Shown one piece after another: positions 1-64,000 of a stretch of 64,000 bases of DNA. The stretch lies in contig CM041196.1 in assembly GCA_023078555.1 (NCBI GenBank), positions 10,124,985 through 10,188,984 of the forward strand, given 5' to 3'. Position 1 is the first letter of the stretch; the number at the start of each line of letters is the position of its first letter. Made by a program: the position numbers and the translations under genes. The notes under the pieces are model-generated. The model searched no databases. It was not told the origin of the DNA and saw nothing but the letters and a program-made list of their open reading frames with translations. Source of the DNA: Ulva prolifera (taxonomy: Eukaryota; Chlorophyta; Ulvophyceae; Ulvales; Ulvaceae).

Positions 1-1486
1 GGACTCAGGCTGCTTTTCCACCACAAGAAGCTGTGACGATCTTATCCCGTCGCACGTTGTGCGCGTGCGCGACGGCAATCCCAACACGCGTTCCATCAAC
101 ACATGTTCTATGAGAAATACGTTTTTGCAGCAGCGCTCGGGCGAGGCGCGGTGTCGATGAAGACACTGGCCATGTACAGGCCTCCTGGCCATGTACAGGC
201 CTCCTGGCGCATCCGCACTCCTGCAAGTTGCAAACGCCAACACTCACCGTCGACTCTCTATGGTGATCAGCTCAATGTTAAACATGTGGTGCATCAGCCC
301 TCGATCTCAAACACGTCTCCCGCTTTGTGGCAGTGATGGCCCATGTCATTCCTACTTGACCTTCGCAGACCGGTTTTTTCGCGCATCTGCCTCACCCGAC
401 TGCTGCTCCTCAGTTGCAGATCCAATCCAAGTTACACTGACTCCAATTTTATGTCATCTTGCATGCATGTGTCGGCTTCCGTCCAGGCAGCCTCAGCATC
501 AGCAAAGCAGCAAACAGTGCAAGTGCCAGCGCAGGCATACCAGTCGAGTCCTCGATGCACTGCTGTAGCTGCTGTCCTCATCGTCAAGGTGACAGTCTTG
601 CTAGCCTCAGCGTCTGATCAGCCATGCTGTGGGGCCAGGTGTGGCCAGCAAGAATGTGGTGCTTGATGCTGGGGCTCTGCATGTTTGTGTGCTGTCACAG
701 TTCCTGGCACCATGTGGCCTGACATGATCACAATGCAGTACCACTCTTGTGGCCTGCATAGCCTTGTGTTACCACAAAGCAGCATTGTTCGGTGCAGCCC
801 TGCTTTCTGCAGCCAACCTTACAGCCAGGTGGTTGTGAACCAGGCACTTGAGGTGCGACACACTGGACAGAGTGCTTCAGCGAGAGATATCTCTCCATAT
901 GGCACAACCACGCACTGCAGCAGTCACAGCACCACACACGCGTCCATGCCTTCGCAAATGAGCATGTCTGCCTGTGCATCCATGCAGATATGTCCATAGA
1001 CTTGGACAGACTTACAGGCCAGCGGGCCGGCAGCTGCACGTTCAGGGCTGCAGTCCTGGGTGAATCGAGCTGCAATTGATGAGGTGGGTCATGTCGACAG
1101 TGTTCGATGGCCGCAGCCGATCACATGGAACAACACCAGATATTCAGTTCTAATTTTCCAATGCTAGCTCTACATAAATATGCCTCAGGCAGCCCAGCAC
1201 TGCCAGGCGCCGCTCAGCTCGCACACACAGACTGGTGTGTAATACTGAAGCCACTCCGTACGCTCACACGCACAAGCTAAGCTGCAGCGAACGTGGGTCA
1301 CCAAGCGCCACACACAAACCATATTCAGGCAATGTCCGGTGGTTTCCAGCGCTCCTGCACCTCTCCCTGCCCTTCATAATGCTCACACTCCCGCTCAAGC
1401 AGGCAACATGCACGCATGTGTGCTTATTGATACAATTGCCGCCATCGCCACAGGTCTTCGGATCCCTGTTAAAAAGCCGCCCAAGC

Positions 1487-1518
<32 letters not shown>

Positions 1519-1801
1519 CCCCCCCGGGGACAACACTTCGATTCGTCCAAACATTACAACAGCTAGAAAACACACACACCAGGACCATTCCACAACCGGG
1601 TCGCTCCACGCAGTCAAGACAGCTGTGGCCCCATACTACAGAGTGATGCCCAGGCCTCTCTTGTAAGGCCTTTGGCTTCTGCACCTAAGCCACACACTGT
1701 GCGCGCTCATCAACACAGATCTATCTATCTTGCCCATTTAGTGCCCAGGCACGCCGTGTCCATGCATGTAGCGCAAATGCATGAATGGTTCCCATGCATC
1801 C
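1..1801. other. gene-poor stretch
   Basis: No reading frame here looks like a gene; the short open frames overlap on both strands and lack family features. A 19-bp unit (ATGTACAGGCCTCCTGGCC) is repeated twice in tandem near 172-209. A long C homopolymer lies at 1486-1525. The stretch may include the 3' end of the minus-strand gene that stops at 1802. Confidence 0.5.
1486..1525. repeat. C homopolymer
   Basis: Thirty consecutive C, one T, then nine C. The poly-Pro and poly-Gly reading frames across it on both strands are artefacts of the tract. Its length is likely to vary between individuals or to be miscounted in assembly. Confidence 0.9.
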
Positions 1802-2581
1802 CTACGCTACCGGTGGCGGGTGGTCATCCTCCGAGAAATACCGCTCCTCCCGCTGTTCCCCGCTGTCCGACGCGTACGCATTTCGTTCCTGCATTACAAC
1901 GTCCCTCGCGTTCCTAGATGCGACCGCGTCCCCCATCTCACCCGCAGTCACATACAGCACCTGCGCCACCTCTCCCCCCTCCCCATCCTCTGATTCGTCT
2001 ATTCCGGGTTCGCCGAGGGGTTCTGGGGTCCCTTCGTCGTCAGACCAACTGTCGCCACTGCACTCCATCGAGTGATTGTCGTTGTATAATGAGTCCGCAT
2101 CGGCTTCTGGAGTGCCCTCAGCCGCATCGGAGCAATCATCCGGGTCGCGGCCGAATGTGACGACCGACGTCGGCTGGGACGGTGGGGGGTGGTCGTCGTC
2201 TGAAATCAACTCAGTGTTGATTGCCGCAGTTCCCGCCGCGGCCCCATCCGCCACGCAGGCAGCAGCGTCTTGGCCAGCCGGCGTTGCGGGGGGTGTGGCT
2301 TCTTCGCCTGCGCCGGGGGGGTGGTACGGGTCAGGCTCTACGAGCAGACCGGAACCATCTGTAGCTTCGTCGGGTGTGTGGGTACGCGGCCGGGAGGGGC
2401 CGCGGCTGGGCAGCGTTGCGTGGCCACCGCTGTGCTGAGGGTCAAGTGCGCTTGCAGGCAGAGCTGAGAGCTGTTTGGGGGGCTCTGCGGCTTGGATGTT
2501 GGCTTGGGAGTGTGTGCATCTAGAGCTGCTGAAGATCAGTGTCGGGTCTGCTTGCCCGTCTCGCAGGCTAGCTTTGTCCAT
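1802..2581 (-). CDS. hypothetical acidic, disordered protein (about 259 aa)
   Basis: An uninterrupted frame of 259 codons from ATG to TAG, not recognised as any known family. It is rich in Asp, Glu, Ser, Pro and Gly, with no membrane segment or signal peptide visible, so it is probably largely unstructured. The motif DDHPPP occurs twice, at about residue 129 (SDDDHPPP) and at the very C-terminus (SEDDHPPPVA), suggesting either a short linear motif or an internal duplication. The region is more GC-rich than its flanks, which supports real coding, but it could also be one exon of a larger gene. No neighbour shares its strand nearby. Confidence 0.4.
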   Translation of the reverse strand: MDKASLRDGQADPTLIFSSSRCTHSQANIQAAEPPKQLSALPASALDPQHSGGHATLPSRGPSRPRTHTPDEATDGSGLLVEPDPYHPPGAGEEATPPATPAGQDAAACVADGAAAGTAAINTELISDDDHPPPSQPTSVVTFGRDPDDCSDAAEGTPEADADSLYNDNHSMECSGDSWSDDEGTPEPLGEPGIDESEDGEGGEVAQVLYVTAGEMGDAVASRNARDVVMQERNAYASDSGEQREERYFSEDDHPPPVA

Positions 2582-4878
2582 CTGGCAGCGCTACACGACG
2601 CGGGTTCGGTTCGATTGGTCGTGTTGTGGGCTTCGCCGTGAAGCGTCGCGGCTGACCGGGATTCGCAGCCGGATCCCGGAGATACGACAGCTGCTGCGCT
2701 ATCTGCGACCGGCCTCGACAGCTGGGACCTCGCTTCCGCCCTGAGGTGACCTGCACCATCACAGCGCATGTGAGCAGATATAGCATAGAAAATGAGCTGT
2801 GCCTGACCTGCGTGATAGCGACAGATCATTAAGAAGGCATGGGGCTTACATAGTGACAAGGATATTCGCCATTTGCATACGTGGATGCACTTTACCAGGA
2901 CAGAGTCCGAAGGATCAGCGAGTCAGACCCGACCGAACCGTTCATGAAATGCAGAAATTCGAACAGCATTCGAGTGTGTGTGGAATGGCGTGTGCACGAC
3001 ACAGTGAGCTGACTTCAGCATTCTTAATCTATGCAGCCAGCGATTACGATACCACCTCGGCATGCTGACACTTAGGTTGACTAAAGGCCAGCGTCACACC
3101 ATAAACTGACATACGGCAGCTCATATCGCAGCCGCCACGCCTTCGGTGGCTGATACTTACTGAGAGGTTACTGCTAGGTCGAGGCAGTTCGCTTCGGCGT
3201 GTCTACCAGGGCGCGTGTGCCATCAAGCACAGCTGCAGAATGGCACCGGTCGCGGTGCTAACGTACCCTGCCTTCTGGTGTTTGATCAAAGCGTTTCGAG
3301 TGGGCAGATCATCTCGGCGGCCATACTTCAGCCGCAGGAACTATCTGCCGACGGTGCTCGCCGATGAAGCTGAGAAGCCTTGATTTTTGTGCTGCATTGC
3401 CGTCTTTGTTACGTGAACTGAAAATGGCGTGTACATCAGACCTGTGTCGATAGATTCCGTGCCAAATAGGTGTCATACGCGCGGGTCATTGCCTTGGGCG
3501 TGCTGTGATGGTCCAGCCGATCCATGGCTCGTTCAGCAGTTGTGAAGACCCGGAAACAGAGCTGGTAACTCCAGCGAAGCTACATCTGTACTGTGGCTGC
3601 CTTGGCTTGGAACATTGCTGAAGGCAGCGGGCACAGCAGCGCCAGGCTCCATGCCCTTGCAACTGTCATCCAAGTCGTGTCCACCCCCTGCGACGTCGAC
3701 GGTCGTCACTCTGTCCTCAATCATGCAAAGTTGCCTGCACATCACATGCTTTGTCGTGATGCAACATGTGCTTCGAAAGAGATTGACCTGCATCAACACC
3801 GCCCCGCAAGTCCAAGCATGCAGTCCAAGCATGCCCCCCCATGTATGCGGCCATATGCTATATAGTACGCCCCCTTGCCATCCGACAAACCCACCTGAAC
3901 TTTTGCGCCTGTTTCAGCACATCTGATGAGCGATCATGGCACAGCTGGTCCGGCATAGCTGAGTGCAGCAATTGTGCGCTGCTGGTTGTTGCCCATTGGG
4001 CAGAGTCTGAGTGCTTCCTTGAGTTGTTGGAGCTATCACCTCATAGATAGAATCATCGAGCATTGAACCTGTGTTGCATCTTCTCAATTCTGCTGTGTGG
4101 CATCCTCGCTGCTGCATGCCTTCAAGGCCCCCACCTGGTAAATCTATCGCTCGCCCGTGCTCATCACCAGCAAGCTGTCGCTTTCATCTGCTGACCAAGC
4201 CACAACAAATAATATCCGACTGAGGGGGAGACAAATGACCACACTTCTATGCACACGTACTCCACACCACCCGCAGGTCATTTTGTGGCGTATAGAAGCA
4301 CACAGTCAGACAGGCAGGTGTCTCCACAGGCAATGCACATACGCACAGCATGATCAGGGCAGAGCAGGCTTGCTCGATGCATCTCTTCTGCCGTTATGTG
4401 CATGCCCGGTACATTGCAGACCTATGCCAGATGCGGTGCAGCAGGACTCTCGCAGCTGCAGCTCATACCAGGTGCTGCGCCATCAGCTCTCGGAGCCCCT
4501 GGTGTGGACCTCGTCCCAGCGATCTGGCATGAGCATTGTTAGCAGCTCCTGATCGATTCCGCCACGAGGGAGGAGGAGTGCCTGGCTGTTGAGGTTCAAG
4601 GCGGCGCCATGTCGCAGATGAAACAGACAAGGCTGCACCTGTTGCACCCTTGACTGTTGCATCTGCATGCTGATCTGTTGCACAAGTTGCGATGCAGACA
4701 CAGGAGTCGACGCCATGGAAGGCCAACCTGTGCGCTGAGAGGTCTGCGCAGTTGCCGGCGGTCCCTGTCCCGTATCACAGCGAACACACATTGGCTTCCA
4801 CACCTCGCTTAGCACAGGAGGAGGCCCCGCGAGTTGCGTACGGTCGTCTGAGGGGGGTTTCCAGGTGGTTTACCCCTT

Positions 4879-4951
4879 CGGCATATCTGGTCCCGTCAAG
4901 TTGTCAATGCCCAATAGGATACGGCTCAGTAAATTCAGGTTTACTTCACTC
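4879..4951 (+). repeat. (TTTAC)n-tailed dispersed repeat, copy 1
   Basis: Matches the family core: GCATATSTGGTCCCG, then TTGTCAATGYCCAATAGGA, then TACGGCTCAGTAAATTCAG, ending in TTTACTTCACT. Same orientation as the copies at 41.5 and 42.6 kb. Confidence 0.7.
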
Positions 4952-5594
4952 TGTTCTACACACCTGCCTCCTGCCCTTGACAGTCACATCCCACCTCTTA
5001 GAGGTGACCTCTTCCGCAGAGAAGCCATGGCTTCAGGTGCATGAGGTGCACGACCGCATCATCACACGACACTGATACTCGCTCCAGATTCGGATCTACA
5101 GGCCAACGGTTCCTGTAGTATGGGTAGCTTCAGCTCGATTGTTACAGCCATCTGCAACAGCCCGTGATCTCTGGAGTATGACGGCGGCCTCAAGAGGCGC
5201 ATGGAGCGAAGGCTAGGCGATCTGGGATTGGCAAGCGTGAGAACTTGCAGCACGGGTCCCGCCCCGACTCTGCTGGTGCTCTGTGAAGCGAAGCGCACTG
5301 GGGAGCATCGTGTGGGGCAGGTCTGCAGCTCGGCCACATGTGGTGATTGGCACCGATTGACAGCTGCATTGCCCAGACCAGCAGGGAGGTACACTGCGTG
5401 GGAAGCGAAGTGAAGTCAATCTGGGCGTGTGAGGACTGCCAACCAGATTGAAACACCACGGTGATGGCTCAATGGCTGCCTGCGGCGGCATGCAGCAGGC
5501 TGTGCTGCGGCCTGCTGTCTGCTCGCAACCAGGCCGCCAATGTGCTCTGTAATGTAATCAGGCTCGCAGGCAGGCCGTGCATGCTGTTGCGTGC

Positions 5595-5990
5595 GTGAAT
5601 GCTGTTGCCAGATGTTACTGCTCTGCCGCGCTTGGATGTGGACAGCATTACCTTCTGCTGGCTCAACTCGTTGCACCTTTGAGGCAATGCATAAGGAACT
5701 GTGTGTACACGAATAGCACATGGCAGAGAGCAGCAGTGTTGGGAAAAGAGGCACTGTTTGAATGCACTGGCAGCTCTGGCAAGCAGGTCATGGGTGCATG
5801 CTATTACCAAATGTTATAACTAAATGTTTACTGCGATGCTGCACTCGGATTGTGACTCGGCCTTCAGCAAGCTCAACCCGTTGCACCCTTTGAGCAATGT
5901 TCAAGGACCTGTGTGTTCATAAATAGCACATGGTAGGGAGCGGTGGATGGAAGGCAGGAAGCAATGTTCGAATGCACTGGCAGCTTTCCT
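5595..5990. repeat. tandem duplication, unit about 210 bp
   Basis: Two diverged units. Shared landmarks are AATAGCACATGG, CTCAACYCGTTGCACC and AATGCACTGGCAGCT, the last at 5761 and again at 5971, giving a 210-bp offset. No coding potential is evident. Confidence 0.75.
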
Positions 5991-6166
5991 TGGAACAGGG
6001 CAGCTCAGGACAACCTGATGGCACCGCTGTGGGACCTTGTGGGTCCATTTATATTGCTTACTTTTGCATTGTGAGGCGTGGAGAGTGGCGTGAGGCCCAT
6101 CAGTGAATGTGCTGGGCTTGAGGCCCATCGCCGTTCGCACGTGCAACATGCTGATCACCTCAAGAC

Positions 6167-6246
6167 AGTAAAGTAAAGTATGTCTGGATTTAATAAGCCG
6201 CAAGCTGATGAGGACATTGACAACTCCGAATGAACGTGACCATATG
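6167..6246 (-). repeat. (TTTAC)n-tailed dispersed repeat, copy 2
   Basis: Reverse orientation: starts AGTAAAGTAAAGTA and continues to GGACATTGACAACTCCGA and CGTGACCATATGC. The middle has diverged (AATAAGCCGCAAG instead of TACTGAGCCGTAT). Confidence 0.65.
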
Positions 6247-6261
6247 CTAGACTCACATGCT

Positions 6262-6321
6262 GCAGTGGCACTGACACCAGGCGCCTGGCGTCAGTGCCAC
6301 TGCTTGTTATGCGCATAACAA
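6262..6321. repeat. two adjacent palindromes
   Basis: 6262-6303 is a 42-bp near-perfect palindrome with outer arms GCAGTGGCACTGAC and GTCAGTGCCACTGC around the inner palindrome CCAGGCGCCTGG. It is followed directly by the perfect 18-bp palindrome TTGTTATGCGCATAACAA (6304-6321). No flanking gene uses it as an obvious terminator. Confidence 0.85.
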
Positions 6322-7103
6322 GTGCATAACAGCAAGTGGGCAGCAAGCAATGTGGAAGAGTAAAATCTGCTGCCAGGCAATGAGGTTGTGCTGACAGTGT
6401 ACGCACCCGTGCTCAGGATCAGCTGCTGCGTGACATTGTGGAACTTGTGGTCTAGCAGGCAATAGATACCTGTTGACAGGCCCCACAAGAAACCAGCTGC
6501 AAAGGCGCATGGCAATGTTGACGACAGGCAGCAATTGAAGCGATAGCCGGGCACAGCTGGATGTGGCGATGGTTTGTACATGTGGGCGAGCGATAGCTGG
6601 CAGGATCTCGTGGTCATGACGCCTTCGCGGAGCTGCCGTTCTGCGGTGTTTCAGTGCAACCACACGTGTTCGGCGCCGCGTGATAACATGCGACCCAGGT
6701 CGTGCTCTGCTCTGTGCAATCAAGATACATGTGTCAGTATGTGAATTGTGGACTACGATTTCGCTGCGCCATCGTGTAGAGTCGGTGAGGCCGTCCTTGC
6801 GTAACCGAAAGTGGTAGCGTCTCAGTCCAAGGCGGGCACGGTGTGTGAAAGGTGGTGACACAGATGTGTGAGCTCAAGTATTGCGCCGCGGTGCTGCTGC
6901 ATGCAAGTCGCTCATGGTCCATGGGCGTACGGTGTCCACGGCCTGCTTGCGGCTGGCGGAAGCTCAAAGTGCTTTGTGGTTGCCGCACTCCGACGTGGCA
7001 GCCTGGGCGTCGCGGAACGGGTTGCGGGGTCAGCGTTGCCCCATGCAAGAACAGTGCATTAGCCTGCCGGGTTGTGTCTGCACGTTCCTGTATGCAGTGA
7101 ACG

Positions 7104-7111
7104 TATATATA
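7104..7111 (+). promoter_or_regulatory. TATA box of the ELIP gene
   Basis: TATATATA about 170 bp upstream of the ELIP start codon. It is followed by a pyrimidine-rich, probably untranslated leader (about 7140-7280, rich in CTCTC), so the transcript probably begins near 7135. Confidence 0.6.
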
Positions 7112-7282
7112 CCCGCTCACATTGGTGTCCAATATCACCTCTCAGCTTCCATCTTTCCATCTTGAACACTTGCTCTCTCCCCTCCACTTTCTCTCTTACA
7201 TCCACACTCTCTCACTCTTCCTGTCGCTCCGATATTCAATCGACAGACTTTCTCTTTCACTATCTCTCCCAAACAACTCACA

Positions 7283-7993
7283 ATGTTTGCTTCATCCATG
7301 ACTTCCCAGCGCCTCATCGCCGGTGGCCCGGTCCGGTCTCGTGCAGTGATTGCTCGCTGCCAGCCATCCACCAAGTCCGAGGTTACATCAGCCCCCGAGA
7401 CACCGGAGTTGCCTGAGACAGCTATGCCCAACGCTGTCGAGATGGACGTTCCTTCAGCACCCGTTGCTACCCCCGTCCTTGGCCGTACGCAAGGTATGTG
7501 TTACATGTCATTACGAAACGTGAGTACTGTCCCATTTTAGAGCCGCTTTATTGCTGGACTAGAGCCTGTTTGTCATGTGCTGATATGCACTTGTCGTACA
7601 ACCATACATCGTATACGCCAGATACAACTTGACAGGCGAGTCCTACGTGCAGAGCTGATCAACTCCCGCGCAGCCATGCTCGGAATTGTCGCCGCTGCTG
7701 GCTCAGAGATCCTGTCTGGCCAGAGCGTGTGGAGCCAGATCGCCGGCAAGTATGTTGACGGTGAGATGGTTGAGAAGGCCCACGGCAACAGCATCCTTTA
7801 CTTCGGTGCTATCGTCGTGATCATCACCATGGCCAGCCTTGCCCCCAAGTTCCTCGGCAACAACCCCTCCGCTGAGGATAAGGAGTTCGGCCCCTTCACA
7901 GCCACTGCTGAAACCATCAACGGTCGTGCTGCCATGATGGGTTTCATCAGCCTCCTGGCTGTCGAGCTCTTCAAACAGTCCCCGATCTTCTAA
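7283..7993 (+). CDS. ELIP: early light-induced protein (LHC-like, three-helix)
   Basis: Two exons, 7283-7493 and 7653-7993, joined across a 159-bp intron (donor GGTATGTG, acceptor GTGCAG, phase 1), giving 183 residues. Residues 1 to about 26 are Ser/Arg/Ala-rich and look like a plastid transit peptide. Helix I starts with ELINSRAAMLG (71-81), helix II is about 118-136, and helix III starts ETINGRAAMMG (157-167). The paired E-x-x-N-x-R motifs are the chlorophyll-binding signatures of the LHC superfamily. ELIPs sit in the thylakoid membrane and protect against excess light by binding free chlorophyll and carotenoid. It has a good TATA box and a CT-rich leader, consistent with a highly inducible gene. 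Light induction is inferred from the family, not seen here. Confidence 0.93.
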
Positions 7994-9294
7994 ATGGCCA
8001 TTATGCAGCCTTCGGGTAGTGGACGAATTAACACAGCCTTCATGTCATGGGTGTTGACCTGACACTGTATATAGTACTTTGGGTATGTTGACCTAGGTAG
8101 TGGTTTTGGGAAGTACGCATGTTGTTCTGGCTGTCTCACATGCCACCGTGGACATGCCAGGCATCATGGTTGAAGATGTAAGCTTCGAATCATCATTGAT
8201 CAAATCGGAACATGTGCAGCAACATTCTTGCTCATCACAAAATTTGTTGCAACAGTTTTATTATATCTCATGCACTGCATGGTATTAATATTGTTTTCAA
8301 TTTTTGTGCACATACAGTTATGACTTTCACTCTACAAATTGGCACGGCAGTACAATGACAACAATACCACATACATCGTGCAATGATTTTGGTATGACAC
8401 ATCAAACCACATCACCCTACAATTGACATGTTTTTGAACCCTTCACTCCCATGGACAGAACCAGGTCATTTGAAACATTGTACATGTACACAATACAGTC
8501 GCCTGTTTGCAAATGTCTCACATTCTGCCATCCACTTAAAATTAGTACCACTACACCTGGCAACATCCTGACAATGTTCTGAACCTGACACTGCCATGGA
8601 AAAAAAAAAGACCGTGACACATGCATAAATTGCATATTCCTTTGCCTGGTACAAATCCCAATTATTTCGCCTATCATTACAAATGTCAAGAACATGTACA
8701 TGTGAGAAAAACGAATGAAGATCATGTAACACCACCATATTTAAGATACCCAATACCTCAGAAACTTTCCATTTGCTCGACACATCAGTGTCACATGTGT
8801 AAATGTAATTACAGCTAGCCAGAATCTTGTTTCTTGATGTTACTGCGCAGTCCTAGAAGATGTGTAAACACAGCTCTCACACTCTTGCCACATTGCCAGC
8901 ACTGTGTGGACAAATCGTGACACATGCAGCCTTCCCCGCAATTGCTGCTACCTGATTTACAAAATCGCCTGCATTGTAACACACCGCATCAATGGTTTCC
9001 TCAGATGGTGCAAGACATGTAGCACTCCACCTGAAAAACAATATGGTAACCATACCAAAACAACAAGGGATACCAAGAGCTGCCATGGTCACAAATACAA
9101 CAAAGCCTGTGGAGCAACCACCAGAATAAAATGGGTTTTTGCTACCTCCGGTGGTACATTCCCATGTGCCGCAAACATTTTCGTTTCTGCAGCTACACTA
9201 CCGGTGTATTTATCCAGGCACACTTCTGTTGCAGGGTAAAGGCAGGTCCCTTGCAGACTGCGATATACGGCAGCACTTCCATGCCATTAGAAAA
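7994..9294. other. 3' flanks between ELIP and EMC2
   Basis: The convergent interval between the ELIP stop (+) and the EMC2 stop (-). It should contain both 3' untranslated regions. 8280-8830 is clearly more AT-rich than its surroundings and has no open frame of interest. No RNA gene was recognised. Confidence 0.6.
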
Positions 9295-10447
9295 TCATGT
9301 CTGTGCTGAGACCATCGCCTGAACCAGTGACAACATTTGTGGGGCATGCTGCTCATACAGAGCCACAAGCTGCTGCCGTACAAGGTCAGGCAACTCCTGC
9401 CCCTTCGATGATCGGTCATTCACCAGCCCCGAGATTGCAGCACGAGTGGCAGAGGCTCCATACAATGCCCGTGCATTCTCCCCACCAGTCAGCTCGATCA
9501 CACGAGCATAGTATGTGAAGGCTGTCTTCAGATTTGGCAGGCCACCTTGAGCATACATGATGTCTGCCAGGTTGATGAGGACATTTGCTGAGGCAGGCAT
9601 GTGCAGAAGGAGTTCCTCGAGGCAGTACTGTGCTTGTGCTAGCTGCCCTGACTGTATGTACAGCCGATGGAGCTGGTCCCATACTACTGCATCTGTCTGG
9701 TAGGTGCGCAGGTACTCTGCAGCTGCCTCAATGGCCTTGGGGATGTCTCCAGCGGTGGTATGTAAACCTATCTGCACAAGGGCATCAATGGTCTGTAGCG
9801 ACCTGTCATGCACAGCTGATCAACCAGATGAAGATCCATTGCCACATGGCGCCTGCGAGCGACAATCATGGCATGCCACTGTGTTTGATGCGAAGTTGAC
9901 AAGACATACCTTGCGTTTGAGTGCTTCGGCGAATGTTGGTGTCATCTCTAAGGCCTCATCATACAGCTTCTCTGCCCCATCGAAGTTACCTATCGCCTCG
10001 AAAGCCATGCCCTTCAGGCACAACAATCGTTTACTCCGAGGAAAGCGTTTCTCCAGAGCTGCGATAAGGGTGTCTGCAATTGAAGGTCTGCCACAAGACA
10101 ACGCGGCGATGGCGACTTCTTCGTGGAGCTGCCAACCTGCACAACCTTGACCACATCCGAAGCGCACATGTGCCTTTGCCGTGTCATAGCCCGAACGATC
10201 AGTATACATGGAATCATGCATGAACATATTGACTCGTGATCGCACGTTCATCTTGGCTCATATGCCGAGGGAAGCGCGATAGCATAGCGGTGCCATATTC
10301 GAGGACACCCTCGAAGTCCGGCACAGATAGTTCCCTGAGAAGACGTAGATATGACAGCATTGCTTTCGGGTGCTTCAGTGCCTTTGGGCCCAGATCCAGC
10401 AGCACGCGGTGGGCCTTGGCCAAGTCTTCTGCCGTACTCAGCGGCAT
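9295..10447 (-). CDS. EMC2: ER membrane protein complex subunit 2 (TPR protein)
   Basis: Three exons on the minus strand: 10447-10246, 10136-9910 and 9771-9295. They join in frame to 301 residues, close to the about 297 of animal EMC2. The donor AAG|GTATGT at 9909 and acceptors GTTGTGCAG and CTTGTGCAG are clear. The first donor could instead be 11 to 13 bases further on, which would add a few residues. EMC2 is the cytosolic TPR scaffold of the ER membrane complex, which inserts tail-anchored and polytopic proteins into the ER. Family blocks visible are LHEEVAIAALSCGR, LKGMAFEAIGNFDGAEKLYD, CLEELLLHMP, YAQGGLPNLKTAFTYYARVI and NARALYG, in the expected order of TPR helices. There is no signal peptide or membrane segment, as expected. 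Confidence 0.92.
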
Positions 10448-10929
10448 CCCGCCACCTTCTTGACCGACCTCCGGTTGATACGTAAATCTAGTCTCTAATT
10501 TGACGGAATATGCGTTAGTTTGATGTAACCAGATATCTTGCGTCTATTCCTAACCGATCGAGACTCGCAAACTCAAGGGGGCTGAGAACGGCTCTACCAG
10601 ACGTGGTTGTCCGTACCTACTCCGCATCAGGTGTAGGACAGATCGTGCTTCCTGCGACCACGGGTGACTTGTTTCGCTCCTCCCTGGACCAGGATCCTCC
10701 AAATGCACCAGGTGCTCCATGCATGCAGCCTGCAGACTTGACCACCTCTGGGTCAAGTTGCTCAGGTCTACAGCTACGCCGAGCGGTGAAAGGCCACACG
10801 CCTGCAGCTGAGCTATCACCCCTTGCGTGGCCCGTCCCACGGTGGAGGCGGCCTTCGTCGGCGACGTCATCCCCATGCATAGGAAAGCAAAACCGGCACT
10901 CGTGCGTCCAAGAACATTAGTGTGTATAG

Positions 10930-10965
10930 TACAAGAACAAAGCCAGAGGAGCAGGTAGCACCGCT
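10930..10965 (+). repeat. GGGCAGCACCG-type dispersed repeat, fragment
   Basis: Shares AACAAAGCC and GCAGGTAGCACCG with the copies at 12.3, 20.0, 42.4 and 60.7 kb. Confidence 0.45.
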
Positions 10966-11685
10966 GCGGACCGGAGGAGCTGGAGGACAGGGCAGCCTCA
11001 GATCTCAGAGGACCCAGCTTTTGTGGCAATCCAGGGATATGGCCGCTACACCACTGAATGGCCACAACCGCAGAACTTGAACGGGGCACCTCACACTCAA
11101 GCACCTGCCGGCAGTCAACAACGACCGACACATCCGTACCGCTGCCAACCAACACCACCCATGCACACCAACACCTGCCACCTACCACAGTGACACGTCT
11201 GACCCATCAGCCTGCCGGAGTTTACATCCTCCAGCTTAAAGCTGATCATCGGCCCCACCGGCCTGGCCTCCAGCGCGCTACACGCTGGCCTAGCCGCGCG
11301 GAGAGGCCGGGCCTCCGCGCAAAACCCCCTGCGCTCCTCCTGCGCTCGGGCGTGCAGCCTGGCTCCACAATGCGAACGAACCGCCAGTGCGTGTACCGTG
11401 CGGGCGCATGCATGCAATGCATGCCATGCTCGCTGCACCCCACCCTTTTGCGGCCTGCCAGTGTGGCTATGTGCGAGTGCATGCATGAGTGTGCCGCAGC
11501 GGTGCCGGGCGGCTGCACCTGAGGGGGCAGGGTGCCCGTAGCCTCGGCGCAACGTGTGCCACGGCCTTTATGTAGGTGTGGTGAGTAGCATTCAGCTCCC
11601 TCACGCTCAGGAGACGGGTGGGGTTATCCATTGTGCCTGCTGCTGTGAGGCCGTGCGGCTGTGCATGTGCTTGGCCGAGTGCGTA

Positions 11686-11752
11686 GCTGTGGCTGGTGAT
11701 GCTGTGGCTGGTGATGCTGTGGCTGGTGATGCTGTGGCTGGTGATGCTGTGG
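11686..11752. repeat. 15-bp minisatellite
   Basis: About 4.5 copies of GCTGTGGCTGGTGAT in a row. The unit length is divisible by three, so it is open in all frames (for example AVAGD repeats) without being a gene. Confidence 0.9.
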
Positions 11753-12288
11753 TCACCAGCATATGCTGTGGACGTGTGGGATGAATGAACTCTACACCAG
11801 GATGAAGGCGGCGAGGCGAGCAGCACTGGGACATGACTCCACTCGGATCAGCAAGCAGCGCAGGAACGCAACCACGGCGCCGGCCCAGCGCACCCACGCC
11901 ACAGGCGCGACCAACGCACACGGAACCCACTGCGCCTCCAACAACCGACACGAACCACGGGGCCGCTGATGCTGTGGATGTGGTACACGCTATGTGTGTT
12001 GTTGAGGGTGTGCGCTCAGGTGCTGTGGCGTTGTGGGTGTGGGTATATATATATACGCACGGCTGCGCATGTGTGTGTGTTGGCATTGTTGTGAATCCAC
12101 AGAGGACAGGCGGCGGGCACAAGTATGTGCAAATAGCATGATTACATATAGCCACATCCATCTGGACGCTGACAAATGTATGTCTGGGTGCGGGGCCGTT
12201 TTTGTGCTGGTTTTTGGTGCTGGTGTCCTGGGCGGTGGTGTTGGGCAGCCCTGGTTCTGCGCCGAGGGCTGTCTGTGGCTTGGGTGTG

Positions 12289-12341
12289 AGTTACGAGGAT
12301 ACAGCCGGCAAGGCGGGCAGCACCGCGAAAGAAGCAAGCAG
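12289..12341 (+). repeat. GGGCAGCACCG-type dispersed repeat
   Basis: About 50 bp nearly identical to 42369-42421. Both read GTTAC-AGGATA, then GGCAAGRCGGGCAGCACCG, then CGAAAGAAGCAAGCAG, with unrelated sequence on both sides. Confidence 0.75.
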
Positions 12342-12915
12342 GCTTGGGTGTGTTGTGCCGGTGTCCTCTTTTCTCTGCGTGCATGCGCTCCGGGGTGCAT
12401 ATGCATGCGCATGAAGGCTGCCACATCGTCCGTCCTGCCTCGGATAGTACATGAAGGCTGTCGCGTCGGCAGCTGAAGCGCAAGCTGCAGGTCATGAACA
12501 ACAGTCTGGGCTGCTGATGTCATTAATGGCTGTTGCTACAAGTCTGCGCCGTGGATGCAGGGGGACAGGCGAGGTGGTCCACTGCTGTGCACGGAGCAGC
12601 TGCTTCAGAGAGGTGGTGCACATGCACTACAAGCACACAGTCTGGGACCACATGTAGTTGTGCATATGTCTGATGTATATTCAGTAGGCTCTGGTTTCGA
12701 GCGGATGTGCCCAGCTGTTTGGCGCCCCAAGCCCGTGCTGTCACAGAGCACTCGGTTGGTCTGCAGGTTGCCTGGCATGAGCTCGGGCATACACAGAGAA
12801 GTTCTGTGATTTCCCAAGATGAAATCGTTTGAAGGGAGCAGTGACGGCTCCGATCACCAGCTGGCTGCAGCGTCAGCTACTCCAGCTCATTGATTTCAGC
12901 AAGATGATACTGCAG

Positions 12916-13168
12916 AGTGCGTTTCACCTGGCACAATCGTGTGTTGTGTAAAAGGCATGGCGTACACTGCATGATGGTGAAAGCAGACACAAGGAAGAAG
13001 GACAAGACGTTCCATGGTCGCTCAGCAAAGTGGAAGGACAAGGTCCTCGGTATGGATAACGCAGCTGTAGTGGAGGGACCATCGAGCGGTGCAAGGCCAG
13101 CTCTGCAGCCCCTCGTGAATGACAGATCTGCTACGATAGCCGGGGATCAAGTAGTCTTCGATCACATG
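12916..13168 (+). CDS. candidate internal exon of an unrecognised gene
   Basis: 84 open codons between a good acceptor (ACTGCAG, 12909-12915) and a perfect donor (ATG|GTGAGT at 13169). There is no ATG near the start, so this would be an internal exon or a fragment. The product is basic in the first half (KADTRKKDKTFHGRSAKWKD) with no domain I recognise. I could not find convincing partner exons either side, so it may be a relic. It lies upstream of the tandem array but shares no visible sequence with it. Confidence 0.27.
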
Positions 13169-14258
13169 GTGAGTTTATTGGAGAGTGGACTCAGTGGAGT
13201 CTAGATTGCACTGGGCTCGCACAATGTAGTGGTGGTGATTGTGTAAGTCATGACCATGCACTCTCGCGCCAAAGCTTATCACACCTCATCGATCTTTTTT
13301 TCCTCCTGGTGATCGATCAGTAACTGCTATCTCTTTCGCTGGCTGTGACAAGACGGGTCATGACAGTGCAGTCGCATGCAGTGCACTTGTACGTATCTAC
13401 AGCATGCAGACCGATCTCCTGGTGCGTGAAGTCCTCGGCTCGCGTTTAACAAAAGTCAAATGTTCGTTTGAAGCTGCACTGCCAACATCGACGTGCCATT
13501 GGGCAATGCTGCCGCTCAACGGTCAGGCGACGCCACAGAGGCACCACGAGGCATAAAAAATTTCGCCGCGAAGGCAGAGTATCACAAGATAACAACCATT
13601 GACGCTTTGTAGCGATTTTGCTGCTGTCTTGATGCTCATGAATGGTTTTAGGACGTGACAGCACGCTAGCGAGGGTGGCGTGGTCACCACAGCGCTGGGA
13701 GAATAACACGGGGGTATCCAGTTGGGCCAGCTACATTCACGAGATGTTCTTCCTATTCGTTTCGCGAGCGATCGAGTCGGAGTGCGTGTCAATTGTACGA
13801 ATGTAGACTGCTTACCTTTGCACCAATGTTGTCGTGAACAGCCAATCGCGTACTGCTTTACCCAGTTGCTCTTTACCCGTTGACATAGTTTCACACACTG
13901 AATACAGAGCTGTGAACGCGACCAAGCAAGCACAGACCGAAGAAACACATACATATACTTGCTCAGACTTGGACTGACGTGGCGGCTGCTCTTGTTTGAT
14001 ACATCCGGTGCGTTGTCGCGCCCTTGCAAATTGCTGACACAAGGTCCTGGACCTGCGCAGTTGACCTTGGGAGCCCGTTGCACACAGACACAAGATTCAA
14101 GATTCCGTAAGATCTACACGAAACAGCCCTGGCCTGTGCCGCGCAGACAAGGCGTTCCTGGACGGAAAAGCAGGAGTCGAGCCGCTCGCGCACAGGCACC
14201 TGCTTACACCGTGCTCTGTCCACTAGCTGAGCTGCTATCAACCACAACAACCAGGGCG
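13169..14258. other. upstream region of array copy A
   Basis: No gene seen. It contains the conserved upstream blocks shared by the array copies: GCGAGCGATCGAGTCGGAGT at about 13764, GTGAACAGCCAATCGCG at 13836, and GGGAGCCCGTTGCACACAG just before copy A. These are the best candidates for a shared promoter. Confidence 0.5.
13760..13860 (+). promoter_or_regulatory. conserved upstream block of the array genes (copy A)
   Basis: Blocks GCGAGCGATCGAGTCGGAGT then GTGTCAATTGTACGA, followed by GTGAACAGCCAATCGCGTAC. Related sequence lies at similar distance (about 430-560 bp) upstream of copies C, D, E and F, so it was duplicated with the genes and has been kept. Promoter function is inferred. Confidence 0.4.
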
Positions 14259-16932
14259 ATGCAACAGCAGCGAAGAGGGCTAGCTCTCACGCTCTCCCAG
14301 CACGTTCTGGAGTTGCTGATTCTCGCAGCAGTTGCGCATGGAAGACGGGGTGGCGGTGGGGGCATCGGTGGTGATGGGGGTGTCGGTAGTGGTGCGGGAG
14401 GCGGTGGTGGAGCCGGCTTCAGCGGCAGCAGTGTTGGTGGTAGCAGCACGCGGGCCGTCGTCATGCACAGTTGCATCTTCCTTGTTGTCTTTGGTTGCGG
14501 TGTCTGCTGCTTGTGCATCTGGCAGCGTGGCCTGGGGCGGAATCGCGGCCGGCCGCGGGAGGCTCCGCCCGTGGCCTACACGCCAACAGCAGCCGGCGCG
14601 GCTGCTGTCGCAGCAGCCAAGAAACACTGGGCCGCCTTCGTGAGGAGCCAGGGCGCTGCGCCCGCGAGCCCACTGCCCCTCCCTCCACTCTCCGGCATCC
14701 CAGCTCGTACGGAGCCGGTGCGAAGCAGGAGCTGCGGTGCCGACTGGAGTGCCGACCTCCCAGCAAAGTGAGCTACCGCCCTTCCTCGCTAGCTAAGTCT
14801 GCAGCTGTCCAATACTGTACATCATGTGTATGGTACCGCCCGGCCTACCTGTTCTGCAGGCGTCCGGTGAGTTGAGGGTCCTACACCCTGCCTGCATATG
14901 CAGGGTCTATCTCTTCAATATGACGGGGTACTACACCGAGGCGAGGCGGTTCGAGCGCAAACACCCCGGCTGCGAAACCGCCGATGCAGCTTTGACCGGC
15001 AGCGGCGCTCGCTACGACAGCGACGTCAAGATCACCCTGTATCCTGCCACAAGCGCAGCAAGTGGCCTGTGGGTAGTGTGCGGCACTGGCAGGCACAGTT
15101 GCAGCAGAGTCAGCGGCATCTACAACCCCAGCACCGGCCGGTACGCCCCTGTCTGCCTGGCTACAGCATTGTTGGGTTTGCCTGGCAGCATTTTCAGGGC
15201 TGCCACCCAGAAATTGGAGGTTACGAACAGGAATTGTGATTCTATGTGGCTGGGCCTGACCCCCCAACATCGCCTCGCCAGTGCAGCTAGCTTCACGAAT
15301 GACTGGCCAGCATGAGCACGCCATGATGTGCAAACTGTGCTGCTCCATGCATGCCCGTTCCATTTGCCCTCTACCGAACATGCCGTGACGTGCAGACTGT
15401 GCTTTGAGCTGCAGCACTGCTGCCTGTACAACGCCTGCGAAGACCACGTGCATGCCATGCATGCATGCCACTGCATGTGGCATCGCAAAAAGCGTCTGTG
15501 CGCCGGGACGTGGAACAACGTGACACAGCACTACGCCAGGGAGAGCTATAGCTGCATATGTGGTGCAGGGTGGCATGGGAGGAAGTGTGTTCGGACGGTG
15601 TGGAGGCCATCTTCGCGGGGGAGCTCCTACAGGGCGTCGCCCCGGGCACGCAGCAAGCCGCCGCAGCCACCAAGGTCTCTGATGACATGGGCGCGGCGAC
15701 ATCTGTCGCAATTCGCGGGATGGGCGATGGTGACTCGGAGGCACAGAGTATTGTTGAGCTGCCGTGCAAGGCTGCGGGCGCGATGCCAGCGGCGCAGGCA
15801 CGCGAGCCGCTGTGGTTCCTTGTACGGGGAGCGTATGTGGCCAACACTCATGTCATCGGTGAGCTCCCACTTCTGGCCGTGTGCTGTGCTGCGTTGTCAG
15901 ACCTCTGAATTCAAGAGGTCTGCTGCTTCCGGGCCGCCCGTCACTGTACGTATGCATGAGTACCCTGCGCACCTGCGGTATCGTGGACCTCGGCACCGCT
16001 CCAGAGCTGTGCACGGACCTAAGTGGCATTGATGTTTGCTCTCGACATGCATTAATGTAGATTGTATGCATGTGCATCCGAAATTGATGCATTGTGGTCG
16101 CTGTGCGAGCTGTCTGAATCAGGCGCGGTTCGATCGCCCACATTGCGCCTTGCCGAAGAGGCAGTCGCTCCTCTGCCGGAGCTCGTCCTCTCCGTGTTGT
16201 TGGTGCCGGAGCTCGTCCTGCTAGGCCGCACTGTCAACAATCTGCTACAGCGGTGCGGGTCGCTGATGCTTGCTGGTCGCTGCATGGGCCACAAGCCCGG
16301 GGTTCCTCAGGTGCAGGGTTAGATCGCCACGTGGCATATCTGGCGCTGCCCTCCGGAACTTAAAGCTGAAAATTCCTGTAATAGTTCTATTTGATCGGAC
16401 TCGATGACCCAACAATGCTCACGTGCTGCTGGTCCCTCATGCACCCAAATAGTCTTCTGCGAGTCACCCCAATTCGCATCGGAGTGGCGGGCCGGCGTGT
16501 GCATGGCTCAGCTTTACCAGTGTTGGGTCGCCTTGCAGCATTTCCAGGTCGGCAAACCAGAAATCCGACCTGAATATTTGGCATTGTTACATATGATCGG
16601 GCCCGACGACCCAACACCGGCGTTTACGTGCGAGATGCTGTCCTGGTCAAGGGCAGAAACCGCGGCCGCCCAAGGCAAATGTAGGATGGAATGTGGGTTG
16701 ACCTCGAATGCGTGGTTGTGCAGGGGCGTTTGCTGGAGTGTGCCCAGGGGCGGAGGCCATGAGAGGGAAGAAACGCATGGCACTGTTCAAAGCGAGAGTG
16801 GCAAGCACAGCCCACCTTGACGGCCAGGTGGATGGCAGTTATGCCGAGTGCATGGCGAGGGGGCTGCCGTGGAGCTCGTGTGGGGAAGCTGTTGGGACTG
16901 CCGGGGAAGAACGTGTATGTAGCAATGTCTGA
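14259..16932 (+). CDS. array copy A: glycine-rich single-pass membrane protein
   Basis: Exons 14259-14767, 14904-15140, 15569-15858 and 16724-16932; 414 residues, in frame throughout. The signal peptide is MQQQRRGLALTLSQHVLELL onward. The Gly region is shorter and more mixed than in the other copies (Ser, Ala, Asp, Thr inserted). The membrane helix, about residues 70-90, is Cys-rich, and basic residues follow (GRNRGRPR), so the C-terminus is probably cytoplasmic. The ATG aligned with the start of copies C-E is lost here, so translation probably starts six residues later, at the MQQQ. The exon 2 donor is GTACGC rather than GTGAGC. The last exon lacks the usual ending and runs about 15 residues longer (to EERVCSNV). 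Intron 2 contains a degenerate MITE and intron 3 contains two. Confidence 0.7.
15166..15272. mobile_element. hAT-like MITE, degenerate, in intron 2 of copy A
   Basis: Core GCAGCATTTTCAGGGCTGCC and ACCCAGAAATT matches the family; ends decayed (ATTGTTGGGTTT on the left, CCCCCCAACAT on the right). Confidence 0.6.
16344..16417. mobile_element. hAT-like MITE, left-truncated, in intron 3 of copy A
   Basis: Right half only: GCTGAAAATTCCTG, then TTTGATCGGACTCGATGACC, ending CCAACAATG. It lies 100 bp before a fuller copy. Confidence 0.5.
16518..16619. mobile_element. hAT-like MITE in intron 3 of copy A
   Basis: 102 bp. It starts CAGTGTTGGGTCG and ends CGACCCAACACCG, an inverted terminal repeat of about 13 bp with one mismatch. 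It lies about 105 bp before the last exon, the same position as in copies B, C and E. Confidence 0.75.
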
Positions 16933-18438
16933 GCCGCTTTTTGGTGTTCAGCCAAGCGAGGGTAGGGAGCGATCCATCCTGGAGTGCATGTTTTCGCCAG
17001 AAGTCGTCTTTTAGAGTGCAGTGTAGTGCGTAAATGCTAGCAGTTGTGAAAGAGCAGTACATGAAGCATAGGAATCACATCTTGTAGATCAGCGTCTGCT
17101 CTACACTTCAACCTGGACCTACTTTCTGCTCAATCAATGCTGAAACGGACACCATGGGTACCATCATGCAACAGTGACCTCTTGTGAGAGCTGACACCAT
17201 TGGCAATGCCTTATGCAATCGCAAGTTTTTCTATAGTGACAGTGTGGAGGCATCTCACTATCATAGGACCCCTTGCCAGCGAGGCTGTTCCACTGGCATG
17301 AGGGTCGCACAGCGGCAAACGTGGCAGGTCAGGCATGATCACACAATCGCACATTGCAGCATGACGTGCTGGCGTTGTGCAAGCTATCGACGGCAACGCA
17401 AACGGCGGGAAAGTTGATTCTTCGACCCGATTCCGTATTGGTGTTGTGGACAAAGCCCGCCACACCATAAGGAGGAATTCACACAGGTACAGTGTTGATC
17501 CCATGCGTTGAGAGCAGGAAGAGCTATTGCCTGGGCAATCAAAGAAAGAAAAGTTCCAGACACGACTGAGCTCAGCTGAGGTCGAGTCTGCAAGTAGCAA
17601 TTCGGCATCTTGTTGCGTCTCACACACGATCACCACCGCTACTCGATCAGTGTTGGGGACGTGTGGAAACCATCCCGGCAACATCTAGGATATCCTGAGA
17701 TCAGGGCTTGGAGAGCCTTGATAGCTTCCCGGAGGTCGCTGTCTGAGAGGTCGCTGCTGCCCAGCTCACGATCGAACTGCAGCTCGCTTCTCATGAACAG
17801 CGCAATGCATGCTGCAGTATGCTGACAACAGCATCAAGAGCAGCTGTCGGGCCGACTGTGTGCAGTCTCATCCTTACAATGCCAGACAGGTGCGGGAGCG
17901 CTTCCAACAGCACGCCCAGCGAATATCGATGGCACTCAATCCAGGACCAAGCGCAATCGCTGCTGCACATCAGCGCAGGCCCGCCATCGATCCAGTTGCT
18001 GCTCTTCTGCGCTTTGCACGCGCTCGAGTCGGACAGCCGGCTCTTCGTGGACCGAAATCACGTTTTTCGTGTGCAACCAGTGTCGTGGATGTGACGTCGT
18101 TGCATAGAGTCGTTGCTGCACGGGACCGGGCTGCCCCGACGACTGCTTCTGTTCAGACTCTTCAGACTCTTCAGGTGTGGCACCAATGCTGGAAAAATTC
18201 CGGATGTCAAAGAAGTTCGGGTGTGAACCTGGAACTCAGTCAGCCCGGTGCATAGACAAAAACACATCTTGACCATCCTGTCAACTCAACCTGAGGTGTC
18301 ACTGACGTACCTCGCGCATGCAAGGCCACTGTCAACAAACTGGCAGCGTGTCAGCCACTGGACCAAGGCACTGGATGAGCTGCTCGATCAGGCACCAGTC
18401 TCTGTCAACTGACGCGGCCTGCTGTGCAGGCAAGGGTG
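16933..18438. other. spacer between array copies A and B
   Basis: No gene called. The first about 100 bp resemble the 3' flanks of copies C and E (GGCATGTTTTGGCCCAGA-like followed by GAGTGCAG), so they are probably 3' untranslated region. A minus-strand frame at 17211-17684 (157 codons) has no recognisable domain. Confidence 0.45.
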
Positions 18439-18974
18439 ATGGCACGGGCCATGCAACATCAGGTGAGCGCAGCGGCTCTCACGCTCCTCCATCACCTCCT
18501 CAAGCTGCTGCTACTCGCAGCACCGGTGCATAGTCAGCAGGGAGGTGATGGCCGTGGCGGGGGAGGTGGTGGGGGCGATGAAGCAGCCATCAGCGACGGC
18601 GTGCGGTGTGGGTAGCCAGCCAGCAGAGTGGTGCCACTGCAATCGCCCCGACACTCGGGCTGTGTACTGGGATCGGCTGTCTGTGTTTCTGCTGTAGCCT
18701 GGATGATGCTGAGCTACCTGTTACGAGCCGCGGCCGCCAGTTGCGGCGGAGGCGCTGAATTCCCTGGGACTGTCTGCCCGTGAAAATACACGACAACAGC
18801 AGCTGGCGAAGCTGCCGTAGCGGAGGCGAAGAAGCACTGGTGGAGCCTCATGAGAAGCCGGGGCGCTGTGCCCGCCGGCCCGCTCCGCCTCCCTCCACTC
18901 GGCCGCGTTTCCGCACATCTGGAGCCGGTGGGAAGCAACATCACACGCGTCGCCCAACGCAGTGAGCTCCGATG

Positions 18975-19165
18975 CGTACGTGCCCTACTGCCGCCACTGA
19001 TGAGTCCACAAGGTGAGCGTATACGTACACGCAACGGCATTCAGGTGGCCTGCATGCCTGCCTTTCCAGCCAGATCTGGCTGTCAACAGCCTTCACAGCG
19101 GCGTTCCCTACTGCCGCCACTGATGAGTCCACAAGGTGAGCGTCTACGTACATGCAACGGCATTC
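18975..19165. repeat. spaced direct duplication in intron 1 of copy B
   Basis: CTACTGCCGCCACTGATGAG, then TCCACAAGGTGAGCGT and CGTACAYGCAACGGCATTCA, occurs at about 18984-19045 and again at about 19109-19168. Both units contain the donor-like AAGGTGAGCG, so alternative donors were created. Confidence 0.75.
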
Positions 19166-19188
19166 AGCGGCACGCATGCAGTCACGTT

Positions 19189-19224
19189 TGGAAGTGTCAA
19201 TGTCCTCTCAAGGATACAGCTGAG
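19189..19224 (+). repeat. (TTTAC)n-tailed repeat, fragment
   Basis: GGAAGTGTCAATGTCC followed by AAGGATACAGCTGAG matches the middle of the family; both ends are missing. It abuts the 32-bp minisatellite. Confidence 0.45.
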
Positions 19225-19226
19225 TG

Positions 19227-19470
19227 CATCCAGATATACCGTTCTTGCTGGACATTCACATCCAGATATACCGTTCTTGCTGGACATTCACATCCAGATA
19301 TACCGTTCCTGCTGGACATTCACATCCAGACATACCGTTCTTGCTGGACATTCACATCCAGATATACCGTTCTTGCTGGACATTCACATCCAGATATACC
19401 GTTCTTGCTGGACATTCACATCCAGATATACCGTTCTTGCTGGACATTCACATCCAGATATACCGTTCTT
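19227..19470. repeat. 32-bp minisatellite, about 7.6 units
   Basis: Unit CATCCAGATATACCGTTCTT plus GCTGGACATTCA, starting at 19227 and repeating every 32 bases with rare changes. Because 32 is not a multiple of three, every frame stays open and gives false peptide repeats (SRYTVLAGHSHPDIPFLLDI). It is intronic in copy B. Confidence 0.92.
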
Positions 19471-19977
19471 GCTTGATCATGACCTTCACATCCAGCGGTT
19501 GGTGGACGGTGCGTGACTGCGCGCCGCACCAGCGCCACAACAACGCCATAATCTGTGGCGTAGGCACCAACCATCGCCGCATGCACCGCCGGCGCGAGCG
19601 GCGGTGGTGCCCCGCACGCCACACCGCAGCTGGTCCACACACTCGCGCATGCTGCAGGATACAACTACACCACGTTCGAGGTTGCTTCACCGAGGCCGAG
19701 AGGTTCGCGATGCTGGCCGCCTCCACCACAGTCGACGTGCCGGTGAAGAGCTGCAGTCAGCGGTGGAACAACACTGACATGGAGATCACACTGCATCCTC
19801 CGAGCGAGGCCGCCAGCGGCTTGTGGGCAGTGACAGGCTCTGGCAAGGACAGAGACAGCTGCTGCACAGTCAACGGCATGTACAGCCCCCTCACCGGCCG
19901 GTGAGCCCCCGCCTGCCTGACCTCCTCTTGCGCAGCTGCTCCATCATCGAATCATGATTACAGGCTGTGCGTTGCAA

Positions 19978-20012
19978 GGTCCAGGTCAGAGAGGCAGGTA
20001 GCACCGAAGGAA
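19978..20012 (+). repeat. GGGCAGCACCG-type dispersed repeat, fragment
   Basis: AAGGTCCAGGTCAGAGAGGC followed by AGGTAGCACCGAAGGAA, in intron 2 of copy B. Confidence 0.4.
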
Positions 20013-21058
20013 TCACGCATGTTGCAAGTGTACATGGTTTTGCACACGCATGCCTCGGTGGCGCTCACTGCTGAGCACGGCGTGATGTGTGGTATGTGCT
20101 GTGTGCTGTAGACCTGCTGCCAGTCGGCACGCTCCGTACGCACGCTATCACGTGCCGGCATGTGCTGCGAATTTTGTAGCACTGCCTGTGGCAATGTAGG
20201 GGTCAACAATTGTGGCCGCTATAGCACTGGATCGTTGCCCATCGGTCCAGCGGCGATACCAGTTGCGTCCCGCTCCGCGGCATAAACCGACGTGCATTTG
20301 ACTTCATTACGCCGAGGGACAATGTGGATGGGGAAGTACACCCGATCACGCTCAGGACGGAGGTGACCACACCTGAGGCGGAGCTGCGTGGTGCAGGGTG
20401 GCGTGGGAAGAGATCAGGCCGGCTGTAGGCCGTCTTTTGGTGGCCCAGGTGGGTGGGCGTCCCTGGCCGACACCGGCTGAAGGCCGTCATTGCCGGGGAG
20501 CTCCTACAGGGCGTCTCCATGGACTCGCTGAAGGCCTCGTCCGCCTCCCAGTCGACAAAGATCTCCGATGCGATGAGTGCAGCCTGAGGCGGTCGATGGG
20601 ATGGGCGACCTCGAATCGGAGGCGCAGAGTGTCATCGACATGCCCGGCAAGGCGTCAGCCTCAGCTTCTGCAGGCCAGCCGGCCGAGGCTCTGAGGTTCC
20701 TCGTGCGGGGCGCGTACGTGGCCAACACTCACGTTGTCGGTGAGCCCTTACTGCCACCTGTGCTGTGCTGTGCTACATGTGCTGAGCCGCCTGTGCTGCG
20801 CTGCGCCGTGCTGTGCTGCATGTGCTGTGCTGCCTGTGCTGCGCGATGCTGTGCTGTGCTGCAGCACCTCTGAGCAGGCCTCTGAGGGGTCTGCTGCTAC
20901 CTAGGTCTGGCCGGAATGCCTCACTGCAGCTGCACAGGCGGGGAGCGTCGCCCCGTCTGTGTCTTGTTTGATATTAAACGATGGTCCATCCGGAAATGAC
21001 GCGAGATAGGAGCACCTGTCCGCACGCTGCCAGCGGCGCGCAACTGAGCGGCTCACGG

Positions 21059-21163
21059 CACTGCTGGGCCGCTTTGCAGCATTTCCAGGGCTGCCACCTC
21101 GAAATCAAACCTGAGCACTGGAAATTGTTACACATCCTTGGGCCCGACACTGACCCAACACTG
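21059..21163. mobile_element. hAT-like MITE in intron 3 of copy B
   Basis: Core GCTTTGCAGCATTTCCAGGG; the right end TGACCCAACACTG is intact and the left end is decayed. Same position as in copies A, C and E. Confidence 0.65.
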
Positions 21164-21749
21164 CCGCCGTGCCCGTTGCGGACGCCACACAGGTGCAGCT
21201 CGGCGGCGACTGAGAGGGCTGGTTGTTTGCGCAGGCGCGCTTGCGGGAGTACTAGTGTGTCCGGCAGAGGAGGCTCTCAGCAGGGCAGACTGGGACAGGC
21301 TGCTACAGGACGCGAGGGACGTGAGCGTCGAGGGCAGCTGCGGGGAAGCTATGCCGAGTGCACGGCAAGGGGGCAAAGGGTGGAGCGCGAGCCGGTAGCG
21401 GGAGCGCGTCTCTGCCCCCCCTGGGATGAGCTCTAGACATCGCACCAAACACCTCTTTAAGTACCGGCCCAGCGAGCGCTGGGCCACTCAGAAAACATGT
21501 TGTGGGACTTTTGAGACATGTGTGATGTGATGTCTAGGTTTTATCCAGAATCTGGTGCTCCACCGCGGCAATAACACATAAGCCGGGCCGATGGCGTGTG
21601 GTCCCGTTCATGTTACCGATTCTTCTCTAGGATTCCTCTCCAGGATGTCGTTCAGTTTTACTTTTCTTTGCCTGCGCGACTGCATGTACTTGTGCTTAGC
21701 TTTATTTGAGCGCTGTATTTGGGGCACTGGAGGCTGGCGCACAGTGTTG

Positions 21750-21797
21750 GACTTTGACCATGTGTCAAGTCCAGTCACTTGACACATGGTCAAAGTC
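21750..21797. repeat. perfect hairpin, 21-bp arms
   Basis: GACTTTGACCATGTGTCAAG plus T and its exact inverse around a 6-base spacer (CCAGTC). It is not next to a called gene end. It could be a foldback element or a transcription or replication snap-back product. Confidence 0.9.
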
Positions 21798-23176
21798 AGG
21801 AGGTAGTCAAAGATGTATGTACGTATGAACTGCATGGGCTCTGCACCTCCCCTCCCCTCCCTCCCCTAGGCTGCATTGCCAGAGCCCAGGCAGCTGGGCT
21901 GCGGGTGCAGATGCGCCTCCCCTTGCCTGATGCCGACCAGGTATTGCTGGCTGGCTGGGTGGCCCTGGAAGAGGCTCTGACTTTCTCAGGCCTCAGCCCC
22001 AACTCCTCTGGAAGGATGGGTTTTCTGCCTTGATCCTGGTGGCTGTTTGCAGTGCAGTGAAGTCCCCCGTAAGTTAAACTGCACTCCTCGCACACCACGC
22101 AGTTGCGCCGCAAGTGAGAAGCAATTTATGCCACTGCATGGTACCTGCGAGTCCCTGACGCTGCCTCTATAATTGCATGCACATCATGATGTTAGCAGCC
22201 ACGACTTCGGGTATCTTGCCTAGGTATGGAGCTTGAGTCGCAGGTCAGGATAGTCTGGTAGCCTGTCATGAGAGCCTGTCACGAGAGTCTGTCACAGTCG
22301 GTCTAGACTGCTGGTGTCATCAATGGCTGTCTCTGCACCTGGGATGCAGTGAGATCAGCTCAAAGAGACCATGTGCTCGGACCTCTGCTCAGAGCGCCTG
22401 CTTTCGAGGTTGTGTACATGCATTACAACCAGGGAGGCAAATGGAGCTGCAGATGTTCGCATGGCACCATTGCAACGTCAGCACTTGTGAACACATGTAG
22501 AGTGGGCATCCAAAGCTTTCTGGTGTCTCAAGTCCATGTGGTAACACAAACCATGTACTCTGTCTGCAGGTAGCTAGGTGTGCGCTCAGGCCTGGCTTCA
22601 CAAAAGGTCGAGGTTGCCTGTGGTGAAAGAACAAAGCTTTGCAAAGGGGCATTCGCGGCGTCCGCAGCCAGCTGCTCGCCAGCTGTCACCGCGCTCCTCA
22701 CACCAGCTCCCACGCCACCTCAAGCTGCGCTCCTCACACACCGCGCACCTTCGCCGTAAGTGAAAACAAATGCATGACACCCGGTGACGCAGACGCACAT
22801 GGCACTGAATTGTGCGCAACCTCGTGCTCGGCGTGCTTAAAACCGCCTGACACTGGAGCGAAAGCGCATTGGCGTGAGCGACCCCAACTGCGCGTATTGG
22901 ACAAAAACACATTGTTGATCAACAGTGGACATAAGAAAGGATCGAGTGCAGCCGCAGCCACACATCGAGGCAGGTTGTAACGACTGTTAAGTCAAGAGAC
23001 ATAGAAAAGAGATCTGTCGTCCACCCTTTAAGGTCCAGCTGCTTATATACTATAAGACAGCCTGTGTACGACACCTGCCACAGTGTGCTGAGCTCAGCCC
23101 ACTGTTCACAGGTCCGTCTGCATCTGACACTGCACTCTGATACTGTACTCAAGACACCGACCGCTCTTGGTGTTCG

Positions 23177-23270
23177 CTGCGCAAGCGATCGATTCAGATT
23201 GCGTGTCAATCGTAGTATCGTGTTGCTGCTGTTGTCTGCACCAGTATCGGCACCAGTATCGGCGTGAATA
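23177..23270 (+). promoter_or_regulatory. conserved upstream block (copy C)
   Basis: GCGCAAGCGATCGATTCAGA, then TTGCGTGTCAATCGTA and TGTCTGCACCAGTATC, matching the block upstream of A and E. Confidence 0.4.
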
Positions 23271-23704
23271 GTCGATAGCGCACACTGCCGTGTTGGCGTC
23301 GTTTCACACGTTGGCTACAGGCAAGTATACGTGGCCAAGCAACCACGCTGCAACAAGAAACGCGTCCTTCTTAGTCTAGGATCGGGTTGACGTGACTACT
23401 GATCTTGTTTTCGTACGGCAGGTGTGTATTCGGCAGGTGTGCTGTCGCGCCATTGCTGGCGCAAAAACCCCGGATCCCGTGGCCTTGGGATACGGACAGC
23501 CCGTTGCATACAGTCTTCGACTTCAACAACGCATGGCTTTGATACAAAATGCCTTTGGCGTGAGCCTCGCGGACAACGCGCTTGTGGCCGGGTAGGCGAG
23601 ATCCGAGCCGCTGTGGCAAAGCCACCCTGTTCACATCATGCTCTGTCCATCAGCAAGCTGGGTCATAACAGCACCGATTATGCTGGGCTGCTGTGCAGGC
23701 ACAG

Positions 23705-26585
23705 ATGGCGACCAGTGTCACACAACAGCAGGGGAGAGCGCTAGTTGCCGCATTCTGCCAGCGCCTGCTAATTGTACTGCTACTCGCGGCATTTGCGCAT
23801 GGTAAGGGGGGTGGTGGTGGGGGTGGTGGGGGGGGAGGCGGGGGCGGTGGGGGCGGCGGTGGTGGTGGCTTCGGCGGCAGCGGTGGTAGTGGTGGTAGTG
23901 GGGGGGCCGGCGTCGTCTTGGGTATCTTCGGAGCCATCGCCGTCATCGTTGGCGGCATTTTCATGTTCATCTGCATCTGTAAACGGAAGCAGAGGGGCGG
24001 CCAGGCTGCAGCGAGTACGGCATACAAGCCGACAGCAGCTGGAAGAGCGGCCGTGGCCGAGGCCAAGAAGAACTGGGTGAGCTTCGTGAGAAGCCAGGGC
24101 GCTGTGCCTGCTGAACCGCTGCTCCTCTCTCAGTTGAGCCGCGACCCAGCACGTGTGGAGCCGGTGGGAGTCTCCGGCAAGAGCGGCAGCCCGCGCCAGA
24201 AGTGCGCGCACCCAACTGCCTGTGATGCTGTCCTTGCCTGACGCCCGACTGATTCAGTGCTGCTTTCACTACCATGATTGAATCTCACAGCTAATTTACA
24301 CTATTATTATTATCTGATTTGAAAGCTATCCAGCATCGCAGTAGTATAGGCTTTGGGCATGGGCATATGCTCCGCCGGCGTGTCGTGAGAGTGACCATGC
24401 AAATGCAGGATCCTCCTTGCAAATATCCGAGGGTACTACACCGAGGCGAGGCGGTACGAAGTCAAACAACCCAGCTCCGAAGTCGTCGCGGCAGCTGTGA
24501 ACGGCAACCAGTACGCCCTGCACCAGAGCGACATGAAGCTCACCCTGTATCCTCCGACCGCGGCAGGCGGAGGGAGTGGCTTGTGGACGGTGAGCGGCAC
24601 CGGCAAGGACAGGGACAGCTGCAGCACAGTCAACGGCATCTACAACCCCAGCACCGGCCGGTGAGCCCCCGCCTGATGTCCAGCTCTGCGGCTGCTGGTT
24701 GATTGATTGCAGAAACTCTCTTGCGGCCCTTTTGCCCTTTCACACTAAACCGTGCTACAGCTCACAGCACAGTCTACACACAGTAGCGTGCTCCAGCTCG
24801 CTCTGTTCAGTGTAGAAGGGCTGTGTGTAGACTGTGCTGTGAGCTGTACAGCTACGTAGCACCGGTATGTGGCAGACCGCAAGTAGGTACACATGCATGT
24901 GAATCAATGAATAGGCGTGCACACAGCGCCACGGAACTGCTTGAGCAAGAGCTACGTGGTGCAGGGTGGCATGGGCAGAGGTCAGTTCGGGAGGCCTGGA
25001 GACCATCTTCGCTGGGGAGCTGCTACAGGGCGTCGCCCGGGGCTCGCAGCAAGCCGCAGCAGCCTCTGCGTCTGGCAAGCTGTCGGAGAGCAACAGCACG
25101 GCGCTGTCAGAGGCAGTCGACGGGATGGGAGATGCTGACTCAGACGCACAGAGCGTCATCGACATGCCCGCCAAGGCTTCCGCCGGCCAGCCGGCCGAGC
25201 CGCTGTGGTTCCTCGTGCGGGGCGCGTATGTGGCCAACACGCATGTTGTTGGTGAGTCCTCACCACTCACGCTGCCTGTGCTGCCTGCGCTGCTTTGTGC
25301 TCATTCGCGCTGTGCATATGTGCTGTGCTATGCGTGCTGTGCTATGTGCGATGTGCTGTGCTGCCTGTGCTGTGCTATTCGTGCTTTGGTAACTGTGCTG
25401 TGCTGCCTGTGCTGTGCTATTCGTGCTTTGGTAACTGTGCTGTGCTACCTGTGCTGTGCTATTCGTGCTTTGGTAACTGTGCTGTGCTGCCTGTGCTGTG
25501 CTATTCGTTCTTTGGTAACTGTGCTGTGCTGCCTGTGCTGTGCTATTCGTGCTTTGGTAACTGTGCTGTGCTGCCTGTGCTGTGCTATTCGTGCTTTGGT
25601 AACTGTGCTGTGCTGCCTGTGCTGTGCTATTCGTGCTTTGGTAACTGTGCTGTGCTGCCTGTGCTGTGCTATTCGTGCTTTGGTAACTGTGCTGTGCTGC
25701 CTGTGCTGTGCTATTCGTGCTTTGGTAACTGTGCTGTGCTACCTGTGCCGTGCTGTGCTGGGCTGCCGGACCTCCGAGACACCTCACGCTTGCTTGCTTG
25801 CTTGCTGCCCCACCGCGGGGGACCTCCGGCAGCGCGGAGACTTCAGCGCCGCGCTGGACGTTTGAACGGCCCTGTGGCTGGAGCCCCACGCCATTGATCG
25901 CCCCCCTCGCGATGCACGGGCTTTGTGCAGATGTTTGTCCGCGACCGCCGTTTCACAGCCGCAGGCATTGCCGTGCGCTTGATGAGTGGCATCACGGTGT
26001 CATGTTGCAAGCATGCTGGGCCTGCTCATGCGGTGGCTGGGTGCACTGGGCTCATGCATTGTGCACGAGCCTGAAGTCTTCCATTCTCGCAGCTGTCTCG
26101 TGAGCTCGGCCGGTTCCTTGAGAGAACATGTCCTCACTCTGCCATATGGCGTGGGCTGCAAACTTCAGCACAGCTCCAACTTCGCGGTCCCGATGCATGT
26201 AGGGGTACTGGCACGTACGGAGCGCTGGTGGGCACCAGTGTCGGGTCGCTTTGCAGCATTTCCAGGGATGCCACCCAGAAATTAGACCTGAATATTCAGA
26301 ATTGTTACATATGATCGGGCCCAACGACCCAACACTGGTGGGCGCCCCGGGGCAGATGTGGAGTGTTTCGTGTGTGTTCACATGGAATTGTTCTGTGCAG
26401 GTGCATTTGCTGGAGTGTGCCCAGGAGTGCGGGCCCTCCAGGGCAAGAAGCGTGACGCCCTGTCCAATGCGGCAGCGGCGAGCAAGGCACACGTCAACGG
26501 CCAGCTGCGCGACAGCTACGCTGAGTGCATGGCAAAGGGTCTGCCTTGGAATTCGAGCAAGGGGCATGTTGACTACATGGTTTGA
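23705..26585 (+). CDS. array copy C: glycine-rich single-pass membrane protein (reference copy)
   Basis: Exons 23705-24201, 24409-24660, 24965-25251 and 26401-26585, intron phases 2, 2, 1; 406 residues. I do not recognise the family. Residues 1-33 form a signal peptide (LLIVLLLAAFAHG), about 35-70 is nearly pure Gly with some Ser, about 71-93 is a membrane helix, and KRKQR follows, so a type I membrane protein with a glycine-rich outside part is expected. Conserved blocks after the helix are PTAAGRAAVAEAKKNW and PARVEPV (exon 1), GYYTEARRYE and SGLWTVSGTGKDRDS-TVNGIYNPSTGR (exon 2), VAWAEVSSGGLETIFAGELL and EPLWFLVRGAYVANTHV (exon 3), GVCPGVRAL and SYAECMAKGLPW (exon 4). The W-V-G-G-D-V-G-Y-TG pattern of exon 2 resembles a small beta-sheet module, but this is only a guess. 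A leader intron may end at GCTGTGCAG just before the ATG. Confidence 0.72.
24756..24848. repeat. inverted repeat, 28-bp perfect arms, in intron 2 of copy C
   Basis: The left arm 24756-24783 begins TACAGCTCACAGCACAGTCT; the right arm 24821-24848 is its exact inverse; the spacer is 37 bases. A decayed remnant (GTGTAGACTGTGCTGTG) sits at the matching place in copy E (about 33243). Confidence 0.9.
25362..25750. repeat. 42-bp minisatellite, about 9 units, in intron 3 of copy C
   Basis: TTTGGTAAC recurs exactly every 42 bases from 25385 to 25721, separated by TGTGCTGTGCTGCCTGTGCT and ATTCGTGC-type sequence. 42 is a multiple of three, so long hydrophobic frames (CAVLPVLCYSCFGN repeats) appear on both strands. 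I treat them as intronic artefacts. Copies B and E have unexpanded TGTGCTGTGC-rich sequence here. Confidence 0.93.
26236..26337. mobile_element. hAT-like MITE in intron 3 of copy C (best preserved)
   Basis: 102 bp from CAGTGTCGGGTCG to CGACCCAACACTG, inverted ends with one mismatch. The eight bases on the left (GTGGGCAC) and right (GTGGGCGC) match at seven positions, an 8-bp target duplication as made by hAT transposases. It has no coding capacity. Confidence 0.8.
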
Positions 26586-27463
26586 GCAGCTGGTCATGGC
26601 ATGTTTTGGCCCAGACAGAGGGGCAGAGACCACAGAAATGGTTTATGATCAGACGTGCCTGAGAGTGCAGAATGCAGCGTGACATCATCTGTCTTTGTGC
26701 AGTTGTATAGAGAGCAGGCATGATGGCAGCATGTGAGCATGCGTAGTGCTTCGAGATCAGGCATCATTGTATGTAAATTTGAGTGCTTTGACACAAACCA
26801 CACACACCACATGCCAGCAGTTTGACGTACAACTGCTCAGCAGCACCAATGCGTGTTGTGTTGTTCAGCCTGGCGACACCGCTGGTAGACACATCTGCAG
26901 TGAAAGCACTCCGAGTCAGAGGCTCCGACCGATTGAATGCTTCAGCATGTGGTCGGCTGACAGCTGGAGTGGCTCATATGCACGTTGTTGTGGCATTTGA
27001 GATAGCAATGGCGCGCAGTATGAGCTTCGGAAGGCCTTCATACCGTCAATACGATGGTACTGGCCTAGAGCCTCTCTGGCTGTACCTTGTATGTAACATG
27101 TGTATCAATGGTATTTCCACAATATCAAACTTTGCACTTCTGGCTGTGAGGGTACGGTCAAACAGATCTGTGGTGTCCCAACTGGTTCACAGTTCGGGGC
27201 ATGGATTGCCACGCCCGCCTCCTGGCCAGAATTCAAAGGCGTAGGAGCTTGTCGCGATGGAGACAAGGGAAGGTAGCGTCAAGGCATAACAGCGTCTCAG
27301 CGTCAGGTAGCTGCTCGCCAGCCTGCAGCGTGCTGCTCACAGCTGTGGCGGGTGCGAGGAGTGATGCATGACGACAATCGCAAGCTGAGGCTGAAGTAGG
27401 CGGCACTGAAATGTGCGCAGTCTGATGCTCGGTGGACATAAAGCACCAGAGACAGGACAGAAA

Positions 27464-27534
27464 GCCAAGCTAGGCTAGACCGCGCGTGTTGAAATGCTAA
27501 GCCAAGCTAGGCTAGACCGCGCGTGTTGAAATAG
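27464..27534. repeat. 37-bp tandem duplication
   Basis: Two units beginning GCCAAGCTAGGCTAGACCGC, at 27464 and 27501, identical apart from the junction. Confidence 0.9.
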
Positions 27535-27554
27535 CTGTTGCTTTCTACCCGCTT

Positions 27555-27640
27555 CGACAGGTTTCGAGTCTAATTGCGAGTCAAGTGGATGTTTCTGTTG
27601 TCGCCTGCACTAGTATCTCGAGATCCCGTCGCGAACAGCC
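27555..27640 (+). promoter_or_regulatory. conserved upstream block (copy D), degenerate
   Basis: TTTCGAGTCTAATTGCGAGT, then GTCGCCTGCACTAGTATC and CGCGAACAGCCAACAGCG, a diverged version of the block upstream of A, C, E and F. Confidence 0.35.
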
Positions 27641-28047
27641 AACAGCGTGCTGATGTCCACGTCGACTTCGTGTCAAACGCTGTTTACAAAATATTTATAC
27701 GAGCGCAAATACGCATAATCCAGCAACATTTTGATTCGTTCTTGCCCAACGTCGGAACGGCGTGACGATTGCTCCAATTCGGGGACGGCAGGCGGGTCCT
27801 CGCGCGCGCCATGGCAATATGCATTGTCGGCAGAAGGCCCTGGATCCCAAGGCAGTCACCACGTTGAGATGCGGACAGCCCGTTGCATCCACAACGCAGA
27901 TTAAAATCGTATGATTACAATGCGGAATGTCCTCGGCGCGGCCGCGCATACATGGCGTTCATGGCCGGACGAAAAGCAGGATGATCCGAGCCGCTGTAGC
28001 AGCGCAAATTGTGCACACGGTGCAGCTGGGCTGCCGTGCAGGCAAGG

Positions 28048-29701
28048 ATGGCGACCAGTGTCATGCAGCAGCAGCCACGAGTTCTTGCTCTCACGCTCTG
28101 CCGACATGTTCTCAACCTACTGCGACTCGCAGCATCTGTGCATGGTAAAGGGGGTGGGGGTGGCGGGGGTGGTGGTGGGGGCGGGGGAGGCGGCGGCGGT
28201 GGTGGGGGTGGGGGTGCAGCTGTCGCTGCGGGGGCTGGCGCAGCTGGAGTTGGCACCATCGGCAGTGATGGTGTGGGTGATGGTGGCGGTGGCGGCGGTG
28301 GTGTTGGCCGCACGGGCGGCATTGCCTTCATCGTGTGTATGTTCGGAGTCGTCCCCGTCATTCTTTGCTGCTGTCTCACGTGCATTGTCTTCCGCCCTTG
28401 GAAGTGGCCGCGCAGACACACAGCAGCTATCGTGCGATACCCGCCAACAGCAGCCGGCAGCGCTGCCGTGGCGGAGGCAAAGGCAAGCTGGGAGGCGTTC
28501 GTGAGAAGCGGGAGCGCCGTGCCCGCAGGCCCGGTGACCCTCACGCCACTCAGCCACGCCCCTGCACGTGCGGAGCCTGTACGCAGCACGACCGCCGGCC
28601 ACCCAACGAAGTGCGCCTGAGATCTACTCCCTGCCTGAGCTGCCGGCCTCACCTGAATGACCGCTCAACGCACAGCTCCCAGCAAAGTCTGTCATGCAGC
28701 ACGTATTCCATCGTCCAGTCCTCACAGGTGGGCCACACCTCAACAGCCTGGGTCCGATATGCCTGGCTTGCGCTCATGCCCATGCATGCTGGGCCTCACG
28801 GCTGGGCCACACCTCAACAGGCTGCCTCGCCTGCGCTCATGCTTCCCACGTGCATGCATGCTACAGAATTCGCATTGCCCACATTCGAGGCTGCTACACC
28901 GAGGCGCAGAGGTTCGACGCGCCCCCGACCGGTGGCGCTGTCGTCGACGCACCGCTGAGCAGGCGCGGCGCAGCATGGCACAACAGCGACATGAAGATCA
29001 CTCTGCATCCTCCCCAGGGCGCAGGCCGTGGCTTGTGGACGGTGAGCGGCGCCGGCAAGGACAGGGACAGCCGCAGCACAGTCACTGGCATCTACAACCC
29101 CCTCACCGGCCGGTGAGCCCCTACCTGCTAGGCTTCCAGCTGTGCATCAGCTTGAGCAATTGTTGACAGCCTCTCTGTGGACAAGCCGCCCTGAGCATGC
29201 GTGATCTGCAGACTGATCTGTGAGCTGTCGCACGATCTCCGGTATAAGGCTCGCCAGAGAGTTAAACGAGCATGTGATTTCCTCAAGAGACACTGCATGG
29301 TCATGGTCGAGGGGCAGCTGGCTAGACCTGAGGCTGAGCTGTGTGGTGCAGGGTCGCGTGGGAAGAGATCAGTTCTGCACAGTTTGCGCGGCCGGAGTGT
29401 TTGGGCGGCCGAGGCCGGCTGAAGGTCATTTTTGCCGGGGACCTCCTACAGGGCGTTGGCCTGGCCACGCACACTGCCGCCGCCGCAGCCTCCACATCCG
29501 CCAATTGCTCTGCCAACGTGAGCACAGCCGCGTCTGAGGCAGTCGATGGGATGGGCAACCTCGAGTCAGACACGCACAGTGTCGTGGAGATGCCGGGCAA
29601 GGCTGCAGCCTCAGGTTCTGTGGGTCGGCCAGTTGCGCCTCTGTGGTTCCTCGTACGGGGAGCGTACGTGGCCAACACTCACGTCATAGGTGAGCCCTGA
29701 A

Positions 29702-29735
<34 letters not shown>

Positions 29736-30485
29736 TTTGGGCGCGAACGCTCTTGTCTAGACAGCTGTGCACATGTTGGCGTGGTGTCGAACCAGTCCAA
29801 TATGCCCTGGTAGTTACAGGTGCACACATATGCGTGCGCAAGGTGCGCACGCGTTGGCAGTCGCGACTGATCGGTCCTGCGCTACGGACGTTCAGCGCAG
29901 GCGCGGTGTTGTGGTTTCTGGTACCATACTATGCCTCAGTGCTGCCCTTGTCTCTATGCATGTTGGGAGTCATCATCTCCGCTGATCACATCATGAGGCA
30001 CAGCTGCTCCACCTCTGCTCGGCCCTGGACGCAGCCTCGCACGAGCCGGCCCCAGACGCAGCCGGCCCCAGACGCAGCCGGCCCCAGACCCAGCCGGCCC
30101 CAGACGCAGCCGCACAGCCTCGCACGAGTTGCAGCACCCTGCGCTGCATCAAGTTAGCCACACTGTACTACGTTTGCCTGTTCGCTGCAACCGCTCGGCC
30201 CAGCTCGAGTGTGTCCTGCGGACGTCCAGGGCCGGTCGAAGCAGCTGTGGCTGCCCTCATATCATATGAACTGGTGATACTTGGCAGCTGATACTGAGAC
30301 AGCCGATAATCTGCGCAGGCGCGTTTGCTGGAGTGTGTCCAGCAGAGGAGGCTCTGAGAGGGGCGGACCGTCACATTGTGCTGGAGCGAGCGAGGAATGT
30401 GAGTGTGGAGCACATCTGGGGTAAGGTGCCGGGAAGCTATACTGAGTGCATGGCAAGGGGCGTGGGGTGGAGCGCACCCCGGTAG
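28048..30485 (+). CDS. array copy D: glycine-rich single-pass membrane protein, divergent subtype
   Basis: Exons 28048-28610, 28867-29112, 29352-29689 and 30319-30485; 437 residues, in frame. The ectodomain is longer than in C: a pure Gly run, an Ala/Gly/Val stretch, then a second Gly run before the membrane helix at about 100-125. Exon 3 has about 17 extra residues (QFARPECLGGRGR region) and the last exon replaces the common RGKKREALSNAREASRAHL block with RGADRHIVLERARNVSVE. Both changes are shared with pseudogene B. The exon 2 acceptor is CTACAG rather than TGCAG. It has no MITE in intron 3, unlike A, B, C and E, but a 33-base C run immediately after the exon 3 donor and a 16-bp minisatellite further on. 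Confidence 0.7.
29703..29735. repeat. C homopolymer in intron 3 of copy D
   Basis: About 33 consecutive C starting 13 bases after the exon 3 splice donor. Confidence 0.9.
30045..30108. repeat. 16-bp minisatellite
   Basis: Four units of GCCGGCCCCAGACGCA (one with a single change) in intron 3 of copy D. Confidence 0.9.
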
Positions 30486-30663
30486 CGCGGCCAGGGCGCC
30501 GCCAGGCCGCTGAGGTTCACCGGATGAGCTTGGCATACTGTGGGCCAATTGGGCACACGTCAAAATGATGTTGGGTCATGTGTGATGCGTTGCCTCCTCC
30601 GAAACCTACTGGCAGGGCTCCAGCGCGGCAATGCACCTCGACCCGCTGCATGCAGAGCAGTGG

Positions 30664-31760
30664 GTCAGCTAGGTTTTCAAACCTAGTCTACAGCCGGCGT
30701 ATGCTACGAGCTGTTGGTGGTGGTGGTGGTGGTACTGGGCCATTGCTTCTGCAGCCTGTGGTCCGGGCTGTGGCATGGGTGTGTTCTCAAATATTGTACA
30801 CGGTTGGTGGTCGTGTGCCTCTGATGCACGTTTTTCCTGTGGATCGACCTGACCATGCCTCCGTCCCTGTATCCTCGCAACAAGACTAATGTTTGCACGG
30901 GGTGAAGTGCAGCTGTGCTTCCTCTGCATGTGGACCCAGTCATACAGCAACGTCTCTGTCAGATCCAAACATAGCTTCAAGAACTTTGAAGCTCAATTTT
31001 GCTCGAGCTCATGTTTGAATCCGGGCATCTAGATCTGGTAAGATCGATTGGTGGACACCTTGGCAGGGCAGCTTCAGTGAGACTGAAAATCGGCGAAGCG
31101 CTTGCCACCACTATCAATCCATCTTCAGCTGGCCACAAGCTGCTCTGCATACAGTGCAAACGCGCAGCGGCATGCCGCAGTGGCCGTGCCATTGCTCGGG
31201 AACGAGCCTGGGCCACTTGCATGAGCACCGTGCGACAGTGATCCTTGCACTGCACCAGCCCTGCTGCCTGCCTGCTGGCACAATTTCAAACACTGCCACT
31301 GGACTGCGCAAGGGTCAAGCTGGCGGAAAGCGTGGTTGACAGTCTTACTCGACGTCGTTTATCCTAGCTGCCGCTCGACTGTCAGTTCCTTCAGAGGCCC
31401 ATAGTCAATCAAACAGCCCTCGATCTTCAGGTCGCTAGGCGTTCGACCACAATTTGTAACAGTCTGGTACATCTTGAGGTGAAAACCGGGGAGTTCACAG
31501 CCCTGCTCGCGGCCCGGCCGCGGCGTCTACCACCTGCTCACCACCGCAAAATGCAGCGCGCTCTTCACACAAACTGCGCAATGTCTCCGCATTTGAATTG
31601 TATGCATGCTGCTTCGGCGATGCTGAAGCAGGTGGCCCTGAATTGTGCGCAACCTAGACCCGAGCTCGTGCTCGGCGTACATGATAGCGCCTGAGACAGA
31701 TGAGAAAGCTAATCGGCGTGAGCAAATGCATCTGCTCGATTTGCGAAAGCGATGCAGGTC
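30664..31760. repeat. segmental duplication, unit 1 (5' flank of copy E)
   Basis: Colinear with 35371-36448 over about 1.1 kb. Landmarks in both: GTCAGCTAGGTTKTCAAACC, CTGTGGATCGACCT, TCTCTGTCAGATCCAAACA, GGACACCTTGGCAGGGCAGC, GGCCGTGCCATTGCTCGGGA, TGCAGCGCGCTCTTCACACA and GAGCTCGTGCTCGGCGTACA. The 4.7-kb offset is about one array period. Confidence 0.85.
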
Positions 31761-31867
31761 AATCTCCAGAACAAAGAAGATCGAGCACAACCAGTGCCGC
31801 ACAACGAGGCAGGTCCGCGTCTGATATGGCACTCGAATCAAGAGCGGCTCTTTCTGCAGTTGTCCGC

Positions 31868-31945
31868 GTCGCGAGCAATCGAGTCGGAGTGCGTGGCACA
31901 GCAGGATATTTCCTGCTGTTGCTCTCCTCTGCACCAGTCTTGGAT
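31868..31945 (+). promoter_or_regulatory. conserved upstream block (copy E)
   Basis: GCGAGCAATCGAGTCGGAGT, then GCGTGGCACAGC and CTCTGCACCAGTCTTGGATC; the closest match to the copy A block. Confidence 0.4.
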
Positions 31946-32109
31946 CGCTAGTGCTGCATTGCGGTGATCACGACAGCATGTGGCAACGTCGACGTTGCAC
32001 GCTCTGGCTACAAAAGCGCACGCACGATCCCAGACGAAACAGTAGGTACAGACGAGTGAGAGGGCAATCCGGAGCTTTGTTCACGAGCTGGGCTGCTGTG
32101 CAGGCAAGG

Positions 32110-34660
32110 ATGGCGACCAGGGCCCTGCAACAGCAGCGAAGGGTTCCAGCTGTCACGCCCTGCCAGTATGTCCTGGGGGTCCTGCTTCTCGCAGCATTTG
32201 TGTGTGGTAAAGGGGGTGGAGGTGCAAGTGGGGGAGGGGGGGGTGGGGGTGGTGGTGGTGGTGGTGGTGGTGGTGGTAGTGGTGGTTTCGTTGGGGGCGG
32301 ACACGGCGCTGGCGGCAGCGAGCGCAACAGCGTTGATAATGGCGGCGCGGGCGGCATCGTCGTCGGTATCATCGGAGCCGTCATGCTTGGCTGCTTTTGC
32401 ATGTGCGTCTGCGTCCGTCATTGGCAGCGGACGCAAGTGAAAGGTCAGACTGCAGCAAGCACAGCATACGAGCCGACAGAAGTTGGCAGAGCGGCTGTGG
32501 CAGCGGCAAAGTCCAACTGGGTGCACTTCGTGCGGAGCCGGAGCGCTGTGCCCGCGGGCTCGCTGCTCCTCCCTCCACTCAGCCGCGACCCAGCATGTGT
32601 GGAGCCAGTGGGAGTCTCAAGCACGGGCGGTGGCCGCCCAAAGAAGTGAGCAGGCACACCTCCCTGACTGCGCAGCTGAGCACGTGTGACGCCAAATATA
32701 CCAAAATGATTCTATTGCTGTTTGTGCTGATGTCACAGCTATCAGGGAAGGCCTTGATTCAGGCCTGCTTTGGTCGCCAACATGTTCCTCAGGCATGACG
32801 TGAGTGCGGCCATGTCAGTGCAGGATCAACCTGTTCAACATCCAAGGGTACTACACCGAGGTGAGGCGGCTCGTGAGCCATCCGCCTGACTCGGCAGTTG
32901 TCCAAGTACCTCTGAACCAGCACGAGCTGCACGAGAGCGACATGAGGCTCACGCTGTTTTCCGCGACAGCGGGCGCCGCAGGGAGCGGCTTGTGGACGGT
33001 GAGCGGCACCGGCCGGGACAGGGACAGCTGCAGCACAGTCAACGGTATCTACGACGCCAGCACAGGCCGGTGAGCCCCCGCCTGACAATGAGTTGCGCAG
33101 CTGATCGATGGCAGTTCTCTCTGTTAAAAATTGCAGCCCTTCTGAGCACGCTAGCAGGTGTAAAGTACAGTAAATATAAATTCACTGAGCCGTATCTTAT
33201 TGGACATTGACAACTCCGAGTTAACGGGACCACATATGCCGGTGTAGACTGTGCTGTGCATGGTGCCACTGCCGCCCGAAGAAGGCCAGCGAAGTAGGTA
33301 CACGTGCATGTGAATCAATGAAAAGCCGTGCACACAGCGGCACGGTAGTGCTTGAGCAAGAGCTATGTGGTGCAGGGTGGCATGGGCAGAGGTCAGTTCG
33401 GGTGGCCTGGAGGTTATCTTCGCGGGGGAGCTCCTGCAGGGCGTTGCCGCGGGCTCGCAGCAAGCCCCTGCAGCCTCTGCGTCTGGCAAGTTGTCGGAGA
33501 GCATGAGCACGGCGATGTCCGAGGCAGTCGACGGGATGGGTGACACTGACTCTGATGCACCGAGTGTCATCAACATGCCCGCCAAGGCTTTCGCGGGCCC
33601 GGCAGTTGAGCCTCTGTGGTTCCTCGTGCGGGGAGCGTACGTGGCCAACACTCACGTTGTCGGTGAGTCCTTACTGCCACCTGTGCTGTGCTGCCTATGC
33701 TGTGGTGAGTGTGCTGTGCTGCTGAGAATGTGCTGTGCTATGCTGTGCTGTGAAGCATGTGCTGTGCTGTGCCGTACTGTGGCGCATGTGCTGTTCCGTG
33801 CTATGCATCGCAGCCAAACCGCTGACAGACCTGTTGCTTGATGACTTTCCCACCGGTCTACACCTGTCGCAACGGAGAGTTTCGGGGAGCCTGGGAGTCG
33901 TGTGAATAACATGGCGCCGATATGTACTGTCGAGATGCATGCTCCTTGTGCGTATGTGTGTGAGTGACTAGCAAATCACAGACACAGTGTGCGCGATGGC
34001 AAGCACAAGTGTTACACGATTGCTGAATGGCCTAGGCCTCGTACTGTGATGTTGAGAGCATGCTAGCCGTGCTCCGGCTGGGGCTGGGGCTGCACTGGAC
34101 TTCTGCATTGTGTGTACTTGTCTGCAGACCTCCAGGTGTCGCTGCTGTCTCGTGAGCTCGGCCAGCCTCCCGACAACACCGACCTCGCGATGCAATGGCG
34201 TGGCCTGCGACGGCCCGCCTGCCGTTTTGCGCGCATGCACCAGTGTTGGGTCGCTTTGCAGCATTTCCAGCGATGCCACCCAGAAATTAGAGCTGAATAT
34301 TCGGAACTGTTCTGTTTGATTGCGCCAGATGCTCACTTCTACATTGACAGCACATTCCCAGTGCCTCCTGGGCCCCTCGCACCGCTGGACGCAGCCTGCA
34401 GACACCTAAGCCTGAATCACTCACCAGCTGATGTAGGGTGGCTGGGCCGTTCACTTTGCATGGTTGGTTGTGCAGGGGCGTTTGCGGGAGTGTGCCCGGG
34501 GACGGAGGCCATGAAGCGCGTGAAACCGGGCGCGCTGTCCGCCGCGAGAGAGGCGAGCAGGGCGCACCTGGAGGGCCAGCTGGACGGCAGTTACGCTGAG
34601 TGCGTGGCCAAGGGGCTGCCCTGGAGCTCAGGCCAGGGCAATGTTGACTACGTGGTCTGA
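32110..34660 (+). CDS. array copy E: glycine-rich single-pass membrane protein
   Basis: Exons 32110-32645, 32824-33069, 33376-33662 and 34476-34660; 417 residues, in frame. The start MATRALQQQRR is followed by a signal peptide with an unusual Cys before the cleavage region (AAFVCGK). The Gly tract is encoded by a pure GGT run (about 32246-32276), the kind most prone to slippage. The membrane helix is VVGIIGAVMLGCFCMCVCV, followed by HWQRTQVK. A further exon is possible at 34128-about 34201 (acceptor TCTGCAG, DLQVSLLSRELGQPPDNTDL, donor GC|GTGGCC). It is phase 1-1 and so could be included or skipped without changing frame, but copy C breaks the matching sequence, so I left it out. Intron 2 holds a (TTTAC)n-tailed repeat and intron 3 a truncated MITE. 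Confidence 0.72.
33160..33240 (-). repeat. (TTTAC)n-tailed dispersed repeat in intron 2 of copy E
   Basis: Near full length in reverse: TAAAGTACAGTAAAT, then ACTGAGCCGTATCTTATTGG, ACATTGACAACTCCGAGTTA and ACGGGACCACATATGCC. Confidence 0.8.
34241..34328. mobile_element. hAT-like MITE, right-truncated, in intron 3 of copy E
   Basis: Intact left end CAGTGTTGGGTCGCTTTGCA and core; the right end after TTTGATTGCGCCAGATG is lost. Confidence 0.7.
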
Positions 34661-35370
34661 GCCGCGGGATACGGCATCGTTTGGCGCAGAGAGGCACTGG
34701 CATGAAGATCACGGGCGTGGCCAATGATCATCAAACCTTGGGAGTGAAGCAGGCAGCGTGACATCATGTATCTCAGTGCAGAATAGTGCAGACGTGTGTA
34801 GAGGACAGGCCTCATGGCAGTACATGATTCACCCTTGCAGGTTTGAGTCATCCCAAACCTCCGGCCAGGTGATGCATGGCATGTGTTCGCCCAGAGGGAC
34901 ACAGAGCGAAAGAGTACTCTTTTCGTCGGACGCCCACGGTCAGAAGTTCGGGGAGTGCAGCAATCAGTGTGACGTCATGGGTGTTGGTGCAATACAGTGC
35001 CGTGTGTAGAGAACAGGCGTTGGTGCAGAACGTGACGCAGTCCATCAGTACATATATTGAGAAGAGTCATGCAAGTTTGAGTGATTCTCAACCTTCAGCC
35101 AGCCAGGCCAGCCAGGCGGAACCGCATGTTGGTATAGACATTGTTGCTGCAATTGTACAGCAGTCCAGCCGATTCGACTACGCAGCGAGTGGTCCTGGTG
35201 AGTTTTGGCGTGGCTGCCTTGGATGGTGCGATTCGTGGGTTCTCTGAGATAGTGTTGCTGATCGCTGGCTCAAGAAGTTTGTTGTTGTTCAGATGGTTTA
35301 GCAGTGACAGTAGCGTCACGTGTGATAGAGGATGCCTTCACAGTTGTGCATGGGCATCATGTAAATTTGA
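34661..35370. other. 3' flank of copy E with a local duplication
   Basis: No gene called. The sequence after the stop (GGCATCGTTTGGCGCAGAGA, GCAGCGTGACATCATGTATC, GTGTAGAGGACAGGC) recurs in diverged form at about 34875-35030 (GGCATGTGTTCGCCCAGAGG, AGTGTGACGTCATGGGTGTT, GTGTAGAGAACAGGC), so the 3' untranslated region has been duplicated in tandem. Copy C's 3' flank matches the first unit. Confidence 0.5.
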
Positions 35371-36448
35371 GTCAGCTAGGTTGTCAAACCAGGTCTACAG
35401 CTGGCAGAAGCTACGAGTGCCTGCTGTCCATGGCGGTTGTGCTGGGCTGTTGCGTATGCTGGTTGTGGTCTTGGCTGTGGCATGGGTGGGTTGAATGCTG
35501 TACACATGTTTGTGCAAATGTGCCTTTGCTGCACGCTGTTCCTGTGGATCGACCTCAGCTTTTACGGTATTGCCTCCTGCCCTGTGACCTTGTACAAGAC
35601 TGCTTACGCCACAAGACTGCTGTCTGCGATGCCGGTCCATCTACTCTGCATCTGAACCCAGTCATCCAGGAAAGTCTCTGTCAGATCCAAACACAGCTTC
35701 ACAAGCTCTTTCAACTCGGATTGGCTCAAGTTCAAGTTTGAATCCGGACCTCCTGCACGATCGATGGACACCTTGGCAGGGCAGCTTCCGTGACACTGAA
35801 AACTGGCGAGGCGCTTGCCACCACTTCCGGATCATGTTTCAGTTGTTCACAGGCTGCTCTATCCAGTGCAGGCAGCGGCACGCAGCAGTGGCCGTGCCAT
35901 TGCTCGGGAACGAGCCTAGGCCATTTGCATGAGCAGCGTGCGACGGTTGTGGATCAGCCCTGCTGCCTGACCGCTGACACAATTGCATGCCCTGCCCCTG
36001 TTATCTGCGGGGGAAAGACTGACGGAAAGTATGGCTGACACTCCCTGTTCGATGTCGATAATCCTAGCTGCAGCGAACCACTGGCAGAGGTCCGTAGTCA
36101 ATCACAGCGCCCTCGGTGTTCAGGTCGCTAGGCGTGAGACCACACTTGATAACAATTTGATGTACCGTGAGGTGAACCGAGGGGAGTTCACAGCCCTGGT
36201 CGCGTCCTGGCCGCGGCGTTTACCAGCTGCTCAGCACCGCAAACTGCAGCGCGCTCTTCACACAAACTCCGCAATGTCTGCGCATTTGAGATTTATGCAT
36301 GCTGCCTCGGCGGTGCTGAAGCAGGTGGCCCTGATCTGTGCGCAACCTAGACACGAGCTCGTGCTCGGCGTACATAAAAGCCCCCGACACAGATTAGAAA
36401 GCTTATCGGCGTGAGCGAAGGCATCTGCTCGATTTGTGAAATCGATGC
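35371..36448. repeat. segmental duplication, unit 2 (5' flank of the array relic)
   Basis: Partner of 30664-31760. It leads straight into the deletion relic, just as unit 1 leads into copy E. Confidence 0.85.
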
Positions 36449-36624
36449 CCCTCCCTCCACTCACCGGCATCCCAGCAAACGTGGAGCCTCTGCGGCGGTC
36501 GAGCCGGAGCGGCGGCTTGCCGAAGAAGCTCCTCGACGGCCAGCTGGACGGCAGTTACGCGGAAAGCATGGCCAAGGGTGTGCCCTGGAGCGCGAGCATG
36601 GAGTCGGTCGACTGCGTGGTCTGA
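36445..36624 (+). pseudogene. array relic: exon 1 tail fused in frame to last-exon tail
   Basis: An open frame of 59 codons from ATG at 36445 to TGA. The first about 26 residues match the end of exon 1 (MPLPPLTGIPANVEPL, then SGGLPKK). They pass directly into the end of the last exon (LLDGQLDGSYAESMAKGVPW, then VDCVV). Signal peptide, Gly tract, membrane helix and exons 2 and 3 are absent. The junction falls a base or so after the normal exon 1 donor but deep inside the last exon, so it is not a splice product (not a retrocopy) and is best explained by internal deletion. The frame is open, so a short cytoplasmic peptide could still be made, though its promoter region is also shortened. Confidence 0.7.
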
Positions 36625-39051
36625 CTGAACACTGAACATCAACTCAGACGCCCTGTTGTTGAAAGAGATCTGCTTCTCTAGTGTATCGTAGTTTGGGCCA
36701 CTGGGACAGGACAACTGGCGAGTCCGCAATCAAGTGGCATGTCGTGTAGGCGCGCAGAGTCACGTGCGCATGTGTGTGTCCAAAGTGCAGTACATCAAAT
36801 CAGGCGTCACAGCATGTAAATACGCGCCAGCTGTTAAACAGGTGTGGTTCGCTACCCAGCGATGCAGCCTGCAGCTGCATACACTGCTGCTGCGCAAAGG
36901 GCGTTCCATGTGACACTCCCGGTGCCCTCAACGTGTCACGTGGCGGTCATCAAGTCGCCGAGGCCCGATGTATTCACAGATATGGCTTGTACACCCGGAT
37001 CATGATGCCCCTGCCGATCAACGGTCACCTGTGAGTGAGGCCAGAATGGCGACAAATATCTGCACCTGTACATGCATGAAGTACATGCGTGTGCAGCTGC
37101 GTGTCTCGTTGACACAGGCGTCGAGGCAGGTGGCAACGGCGGAACGCCACCGCCATCACTGCATGGCGCGGGTGCATGCGGGTACAGCGAGTCCAAAGTC
37201 AAGAAACACGCCCATAGCATGCGCGCACGGCAGGGTCGATGCACACACGTCGCCCATGCGCGCATGCACGCACACGCACACACCCACGACCCAGCAGCTG
37301 TGAACCAAGGAGTCAGAATGGCTGGTAGCACCGCCGGGGGAATGCACAAGCTCGGCAATGCCAGCCGCCGGGACAGCGGGCGCCATTCTACGTCAGCTTC
37401 GGCCACGGATCTCGTGCACAGCAGGGCGCTGGCAGCCACACGCCCCACGGCCAGGACCAGCCGCGGCACGTGTACCTCTATATGCGTTTCTCTACTCAGG
37501 AGACTTGGCGCTGCCACACACCTGCAGCTGTGTGCCGCTGCCCTCTGGCAGATGCCACTGGGTGAGGCATGATGTCCGGCCGGTTTGGGCGGTTTGCCGT
37601 GAATTCTGGTAGCATGCGAATGCGTCTCCAGAGACACTGCAACACCGCAGAGTGCGACATCGCGGCTGTGCGACATTAAGGAGTGCTGGTGGAGCACTTG
37701 GATTTGGGCACGGAGCTCAAGCATCAGATCATGATCTAGACCGATGATGGACCTGGCAGCCTGTCCGCATGCGCCATGCATGATACCGAACGGAGACAGC
37801 GGCGGTCATCAACCATCTCGGAGCGCCTGTAGACACCACCTGCTCATGCGGTCTTGCCTACAGTGTGACGGCTGACTCGGAGGCTGCTTCAAATGCTGTT
37901 GAAGGTGCTGCTTCATGCATGGTGTGGACGTGGTGAGTGTCGTTGTTTCAGCTTCGTGCGCATGCAAAACTAAAGCCCAGAAGTGCTGTGGTGTCCCCAA
38001 ACCATTCACAGCTTCCAGAACATTCCACACATGTGCCCAGCATGTCCAGGTGGCAAGGCATGCACTCTCGCCTCACTTCACAAAAGTCTGGGACAGTTTT
38101 TACAAACTACAACAAGGCACGTGCAACGCTTTGATCGCGTGCCGGCAGAGGCTGTGACTGCATGCGCGCCGCTGATGATCGCATACCGCGCAACTGCGCT
38201 GTGTGAGGACTGTGAGTCATGTAGCATGAAGCCACGTTGACCCCGCAGCAGGTGGCACCAGTTAGTGTTCAACCAGTACTTAGGCATGCAAAGTACACAC
38301 GCGGTATGATGCCGGGGTCGCAATCGGCGTTCATTGAATTGATACCGCCGAGACAGGCAACGGGCGTGAGCACTTCAGGCCGCGCGTTCACATCTAAAAG
38401 AACACGGCGCAAAACCTAAACACGTTCAACCGCTTAATACTTGATCTTGTGTAATATTGTGTGCGCAACCGCGGCCACACAGGAAGGCATGTCCGCCTGC
38501 AGCTGCATCTGACCAGCTGTCTGACCTCCGACAGTCAGCAGAGGCTCTTTCTATCCTCTTCGCGAGCGAACCTGTCAAAGATCGTGTCAGTCGTGGAGAC
38601 TTAGAGCTATACTCTGTACTATTGTCTTCGTGAATAGCCAACACCTGGAAATTTTCTTACCTGTTTGACGTCGTGTGCACGATGGCTACATAAGAGTGAA
38701 CGTGCCCAGTGATGGAAACAAAGTAATCCAAGAAATATATAGTCGCTGTTGTCTAAGACCGGGCCGACGCGAAGACAAGTCTTGCTCAGACACTGCAGGT
38801 ATGTTATCGCTGGCACAAGCTCTTGAATCCGCATCTGACCTTGGGAAGCATACCGTCCATTTGATGTAGCTCCACAGCCTGTCATGTTTTAAAACGAAGC
38901 GTCCCTGGCGTGCGCTGCGCAGATCAGGCGTAGCCGAACGGAACGGCAGCTTCAACGCCGCTGGAGCACAGGAGAGCAAGCAACTAGCACAGCAATGTAT
39001 TTCATCAGCTCACATATTTCTCAGCTCACCAGCTTGGTTGCGGCGTAGGCG
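36625..39051. other. spacer between the relic and copy F
   Basis: No gene called. 36800-36900 resembles sequence near 41820-41870 and 43480-43530 (GCATGTARATACGMGCCAG and GCGATGCAGCCTGCA), so it is array-flank sequence. A 281-codon minus-strand frame (36936-37781) has no domain and is rich in His, Cys and Ala; I do not support it. The conserved upstream block of F follows. Confidence 0.45.
38558..38645 (+). promoter_or_regulatory. conserved upstream block (copy F), degenerate
   Basis: TCTTCGCGAGCGAACCTGTC, then GATCGTGTCAGTCGTGGAG and CTTCGTGAATAGCCAACACC. Confidence 0.35.
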
Positions 39052-41511
39052 ATGAGGGCAGCACAGGCCATGCAACATCAAGAAAGAGCGCTGGCTGTCA
39101 CGCTCTGTCAGCATGTCCTGCACATGCTGCTACTCGCCGCATGTGTGCGCGGTAAAGGGGGTGGCGGTGGGGGCGGTGGAGGGGGAGGTGGAGGTGGAGG
39201 CGGCGGTGGTGGTGGTGGTGGGGGCGGAGGTGGTGGTGGCTTCGGCGGCAGCCGCGGTGGTGGCGGTGGGGGCGCTGGCGGGTGGCCCATGGCGCTCGGT
39301 ATCATCGGCGGCATGTTCTTCCTCACCGGGTGCGCTTTCGCGTGTTTCTACATCCGTCTGCGTACGAAGAGGAAGCGCGGCCTGACCAACCGGCCCCAGC
39401 CCGCAAGCGCCAGCGCGCCGTACACTCCGACGGCAGCTGGCAGAGCTGCCGTGGCAGAGGCAAAGTCCAACTGGGAGAGCTTCGTGAGGAGCCGGAGCGC
39501 TGTGCGGGCTGGCCTGCTGGCCCTCCCTCCACTGACCCACGTCTCAGCACATGTGGAGCCAGTGCGAAGCTCAAGCAACGGCGACGGCCTCCCAAGGAAG
39601 TGCGCTGCCTCGCCTGCCTACAAATGCTGGGTCGTTGGGCCCGATCACATAGAACAATTCCACCAACAACAACAAAAATGGACCAAGCCCTGCACGGCAG
39701 CTCAGAAAATGCTGCAGGGCGACACGGGTTGGCACGGTTCCGTGTTCGTGCATCCGGCCTGCTTGCCCCAGAACCTCACCTGAAGCCGAACGTCGGCATG
39801 TTGACAGCTGCGCGGCGCCTGCATGCGGACAGCCTGCGTGTTCCGCACGCGCGGCAATTGAAGTGAGTGCGCGCACCCCCGATGCAGGATCCGGCTGTCG
39901 ACAGTCCGAGGGTACTACACCGAGGCGCGGCGGTACGTGCGCACATATGACTACTTCAAACACCCGGGGGCTGTTGCCGTCGATAAGGGGGACACCGGCA
40001 TGCGCAGCAGCAGCGCCCAGCACGAGAGCGACATGAAGCTCACCCTGCATCCTCCCACAGGCGGAGGGAGTGGCTTGTGGACGGTGAGCGGCTCTGGCAA
40101 GGACAGGGACAGCTCGAGTAGAGTCAACGGCATCTACAACCCCAGCACCGGCTGGTGAGCACCTGCCTCATTACGGGCTGCAGGCGCGGGATGGCAGCTC
40201 CTGACTCTGTCTTTCCGAGCATGTCGTGACGTGCAGGCTGTGCTGTGAGCTGCACTTGCAGACGGCCTATCAAGTACAGGAACATTGGACCGATTTTACT
40301 GAGCCATGTCCGCAGGAGGACACTGAAAACTCCAAATGAATGGGACCCATCGCCGTTGAGTACAATTCCGTAGGTGCACGTGTATTTCACTCTGCGGCGT
40401 CACAGTTTTGTTTGGTTTTTTCTGTTGCCCTGCATGTGGAGACACGAGACTGCTCGAACAAGAGCTGCGCACGTGGTGCAGGGTGGCGTGGGAGGAGGTC
40501 AGCTCGGGCGGCCTGGAGGCCATCTTCGCTGGGGAGCTGCTCCAGGGCGTCGCCCCGAGCACGCAGCAAGCCGCCGCAGCCCATGCGTCCGCAAAGCTCT
40601 CTGACGTTGCGAGCAGAACCGCGTCTGAGGCAGTCGACGGGATGGGCGACGCTGACTCAGAAGCACAGAGTGTCATCAACATGCCCTGCAAGCCTGCAGG
40701 CTCAACTGAGCCTCTGTGGTTCCTCATACGGGGAGCGTATGTGGCCAACACGCATGTCATTGGTAAGCTCTCACTGCTGCCTGTGATATGCTGCATTGCC
40801 AGAGCTGTGAAAGATCTGCTAGCAGCGCTGCGGGCTGGCTTCCCCGCCAGTGCACACCTTTGGGACTGCTCCAGAATGCACCTCTCCAGAGCTGGCGCCT
40901 CTGCAGCTGTGAGTGGTCGATCGTGGCGCCAACAGTTCGTCTCAACTTGAGTAATTACATCCACCTCTTTGCGAGTGAACGCATCAGTGACTGACAGCTC
41001 GCGGTGAGCTGTATCCAGCACGGAAAACAACAAACAGTTTGATTGCTTCGCCCGAGGACTGGGATCAGAAGACCTGGGCACAGCTGAATGCTACATGAGA
41101 TTTCTTCCTCAATCCCTCATTTTCTCAAGGTTTCAGCGGCGCCTCGTCCACCCGCACATCTCCCGAGGGGTAGAGTGATCAACTCTGCATTGGAGCTCTG
41201 CATTGAAGTGGTCCGCCAGGCGTTGCGCAGCTGCTGGTTTGCGTCGCATGCCAATCTTGGGTGACGCGCCACAACGTCGCAGTGTGAATGAAGTGGTATG
41301 CTTGTTGGTGCGATGACCTCGAATGCATGGTGCAGGGGCGTTTGCTGGAGTGTGCCCGGGGACAGAGGCCTTGAGAGGGAAGAAACGAGAGACACTGTCC
41401 AACGCGAGAGAGGCAAGCAGGGCGCTCCTCGACGGCATGGTGAAACACAGTTATGCAGAGTGCATGGCAAAGGGGCTGCCCTGGAACCGGAGAAGGGAGG
41501 CTGCGGCGTGA
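39052..41511 (+). CDS. array copy F: glycine-rich single-pass membrane protein
   Basis: Exons 39052-39599, 39888-40154, 40482-40762 and 41336-41511; 423 residues, in frame. The start MRAAQAMQHQERALAVTLCQ resembles pseudogene B (MQHQ) rather than C-E (MATSV/MATR). It has the longest Gly run of the set (more than 25 consecutive) before GFGGSRGGGGGGAGG. The membrane helix is GIIGGMFFLTGCAFACFYI, followed by a strongly basic RLRTKRKRG. Exon 2 is 7 residues longer than in E and ends in Trp (GWGG from GGCTG|G) instead of the Arg at that splice junction in the others. The exon 3 donor is GTAAGC. The last exon ends RRREAAA without the VDYVV tail of C, E and the relic. No MITE is recognisable in intron 3. 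Confidence 0.72.
40288..40350 (-). repeat. (TTTAC)n-tailed repeat, degenerate, in intron 2 of copy F
   Basis: GATTTTACTGAGCCATGTCC, then GGACACTGAAAACTCCAAAT and GAATGGGACCC; same position and orientation as in copy E, so it was inserted before those copies separated. Confidence 0.55.
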
Positions 41512-41525
41512 GCACTCGACCCCTG

Positions 41526-41614
41526 CGGCATATGTGGTCCCGTTGGTTGAACTCGGAGGTGTCAATGTCCAATAGGACACGGCTCAGAAAATTCAGATTT
41601 ACTTTACTTTACTT
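41526..41614 (+). repeat. (TTTAC)n-tailed dispersed repeat, long tail
   Basis: GCGGCATATGTGGTCCCGTT, GTGTCAATGTCCAATAGGAC, ACGGCTCAGAAAATTCAGA, then TTTACTTTACTTTACT. The 3' tail is the clearest evidence for a (TTTAC)n end. Confidence 0.8.
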
Positions 41615-41900
41615 GAACATGTGTTCAGATTTTCTATTGTCAGAACAGAACATTTATGCTTTGGGCCACTTGAACGAGAGGAGATGAGTCTGGGATCAGA
41701 TCTGATTCGGGATCTTCGGGGGTGCATTGTCACGTGTACCGTGAAGCGGCTTGACAGTGCGGTACAAGCACGGGCATCCGAACATGTGAATTAATATTTG
41801 AGTCGATATGATCTATCCTCCTGGCGATGCAGCCTGCATACATTGCTGCTGTCTGAAGGGGGACCCTCAATTGTGTTGCCCACCGAGCCTTGAAGCTTTC

Positions 41901-41944
41901 TGTCCACTGCTGGCCACTGCTGGCCACTGCTGGCCACTGCTGGC
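41901..41944. repeat. 10-bp minisatellite
   Basis: TGGCCACTGC repeated about four times. Confidence 0.9.
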
Positions 41945-42140
41945 ATGTGGCCCCGGCCGTCCGGAGTTGTCAAGGGCTGATACAGACACATCTGATGGCC
42001 GGGTATCTACTTCACTGCCCTGCTAGCAGCGCTGATCTATCGAGCGATATTTATGAACACGCACATGGGGGGCCTGGCCTCCACCATGCATTGGTCGGCG
42101 AGGCACGCAGCGAGTGTCGACTCGCCTCGCAGGATATGGA

Positions 42141-42220
42141 TTCAGGGCTGCCACCTGAACATCAGTCCTGAAGATTCCGGATTCTTCTACGTAAAGCGGC
42201 CTGACGACCCGACACTGGCA
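42141..42220. mobile_element. hAT-like MITE, left-truncated
   Basis: TTCAGGGCTGCCACCTGAAC, then CGTAAAGCGGCCTGACGACC and CGACACTG; the left end is missing. Confidence 0.55.
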
Positions 42221-42368
42221 GGCAGAGTGGCTGTAGGTGCCCATACCCACGTGAACAGCTCTGCGGCAGCAGCATGAAGCTCCGGCCACGAGTGCCTGCC
42301 GGTGCTCCTCCTCACGCTGTCCGGGCGCCCGACAAGCCCACAGGGGGTGCAAACTACTGACTCATGTG

Positions 42369-42421
42369 TGTTACAAGGATAAAAGTGGCAAGACGGGCAG
42401 CACCGCGAAAGAAGCAAGCAG
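42369..42421 (+). repeat. GGGCAGCACCG-type dispersed repeat
   Basis: Near-identical partner of 12289-12341 (GGCAAGACGGGCAGCACCGC then GAAAGAAGCAAGCAG). Confidence 0.75.
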
Positions 42422-42611
42422 ACCGAGCACACACGCAGACACCCACGCACGCCACACCCATCACGCGCAGAAGACCCATCACGCTCTCAGACTGCTGACT
42501 CTTATGTTCATTTGGAGACACTGCTGACTCGCCAGAGGCTGTTGTGCTACTCCCGGTTCCCTGGTAGCTAGATATCTAGATAGCGCATGCGCCACACGTA
42601 TGTTGTCCTGT

Positions 42612-42682
42612 TAGTACGGAGGTGTCAATGTCCGGTTCGTGATACGGCTCAGTATGTCTAAATCTCATTTACTTTACTTGAC
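42612..42682 (+). repeat. (TTTAC)n-tailed dispersed repeat
   Basis: AGTACGGAGGTGTCAATGTC, GATACGGCTCAGTATGTC, then ATTTACTTTACTT. Confidence 0.65.
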
Positions 42683-42839
42683 ATGAAAGCTTTCCAAGCG
42701 TGCTGGCCTTGCTCCTGGTGGGACCGGGTGAGCTGGTCTTTCGCATTTCTGCATGTTGCACATCCACTTTCTTTTCATGTGGCTGCTGCCTTTTTGTGCA
42801 CCTGCTTCATCTCGTGACGGGCACAGCGACCCACTCTCA

Positions 42840-42872
42840 CAATTCAGATTTACTTTTACTTTACTTTACTCT
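42840..42872 (+). repeat. (TTTAC)n-tailed repeat, 3' end only
   Basis: ATTCAGATTTACTTTTACTT then TACTTTACT; the body is absent. Confidence 0.55.
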
Positions 42873-43001
42873 GCATCGTGGTCTGCTTGTGGTCTGCTAA
42901 TTCACAGCTCGTAGAACGCAGCCCGTGGCAACTGCAGCCGCCCGCAGCAGACATAGATCGGACCACGTGATGAAAATCACTTCAAATGCTTGCTTGTTCA
43001 G

Positions 43002-43186
43002 GGGCATTCGCTGGAGTGTGCCCAGGGATGGAGGCCCTGAGAGGGAAGAGGCGTGAGCCACTGTCCAACACCAGAGAGGAGAGCAGGGCGCACCTCCAGG
43101 GCCAGCTGGACGGCCATTCTACAGAGTGCATGGCAAAAGGTCTGCCCTGGAGCTCGGATGAGGAGCCAGTCGCATATGTGGTGTAA
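43002..43186 (+). pseudogene. orphan last exon of the array family (copy G)
   Basis: Intact last exon: acceptor TTGTTCAG, then GAFAGVCPGMEALRGKRR, SRAHLQGQLDG, ECMAKGLPWSS and VAYVV with a TAA stop. No exon 1, 2 or 3 is visible in the 1.5 kb upstream, so this is a dead remnant or a donor exon for recombination. Sequence after the stop resembles the array 3' flank. Confidence 0.65.
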
Positions 43187-45810
43187 TCAGTTGAACTTGT
43201 ATTGTGAATTTCCAGTGTTAGACTACCATTATCTGGGCTTCAGCGTCACGTTGAAGAGGATCGTTTCTGTCTTGCTGTGTTTACAAACTGTCCAAAGTGT
43301 GACAGAGTACGAGATCTTTGATTATGACACAGTAATCATAGCGCTAATACGCAAGTTCAGCACTCAGTGTACAACTCCCGTTGTATCGGTAGGCAGTCAA
43401 CCTCAGTAGGTCGAGGTCTGACATGTCAGCCTCTACACACGTGCAGGGCAGAACGTGTTGCAGCTGAACCATAGCATGTAGATACGAGCCAGGACAATCA
43501 TCAACCTCGCGATACAGTCTGCATGCTCACCGCTCGCTGGGGGTGTAGGTTTCTTGCGGGATGGTCACAGGCAGGCGCCTGACAAAGATCGCTGTATCCA
43601 TGGATACACCTGATCCTGCCAGCATCAAAGCTGCATGCAATGATGTATTTTCAGTTGACTGCCGACGCCCGATCGCAAGCACAGGCATCATGGCTTGTAA
43701 ACCTGAGTGACTCTGACCCTCGATCTAGCTGCACGGCCTGTTCTCCCCGGGGCCACCTGCAGGGGATCACACTGCGCCCAGATCGAGTCTACCTCGCTTT
43801 GCCATCCCATGTGGATTTACTCCGTATCATTTGAGGTCTGCCACGGATTTGGCTGGCGCTTTCAATGTGACCTGACTACCTAAACGATCCCTGGACCAGG
43901 AGGGCTCCATCCACAAGACACTGAGTGTTGGAGTCGCCTCGACACCGCCATCGGCCGTATCTCATGCTCCGATCAGTATGATGGGGCAGCGAACCCCATA
44001 CGTGTTACACACCAGGTAAAGCACTGCCATGTGATGATGCTGTCACGGTGCAACTTACCAATGGATTTGGCTCACGACATAGATGACTCTGCTGTTTGAT
44101 ATCAATCCAAGCCCAATCAGGTTTAGCAAGCACCTCAGCTGACATCGACCGGTCACGGACTGACATGGCCACGTCGACATTTTAGCAGGCCCTATCCACA
44201 GAACCATGTCGCTCATTCACCACTTACGGTGACTGCACGAAGAACCAGATTGGATTCACGGAGGTTTTATGTGTATTCTAAGCCTGACATGCCAACATGT
44301 GAGGACACACACCGGGGTACACCCAGTGCCGTGAATGCATCAAGTTCCTCCCACAGCGGCCAGATATAGAACACGAGGCATCTGTACGGCGAAGCAGTAC
44401 GTAATTGTAGGATAGACAACGAGCTTAGCTTGTAGGCAGTCGCCGAGTGGCTGTGACTGCGCGCCCGCCGGCTGTTGCCCCTCAGGCGCTCCCCTTCCAC
44501 CTGTTCGGGCTTACATTCAACACACCGGTGGGCGCAGACCGCCGCTGACGTTCTTCGTCTCGAGCCCAGCTCTGAAGCTCTGGGGCGCAGCCCTGAAGCA
44601 CAGCAGAGCGCATCTCGCAGCGCCCGCCTGTGCTTCTTGGGGCGACTGCTGCAAGCCCCCTGCCTCTGCGGTGGCAAGTGCAGTCCGGCACAACCGCAAC
44701 AGGGCCACCGCTGGGTCGCTACTGGCACAGCAGCCCCACCCTTCCGCTGCGCCTTGATCCTTGAAACACTTTCCAGTGGTGCCGGTCGTGCTCCGGCGTG
44801 AGCTGTGGCGTGCCGCTGAGCTGGTTGCTTTGGGAGGTTCCTCCCGAAACGTGGTGCATGTGCCATCTGCTGGACATGGCGGAATCCCTTGCGCTGCGAG
44901 GCGCCGGCTGGAGCGAACAAGGAGGGCTCTGTGTGGCTTGGCGGACGATGTCCGCTGGTGCCTGCGTGGTGGTGGGTGGGACACCCCCAATCGGTCACGA
45001 GACGGTTGGGCAGTGAGGCGTCGGCGGGGCTGCTAAAGATAGTTGGCACATGTCCCGAGGATGCTGTGGGATGGTGGAGCTGGGGCAGGCATGGGCTCAT
45101 CTGCTGGGGACAGCTCGGACAGCCTGGGTGGACGCGCTTGATTTTGGAGCTGCGTAGGTGTGGGCTGCTCTATAGTGCAGCAGCACGTGCTGCTCCTGGG
45201 CAGGTGAACGCGGGCGGCTCGATGGCAGCTGTCCGCTGGTTTTCTGATGCTCTTGCTACCTAGCTGCTATTGAGCCTTGAAGTAGTGAGGCCCCCAGTTT
45301 GGCTGGTCGCAGTACTCTAGAACGAGCTCCGGCGCCCCACCTGCTCGAGTCGTCACTCCATACGCCTGTACAGCAAGCATAGTATAGCATAGTGTCTCCA
45401 TCGGATGCCCTCAAGATGCAGCAGCGCTCGCCAATGCCCACGCAGATGCATGCTCTAGACGAAACTAATTACATCAACTACAATCAATGAAACACCATCA
45501 CATGCAACTGAATGAGAGGAAGACCCGAGTAGGTGCGTGAGCCCTCCGATTCGTATGACTGAACCCAGGACAGAGCCTTGTTAAGCATGGAGGTGATGCA
45601 GCACCACCTGGCAGCTGGAGTGAGTGCAGCAGAGCACAGCACTGGCAGTGGTGCCCACTGTGCGCATGCATGTGTGTGAGCTGTACAGAGATGTGCTCTT
45701 GTGTCTGTGCCATCCAAGGTGTGTGGAGTCTGGCGTTATGTGGAAGGCAATGGGGATTTACACTGTATTCTGGTCAAGTCATTTCGCCTGTGTGCCAGGT
45801 GAGCAGAGAG
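43187..45810. other. stretch without supported genes
   Basis: The longest frame (44267-45100, minus, 277 codons) has no domain, is rich in Arg, His, Ser and Cys, and competes with open frames on the other strand, so I do not call it. No repeat family member was recognised. Possible 3' exons of the candidate gene below would fall in the last part. Confidence 0.35.
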
Positions 45811-45849
45811 ATTGCCTCAGAGCAAGAAGCAGCATCAAGCCATGCGGGT

Positions 45850-46329
45850 AGCTGGATCCTCACCTGAGCGAGGGCTCCGACTTGTTCTTCGAGCACGGGC
45901 ATGAAGGATGACTTGACATACAAGCACTGCAAGCACAGGCTCCCTGTGAAATGAAGCAGGCCAGGACATGACATGACAGGAAACTGATTCCTCATACGAA
46001 GCAAACGTCACGAGTACACAAACCACAAGTGAAGGCGCACCAGGGCATGTCTGGGCGGAGTTTTGGATGCTTGGTTGTACCGGGCTGACAACCACTCATG
46101 GACCCGCTGCAGAGTGTCAGTGGGGTTGCACTGCAGCAGAGCAGCCAGTCGCGTCTCTCAGGTGTTCGATTACGCGTGACGACTTCGATTCACAGATAAT
46201 ACAAGTATGCTGTCTCAAAATTTTCTCAGAGATACATACCTTGACTTTGATCTTGTCATCAGGCAGCTCTACCGCACCTCCCACGGCTTTGAAGCGAACA
46301 GTGACTGCACCAAAGTCGAATGTAATCAC
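45850..46329 (-). CDS. candidate exons of a small unrecognised gene
   Basis: Two minus-strand segments have good splice signals. In 46329-46233 the frame ITFDFGAVTVRFKAVGGAVE runs to a donor AAG|GTATGT. In about 45950-45865, ACAG|GGAGCC opens a frame (CLYVKSSFMPVLEEQVGALA) to a donor CAG|GTGAGG. No start codon or full gene could be assembled, and I recognise no domain. They may belong to one gene transcribed leftwards. Confidence 0.22.
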
Positions 46330-48161
46330 AATTATGAAAAAATGTGCAGTCGTTGCTTAGTGCCTGCGGCCCTGTCCGTTGCTGAACAGCAGCTGCTTTG
46401 CTGCACCACATGGCGACACACCCCGGGACACAGACGTCCGTTGCACGCCCGCTGCGTGCAAATATCTCGAGATACACATTTCATGTGCCGTATGATGTTT
46501 AGCTACTGTTTGTCAACGAACCGTACCTTTCTGTGACGATGCCATTGGCGTTAGGATTTGGGGTCCTGTTCGTGAGCAACAGCGTCCGTTGAATGCTGCA
46601 GGTACGCTAAGTTGATGTCGATCGGTACGCTGAAGCGGTGATCGTCCGTCACAGGCTCGAAACACCGGGTGAACAGACTGCTGTTTCGAGATACAGGCTA
46701 TTGACATACCACCTTTCAGTTTACAACGGTCCGAGGAATACTACTGAGCTCAGCTGAGACGCAGAAATGCATTGATTAACTGCAGGCATTGCATTGAGCC
46801 CGCTTCTGGGTCGGCTTGCTGTCGCCCTTGGACTGTCTGACTAGATGTAGGGCGCCAATCGCTGGGTATGACGCACGCCAGTCTCGCGAGATCCCGTGCG
46901 CTGACACACGGACTTCGATTTCACCATTTGTGCGCCAGGAGGTACGGAAACGAGGAATGCATTATCTACCGCAGCATTCCGCAGACAGCTTCGACGTCGG
47001 CAGGCTGATTCCAAATGACATGGACACTGGTAGCGCATTACACCGTGGAAGTTTGGGTGACAGTAGAGTACTCTTGTTCATCGTGCCTGCGTGCAACACT
47101 AACCACTCTGACAAATGCTGACAGACAACAGAGACCCGTCAAAGTTGGTTACATCAAACTATAACTCACAGACGCTCAAGTAACTAATTGCAAGGAAATG
47201 TCACAAAGCCAGACGACAAAACACTAACCAGAAACAACAGAAAAAACACCAGTGACTCGGCACGGCCCAAAAAATTTACCTACACTCGAGGGCCAGTACA
47301 CTACCACCGTCATGGAAGACACTGGAAACTGGCCGAATATCTTGTCAGCCGCGCAGTGGCCAATTGTGACATTTATTTCGGTTTATTCACTTCATCAATG
47401 CAGCAGACGGACTCCTGCACGGCATCCCTCCAACGCCCCCCTCTCCTCCTACCATCAACTATGCATCCTTCACGAGACACAAGGCTGCCACGTCAGGCAG
47501 GCAGCCACACCTCTGCAACACCACGCAGGCCGGCACAAACTGCCCAACTCACACCAGACGGCCAGCAGCCCTCATTGTCACCAAGGCATCCGACCGGGCT
47601 AAGCCCGGCCTTGCCACACCGCACAAAGCACAAAAGAATCTATTCTTCCAAGCAGCGGAGGCACTGGTTCACCTGTGTGCCCAGCTCCCGGCCGCAGCCG
47701 CGCGTGCGCCACGTGGCACGCTGTGCGTGCTGTGCGTGCTGTGCAAACCGGTCACTGCAGGCACGTCCCCAGCCCCATGCTGCCCTGGCATCGAGCACAA
47801 ACACACGGAAAATTTCGTATTATTCTGTAGCTGCAGACAGTAGAAATGCGGTGGTCGGCCCAGGCTGTCAGCACCCGGAACCCACTGAAACCCATCACAG
47901 CACGGGGCTACGCTGAACCCTGCGCACAGCGCCGCCCCACACCCCAGTGGCGTGGGGGGCCCAGGTGACTGCGGGTGGCTTCACCCGCACGCCACCAGCC
48001 ACTACAGACGAGCTACTGCAGCCCATGAACCACCCGGGTCCCGCACGCACACAATCCAGACCGCATGCGCGCCGCAGCAACCACCGTGACGGTGGGGCCA
48101 TCAGCGACAAAGGGGTGGCGCGAGGGCCCCCCTTCCTATCCCAGCACGCCCCCGCACGGGC
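46330..48161. other. region downstream of the LRR gene
   Basis: No supported gene. The nearest part (to about 47.1 kb) could be the 3' untranslated region of the minus-strand LRR gene: TGTAA, the usual green-algal poly(A) signal, occurs on the minus strand near 47150. The 242-codon + frame at 47188-47916 has low complexity (Pro, Ser, His, Arg) and no domain. Confidence 0.35.
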
Positions 48162-50453
48162 TCATGGGATCGCAGCGTCGAGGCTGACGGTGACGCCGAG
48201 CTCCGCGAGCGGCACCGCCATCGCCGCGGCGGCCGCCGGCTGCGGCCATCGGAACTGCGACAGCGCCGGCAGCGCCTCGAGCGCGTCGAGCACGTCCCGC
48301 ACGTACCCCGCCTCCGCCTCCAGCGCCATCCCCGACACGCTCGAGCCCGCGCCGCCGAGGCCCTCCCAGCAGCTGGGCAGCGCGAGCCGCGTGAGCCCGG
48401 GGGCCCCTGTCGCCACTGTGGCCACGAGGGCGCCAAAGTCGTCCGGCCCGACCTGTGGTGCCGGCAGCGCCATCTCGAGGTCGAGGCTCTGCAGCGCGGT
48501 GACACTCGGCAGGGCCTGCGCGACCGCGAGCAGGCCCCCCGCGTCTACGAGGTTATCGCCGATGTCCAGCTCTGTGAGTGCCGGCCAGCTGGGGATGCGC
48601 TCCGCGAGCGCCTCCGCGCTGCGGCGCAGCATGCCGACGTCGCGCACCTGCAGCACCTGTAGCCGCGGAAGGCACTCTAGCTCCATCACGAGCGTGTCGA
48701 TGACGTCGACCGGGGCCTCGTTTTCGCGCCCGTAGCCACGCAGACGCACCTCCGTGAGGAGCGTCAGCGCGGAGAAGTCGGGCCAGGCGGCGGCGCGCGC
48801 GTCGCACGACTCCTGAAGCCACAGCCGCTCGAGGGTCGTCCACTCGGACAGCGCGGCAGTAATTGCGCGCGCGCTCGTCTTGGACACGTGCTGGAGGTCC
48901 AGCGCAATGCGGCGGAGGGTGGGGAGGGGGTCGCGCAGCGCGCGCGGCGCGCACGCATCACGCGTGCACACAACCCGCATGAACAGGTCCTCCAGCTCCG
49001 GCAGGTCCGCGATCGCCGCGCCGAGCGCACGCATGACGCCGAGGTCCACAGGCACCCCCGCCTCGTCGCACGCGGTGCCGCGGGGGAGGTGGAACGCCGC
49101 GCGGTCACGAGACGACAGCGTGAGGCGGCTCAGCGCGGGCAGCAGGGGCAGCGCGGCGGAGAGCTTATCCACCCACCAGCTGCGCAGCTGCGGCGGGTCG
49201 CCGAGGTGCAGATCCCGCAGGCCGGTCATCAGCGGCAGGCAGCTGATGAAGTTATCATCCCACGAACAGATGCGGCCGAGGCCGTAAACGGCCAACCGGC
49301 GGAGGCCGGAGAAAGCCGTGAACTCGACGCCGTCGGCGTCCCACTCCTCGTCAGGGTAGCAAGCGGAGGGGGCGCGCGAGAGGTCGAGCGCGGTGAGGCG
49401 GGTGCCCGCGGCTGCGGCGGCGCAGCCGGCGACGGACGGGATCGCGATGGCACCGCCGATGTTGAGGTCCGCGAGGGTGGGGGGGATGAGCTTGCGGATC
49501 GGCAGCACGTCCGGGAGGAGGTTGGCGGAGAGATTGAGCGCGGTGAGGCGCGCGAACGGCGGGCCGGCGGTACCGGCGAGTGACACGACACCGGCCGCGG
49601 TGAGCGCGGTCGCCGACAGGTCGAGGGAAGAGAGGGAGGGGAGGTCGCGGAGGGCCGCGGCGAGGACGGCGAGGCCGTCGTCCGAGAGGGGGTTGGATGA
49701 AAGCGAGAGGGTGGCTAGGAGGGGCAGGCGGGGGAGGGCGGCCGCGATCGGCGCGGCCGCCGCAAGGGACAGGCGGTTGGAGGAGAGGTCGAGGGAGGTG
49801 AGGGCGACGCATTCGCGCAGGTAGCGCGCGAGGGTTGCGGCGCCAGCGGCAGCGAGGGCGTTACCGGGGAGTGAGAGGGCCTGGAGGTGGGGGAGGGCGA
49901 GGAGGGCGGGGCCGAGGGCCGCGGCGAGGGGGGGCCCGGCGGCGGTGCCGGCGAGGGTGAGCGAGGTGGCAGCGGAGTACGCGGCGAGGGCGGGGGTGAG
50001 CGCGTGGAGCGCGGCGACGGTGGCAGCGGGCGCGAGGGATTTCGCGGTCGCGAGGGGGAGGGCGGTGGCGGTAGGGGGACCGAGGGAGGAGCGGACGATG
50101 AGGGGGGTGAGCGAGGGGGGGAGGTAGTGCACGAGGGGCATGAGGGGGAGGGGCAGCGCTTGGATGATCGGCGTGCTGAGGTCCTCTGCGAGGATGGAGA
50201 GGGCCTGCATGCATGAGGCCGTGGGTGAGAGCAGGACGGCAGAATACAGGAGGCCGGGCAGATGCATGGCATAGCACCAGGGTAGAATACGAGCGTTGCG
50301 GTCAGGAGCGTTCGCATGGAACGCCAAGCATGCTGTTGACCCCATTGCGGGGCGGACCGCCATGAATGCCACCACCCTGGCCGACACCTTCAAGGAGGCA
50401 TCGCTTGCAGGTGCCCGGGCTGTCCCGGGCTTGTGAGGGGTTTGTGGCCACAA
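48162..50453 (-). CDS. leucine-rich-repeat protein, single exon (up to 763 aa)
   Basis: A long uninterrupted frame with LRR signatures of the ribonuclease-inhibitor (NLRC3-like) type. About residues 165-330 carry short regular repeats such as ALTSLDLSSNRL, LATLSLSSNPLSDDGL and LSSLDLSATALTAAG. About 370-720 has longer, more diverged repeats (LRRLAVYGLG, LRDLHLGDPPQL, LERLWLQES, LTELDIGDNLVDAGG). There is no signal peptide, kinase or NB-ARC domain. The first about 80 residues are not LRR-like and read poorly, so the true start may be the Met near residue 63 (MHLPGLL) or 82 (MQALSIL). Such proteins are protein-binding scaffolds; the partner is unknown. It is very GC-rich and intronless, unlike its neighbours. 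Confidence 0.78.
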   Translation of the reverse strand: MWPQTPHKPGTARAPASDASLKVSARVVAFMAVRPAMGSTACLAFHANAPDRNARILPWCYAMHLPGLLYSAVLLSPTASCMQALSILAEDLSTPIIQALPLPLMPLVHYLPPSLTPLIVRSSLGPPTATALPLATAKSLAPAATVAALHALTPALAAYSAATSLTLAGTAAGPPLAAALGPALLALPHLQALSLPGNALAAAGAATLARYLRECVALTSLDLSSNRLSLAAAAPIAAALPRLPLLATLSLSSNPLSDDGLAVLAAALRDLPSLSSLDLSATALTAAGVVSLAGTAGPPFARLTALNLSANLLPDVLPIRKLIPPTLADLNIGGAIAIPSVAGCAAAAAGTRLTALDLSRAPSACYPDEEWDADGVEFTAFSGLRRLAVYGLGRICSWDDNFISCLPLMTGLRDLHLGDPPQLRSWWVDKLSAALPLLPALSRLTLSSRDRAAFHLPRGTACDEAGVPVDLGVMRALGAAIADLPELEDLFMRVVCTRDACAPRALRDPLPTLRRIALDLQHVSKTSARAITAALSEWTTLERLWLQESCDARAAAWPDFSALTLLTEVRLRGYGRENEAPVDVIDTLVMELECLPRLQVLQVRDVGMLRRSAEALAERIPSWPALTELDIGDNLVDAGGLLAVAQALPSVTALQSLDLEMALPAPQVGPDDFGALVATVATGAPGLTRLALPSCWEGLGGAGSSVSGMALEAEAGYVRDVLDALEALPALSQFRWPQPAAAAAMAVPLAELGVTVSLDAAIP

Positions 50454-50700
50454 ACTTGTGAGTGTTGGGGCTTGTCATGCGGGTGCGGATGCGGATGCGG
50501 AATAGCACTGTACTACCTGAGAGGTGGCAAGCTGACTGAGTGATGCACATGACACAGCGATTACGTGGGTTGTTTTCCAGTGCAACAGTCAAAGAGCCAG
50601 GGGGGTGGTTTCTAAAGGACATGTCTGCACAGACTTGAAGAGGCAGGGGGACGTGTCACAAGATCACCAAAAGTTCCAGAGGCAGGTAGCAGGGGCAGGT
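50454..50700. other. upstream of the LRR gene
   Basis: Short spacer between two minus-strand genes. It contains a GCGGATGCGGATGCGGA triplet-type run near 50485-50500. No promoter element was recognised. Confidence 0.35.
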
Positions 50701-50702
50701 TG

Positions 50703-51611
50703 TTAGAAGGACAAAGCCGGAAACGAAGGGGGTCGTGTGACAGGGACAGAACTAGAGAGGCAGGTGGAAGGGGGTTGTGTGACCGGGGTCCCGTGTGACG
50801 GTGGGCGTAACCTCGGGCCGTCGCAGATTGACTGGTCATGGCTGGTGGGTAACACCAGCGCACCACACCGCGGCTCGAGTCGAGCCTGCACACGGCACAA
50901 TTCCAGGACCGATGATGCGGGGTGCTAGGTTCAGTCAGTGGCGTACCGATGCGATGGAGTCCATGGTCTCAAACTTCTGCGACTGGGACGTGACGCTGGT
51001 TGGCTGTGATTGGCCAGGCATGCCGTCGCACAGCGTCAGCTCACGACAGGAGCCGGTGGTGAAGGATAACAGGGCGTCTAGCACGGCCTTTGTCAGGCGG
51101 GCTGATGCTAGCTTGAGAGTCCTGTCGTCTTGCAGGAAGCTCGCAACCTGAATGACACCACATGACGATTGAGCCGTTGTCGCAGCAGCACGGCCTCACT
51201 GGCGAGACCGCGCAGCGCCAGATGTGGCTGAAATATAGTGACAGAGAATATGGATGGTTCGGCAGCGTCGAGAGCACGCGGATGCGCCTGGGCCGAGCGC
51301 ATGAGGCAATGCACCCGCGCGGAACACACCTGGATGATCCAGCCGAGCTCTGCAGGCTCCCAGCACGACTTGCCACCATCTTGGCCCTCTTTCAGAACGA
51401 AATCCATCCAGCGGAGGAAACTGGGGACCTCGAAAGGCATTCTCGTCAGGCCCTCGGCACCGTTCAGCTCCTGGACTAGCCCGCATCCCTGCGCAATGCG
51501 CGAAGGCAGCTTGATGGCGAAGCAGCCTTTGTCACTGCAGTATTGCACCTCTGGTGCGTCAACTGCAGCACTCATGTCCGAGCCGGGCATCGCGGTCGCT
51601 TGGACACGCAA
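50703..51611 (-). CDS. SKP1/BTB-fold-like protein, three candidate exons
   Basis: Exon 1 is 51611-51330 (the start may be the Met at 51575, MSAAVDAPEV). Its donor is CAG|GTGTGT. Exon 2 is 51147-50947 (acceptor ATTCAG, donor TCG|GTACGC), and a possible exon 3 runs from about 50890 (acceptor GTGTGCAG) to the stop at 50703. All junctions are phase 0. The exon 1 product follows the order of a SKP1/POZ fold: VQYCSDKGCFAIKLPSRIAQ, then MPFEVPSFLRWMDFVLKE. The splice gives ELGWIIQ|VASFLQDDRTLK and LASARLTKAVLDALL, like the helical part where SKP1 and BTB proteins dimerise or bind F-box partners. The similarity is weak and read by eye. Exon 3 is the least certain part, and extra 5' exons are possible. 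It is transcribed away from the H-subunit gene. Confidence 0.42.
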
Positions 51612-52278
51612 CGCTTCCTATTGGCCAGGTGTCCTAATGTAGAGGCCGCCGGGGCAGTAGGTGCTGAGCGATCGATCGCTGAACCTGATGCATATGTATT
51701 ACGGGCACATGCGCCGTTCTGTGAGCATGGCGTACAGCTGACTGTTGGGCGGATCGATCAAAAATTGAAGCGGACGCGCGACGACGCGTGTGTTTAGGTG
51801 GCAATACTAAAAGTCCACTGGCAGCCACTCCGTGCGTACGTGCTGAACACATCTGGCCGATGACAGACCAGGTCCGGACCAAACGTGATTCCTGCGGTCA
51901 CGACGGCTGTACGTAACCCGAGGTGTATGTTGTGTCTGCCCTGACGGAGCGGTTGTACATAAATCGTCCATCCCTTCAGCTCGCTCCTGAGCCACAGAGT
52001 AGCACAGACCCGCAGACGGATCGGCTTTGCTTATTCCACAGCTGAATATACGCCCCAGTTCGTAACCGTTATCGTACAGTCAACTTTGATCTGAGTGCAG
52101 TGATTTCTGTATCATGAAAGGGTGGGCGACGAGGGATGTGCCTCATCGCAGTCTGGTGTGTATCGCGCTACAAGAATTGTGGAGCGATGTATGAGGCAGA
52201 ACACACTTGCAATTGGAAATCATTGGAAAATTATATTTTGTGTCCTCCAGCGATCAGGCGTGTTGTGATTGTCGTGCA
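51612..52278. other. divergent intergenic region
   Basis: Lies between the SKP1/BTB-like gene (-) and the Mg-chelatase H gene (+). It probably contains both promoters; no convincing TATA box or known element was picked out. Confidence 0.4.
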
Positions 52279-55200
52279 GTGATGTCAACAGCTGCACTGT
52301 ATCCGGCAACGCTGCTGCAGATTGCGGATATGACAGCACCGCACGTGGGCAGTTCGAGGCCACGCACTCAGCTTATCAGCCCGTTTGTTGAAGAAGGCTT
52401 GTCTTGCAGGTGCAATGGCGGCGAGGCGGGCATTCAGCGCAGTGCAGCCGAACGCCAGTCCTGCCAGTATCCTCGTCCCGCAAGGTCTCCGCACATGTTT
52501 CATCCTCGGTGACACCGGCTGAATCGAGAGCTGAGAGTGTCATCGAGGATCTCGAGAGATCACTTGAAGCAGACGCGGCGGATGCTATCCAATCGAACAA
52601 GAAGCGCCTGGACCAACTGACCAGCGAAATCGATGCGGAGTACCAGGAGATGTTCTCGAACCGCACGGTGCAGATTGACGGCCAGGACATATCGCTATCC
52701 ATCACCTCCGATGAGGATATGCAGAAGATGGCAAAATCCGAGCCTGAGGTGCGTGCAGCTGCGCAATGCCGCTGCCACGTTCGAGTGGTCAGCGCTCGTC
52801 CACAGAAACCCGCCAATGCGATGGCCTGACTTCCTTCATTGATTCCGTCAATATGCACGTGAATGCGTGGAGCACGGTCAGGATATGTGCGGGATAGCAG
52901 CACAGCGCGCTAGGAGTTCTCAGTACCTACCACGCCTTCTGACCGCAGCAGGTCAGCTGTTGTGCCCATTGCAGCTAGGTCACCAGACTTCCTTCACGAG
53001 AGCCCCACCTCTCAGACTATTGCCTCGAGGACACGTAGATTAACCTACCATGTATCCACCTGCATGCTGACTTTTGTGAGACGGTAGCCATTTAAGATAC
53101 AAGATACGATAGGATACGACAGCTGCCTGCTGATGATAGCAGAGGCCAACCACCACTGCCACTCAGGTGTCAACAGTGCCTCATTCAACAATCAGACATC
53201 TGTGCAGGCTATTCAGGCCCTGCTGTCGACCCTCCCAGCGACCGACGCAGACGCATGGGCCAAGTTCCAGGCCCGCATCAGCACACTCAAGTTGCAGCGG
53301 GCTGAAACACAGCGCAGCCTCACCTCCCTCCAGGCCGGGGTCGCGGCAGCCGCCATCGCAGCCGCCGAGAGCTCGGACTCCGAGGAGGAGGTCGACGCCG
53401 CCGCGGCGGGCTCGGCGCACGCCGCGCTGCACGCACGTGGCCGCACCGCCCCCGTGCAAGTCGTGCTCGTGACTGGCTTCGAGTCGTTCAACCAGAGCCT
53501 CTACCGCGCCGCGGCGAAGGAGGTGCCCCCCCTCTGGCCCGGCATGTACATGCATGCTTCCCAGACATACACATGCATGCACGTCTCCCGGGGAGGTCGG
53601 GCGGCTGTGCTGCTGCAATCAAGCTGTTCATGTGCAACTGAGCTGTGTGCGCTGGTGGCGGCCAGGCGGGGGCCTGTTCCTACCACTCACGCCGACCCCA
53701 CTCCCTCACACCTGGATGCAGCGGCTCCGCGCCGTCCGCCTGCACGACCACGTGCGCGCAACATCCCCGGCCTCTGCGCGAGAGCACCGCCGTGGTGGCC
53801 CCGTGGAGAGCCTGCACAGATTTGTGGGCTGCTCTGCGTACTTGTGTGCTCTGTTCACCGCACATCATGCGCGCTGCACGACTTCCGCGATGTGGAACGG
53901 CGTGCTCCTTGCTGGCAGGCGCCGACAGAGTGGCCTGTGGAGGACACAGTAAAGTAAAGTAAATCTGAATTTACTGAGCCGTATCCTGTCGGACCTTGAC
54001 AGCTCCGACGGTCTCCGTCTTGTGGTGTGTGCGCATCCCGTGGTGCTGCCTGCCTCTCCGACGCCGACGCCGTGAGTGTACACCGACTCCGCCTCGTGTA
54101 CCTGTGCTCAGGCATCTTGTAGTGACAGCCACTCTCAGTGTCCCGCCCCACCTAGCAAAGTAAATCTGAGTTTACTGAGCCGTATGCTATCGGACATTGA
54201 CAACTCCGAGTTAGCGGGACCACATATACCCAACCTAGTAGTCCATTAGTCCGGTGGTGGGGGTGTAGGTGCAGCGCGCCTTCCCCGGCATGCGCCTGTC
54301 CGTCTTCTCGGACCGCGACATCCGCGACCCGGCCCGCCGCGACGCCCTCTCCGCCGCCCTCGCCTCCGCCGACGTCTTTTTCGGGTCGCTCCTCTTTGAC
54401 TACGACGACGTCGAGTGGCTGAAGGCCCGCCTGGCCGGCGTGCAGCTGCGGTTTGTGTTTGAGAGCGCGCTAGAGCTGATGAGCGAGACGCGTGTCGGCG
54501 CGTTTGAGATGGCGGCGCCGGCGGACGGCAAGAAGGCGGGCCCCCCGCCGGCGGTGAAGAAGCTGCTCGGGCTGTTTGGCAGCGGCCGGGAGGAGGACCG
54601 GCTGTCGGGGTACCTCTCGTTCCTGAAGGTCGGACCGAAGGTGCTCAAGTTCTTCCCGATGCGGAAGGCGCAGGACCTGCGTGCATGGTGTGTTCGAACA
54701 TCCCTTTTGCATGTAATTACAACGGACAGAGGCCGGGCATGATCACAGACACCACCGCAGGAGGCAAGAGTCTACACTCGACTACTGATTCACCATTTCC
54801 GTGCACGCCCATCAGGGGCAAATGCCCAGTGTATGTACGATCGCATGTCCCCCCATGGTAGTCCTTGTCTCGGTGCACCTCATGCAAGGCAGCCCAGGCG
54901 CGGTGGTGTGGAGTTGCATGGTGCCCGTACATGATGGCTGTGCATGATGGAAGCCGCCACAGATCTGTCAGCAGCTTGCGGCGCAGAGCTCCCCTCGGTG
55001 TCAGCTCCTGTGGTATTTCGTGAGCGCGAACTTTGACAAAGCTAGGTTTGGCAAGCACGCCGGTAGAACACCTGTCTGCCATGTAGCACTGGCTATTTCA
55101 ACAATGTCACCACTGTTCACACAAGCCCACACTGGTGTGCATTGGTGTCGGGCTTTCGGGTGTTTGATTTCACATAGCACAATTCTGAGTGTCGGGGTCT

Positions 55201-58200
55201 AACACATAGAACAATTCTGATTTTAGAGGATGGCGGCCCTACAAGGTGACTCAGCCCTGATGTGCAGGCTGACGGTGTATGGCTACTGGAACGAAGGCGG
55301 CAAGGGCAACGTCGTCGCGATGCTGCTCTACATCTGCAACCACTTCTTCGCGGACTCCCCGCCCCCCCCGGCGGCCGTCCAGACCACCCCCCCGACCGGC
55401 TGCCTCCACCCTGACGCCCCCGGCCGCTACTTCTCGTCCCCCGCCGAGTACCTGCGCTGGTACGCCGAGCACGGCGCGCTGCGCGGCACCGACGCGCCGA
55501 CGGCCGCTGTGCTGCTGTACCGCAAACACGTGGTGACGGAGCAGCCGTACATCGCACAGCTCGTGCGCCAGATGGAGGCGGAGGGCGTCGTGCCGCTGCC
55601 GATCTTCATCAACGGCGTCGAGGCCCACACCGTCGTGCGGGACCAGCTCACGACGGCGCGGGAGCAGGCCGCGATTCGCTCCGGGGAGCTCGCGCGGCCG
55701 GGCGGGCTCGCGAAGGACGCCGCCGTGGTGCGTGCTGCGTGCTGCGGATGGGATGTGGCCGGTGGCCTGTGAACATCCGCCTTGGCCCGTATTACACTGA
55801 TGGCGTGGCCATCACATGTATGGCATCCGCTATCATCCCCATTGAAATGGGAATCGCGCGGAACGATACAGGCGGATGGTGCTCTTGCATCGACCTGCGC
55901 TTTCATCTGGGACGCACTTGATTTGATTGATGCGTAAGGCCCCCTGGCGCTGACCAAGCTTTAGAACAAAGACACCTCGCAACATTAGTTGCCACCATTG
56001 GGAGAGTGAAGCGCCACCGAGCCCGCGGCAGCATGTAGCTTGAGTGTCCTTTTCGGGCCCAGATTTTGACTTCATCAACGTTTCCACCGATGAGTCTACA
56101 TAATTATGCATTCACACACACGCCCCGATGTGCAGGTGGACACGGTGGTAAGCACGATAGGGTTCCCCCTTGTTGGCGGCCCCGCGGGAACGATGGAGGG
56201 AGGTCGGCAGGCCGAGGTCGCACAGGAGATCCTGCGCCGCAAAAACGTGCCGTACTTTGTCGCCGCGCCGCTGCTCATCCAAGACCTCAAGTCGTGGACC
56301 GACAACGGCGTCGCCGGCCTGCAGTCCGTGGTGCGTGCTGCGCATGCTGCGCTCGTCAGCAAGCTTACAGTCGCACAAACGTTTTGGACATGTTCTGTTC
56401 AACAATGATCTTTATTCGCATTGATGGGGTCCATGCTGTGCGTGCTGTGCACGCTGTGCTGCTAACCGCTGTGGCGAGACTGTGCCTGGGGCATACCTTC
56501 CGAGGGTAATGCCCATGCCGACGCCCCGGCACCGGGATGCCGCCCGGGAAAACAACACCGTGAATGCTGTACAGCATAGTATATGTGTGCGAGCATGCGT
56601 TCCCCTGTCACAAAGTGTAAGAAAAAAGTTGTACAAGTGTAGGTGCTGTACTCTCTGCCGGAGCTCGATGGCGCAATCGACACGGTGCCCCTCGGCGGCC
56701 TCGTGAAGGACGACATCTACCTGATCCCGGAGCGTGTGTCGCGGCTGCTCGCGCGCGTGCGCAAGTGGACGGAGCTCGCGCGCAAGCCCCCGCCGCAGCG
56801 CCGCGTCGCCGTGCTGCTCTACGGCTTCCCGCCCGGCGTCGGCGCGACCGGCACGGCCGCGCTGCTCAACGTTCCGGAGTCGCTTGAGCGCACGCTGGGC
56901 GCGCTGCGTGACGCGGTGCGCCGCTGCTGCCGCTGCCGCTTGTGCTCTGTGCCGTCTCCTCCGTCTGCCGTGTCTGCCAGTCTTTTGTCTCTCGTGGCAG
57001 GGCGTGTTTGTGGTATGCTGTCAGGGTGTGTTTTGTTGCAGTACGGAGAATCATCAGGGTATACACACGCACCTTGATCATGCAGGGCTACGACCTCGGG
57101 CCAGACGTCCCAGAGGACCTCACAGGGGCCGGGGAGGCTCTGGTGTCCGCCCTCAAGCGCCTCGAGTCCCCCGGCGTGGTCTCCCGTGGCGCCGACAGGG
57201 CCACGGCGACCGTTGCGGCTGCTGCCGCAGCCGCTGGCGCCACCGTCGCGGCGACGGATGTCCCGCCGCGGAGCCTGCACAAGAGCCTGGCCTACCCGGA
57301 GGAGTGGGGCCCGACAGAGTGGGGCCCTGTGCCGTTCTTGCCGCGCCCGGACTTGCTCGTGCACAACATGGAGAAGGCGTGGGGGGACCTGTACACGTAC
57401 CGGGGCCTCAACTCGACCGCGCGGGGGGACCTCTTCATTGGCGGCCTCCAGGTATGTACAATCAGCTCTCATTCACATTCTCTGTGCTTTCCGGGGTGCT
57501 CCTCTCTATCGGGAGCTGGGCCGCCACAAATGCTGCTCTTTTTCCGTAGCGGCCGAGCATGAACTTTCCACAACAGCTGTATGCTGCAGCTGTTCAAGTC
57601 CCCGAAGCAGCATGTAGGTCTGTGGTTGTAGGCAAGTGCGCTGCGTTTCAAATTTGCAACGCATGGCCGGGAGAGGTGACGCCGTGCCGTAGATGCATGG
57701 CGAATCCGTGGCACATCGACCCAGCCCATGTGACCCACCCCTTCGTGCCGTGCAGATGGGGAATGTGTGGATCGGTGTCCAGCCTGCGCTGGGTGTAGAG
57801 GGCGACCCGATGCGCCTCCTCTTCGACCGCGACCTCACCCCCCACCCCCAATACGCCGCCTTCTATAAGCACCTCGAGGACGACCTCGAGGCCGACGCGG
57901 TCGTGCACTTCGGCATGCATGGCACCGTGGAGTGGCTACCGGGGTCGCCCCTCGGCAACAGCGGCTACTCGTGGTCAGACGTGCTGCTGAGCGCGCTGCC
58001 GAATGTGTACGTGTACGCCGCGAACAACCCCTCGGAGAGTATTATCGCAAAGAGGCGGGGGTATGGGACCATCGTGTCACACAATGTGCCGCCATACGGC
58101 CGCGCCGGTGCGAACCCTGTGCCCCTCCCGCTTGAATCACTCAGTTCGCTTGTTCATCTCTCTCGCTTCAATGACTTGGTTCTCTTGTTCATCTTGTTTT

Positions 58201-61200
58201 CCTGTTCATCCTTAACAGGAATGTAAAAGAATCTCCTGCCAAGGGTGGCGTGTATGAGCCGGGACACGGCACGGCGTGCATGGTAGTGCGGCGATGGATT
58301 GCTCTCTTCCCCAGCCGCGATGCTCGTGCCCTGATTTCAGAGACGAGGGGGCCGATTGTAGGATGGCAACTCCTTACATAACCCCAGGGTGGAGTGGGTG
58401 AGGCGAGCGTGGTCTGCGTCTGCTTGTCGCCTGCCGATCCGCACTGCTGGATGCTGTGTGTGCTGCATGCTGTGCATGCTGTGCACGCAACCGCAGGCGG
58501 TGTTCCTGCTATGAATCATGGGGTCACCGCACGGCTGCATGGTGCACAAGCTGTTCTGATAACAAGCACCAACAAAAGGTCAACGCCTTTGCGTTGCGCG
58601 CAGGTCTGTACAAGCAGCTGTCGGAGCTACAAGCGCTGCTGTCGGAGTTCCGGGAAGATCCGGAGGCCAACACGGCGCTTAAACCCGCGATCGTCGACGC
58701 AGTGCTGCGTGCTGGGATGCAGAAGGACTGCCCCTTCCGTGTGCCGGACGGCGGCGCGGCGGCGGCGAAGGTGGAGCTGACTCCTGAGAACGTCGATGAA
58801 GTGGACGGGGCAGAGTTTGAGGAGTACTGCACGCGATTGTATGGGTGCGCGGTTCGCAAAGGTCTTCTTTCCAACGTGTGCAGCGCCTGCGCTGTGTCTA
58901 TACACCTGGGTTGGGTCCCCCGATCTCCCGATGTCGGGATTTTGCAAATCGGGCCCGATAAATCGGGAAATGTTCCCCATCGGGCCCGATGACCCAACCC
59001 AGCGATACACAGCTGTGTAGACTGAGAGAAGTGCTGCACGTTGTGGCGTGGGTACGCAATGCACCAAAACGCGGCCTGTTGTTGCATCTGTGCATGATCG
59101 CGCCGGTCTCAGAGCTTGAACCTGCTAGATTTGTACCGCAGACGCACCGTGCATGCATGCATGCGCGCAGCCCCGGCGCACGTCTGCTCAGTTGAGCCAC
59201 GCCCCGCATACGGGCTCCCATGCTGCGTGCTGCGCCGCGCTGTGTGAAATGCAATGCATGGAGGCGTCACGCAACGCGCGCATGCATGCAGGTACCTGCA
59301 GGAGGTGAGCAACCGGCTCTTCAGCGAGGGGCTGCACGCGTTTGGCCGGGAGCCGACGGCCGCGGAGCTGCGGGCGTACCTCTCCGCATACACGGACGGC
59401 CGCCTCGGGGACGGGGCTGTCGAGGCGCTCGCGGAGGCGGCGCCGGCCGACCTGCGGGCAGTCGTGCAGCGCCTGGAGCGGCAGTTTGCGGCCTCCGCCA
59501 CCGGCAACGGTTCCGGTGCGGTCGCTTCTTCGTTGCGCTGGCTTTAGTGTGTGGTGGTATGGCTGGCGTGGACAGCCGTGTTCGCGCGTGTGATTCCGGT
59601 GGCTGCAGGTGCTGGAGGATAGCCTGTGCGACAGCCTCGCGCCGTTCCACAGCTCGGCGTTGCGCCCCCGTCTCTTCCCAGTGGTTGTATCCATGCCATG
59701 CTTGGCCTTGCGCGCCAGACACGCCGAAGCATCGCCTGCCGCGCCGGTCGTCCGCCGCCACAGCTGCAGCGTGCTGTGCATGCTGTGCATGCTTTGAAAT
59801 AGTCCGCGCGCATGCAGGCACCGCAGAGGAGCACGCGGCGGCGCTGGCGGACGCGGCGGAGGTGCGGCGGCTGCTGTCGCGCAACACGGAGGAGATCGAC
59901 TCGTTCCTGAAGGCGCTGAACGGGGAGTACGTGCCGCCGGCGGCCGGGGGGGACCTGCTGCGGGACGGCCCCGGCGTGCTGCCGACCGGTGCGATTCGAT
60001 CTCTGAACAGTTGTCATTCCACGCCCCCTGCGGCGGCCGTTGGATTAAGCTTCTGTGGTCGGGTGCAATCAACGGTCGTCCATCTCTGCATCCGTCGCTG
60101 TGCTGCCCTGTTGTCTGACGTAGCTGCCCCCTCGGCTGCCCTCATGCTGGTCCCACGTGTTTGCGGCAGAGACAGAGCAGAGATGAGTCCCAGGCAAGGC
60201 TGGGCCTTCCTGATCGAATCGAATGTTGTCACCCACTGTCCAGATCGCCGGACGGATGAACAGGTGATGTGACTAAAGGGTGGCACAAGCTTGTTGCCTT
60301 GTCCACCTGACAGCATGACTGTTGGGCGACAGTGCTTTGCTGTCAGGGCACCAGCTGTCAGTGCTTTGCTGGCAGGGCACCAGCTGACTGTCCAAGCTTG
60401 GCATACGCACACCGACCCCTGCAGCACAAGTGTTGTCATGCTGTGCTGTCAGACTGCAAACATGCGCTGCTTCTGAATCTGCTTCTGAATCTGAATTGCG
60501 ACAATTGTCTGATACAGTAGCAGGGGGTCATGAGTCACAGGCGCTGCATTGCAGGCAGCCAACCCACTTGCCAGCCTAAGTGTCACGCATCATCTTGCCA
60601 CACATCATCTTGCCACGCATTATGCATGCTGTGCCATCTGTATCATCAGGACAAAGCCGGATGGGCAGGTAGCACGAAGCACGAATCATGCAGCAATACA
60701 GCATACCATCAAGCAACACCCGCAATACAGCATACATTCAAGCAGCACCCGCAATACAGCATACATTCAAGGAACTCCCGTCATCGTCCAGGCATGTGTA
60801 GCATGCAGCTGCGCTTCCACCGCACAGCAGGCTGTCCAGGCACAGCATGCTCGTGATGCTGATGCTGCGGCATGGCGGCATGGTGACGGCAGCCTTGCTT
60901 ACTACAACAGTAGCACCCCTGCATTCGGCCACAGTGACTACATGGGTCAACCCGTAATTCCAGCCCAGCGATCATCACGATGCCCATCAGCCCACCCACC
61001 AGCTCACCCCCCGTCCGCACACATACCACCCCCACATACCGCCATGCCCCCCCCCCCTCCCACCCCAACACACTCAAACCCACACCAAGTATGCACAAGC
61101 AGGGAGAGGTCAAGTATGTACTGGAATCCACATGAAGCATGCATGAGCAAGCGATTTGTTCTCTGTAGATCACTCATGCAAGTCGGCCTCGGTCACATGC

Positions 61201-64000
61201 CCCTCCCCTCCGCCATCTCGCACCATCCACACTGACACATGCATGGCCCCCATGCAGGGCGCAACATCCACGCGCTGGATCCGTACCGCATGCCCTCGCA
61301 GTCCGCGGAGGCCCGCGGCGCGGCCGCCGGCGCCGCGATTCTCGACGCGCATCGCGCCGCCAACGCCGGCGCGCTGCCGGAGACCGTCGCGGTCAACCTC
61401 TGGGGCCTGGACAGCATCAAGACGCGGGGGGACAACGTCGGGCTGGTGTTGTGGCTTGTGGGGGCGCGGCCGGTGAAGGAGGGCACCGGGCGCATCGCGC
61501 GCTTCGAGCTGATCCCGCTGGAGGAGCTCGGCCGGCCGCGCATCGACGTGCTGTGCAACATGTCGGGGATCTTCCGGTGCGGTGCTGCGTGCTGCGTGCG
61601 CTGTGGCGCGTTTTGTGTAACATGTTGGACACCTGCCGCTGCGGGCTGTACTCGATGTGATGTGTCCCGTGCTTCATGCGTAGCGTGCTTTGGCAGTAGC
61701 TGGGTATCCCGTTTCCCGCTTTCCTCTGCACTCGCATGTGCGCTCATGCATGAAGGCGTGGCCAGGTTGATGGTGCTGCCATCATCCAGGGTGCGCAGCA
61801 CGCGATATCATGCACCGTCAGGAGGGTCGTTGCGACCAGGCACCGCTGCGCCGCCTCTGCACCGCCTCACGTCCGTGCATGAGTCATACGGTCCACAGAT
61901 GCACCGCCCCGAGTCATTGCATGAGTTGATCCGCAGAAGCATTCACCGCGGCAGCCTCGTTTGTTCGTGTCAACGCTCCGGTGCAGGTGCGCTTGCGGCC
62001 GAGTCCGGGGCCGAAGCTCATTACTCATGTGCATGAGGCACATGCATGTGACAGGAAGACAATTACAGATCACCAGCACACCTTGCTGCGCTGCAGGGAC
62101 TCGTTCCAGAACGTGGTGGAGCTCCTGGACGACATGTTCCAGCGCGCCGCCGCGGCTGATGAGCCGGAGGAGGAGAACTACGTGCGCAAGCACTGCGCCG
62201 AGCTGCGCGCGGGCAGCGACAACGGCGTGGATGTCGGCAACGCGGCCGCCCGCCTCTTCTCCAACCCCGCCGGGGACTACGGCTCGATGGTGAACGAGCG
62301 CGTCGGGGCGTCAAACTGGACAAGCAGCCAGGTCCGTGCCCCGCATGGCCTCCGTGCTGCGTGCTGTGCCATCGGCAGGCGAACGGCCACATGGTCCGAA
62401 GCTTTGTCATTGCGCTGCCGATATCCCCATCACACTGTGGATGCTAATGCATCGACGGCATGCGTGCAGGAGCTCGGCGACACGTGGGCGTCGCGCAACG
62501 CGTTCAGCTACGGCCGCGGCGACGAGCGCGGCGCGGCGCGGCCGGACGTGCTGCGGCAGCTGCTGTCCACCACGGACCGCGTAGTGCAGCAGGTGGACTC
62601 GGTGGAGTATGGACTCACCGACATCCAGGCGCGGCCCCCACCCTCCGGTCCCCTTGCAGCATTGTTAGGCCTGCCATCCAGAAATCAGAGCTGAACATCC
62701 GGAGGTTTTCTATGTGATCATCGAGGCACAGTGTGAATTTTCATTCGTACGTTTGCGTATCGGGCCGGTGTCGTGTCTCGCCTCAGTCGGCCGAGATCTC
62801 GCAAGCGCAGGATTGTACATGCGCGAGAAGCACCGGCAGGCTGCCCTGTGTTTCGATTGCACGAGGGAGGTGGTGCTGCAGGAGTACTTCGCAAACACAG
62901 GCGCCCTGGTAGCCGCGGCCGAGTCGGCACGAAAATCTGCAGGCAAGGCGCCGGGACGCGTCGGGTGCAGCATCGTGGAGGCATTTGGCGGGGAGCCACG
63001 GCCGGTGGAGCTCGAGGGGGTGCTCCGCATGGAGTACCGCTCCAAGCTGCTCAATCCCAAGTGGGCCAAGGCGATGGCTAATCAGGCACGCTCCCCTCTG
63101 CCGCCACAGCTGCTTGCCAGCTGATTTGACAGCTGATCTGGCGCAAAACCCGTGTGTCCCGCTATGCTGTTTTCGTCGGGGCAGGTTAAAGAGAATCTGA
63201 TCACATTGCGGGGGTGATGGGGTGGCGAAATCGTCGCCGCGGGCTGGTGTGTTTAGCAGCACGCGAGAGGCCGCGCTGGGCATGCTGCGCCGGCAGGTGG
63301 CGGGGCATGCCCCGGCCCCGGCCGACACGAAGGGAGCGGCGCCGTGCCGACGGGCGGCCTGCGGCAGCTGCGGCTGCGCTGTGGAGGCGCCGCCACATCC
63401 GCACCCCCGCGCTCCCGTGGTGTCCCTGCGTATTCACAGCACGTACACTCGCTGTCATGTGGTGTCTTTGCTTGATTTCCTCCGCACTTGCTGCTTCACA
63501 GCCAAGTCCGTCTCTGTTGTTTGGGCTCACTGCACCTGCCCGGGCAGCCGGGGCCCCCCAGAGACACGGCTGGCAATTTGTCGCCGCTCCTGTGACAGAC
63601 TGTGCACGCGAAGCTGCTGCACAGCGCGCAGCACGCTCCTCTGACCACGCCCGCATGCGACTCACAGCTTCAGCACGGTACAACCCCCCCCCCCCCCGGA
63701 CGTGTGCAGGGCAGCGGCGGCGCGTTTGAGATCAGCCAACGCATGACGGCCATGCTTGGCTGGGGCGCGACGGTCGAGTTCTCTGAGGACTGGACGTGGG
63801 AGCAGGCGGCGGAGACGTACGTGCTCGACAAGGACATGGCAGCGCTGCTGCGCAAGAACAACCCTGAGGCGTTCAAGAACACCGTCGCACGCATGCTCGA
63901 GGCCGCCGGCCGCGGCATCTGGGACGCCCCGGAGGAGGTGCTGCGCACGCTGCAGGCGCGGTACGACGACCTGGACGAGCAACTGGAGAAGGGGGTGTGA
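52279..64000 (+). CDS. CHLH: magnesium-chelatase H subunit (second, BchH/CHLH2-like type)
   Basis: Mg-protoporphyrin IX chelatase large subunit, which binds the porphyrin for metal insertion in the plastid. Exons: E1 to 52748, then 53208-53522, 54269-54687, 55268-55727, 56136-56330, 56643-56915, 57086-57451, 57756-58107, 58604-58844, 59292-59515, 59818-59988, 61258-61576, 62097-62331, 62470-62628, 62882-63085 and 63710-64000. From 53208 on they give 1407 residues in one frame, and E1 adds about 100. Signatures include KAQDLRAW, LHPDAPGRYF, VLYSLPELDGA, WIGVQPALGVEGDPMRLLF, HFGMHGTVEWLPG, YAANNPSESIIAKRRGYGT, NIHALDPYRMPS, LEELGRPRID and YRSKLLNPKWAKAMA. The version CNMSGIFRDSFQNVVELLDD differs from the plant GUN5 version (NCSGVFRDLFINQM, recalled), so I place it with CHLH2. 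The last two introns start with GC. E1 has no in-frame ATG; a start at 52279 (MSTAALYPATLL) is a guess. Confidence 0.88.
53948..54010 (-). repeat. (TTTAC)n-tailed dispersed repeat in an H-subunit intron
   Basis: AGTAAAGTAAAGTAAATCTG, then ACTGAGCCGTATCCTGTCGG and ACCTTGACAGCTCCGACGG; 5' part missing. Confidence 0.75.
54155..54232 (-). repeat. (TTTAC)n-tailed dispersed repeat in the same intron
   Basis: GCAAAGTAAATCTGAGTTTA, CTGAGCCGTATGCTATCGG, ACATTGACAACTCCGAGTTA, GCGGGACCACATATACC; nearly full length and close to the copy at 33160. Confidence 0.8.
58906..59002. mobile_element. hAT-like MITE with perfect ends in an H-subunit intron
   Basis: 97 bp with perfect 12-bp inverted ends CTGGGTTGGGTC and GACCCAACCCAG, flanked by CTATACAC and CGATACAC (7 of 8 match). 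Inside, TCGGGCCCGAT is repeated. The inner sequence differs from the array MITEs, so it is a sister family or a different subtype. It lies in the intron between the exons ending 58844 and starting 59292. Confidence 0.8.
60329..60388. repeat. 29-bp tandem duplication in an H-subunit intron
   Basis: CAGTGCTTTGCTGTCAGGGC plus ACCAGCTGT, repeated immediately with one change (GGCAGGGC). Confidence 0.85.
60648..60682 (+). repeat. GGGCAGCACCG-type dispersed repeat, fragment
   Basis: GGACAAAGCCGGATGGGCAG then GTAGCACGAAGCACGAA, inside the same large intron. Confidence 0.45.
60693..60780. repeat. 29-bp minisatellite, three units
   Basis: GCAATACAGCATACATTCAA plus GCAGCACCC, at 60693, 60722 and 60751. 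Confidence 0.9.
62629..62881 (+). other. GC-AG intron of the H-subunit gene
   Basis: The exon ends GACATCCAG and the intron starts GCGCGG; the acceptor GTGCTGCAG precedes GAGTACTTCGC. A cut here rebuilds the family sequence TDIQ-EYFANTG exactly. A decayed MITE lies at about 62655-62705. Confidence 0.75.
62655..62705. mobile_element. hAT-like MITE remnant
   Basis: TTGCAGCATTGTTAGGCCTG, CCATCCAGAAATCAGAGCTG, AACATCCGGAGG; only the left and middle part survive. Confidence 0.5.
63086..63709 (+). other. second GC-AG intron of the H-subunit gene
   Basis: The exon ends AATCAG and the intron starts GCACGC; the acceptor GTGTGCAG precedes GGCAGCGGC, rebuilding AMANQ-GSGGAFEISQRM. A run of C (about 63684-63697) lies just before the acceptor. 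Confidence 0.75.

Follow-up and report, generated by a model that had tools for sequence, protein, structure and literature searches.

Six head-to-tail units, with their exons rebuilt from the DNA, were found at 14259-41511 of the window (the whole 64,000-nucleotide stretch of Ulva prolifera DNA analyzed here), and the array they form is almost certainly a real coding gene family. Its layout is given below, in which the exons of copies A, C, D, E and F are those of the rebuilt models.

14259..14767, + strand: copy A exon 1 (predicted signal peptide, Gly-rich segment, membrane helix and juxtamembrane segment)
14904..15140, + strand: copy A exon 2
15569..15858, + strand: copy A exon 3 (the database frame P0020 matches this exon and the adjoining intron)
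16724..16932, + strand: copy A exon 4
18439..21436, + strand: copy B, broken (exons 18439-18961, 19658-19900, 20397-20739 and 21235-21436)
23705..24201, + strand: copy C exon 1
24409..24660, + strand: copy C exon 2
24965..25251, + strand: copy C exon 3
26401..26585, + strand: copy C exon 4
28048..28610, + strand: copy D exon 1
28867..29112, + strand: copy D exon 2
29352..29689, + strand: copy D exon 3
30319..30485, + strand: copy D exon 4
32110..32645, + strand: copy E exon 1
32824..33069, + strand: copy E exon 2
33376..33662, + strand: copy E exon 3
34476..34660, + strand: copy E exon 4
36446..36624, + strand: relic, an exon 1 tail fused to an exon 4 tail, with exons 2 and 3 missing
39052..39599, + strand: copy F exon 1
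39888..40154, + strand: copy F exon 2
40482..40762, + strand: copy F exon 3
41336..41511, + strand: copy F exon 4
43002..43186, + strand: lone exon 4, open in frame and preceded by a splice acceptor

The rebuilt models of A, C, D, E and F agreed exactly with the summed exon lengths claimed in an earlier sequence-only reading of this DNA (1245, 1221, 1314, 1254 and 1272 bases, respectively), and also reproduced the intron phases of 2, 2 and 1 and the single terminal stop that it had proposed. All 15 introns of these five models showed GT...AG borders, and we infer the splicing of the four-exon models from the open frames with matching borders. The same reading had assigned one structure to all six copies; the array and the four-exon layout stood. 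Copy B, with phases 1, 1 and 2, is broken by several in-frame stops and frame shifts, with its homologous exons at matching places. The DNA just upstream of the ATG in B, C, D and E shares a splice-acceptor-like motif, GTGCAGGCA, and in these four copies a 5' non-coding exon, with GTGCAG as its end immediately ahead of the ATG, is possible; sequence farther upstream shows hardly any conservation.

Between-copy similarity was largely confined to the exons. As measured by blastn coverage of base-by-copy cells, exonic values were 0.34-0.99 in the five intact copies and 0.16-0.84 in copy B. Introns gave 0-0.29, the upstream DNA between -1000 and -101 gave 0-0.19, the 100 bases directly preceding the ATG gave 0.10-0.44, and the downstream stretches gave 0-0.36, the maximum of the last being that of D, which contains a duplicated block. 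In codon-unaware exon alignments, all 54 internal gaps were multiples of three, as were all 27 when the polyglycine-bearing exon 1 was left out, whereas in a control block judged to be non-coding (30661-31755 and 35368-36448) this held for only 4 of 23 gaps; gaps were tallied per sequence in these counts, and one event may thus be scored more than once. When single-base shuffles of each spliced coding sequence were made, 0 of 2000 remained open.

Over the whole protein, dN/dS (Nei-Gojobori) was 0.38-0.51 in all ten pairs of intact copies, and the claim of selection for a full-length product, to which the gap lengths in multiples of three also speak, was thereby borne out. The comparison along the five intact copies that had been proposed as a check gave values below 1 in every exon of all ten pairs, namely 0.33-0.65 in exon 1, 0.55-0.82 in exon 2, 0.17-0.45 in exon 3 and 0.26-0.58 in exon 4, at a dS between intact copies of 0.51-0.84. 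Because the introns are mostly unalignable, the dS is of this size and five frames have stayed open with such dN/dS ratios, the duplication is judged to be old and selection to have acted since. Among 24 windows of 20 codons, the strongest constraint was located at LVRGAYVANTHVVGAFAGVC (pN/pS 0.07), which spans the junction of exons 3 and 4, and since the most constrained window crosses their junction, these two exons are argued to be joined. The window of the membrane helix, with a pN/pS of 1.15, was the sole one above 1, and selection there may keep hydrophobicity alone; the segment just before the helix was weakly conserved (pN/pS 0.77). Exon 2 displayed the weakest constraint of the four exons and no codon-position signal (mismatch 0.300/0.273/0.286). 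The GC3 of the family was 0.67-0.72. Two pieces of the neighboring ChlH gene gave higher values, 0.95 for an exon piece with a Pfam match and 0.81 for one that was identified as ChlH by eye; the modest GC3 of the array genes may reflect low expression.

The intact copies encode 406-437 residues (406-423 in A, C, E and F). Hydropathy analysis recovered the predicted order, in which a signal peptide is followed by polyglycine, a single membrane helix and the conserved blocks, except that the N-terminal, signal-peptide-like hydrophobic peak was detected in only four of the five intact copies. In copy D this peak fell below the cut-off used; its signal peptide is weak, with an arginine located in the hydrophobic core, and the helix is present. 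The second hydropathy peak, corresponding to the predicted helix, had a mean of 1.99-2.79 in A, C, E and F and of 2.91 in D. The two hydrophobic peaks of A, C, E and F are separated by 40-50 residues that are 53-81% Gly and contain no cysteine, with a longest Gly run of 5 in A, 21 in C, 16 in E and 28 in F. The 25 residues following the helix of these four copies hold 3-7 K/R and 0-2 D/E, as against 0-1 K/R before it; counted by eye, copy D has 5 K/R after and 1 before. For A, C, E and F, the hydropathy and charge profiles thus predict a signal, one helix and a basic cytoplasmic side, as in a type I single-pass protein.

By the positive-inside rule, this K/R asymmetry puts the polyglycine outside and the conserved blocks on the cytoplasmic side, and the conserved domain of exons 2-4 is probably cytoplasmic. 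The likely topology is thereby corrected: the conserved, selected part would probably reside inside the cell. Two cysteines are invariant; both are in the exon 4 part and, as a disulfide, would fit an outside domain. N-glycosylation sequons were found at unshared places (one in A, two in C and three in D; none in E and F). Copy C ends in DYMV, copy E in DYVV and the lone exon in AYVV, all of which resemble short scaffold-binding tails; A, D and F carry no such ending.

To our best explanation, each intact gene would give a type I single-pass protein with an N-terminal signal, a short polyglycine segment facing the lumen or the cell wall, one membrane helix followed by a basic stop-transfer segment, and, contributed by exons 2-4, a conserved cytoplasmic domain some 240-250 residues long. 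The combination of a gene family with this topology and an inside domain, which overlaps with the endomembrane alternative weighed below, appears to us evenly poised between right and wrong. The glycine-rich stub might thread into or tether to the wall matrix, the membrane-held cytoplasmic domain might bind a partner, and the several copies could raise the dosage and offer binding surfaces that differ slightly. The step from polyglycine to wall is drawn by analogy with plant glycine-rich proteins, and the role of a wall-tethered anchor is a tentative proposal that we hold to be somewhat less probable than its negation; the topology, the plasma-membrane location and the partner binding in this scheme are all what we infer. 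An extended version, in which the family is an undescribed Ulva wall-to-cytoplasm linker with polyglycine in an ulvan/cellulose matrix, a helix, a new cytoplasmic domain and a [DA]Y[VM]V end docking a scaffold, with birth-and-death copy swapping and possibly with F able to end alternatively in the lone exon 4, is speculative and improbable.

The closest competitor of the wall-tethered anchor is a resident of the ER, the Golgi or another internal membrane, whose domain would serve as a cytosolic adaptor and whose glycine would be a lumenal spacer making no wall contact. The signal peptide and helix give entry to the ER only, and no feature specifying the plasma membrane was seen in the sequence examined; we consider this alternative possible, if rather unlikely. 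A variable protein of the cell surface that serves in adhesion or recognition, and whose outside part would differ between copies and individuals and mediate contact, had been put forward from the sequence as a role for rapidly varying proteins of this kind. The tandem birth-and-death array, the single-pass protein, the longest Gly run that varies over 5/21/16/28 in A/C/E/F and the weakly conserved segment before the helix all speak for it, yet it needs a larger, diversifying outer part, and none is predicted: the outside segment of A, C, E and F amounts to 40-50 cysteine-free, mostly Gly residues, the conserved blocks come after the basic stop-transfer segment, and no exon reached a dN/dS above 1 in any of the ten pairs. 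This role was therefore not upheld, and we regard it as unlikely.

Just as unlikely is the opposite topology, with the domain of exons 2-4 outside the cell and the polyglycine in the cytoplasm. The inside placement of the domain is derived from the charge rule only, and both the sequons of A, C and D and the two invariant cysteines would suit an outside domain; however, the basic residues are concentrated after the helix (including those of D counted by eye), the N-terminal hydrophobic peak of four out of five copies fits a signal peptide, and the sequons are unshared and missing from E and F. Finally, the array could be decaying and unexpressed, its frames being open merely through recent duplication. 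Broken copy B, two relics and the modest GC3 are compatible with such decay, but the exons align while the introns mostly no longer do, and the dS of 0.51-0.84 together with five open frames and whole-protein ratios of 0.38-0.51 renders it very improbable.

Additional to the six units, two relics were identified, at 36446-36624 and 43002-43186. The lone exon 4 at the latter could be what is left of another unit, could have arisen by duplication of a single exon, or could serve F as an alternative last exon; if both relics are remnants of whole copies, eight units would have existed. The array would have undergone birth-and-death evolution, leaving five intact genes, one pseudogene and two relics. 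The closest pair of copies changed from exon to exon (C/E in exons 1 and 3, C/F in exon 2 and A/F in exon 4), a pattern that gene conversion might explain. A block of 1.1 kb following D (30661-31755) recurred after E (35368-36448) with 76-77% identity, with a trace at 22782-22879, and its three genome matches were all within the array. The possibility that this block is a second gene was rejected, given that 4 of 23 indels were multiples of three and no clear codon periodicity was seen; it is probably duplicated intergenic DNA.

The relatives of the family were sought in its own genome (88.9 Mb, 44 contigs) with single-sequence queries, of which the best candidates were scored, so that distant relatives could be missed; by these searches, the family was not found outside the array. 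The idea that the family is a dispersed repeat or a transposon was rejected, since these single-sequence searches returned this locus alone. Weak matches on contigs C4, C5 and C6 (E 0.17-4.7) were judged to be due to chance, and the translations of those on C4 and C6 bore no family resemblance by eye. The family had been described as unrecognized, and this was corroborated: the domain of exons 2-4 gave no significant match in Pfam, NCBIfam or PDB. Specifically, the domains of A and F matched no Pfam family at E ≤ 10, the best NCBIfam match (E 0.042, in one of five members) and the best PDB match (E 0.11) being judged to be chance. Searches with five full-length proteins yielded Pfam matches to KdgT (two members, best E 0.0053) and CYYR1 (one member, E 0.62) only, which were likewise judged to be chance. 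Full-length profile matches to 19 proteins, 17 of which carry the Tim44-like domain (best E 1.3e-7), were dropped as low complexity together with 227 PDB matches, which, among the 60 listed, fell mainly on the stretch of glycines.

When 5.8 billion proteins were searched with a profile, with a limit of 8000 candidates, four relatives were returned at E 1.6e-26 to 2.9e-43. All four are exon-sized genomic frames, none of them a spliced protein, and two of them, P0020 and P0023, still hold intron sequence. P0020 begins as an exon 3 like that of copy A and reads on into the intron. Compared with copy A, it has 2 differences over 96 residues of exon 3, none over the 10 that follow and 8 over the 67 residues of frame-shifted intron read-through. 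P0021 has an open exon 3. Ranked by identity, its closest copy was broken copy B (61%, residues 51-161), and ranked by E-value it was copy C; B therefore probably has an unbroken relative elsewhere. A Pfam match of P0021 at E 0.03 was judged to be chance. With the few peptide patterns used, no relatives were detected in the bacterial, archaeal and viral genome collections. As for the literature, the terms sought do not occur in the mating-type paper PMC5601483, the term 'glycine-rich' is absent from the accessible portions of the ECM reviews PMC8307928 and PMC10762512, and nothing relevant appeared among the listed papers on membrane families rich in glycine, or on tandem families, of Chlorella or Ulva.

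Several known systems were compared with the array proteins. The hydrophobic-x-Gly-x-Tyr/Leu pattern (h-x-G-x-[YL]), repeated in the domain as VNGIY, FAGEL and VRGAY when read by eye, suggests a beta-rich fold, the likeness to a calycin-like beta-barrel consisting of this by-eye sequence pattern only. A search with a beta-barrel consensus found the array itself and chance matches, with 0 of 24 candidates at E ≤ 0.01. Class I of the plant GRPs comprises glycine-rich proteins with a signal peptide, and the array proteins are like them in having a signal peptide and then a glycine-dominated segment (A, C, E and F; the signal peak of D is below the cut-off). They differ in that glycine forms a short segment before the helix, 40-50 of the 406-423 residues of A, C, E and F and thus not the bulk of the mature protein, the rest being mostly a non-repetitive conserved domain. 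The volvocine pherophorins and other hydroxyproline-rich wall proteins are multi-copy wall proteins of green algae, so that a green-algal origin, multiple copies and a possibly wall-facing position are shared with the array, whose proteins have glycine instead of a proline rod, plus a membrane helix. Neither a pherophorin domain (Pfam, with exons 2-4 of A and F and five full-length proteins) nor a Pro rod (in the sequences) was found. Wall-associated and receptor kinases have a signal peptide, a single helix and an intracellular conserved part, as do the array proteins according to the predicted topology, whereas no kinase family appeared in the Pfam or NCBIfam results for the latter.

The array is a tandem orphan gene family, with no significant sequence match in the libraries searched, in a genus where orphans are plentiful: in U. 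compressa, only 7,523 of 19,207 genes are given as similar to known genes (PMC9266709). It is an orphan like these genes and differs from them as a multi-copy array with measurable selection. A clean gene family is thereby added to a genus in which most predicted genes of U. compressa resemble nothing known, and should the wall-tether reading be true, the family would be a candidate linker to the cell wall, or sensor of it, in a green lineage that is multicellular. At present, the array stands as a solid annotation and not as a surprise.

Repeats of three kinds were observed inside the introns. An element of 100-105 bases, with inverted ends TGTTGGGTCG / CGACCCAACA as read by eye in copy A, occupies part of intron 3 in four copies, A, B, C and E.

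16516-16620, 21057-21161, 26234-26338 and 34239-34343: 100-105 base intron 3 element

At least 41 matches to it were obtained across the genome, 40 of 806 first-look candidates having been scored, and it appears to be a MITE-like dispersed element. Intron 3 of copy C contains a 42-base tandem repeat of about 10 copies (25319-25754), which is open in frame with exon 3 to give a 299-aa frame at 24966-25865, and intron 1 of broken copy B contains a 32-base tandem repeat of 7.7 copies with 98% matches (19227-19473). The whole window gave no match to Rfam.

Elsewhere in the genome, a plastocyanin gene was located by using a plastocyanin sequence as query, and 47 translated exon residues were identical to PDB 7pcy_A at 47 of 47 positions, the next best chain being 1iuz_A. 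The source of 7pcy is Enteromorpha (now Ulva) prolifera, and that of 1iuz is Ulva pertusa. The mean GC content of the window was about 58.5%, close to the genome values given in PMC9266709, 57.3% for U. compressa and 57.2% for U. mutabilis. Plastocyanin and GC content together make Ulva the very probable host. The following features were identified in the flanks of the array.

7541-7990: ELIP-like frame, assigned by eye
48162-50453, - strand: LRR protein
55230-62036, + strand: magnesium chelatase H / CobN (PF02514), in three frames

A TPR frame resembling EMC2, which scored just under the Pfam cut-off, was also observed in the flank.
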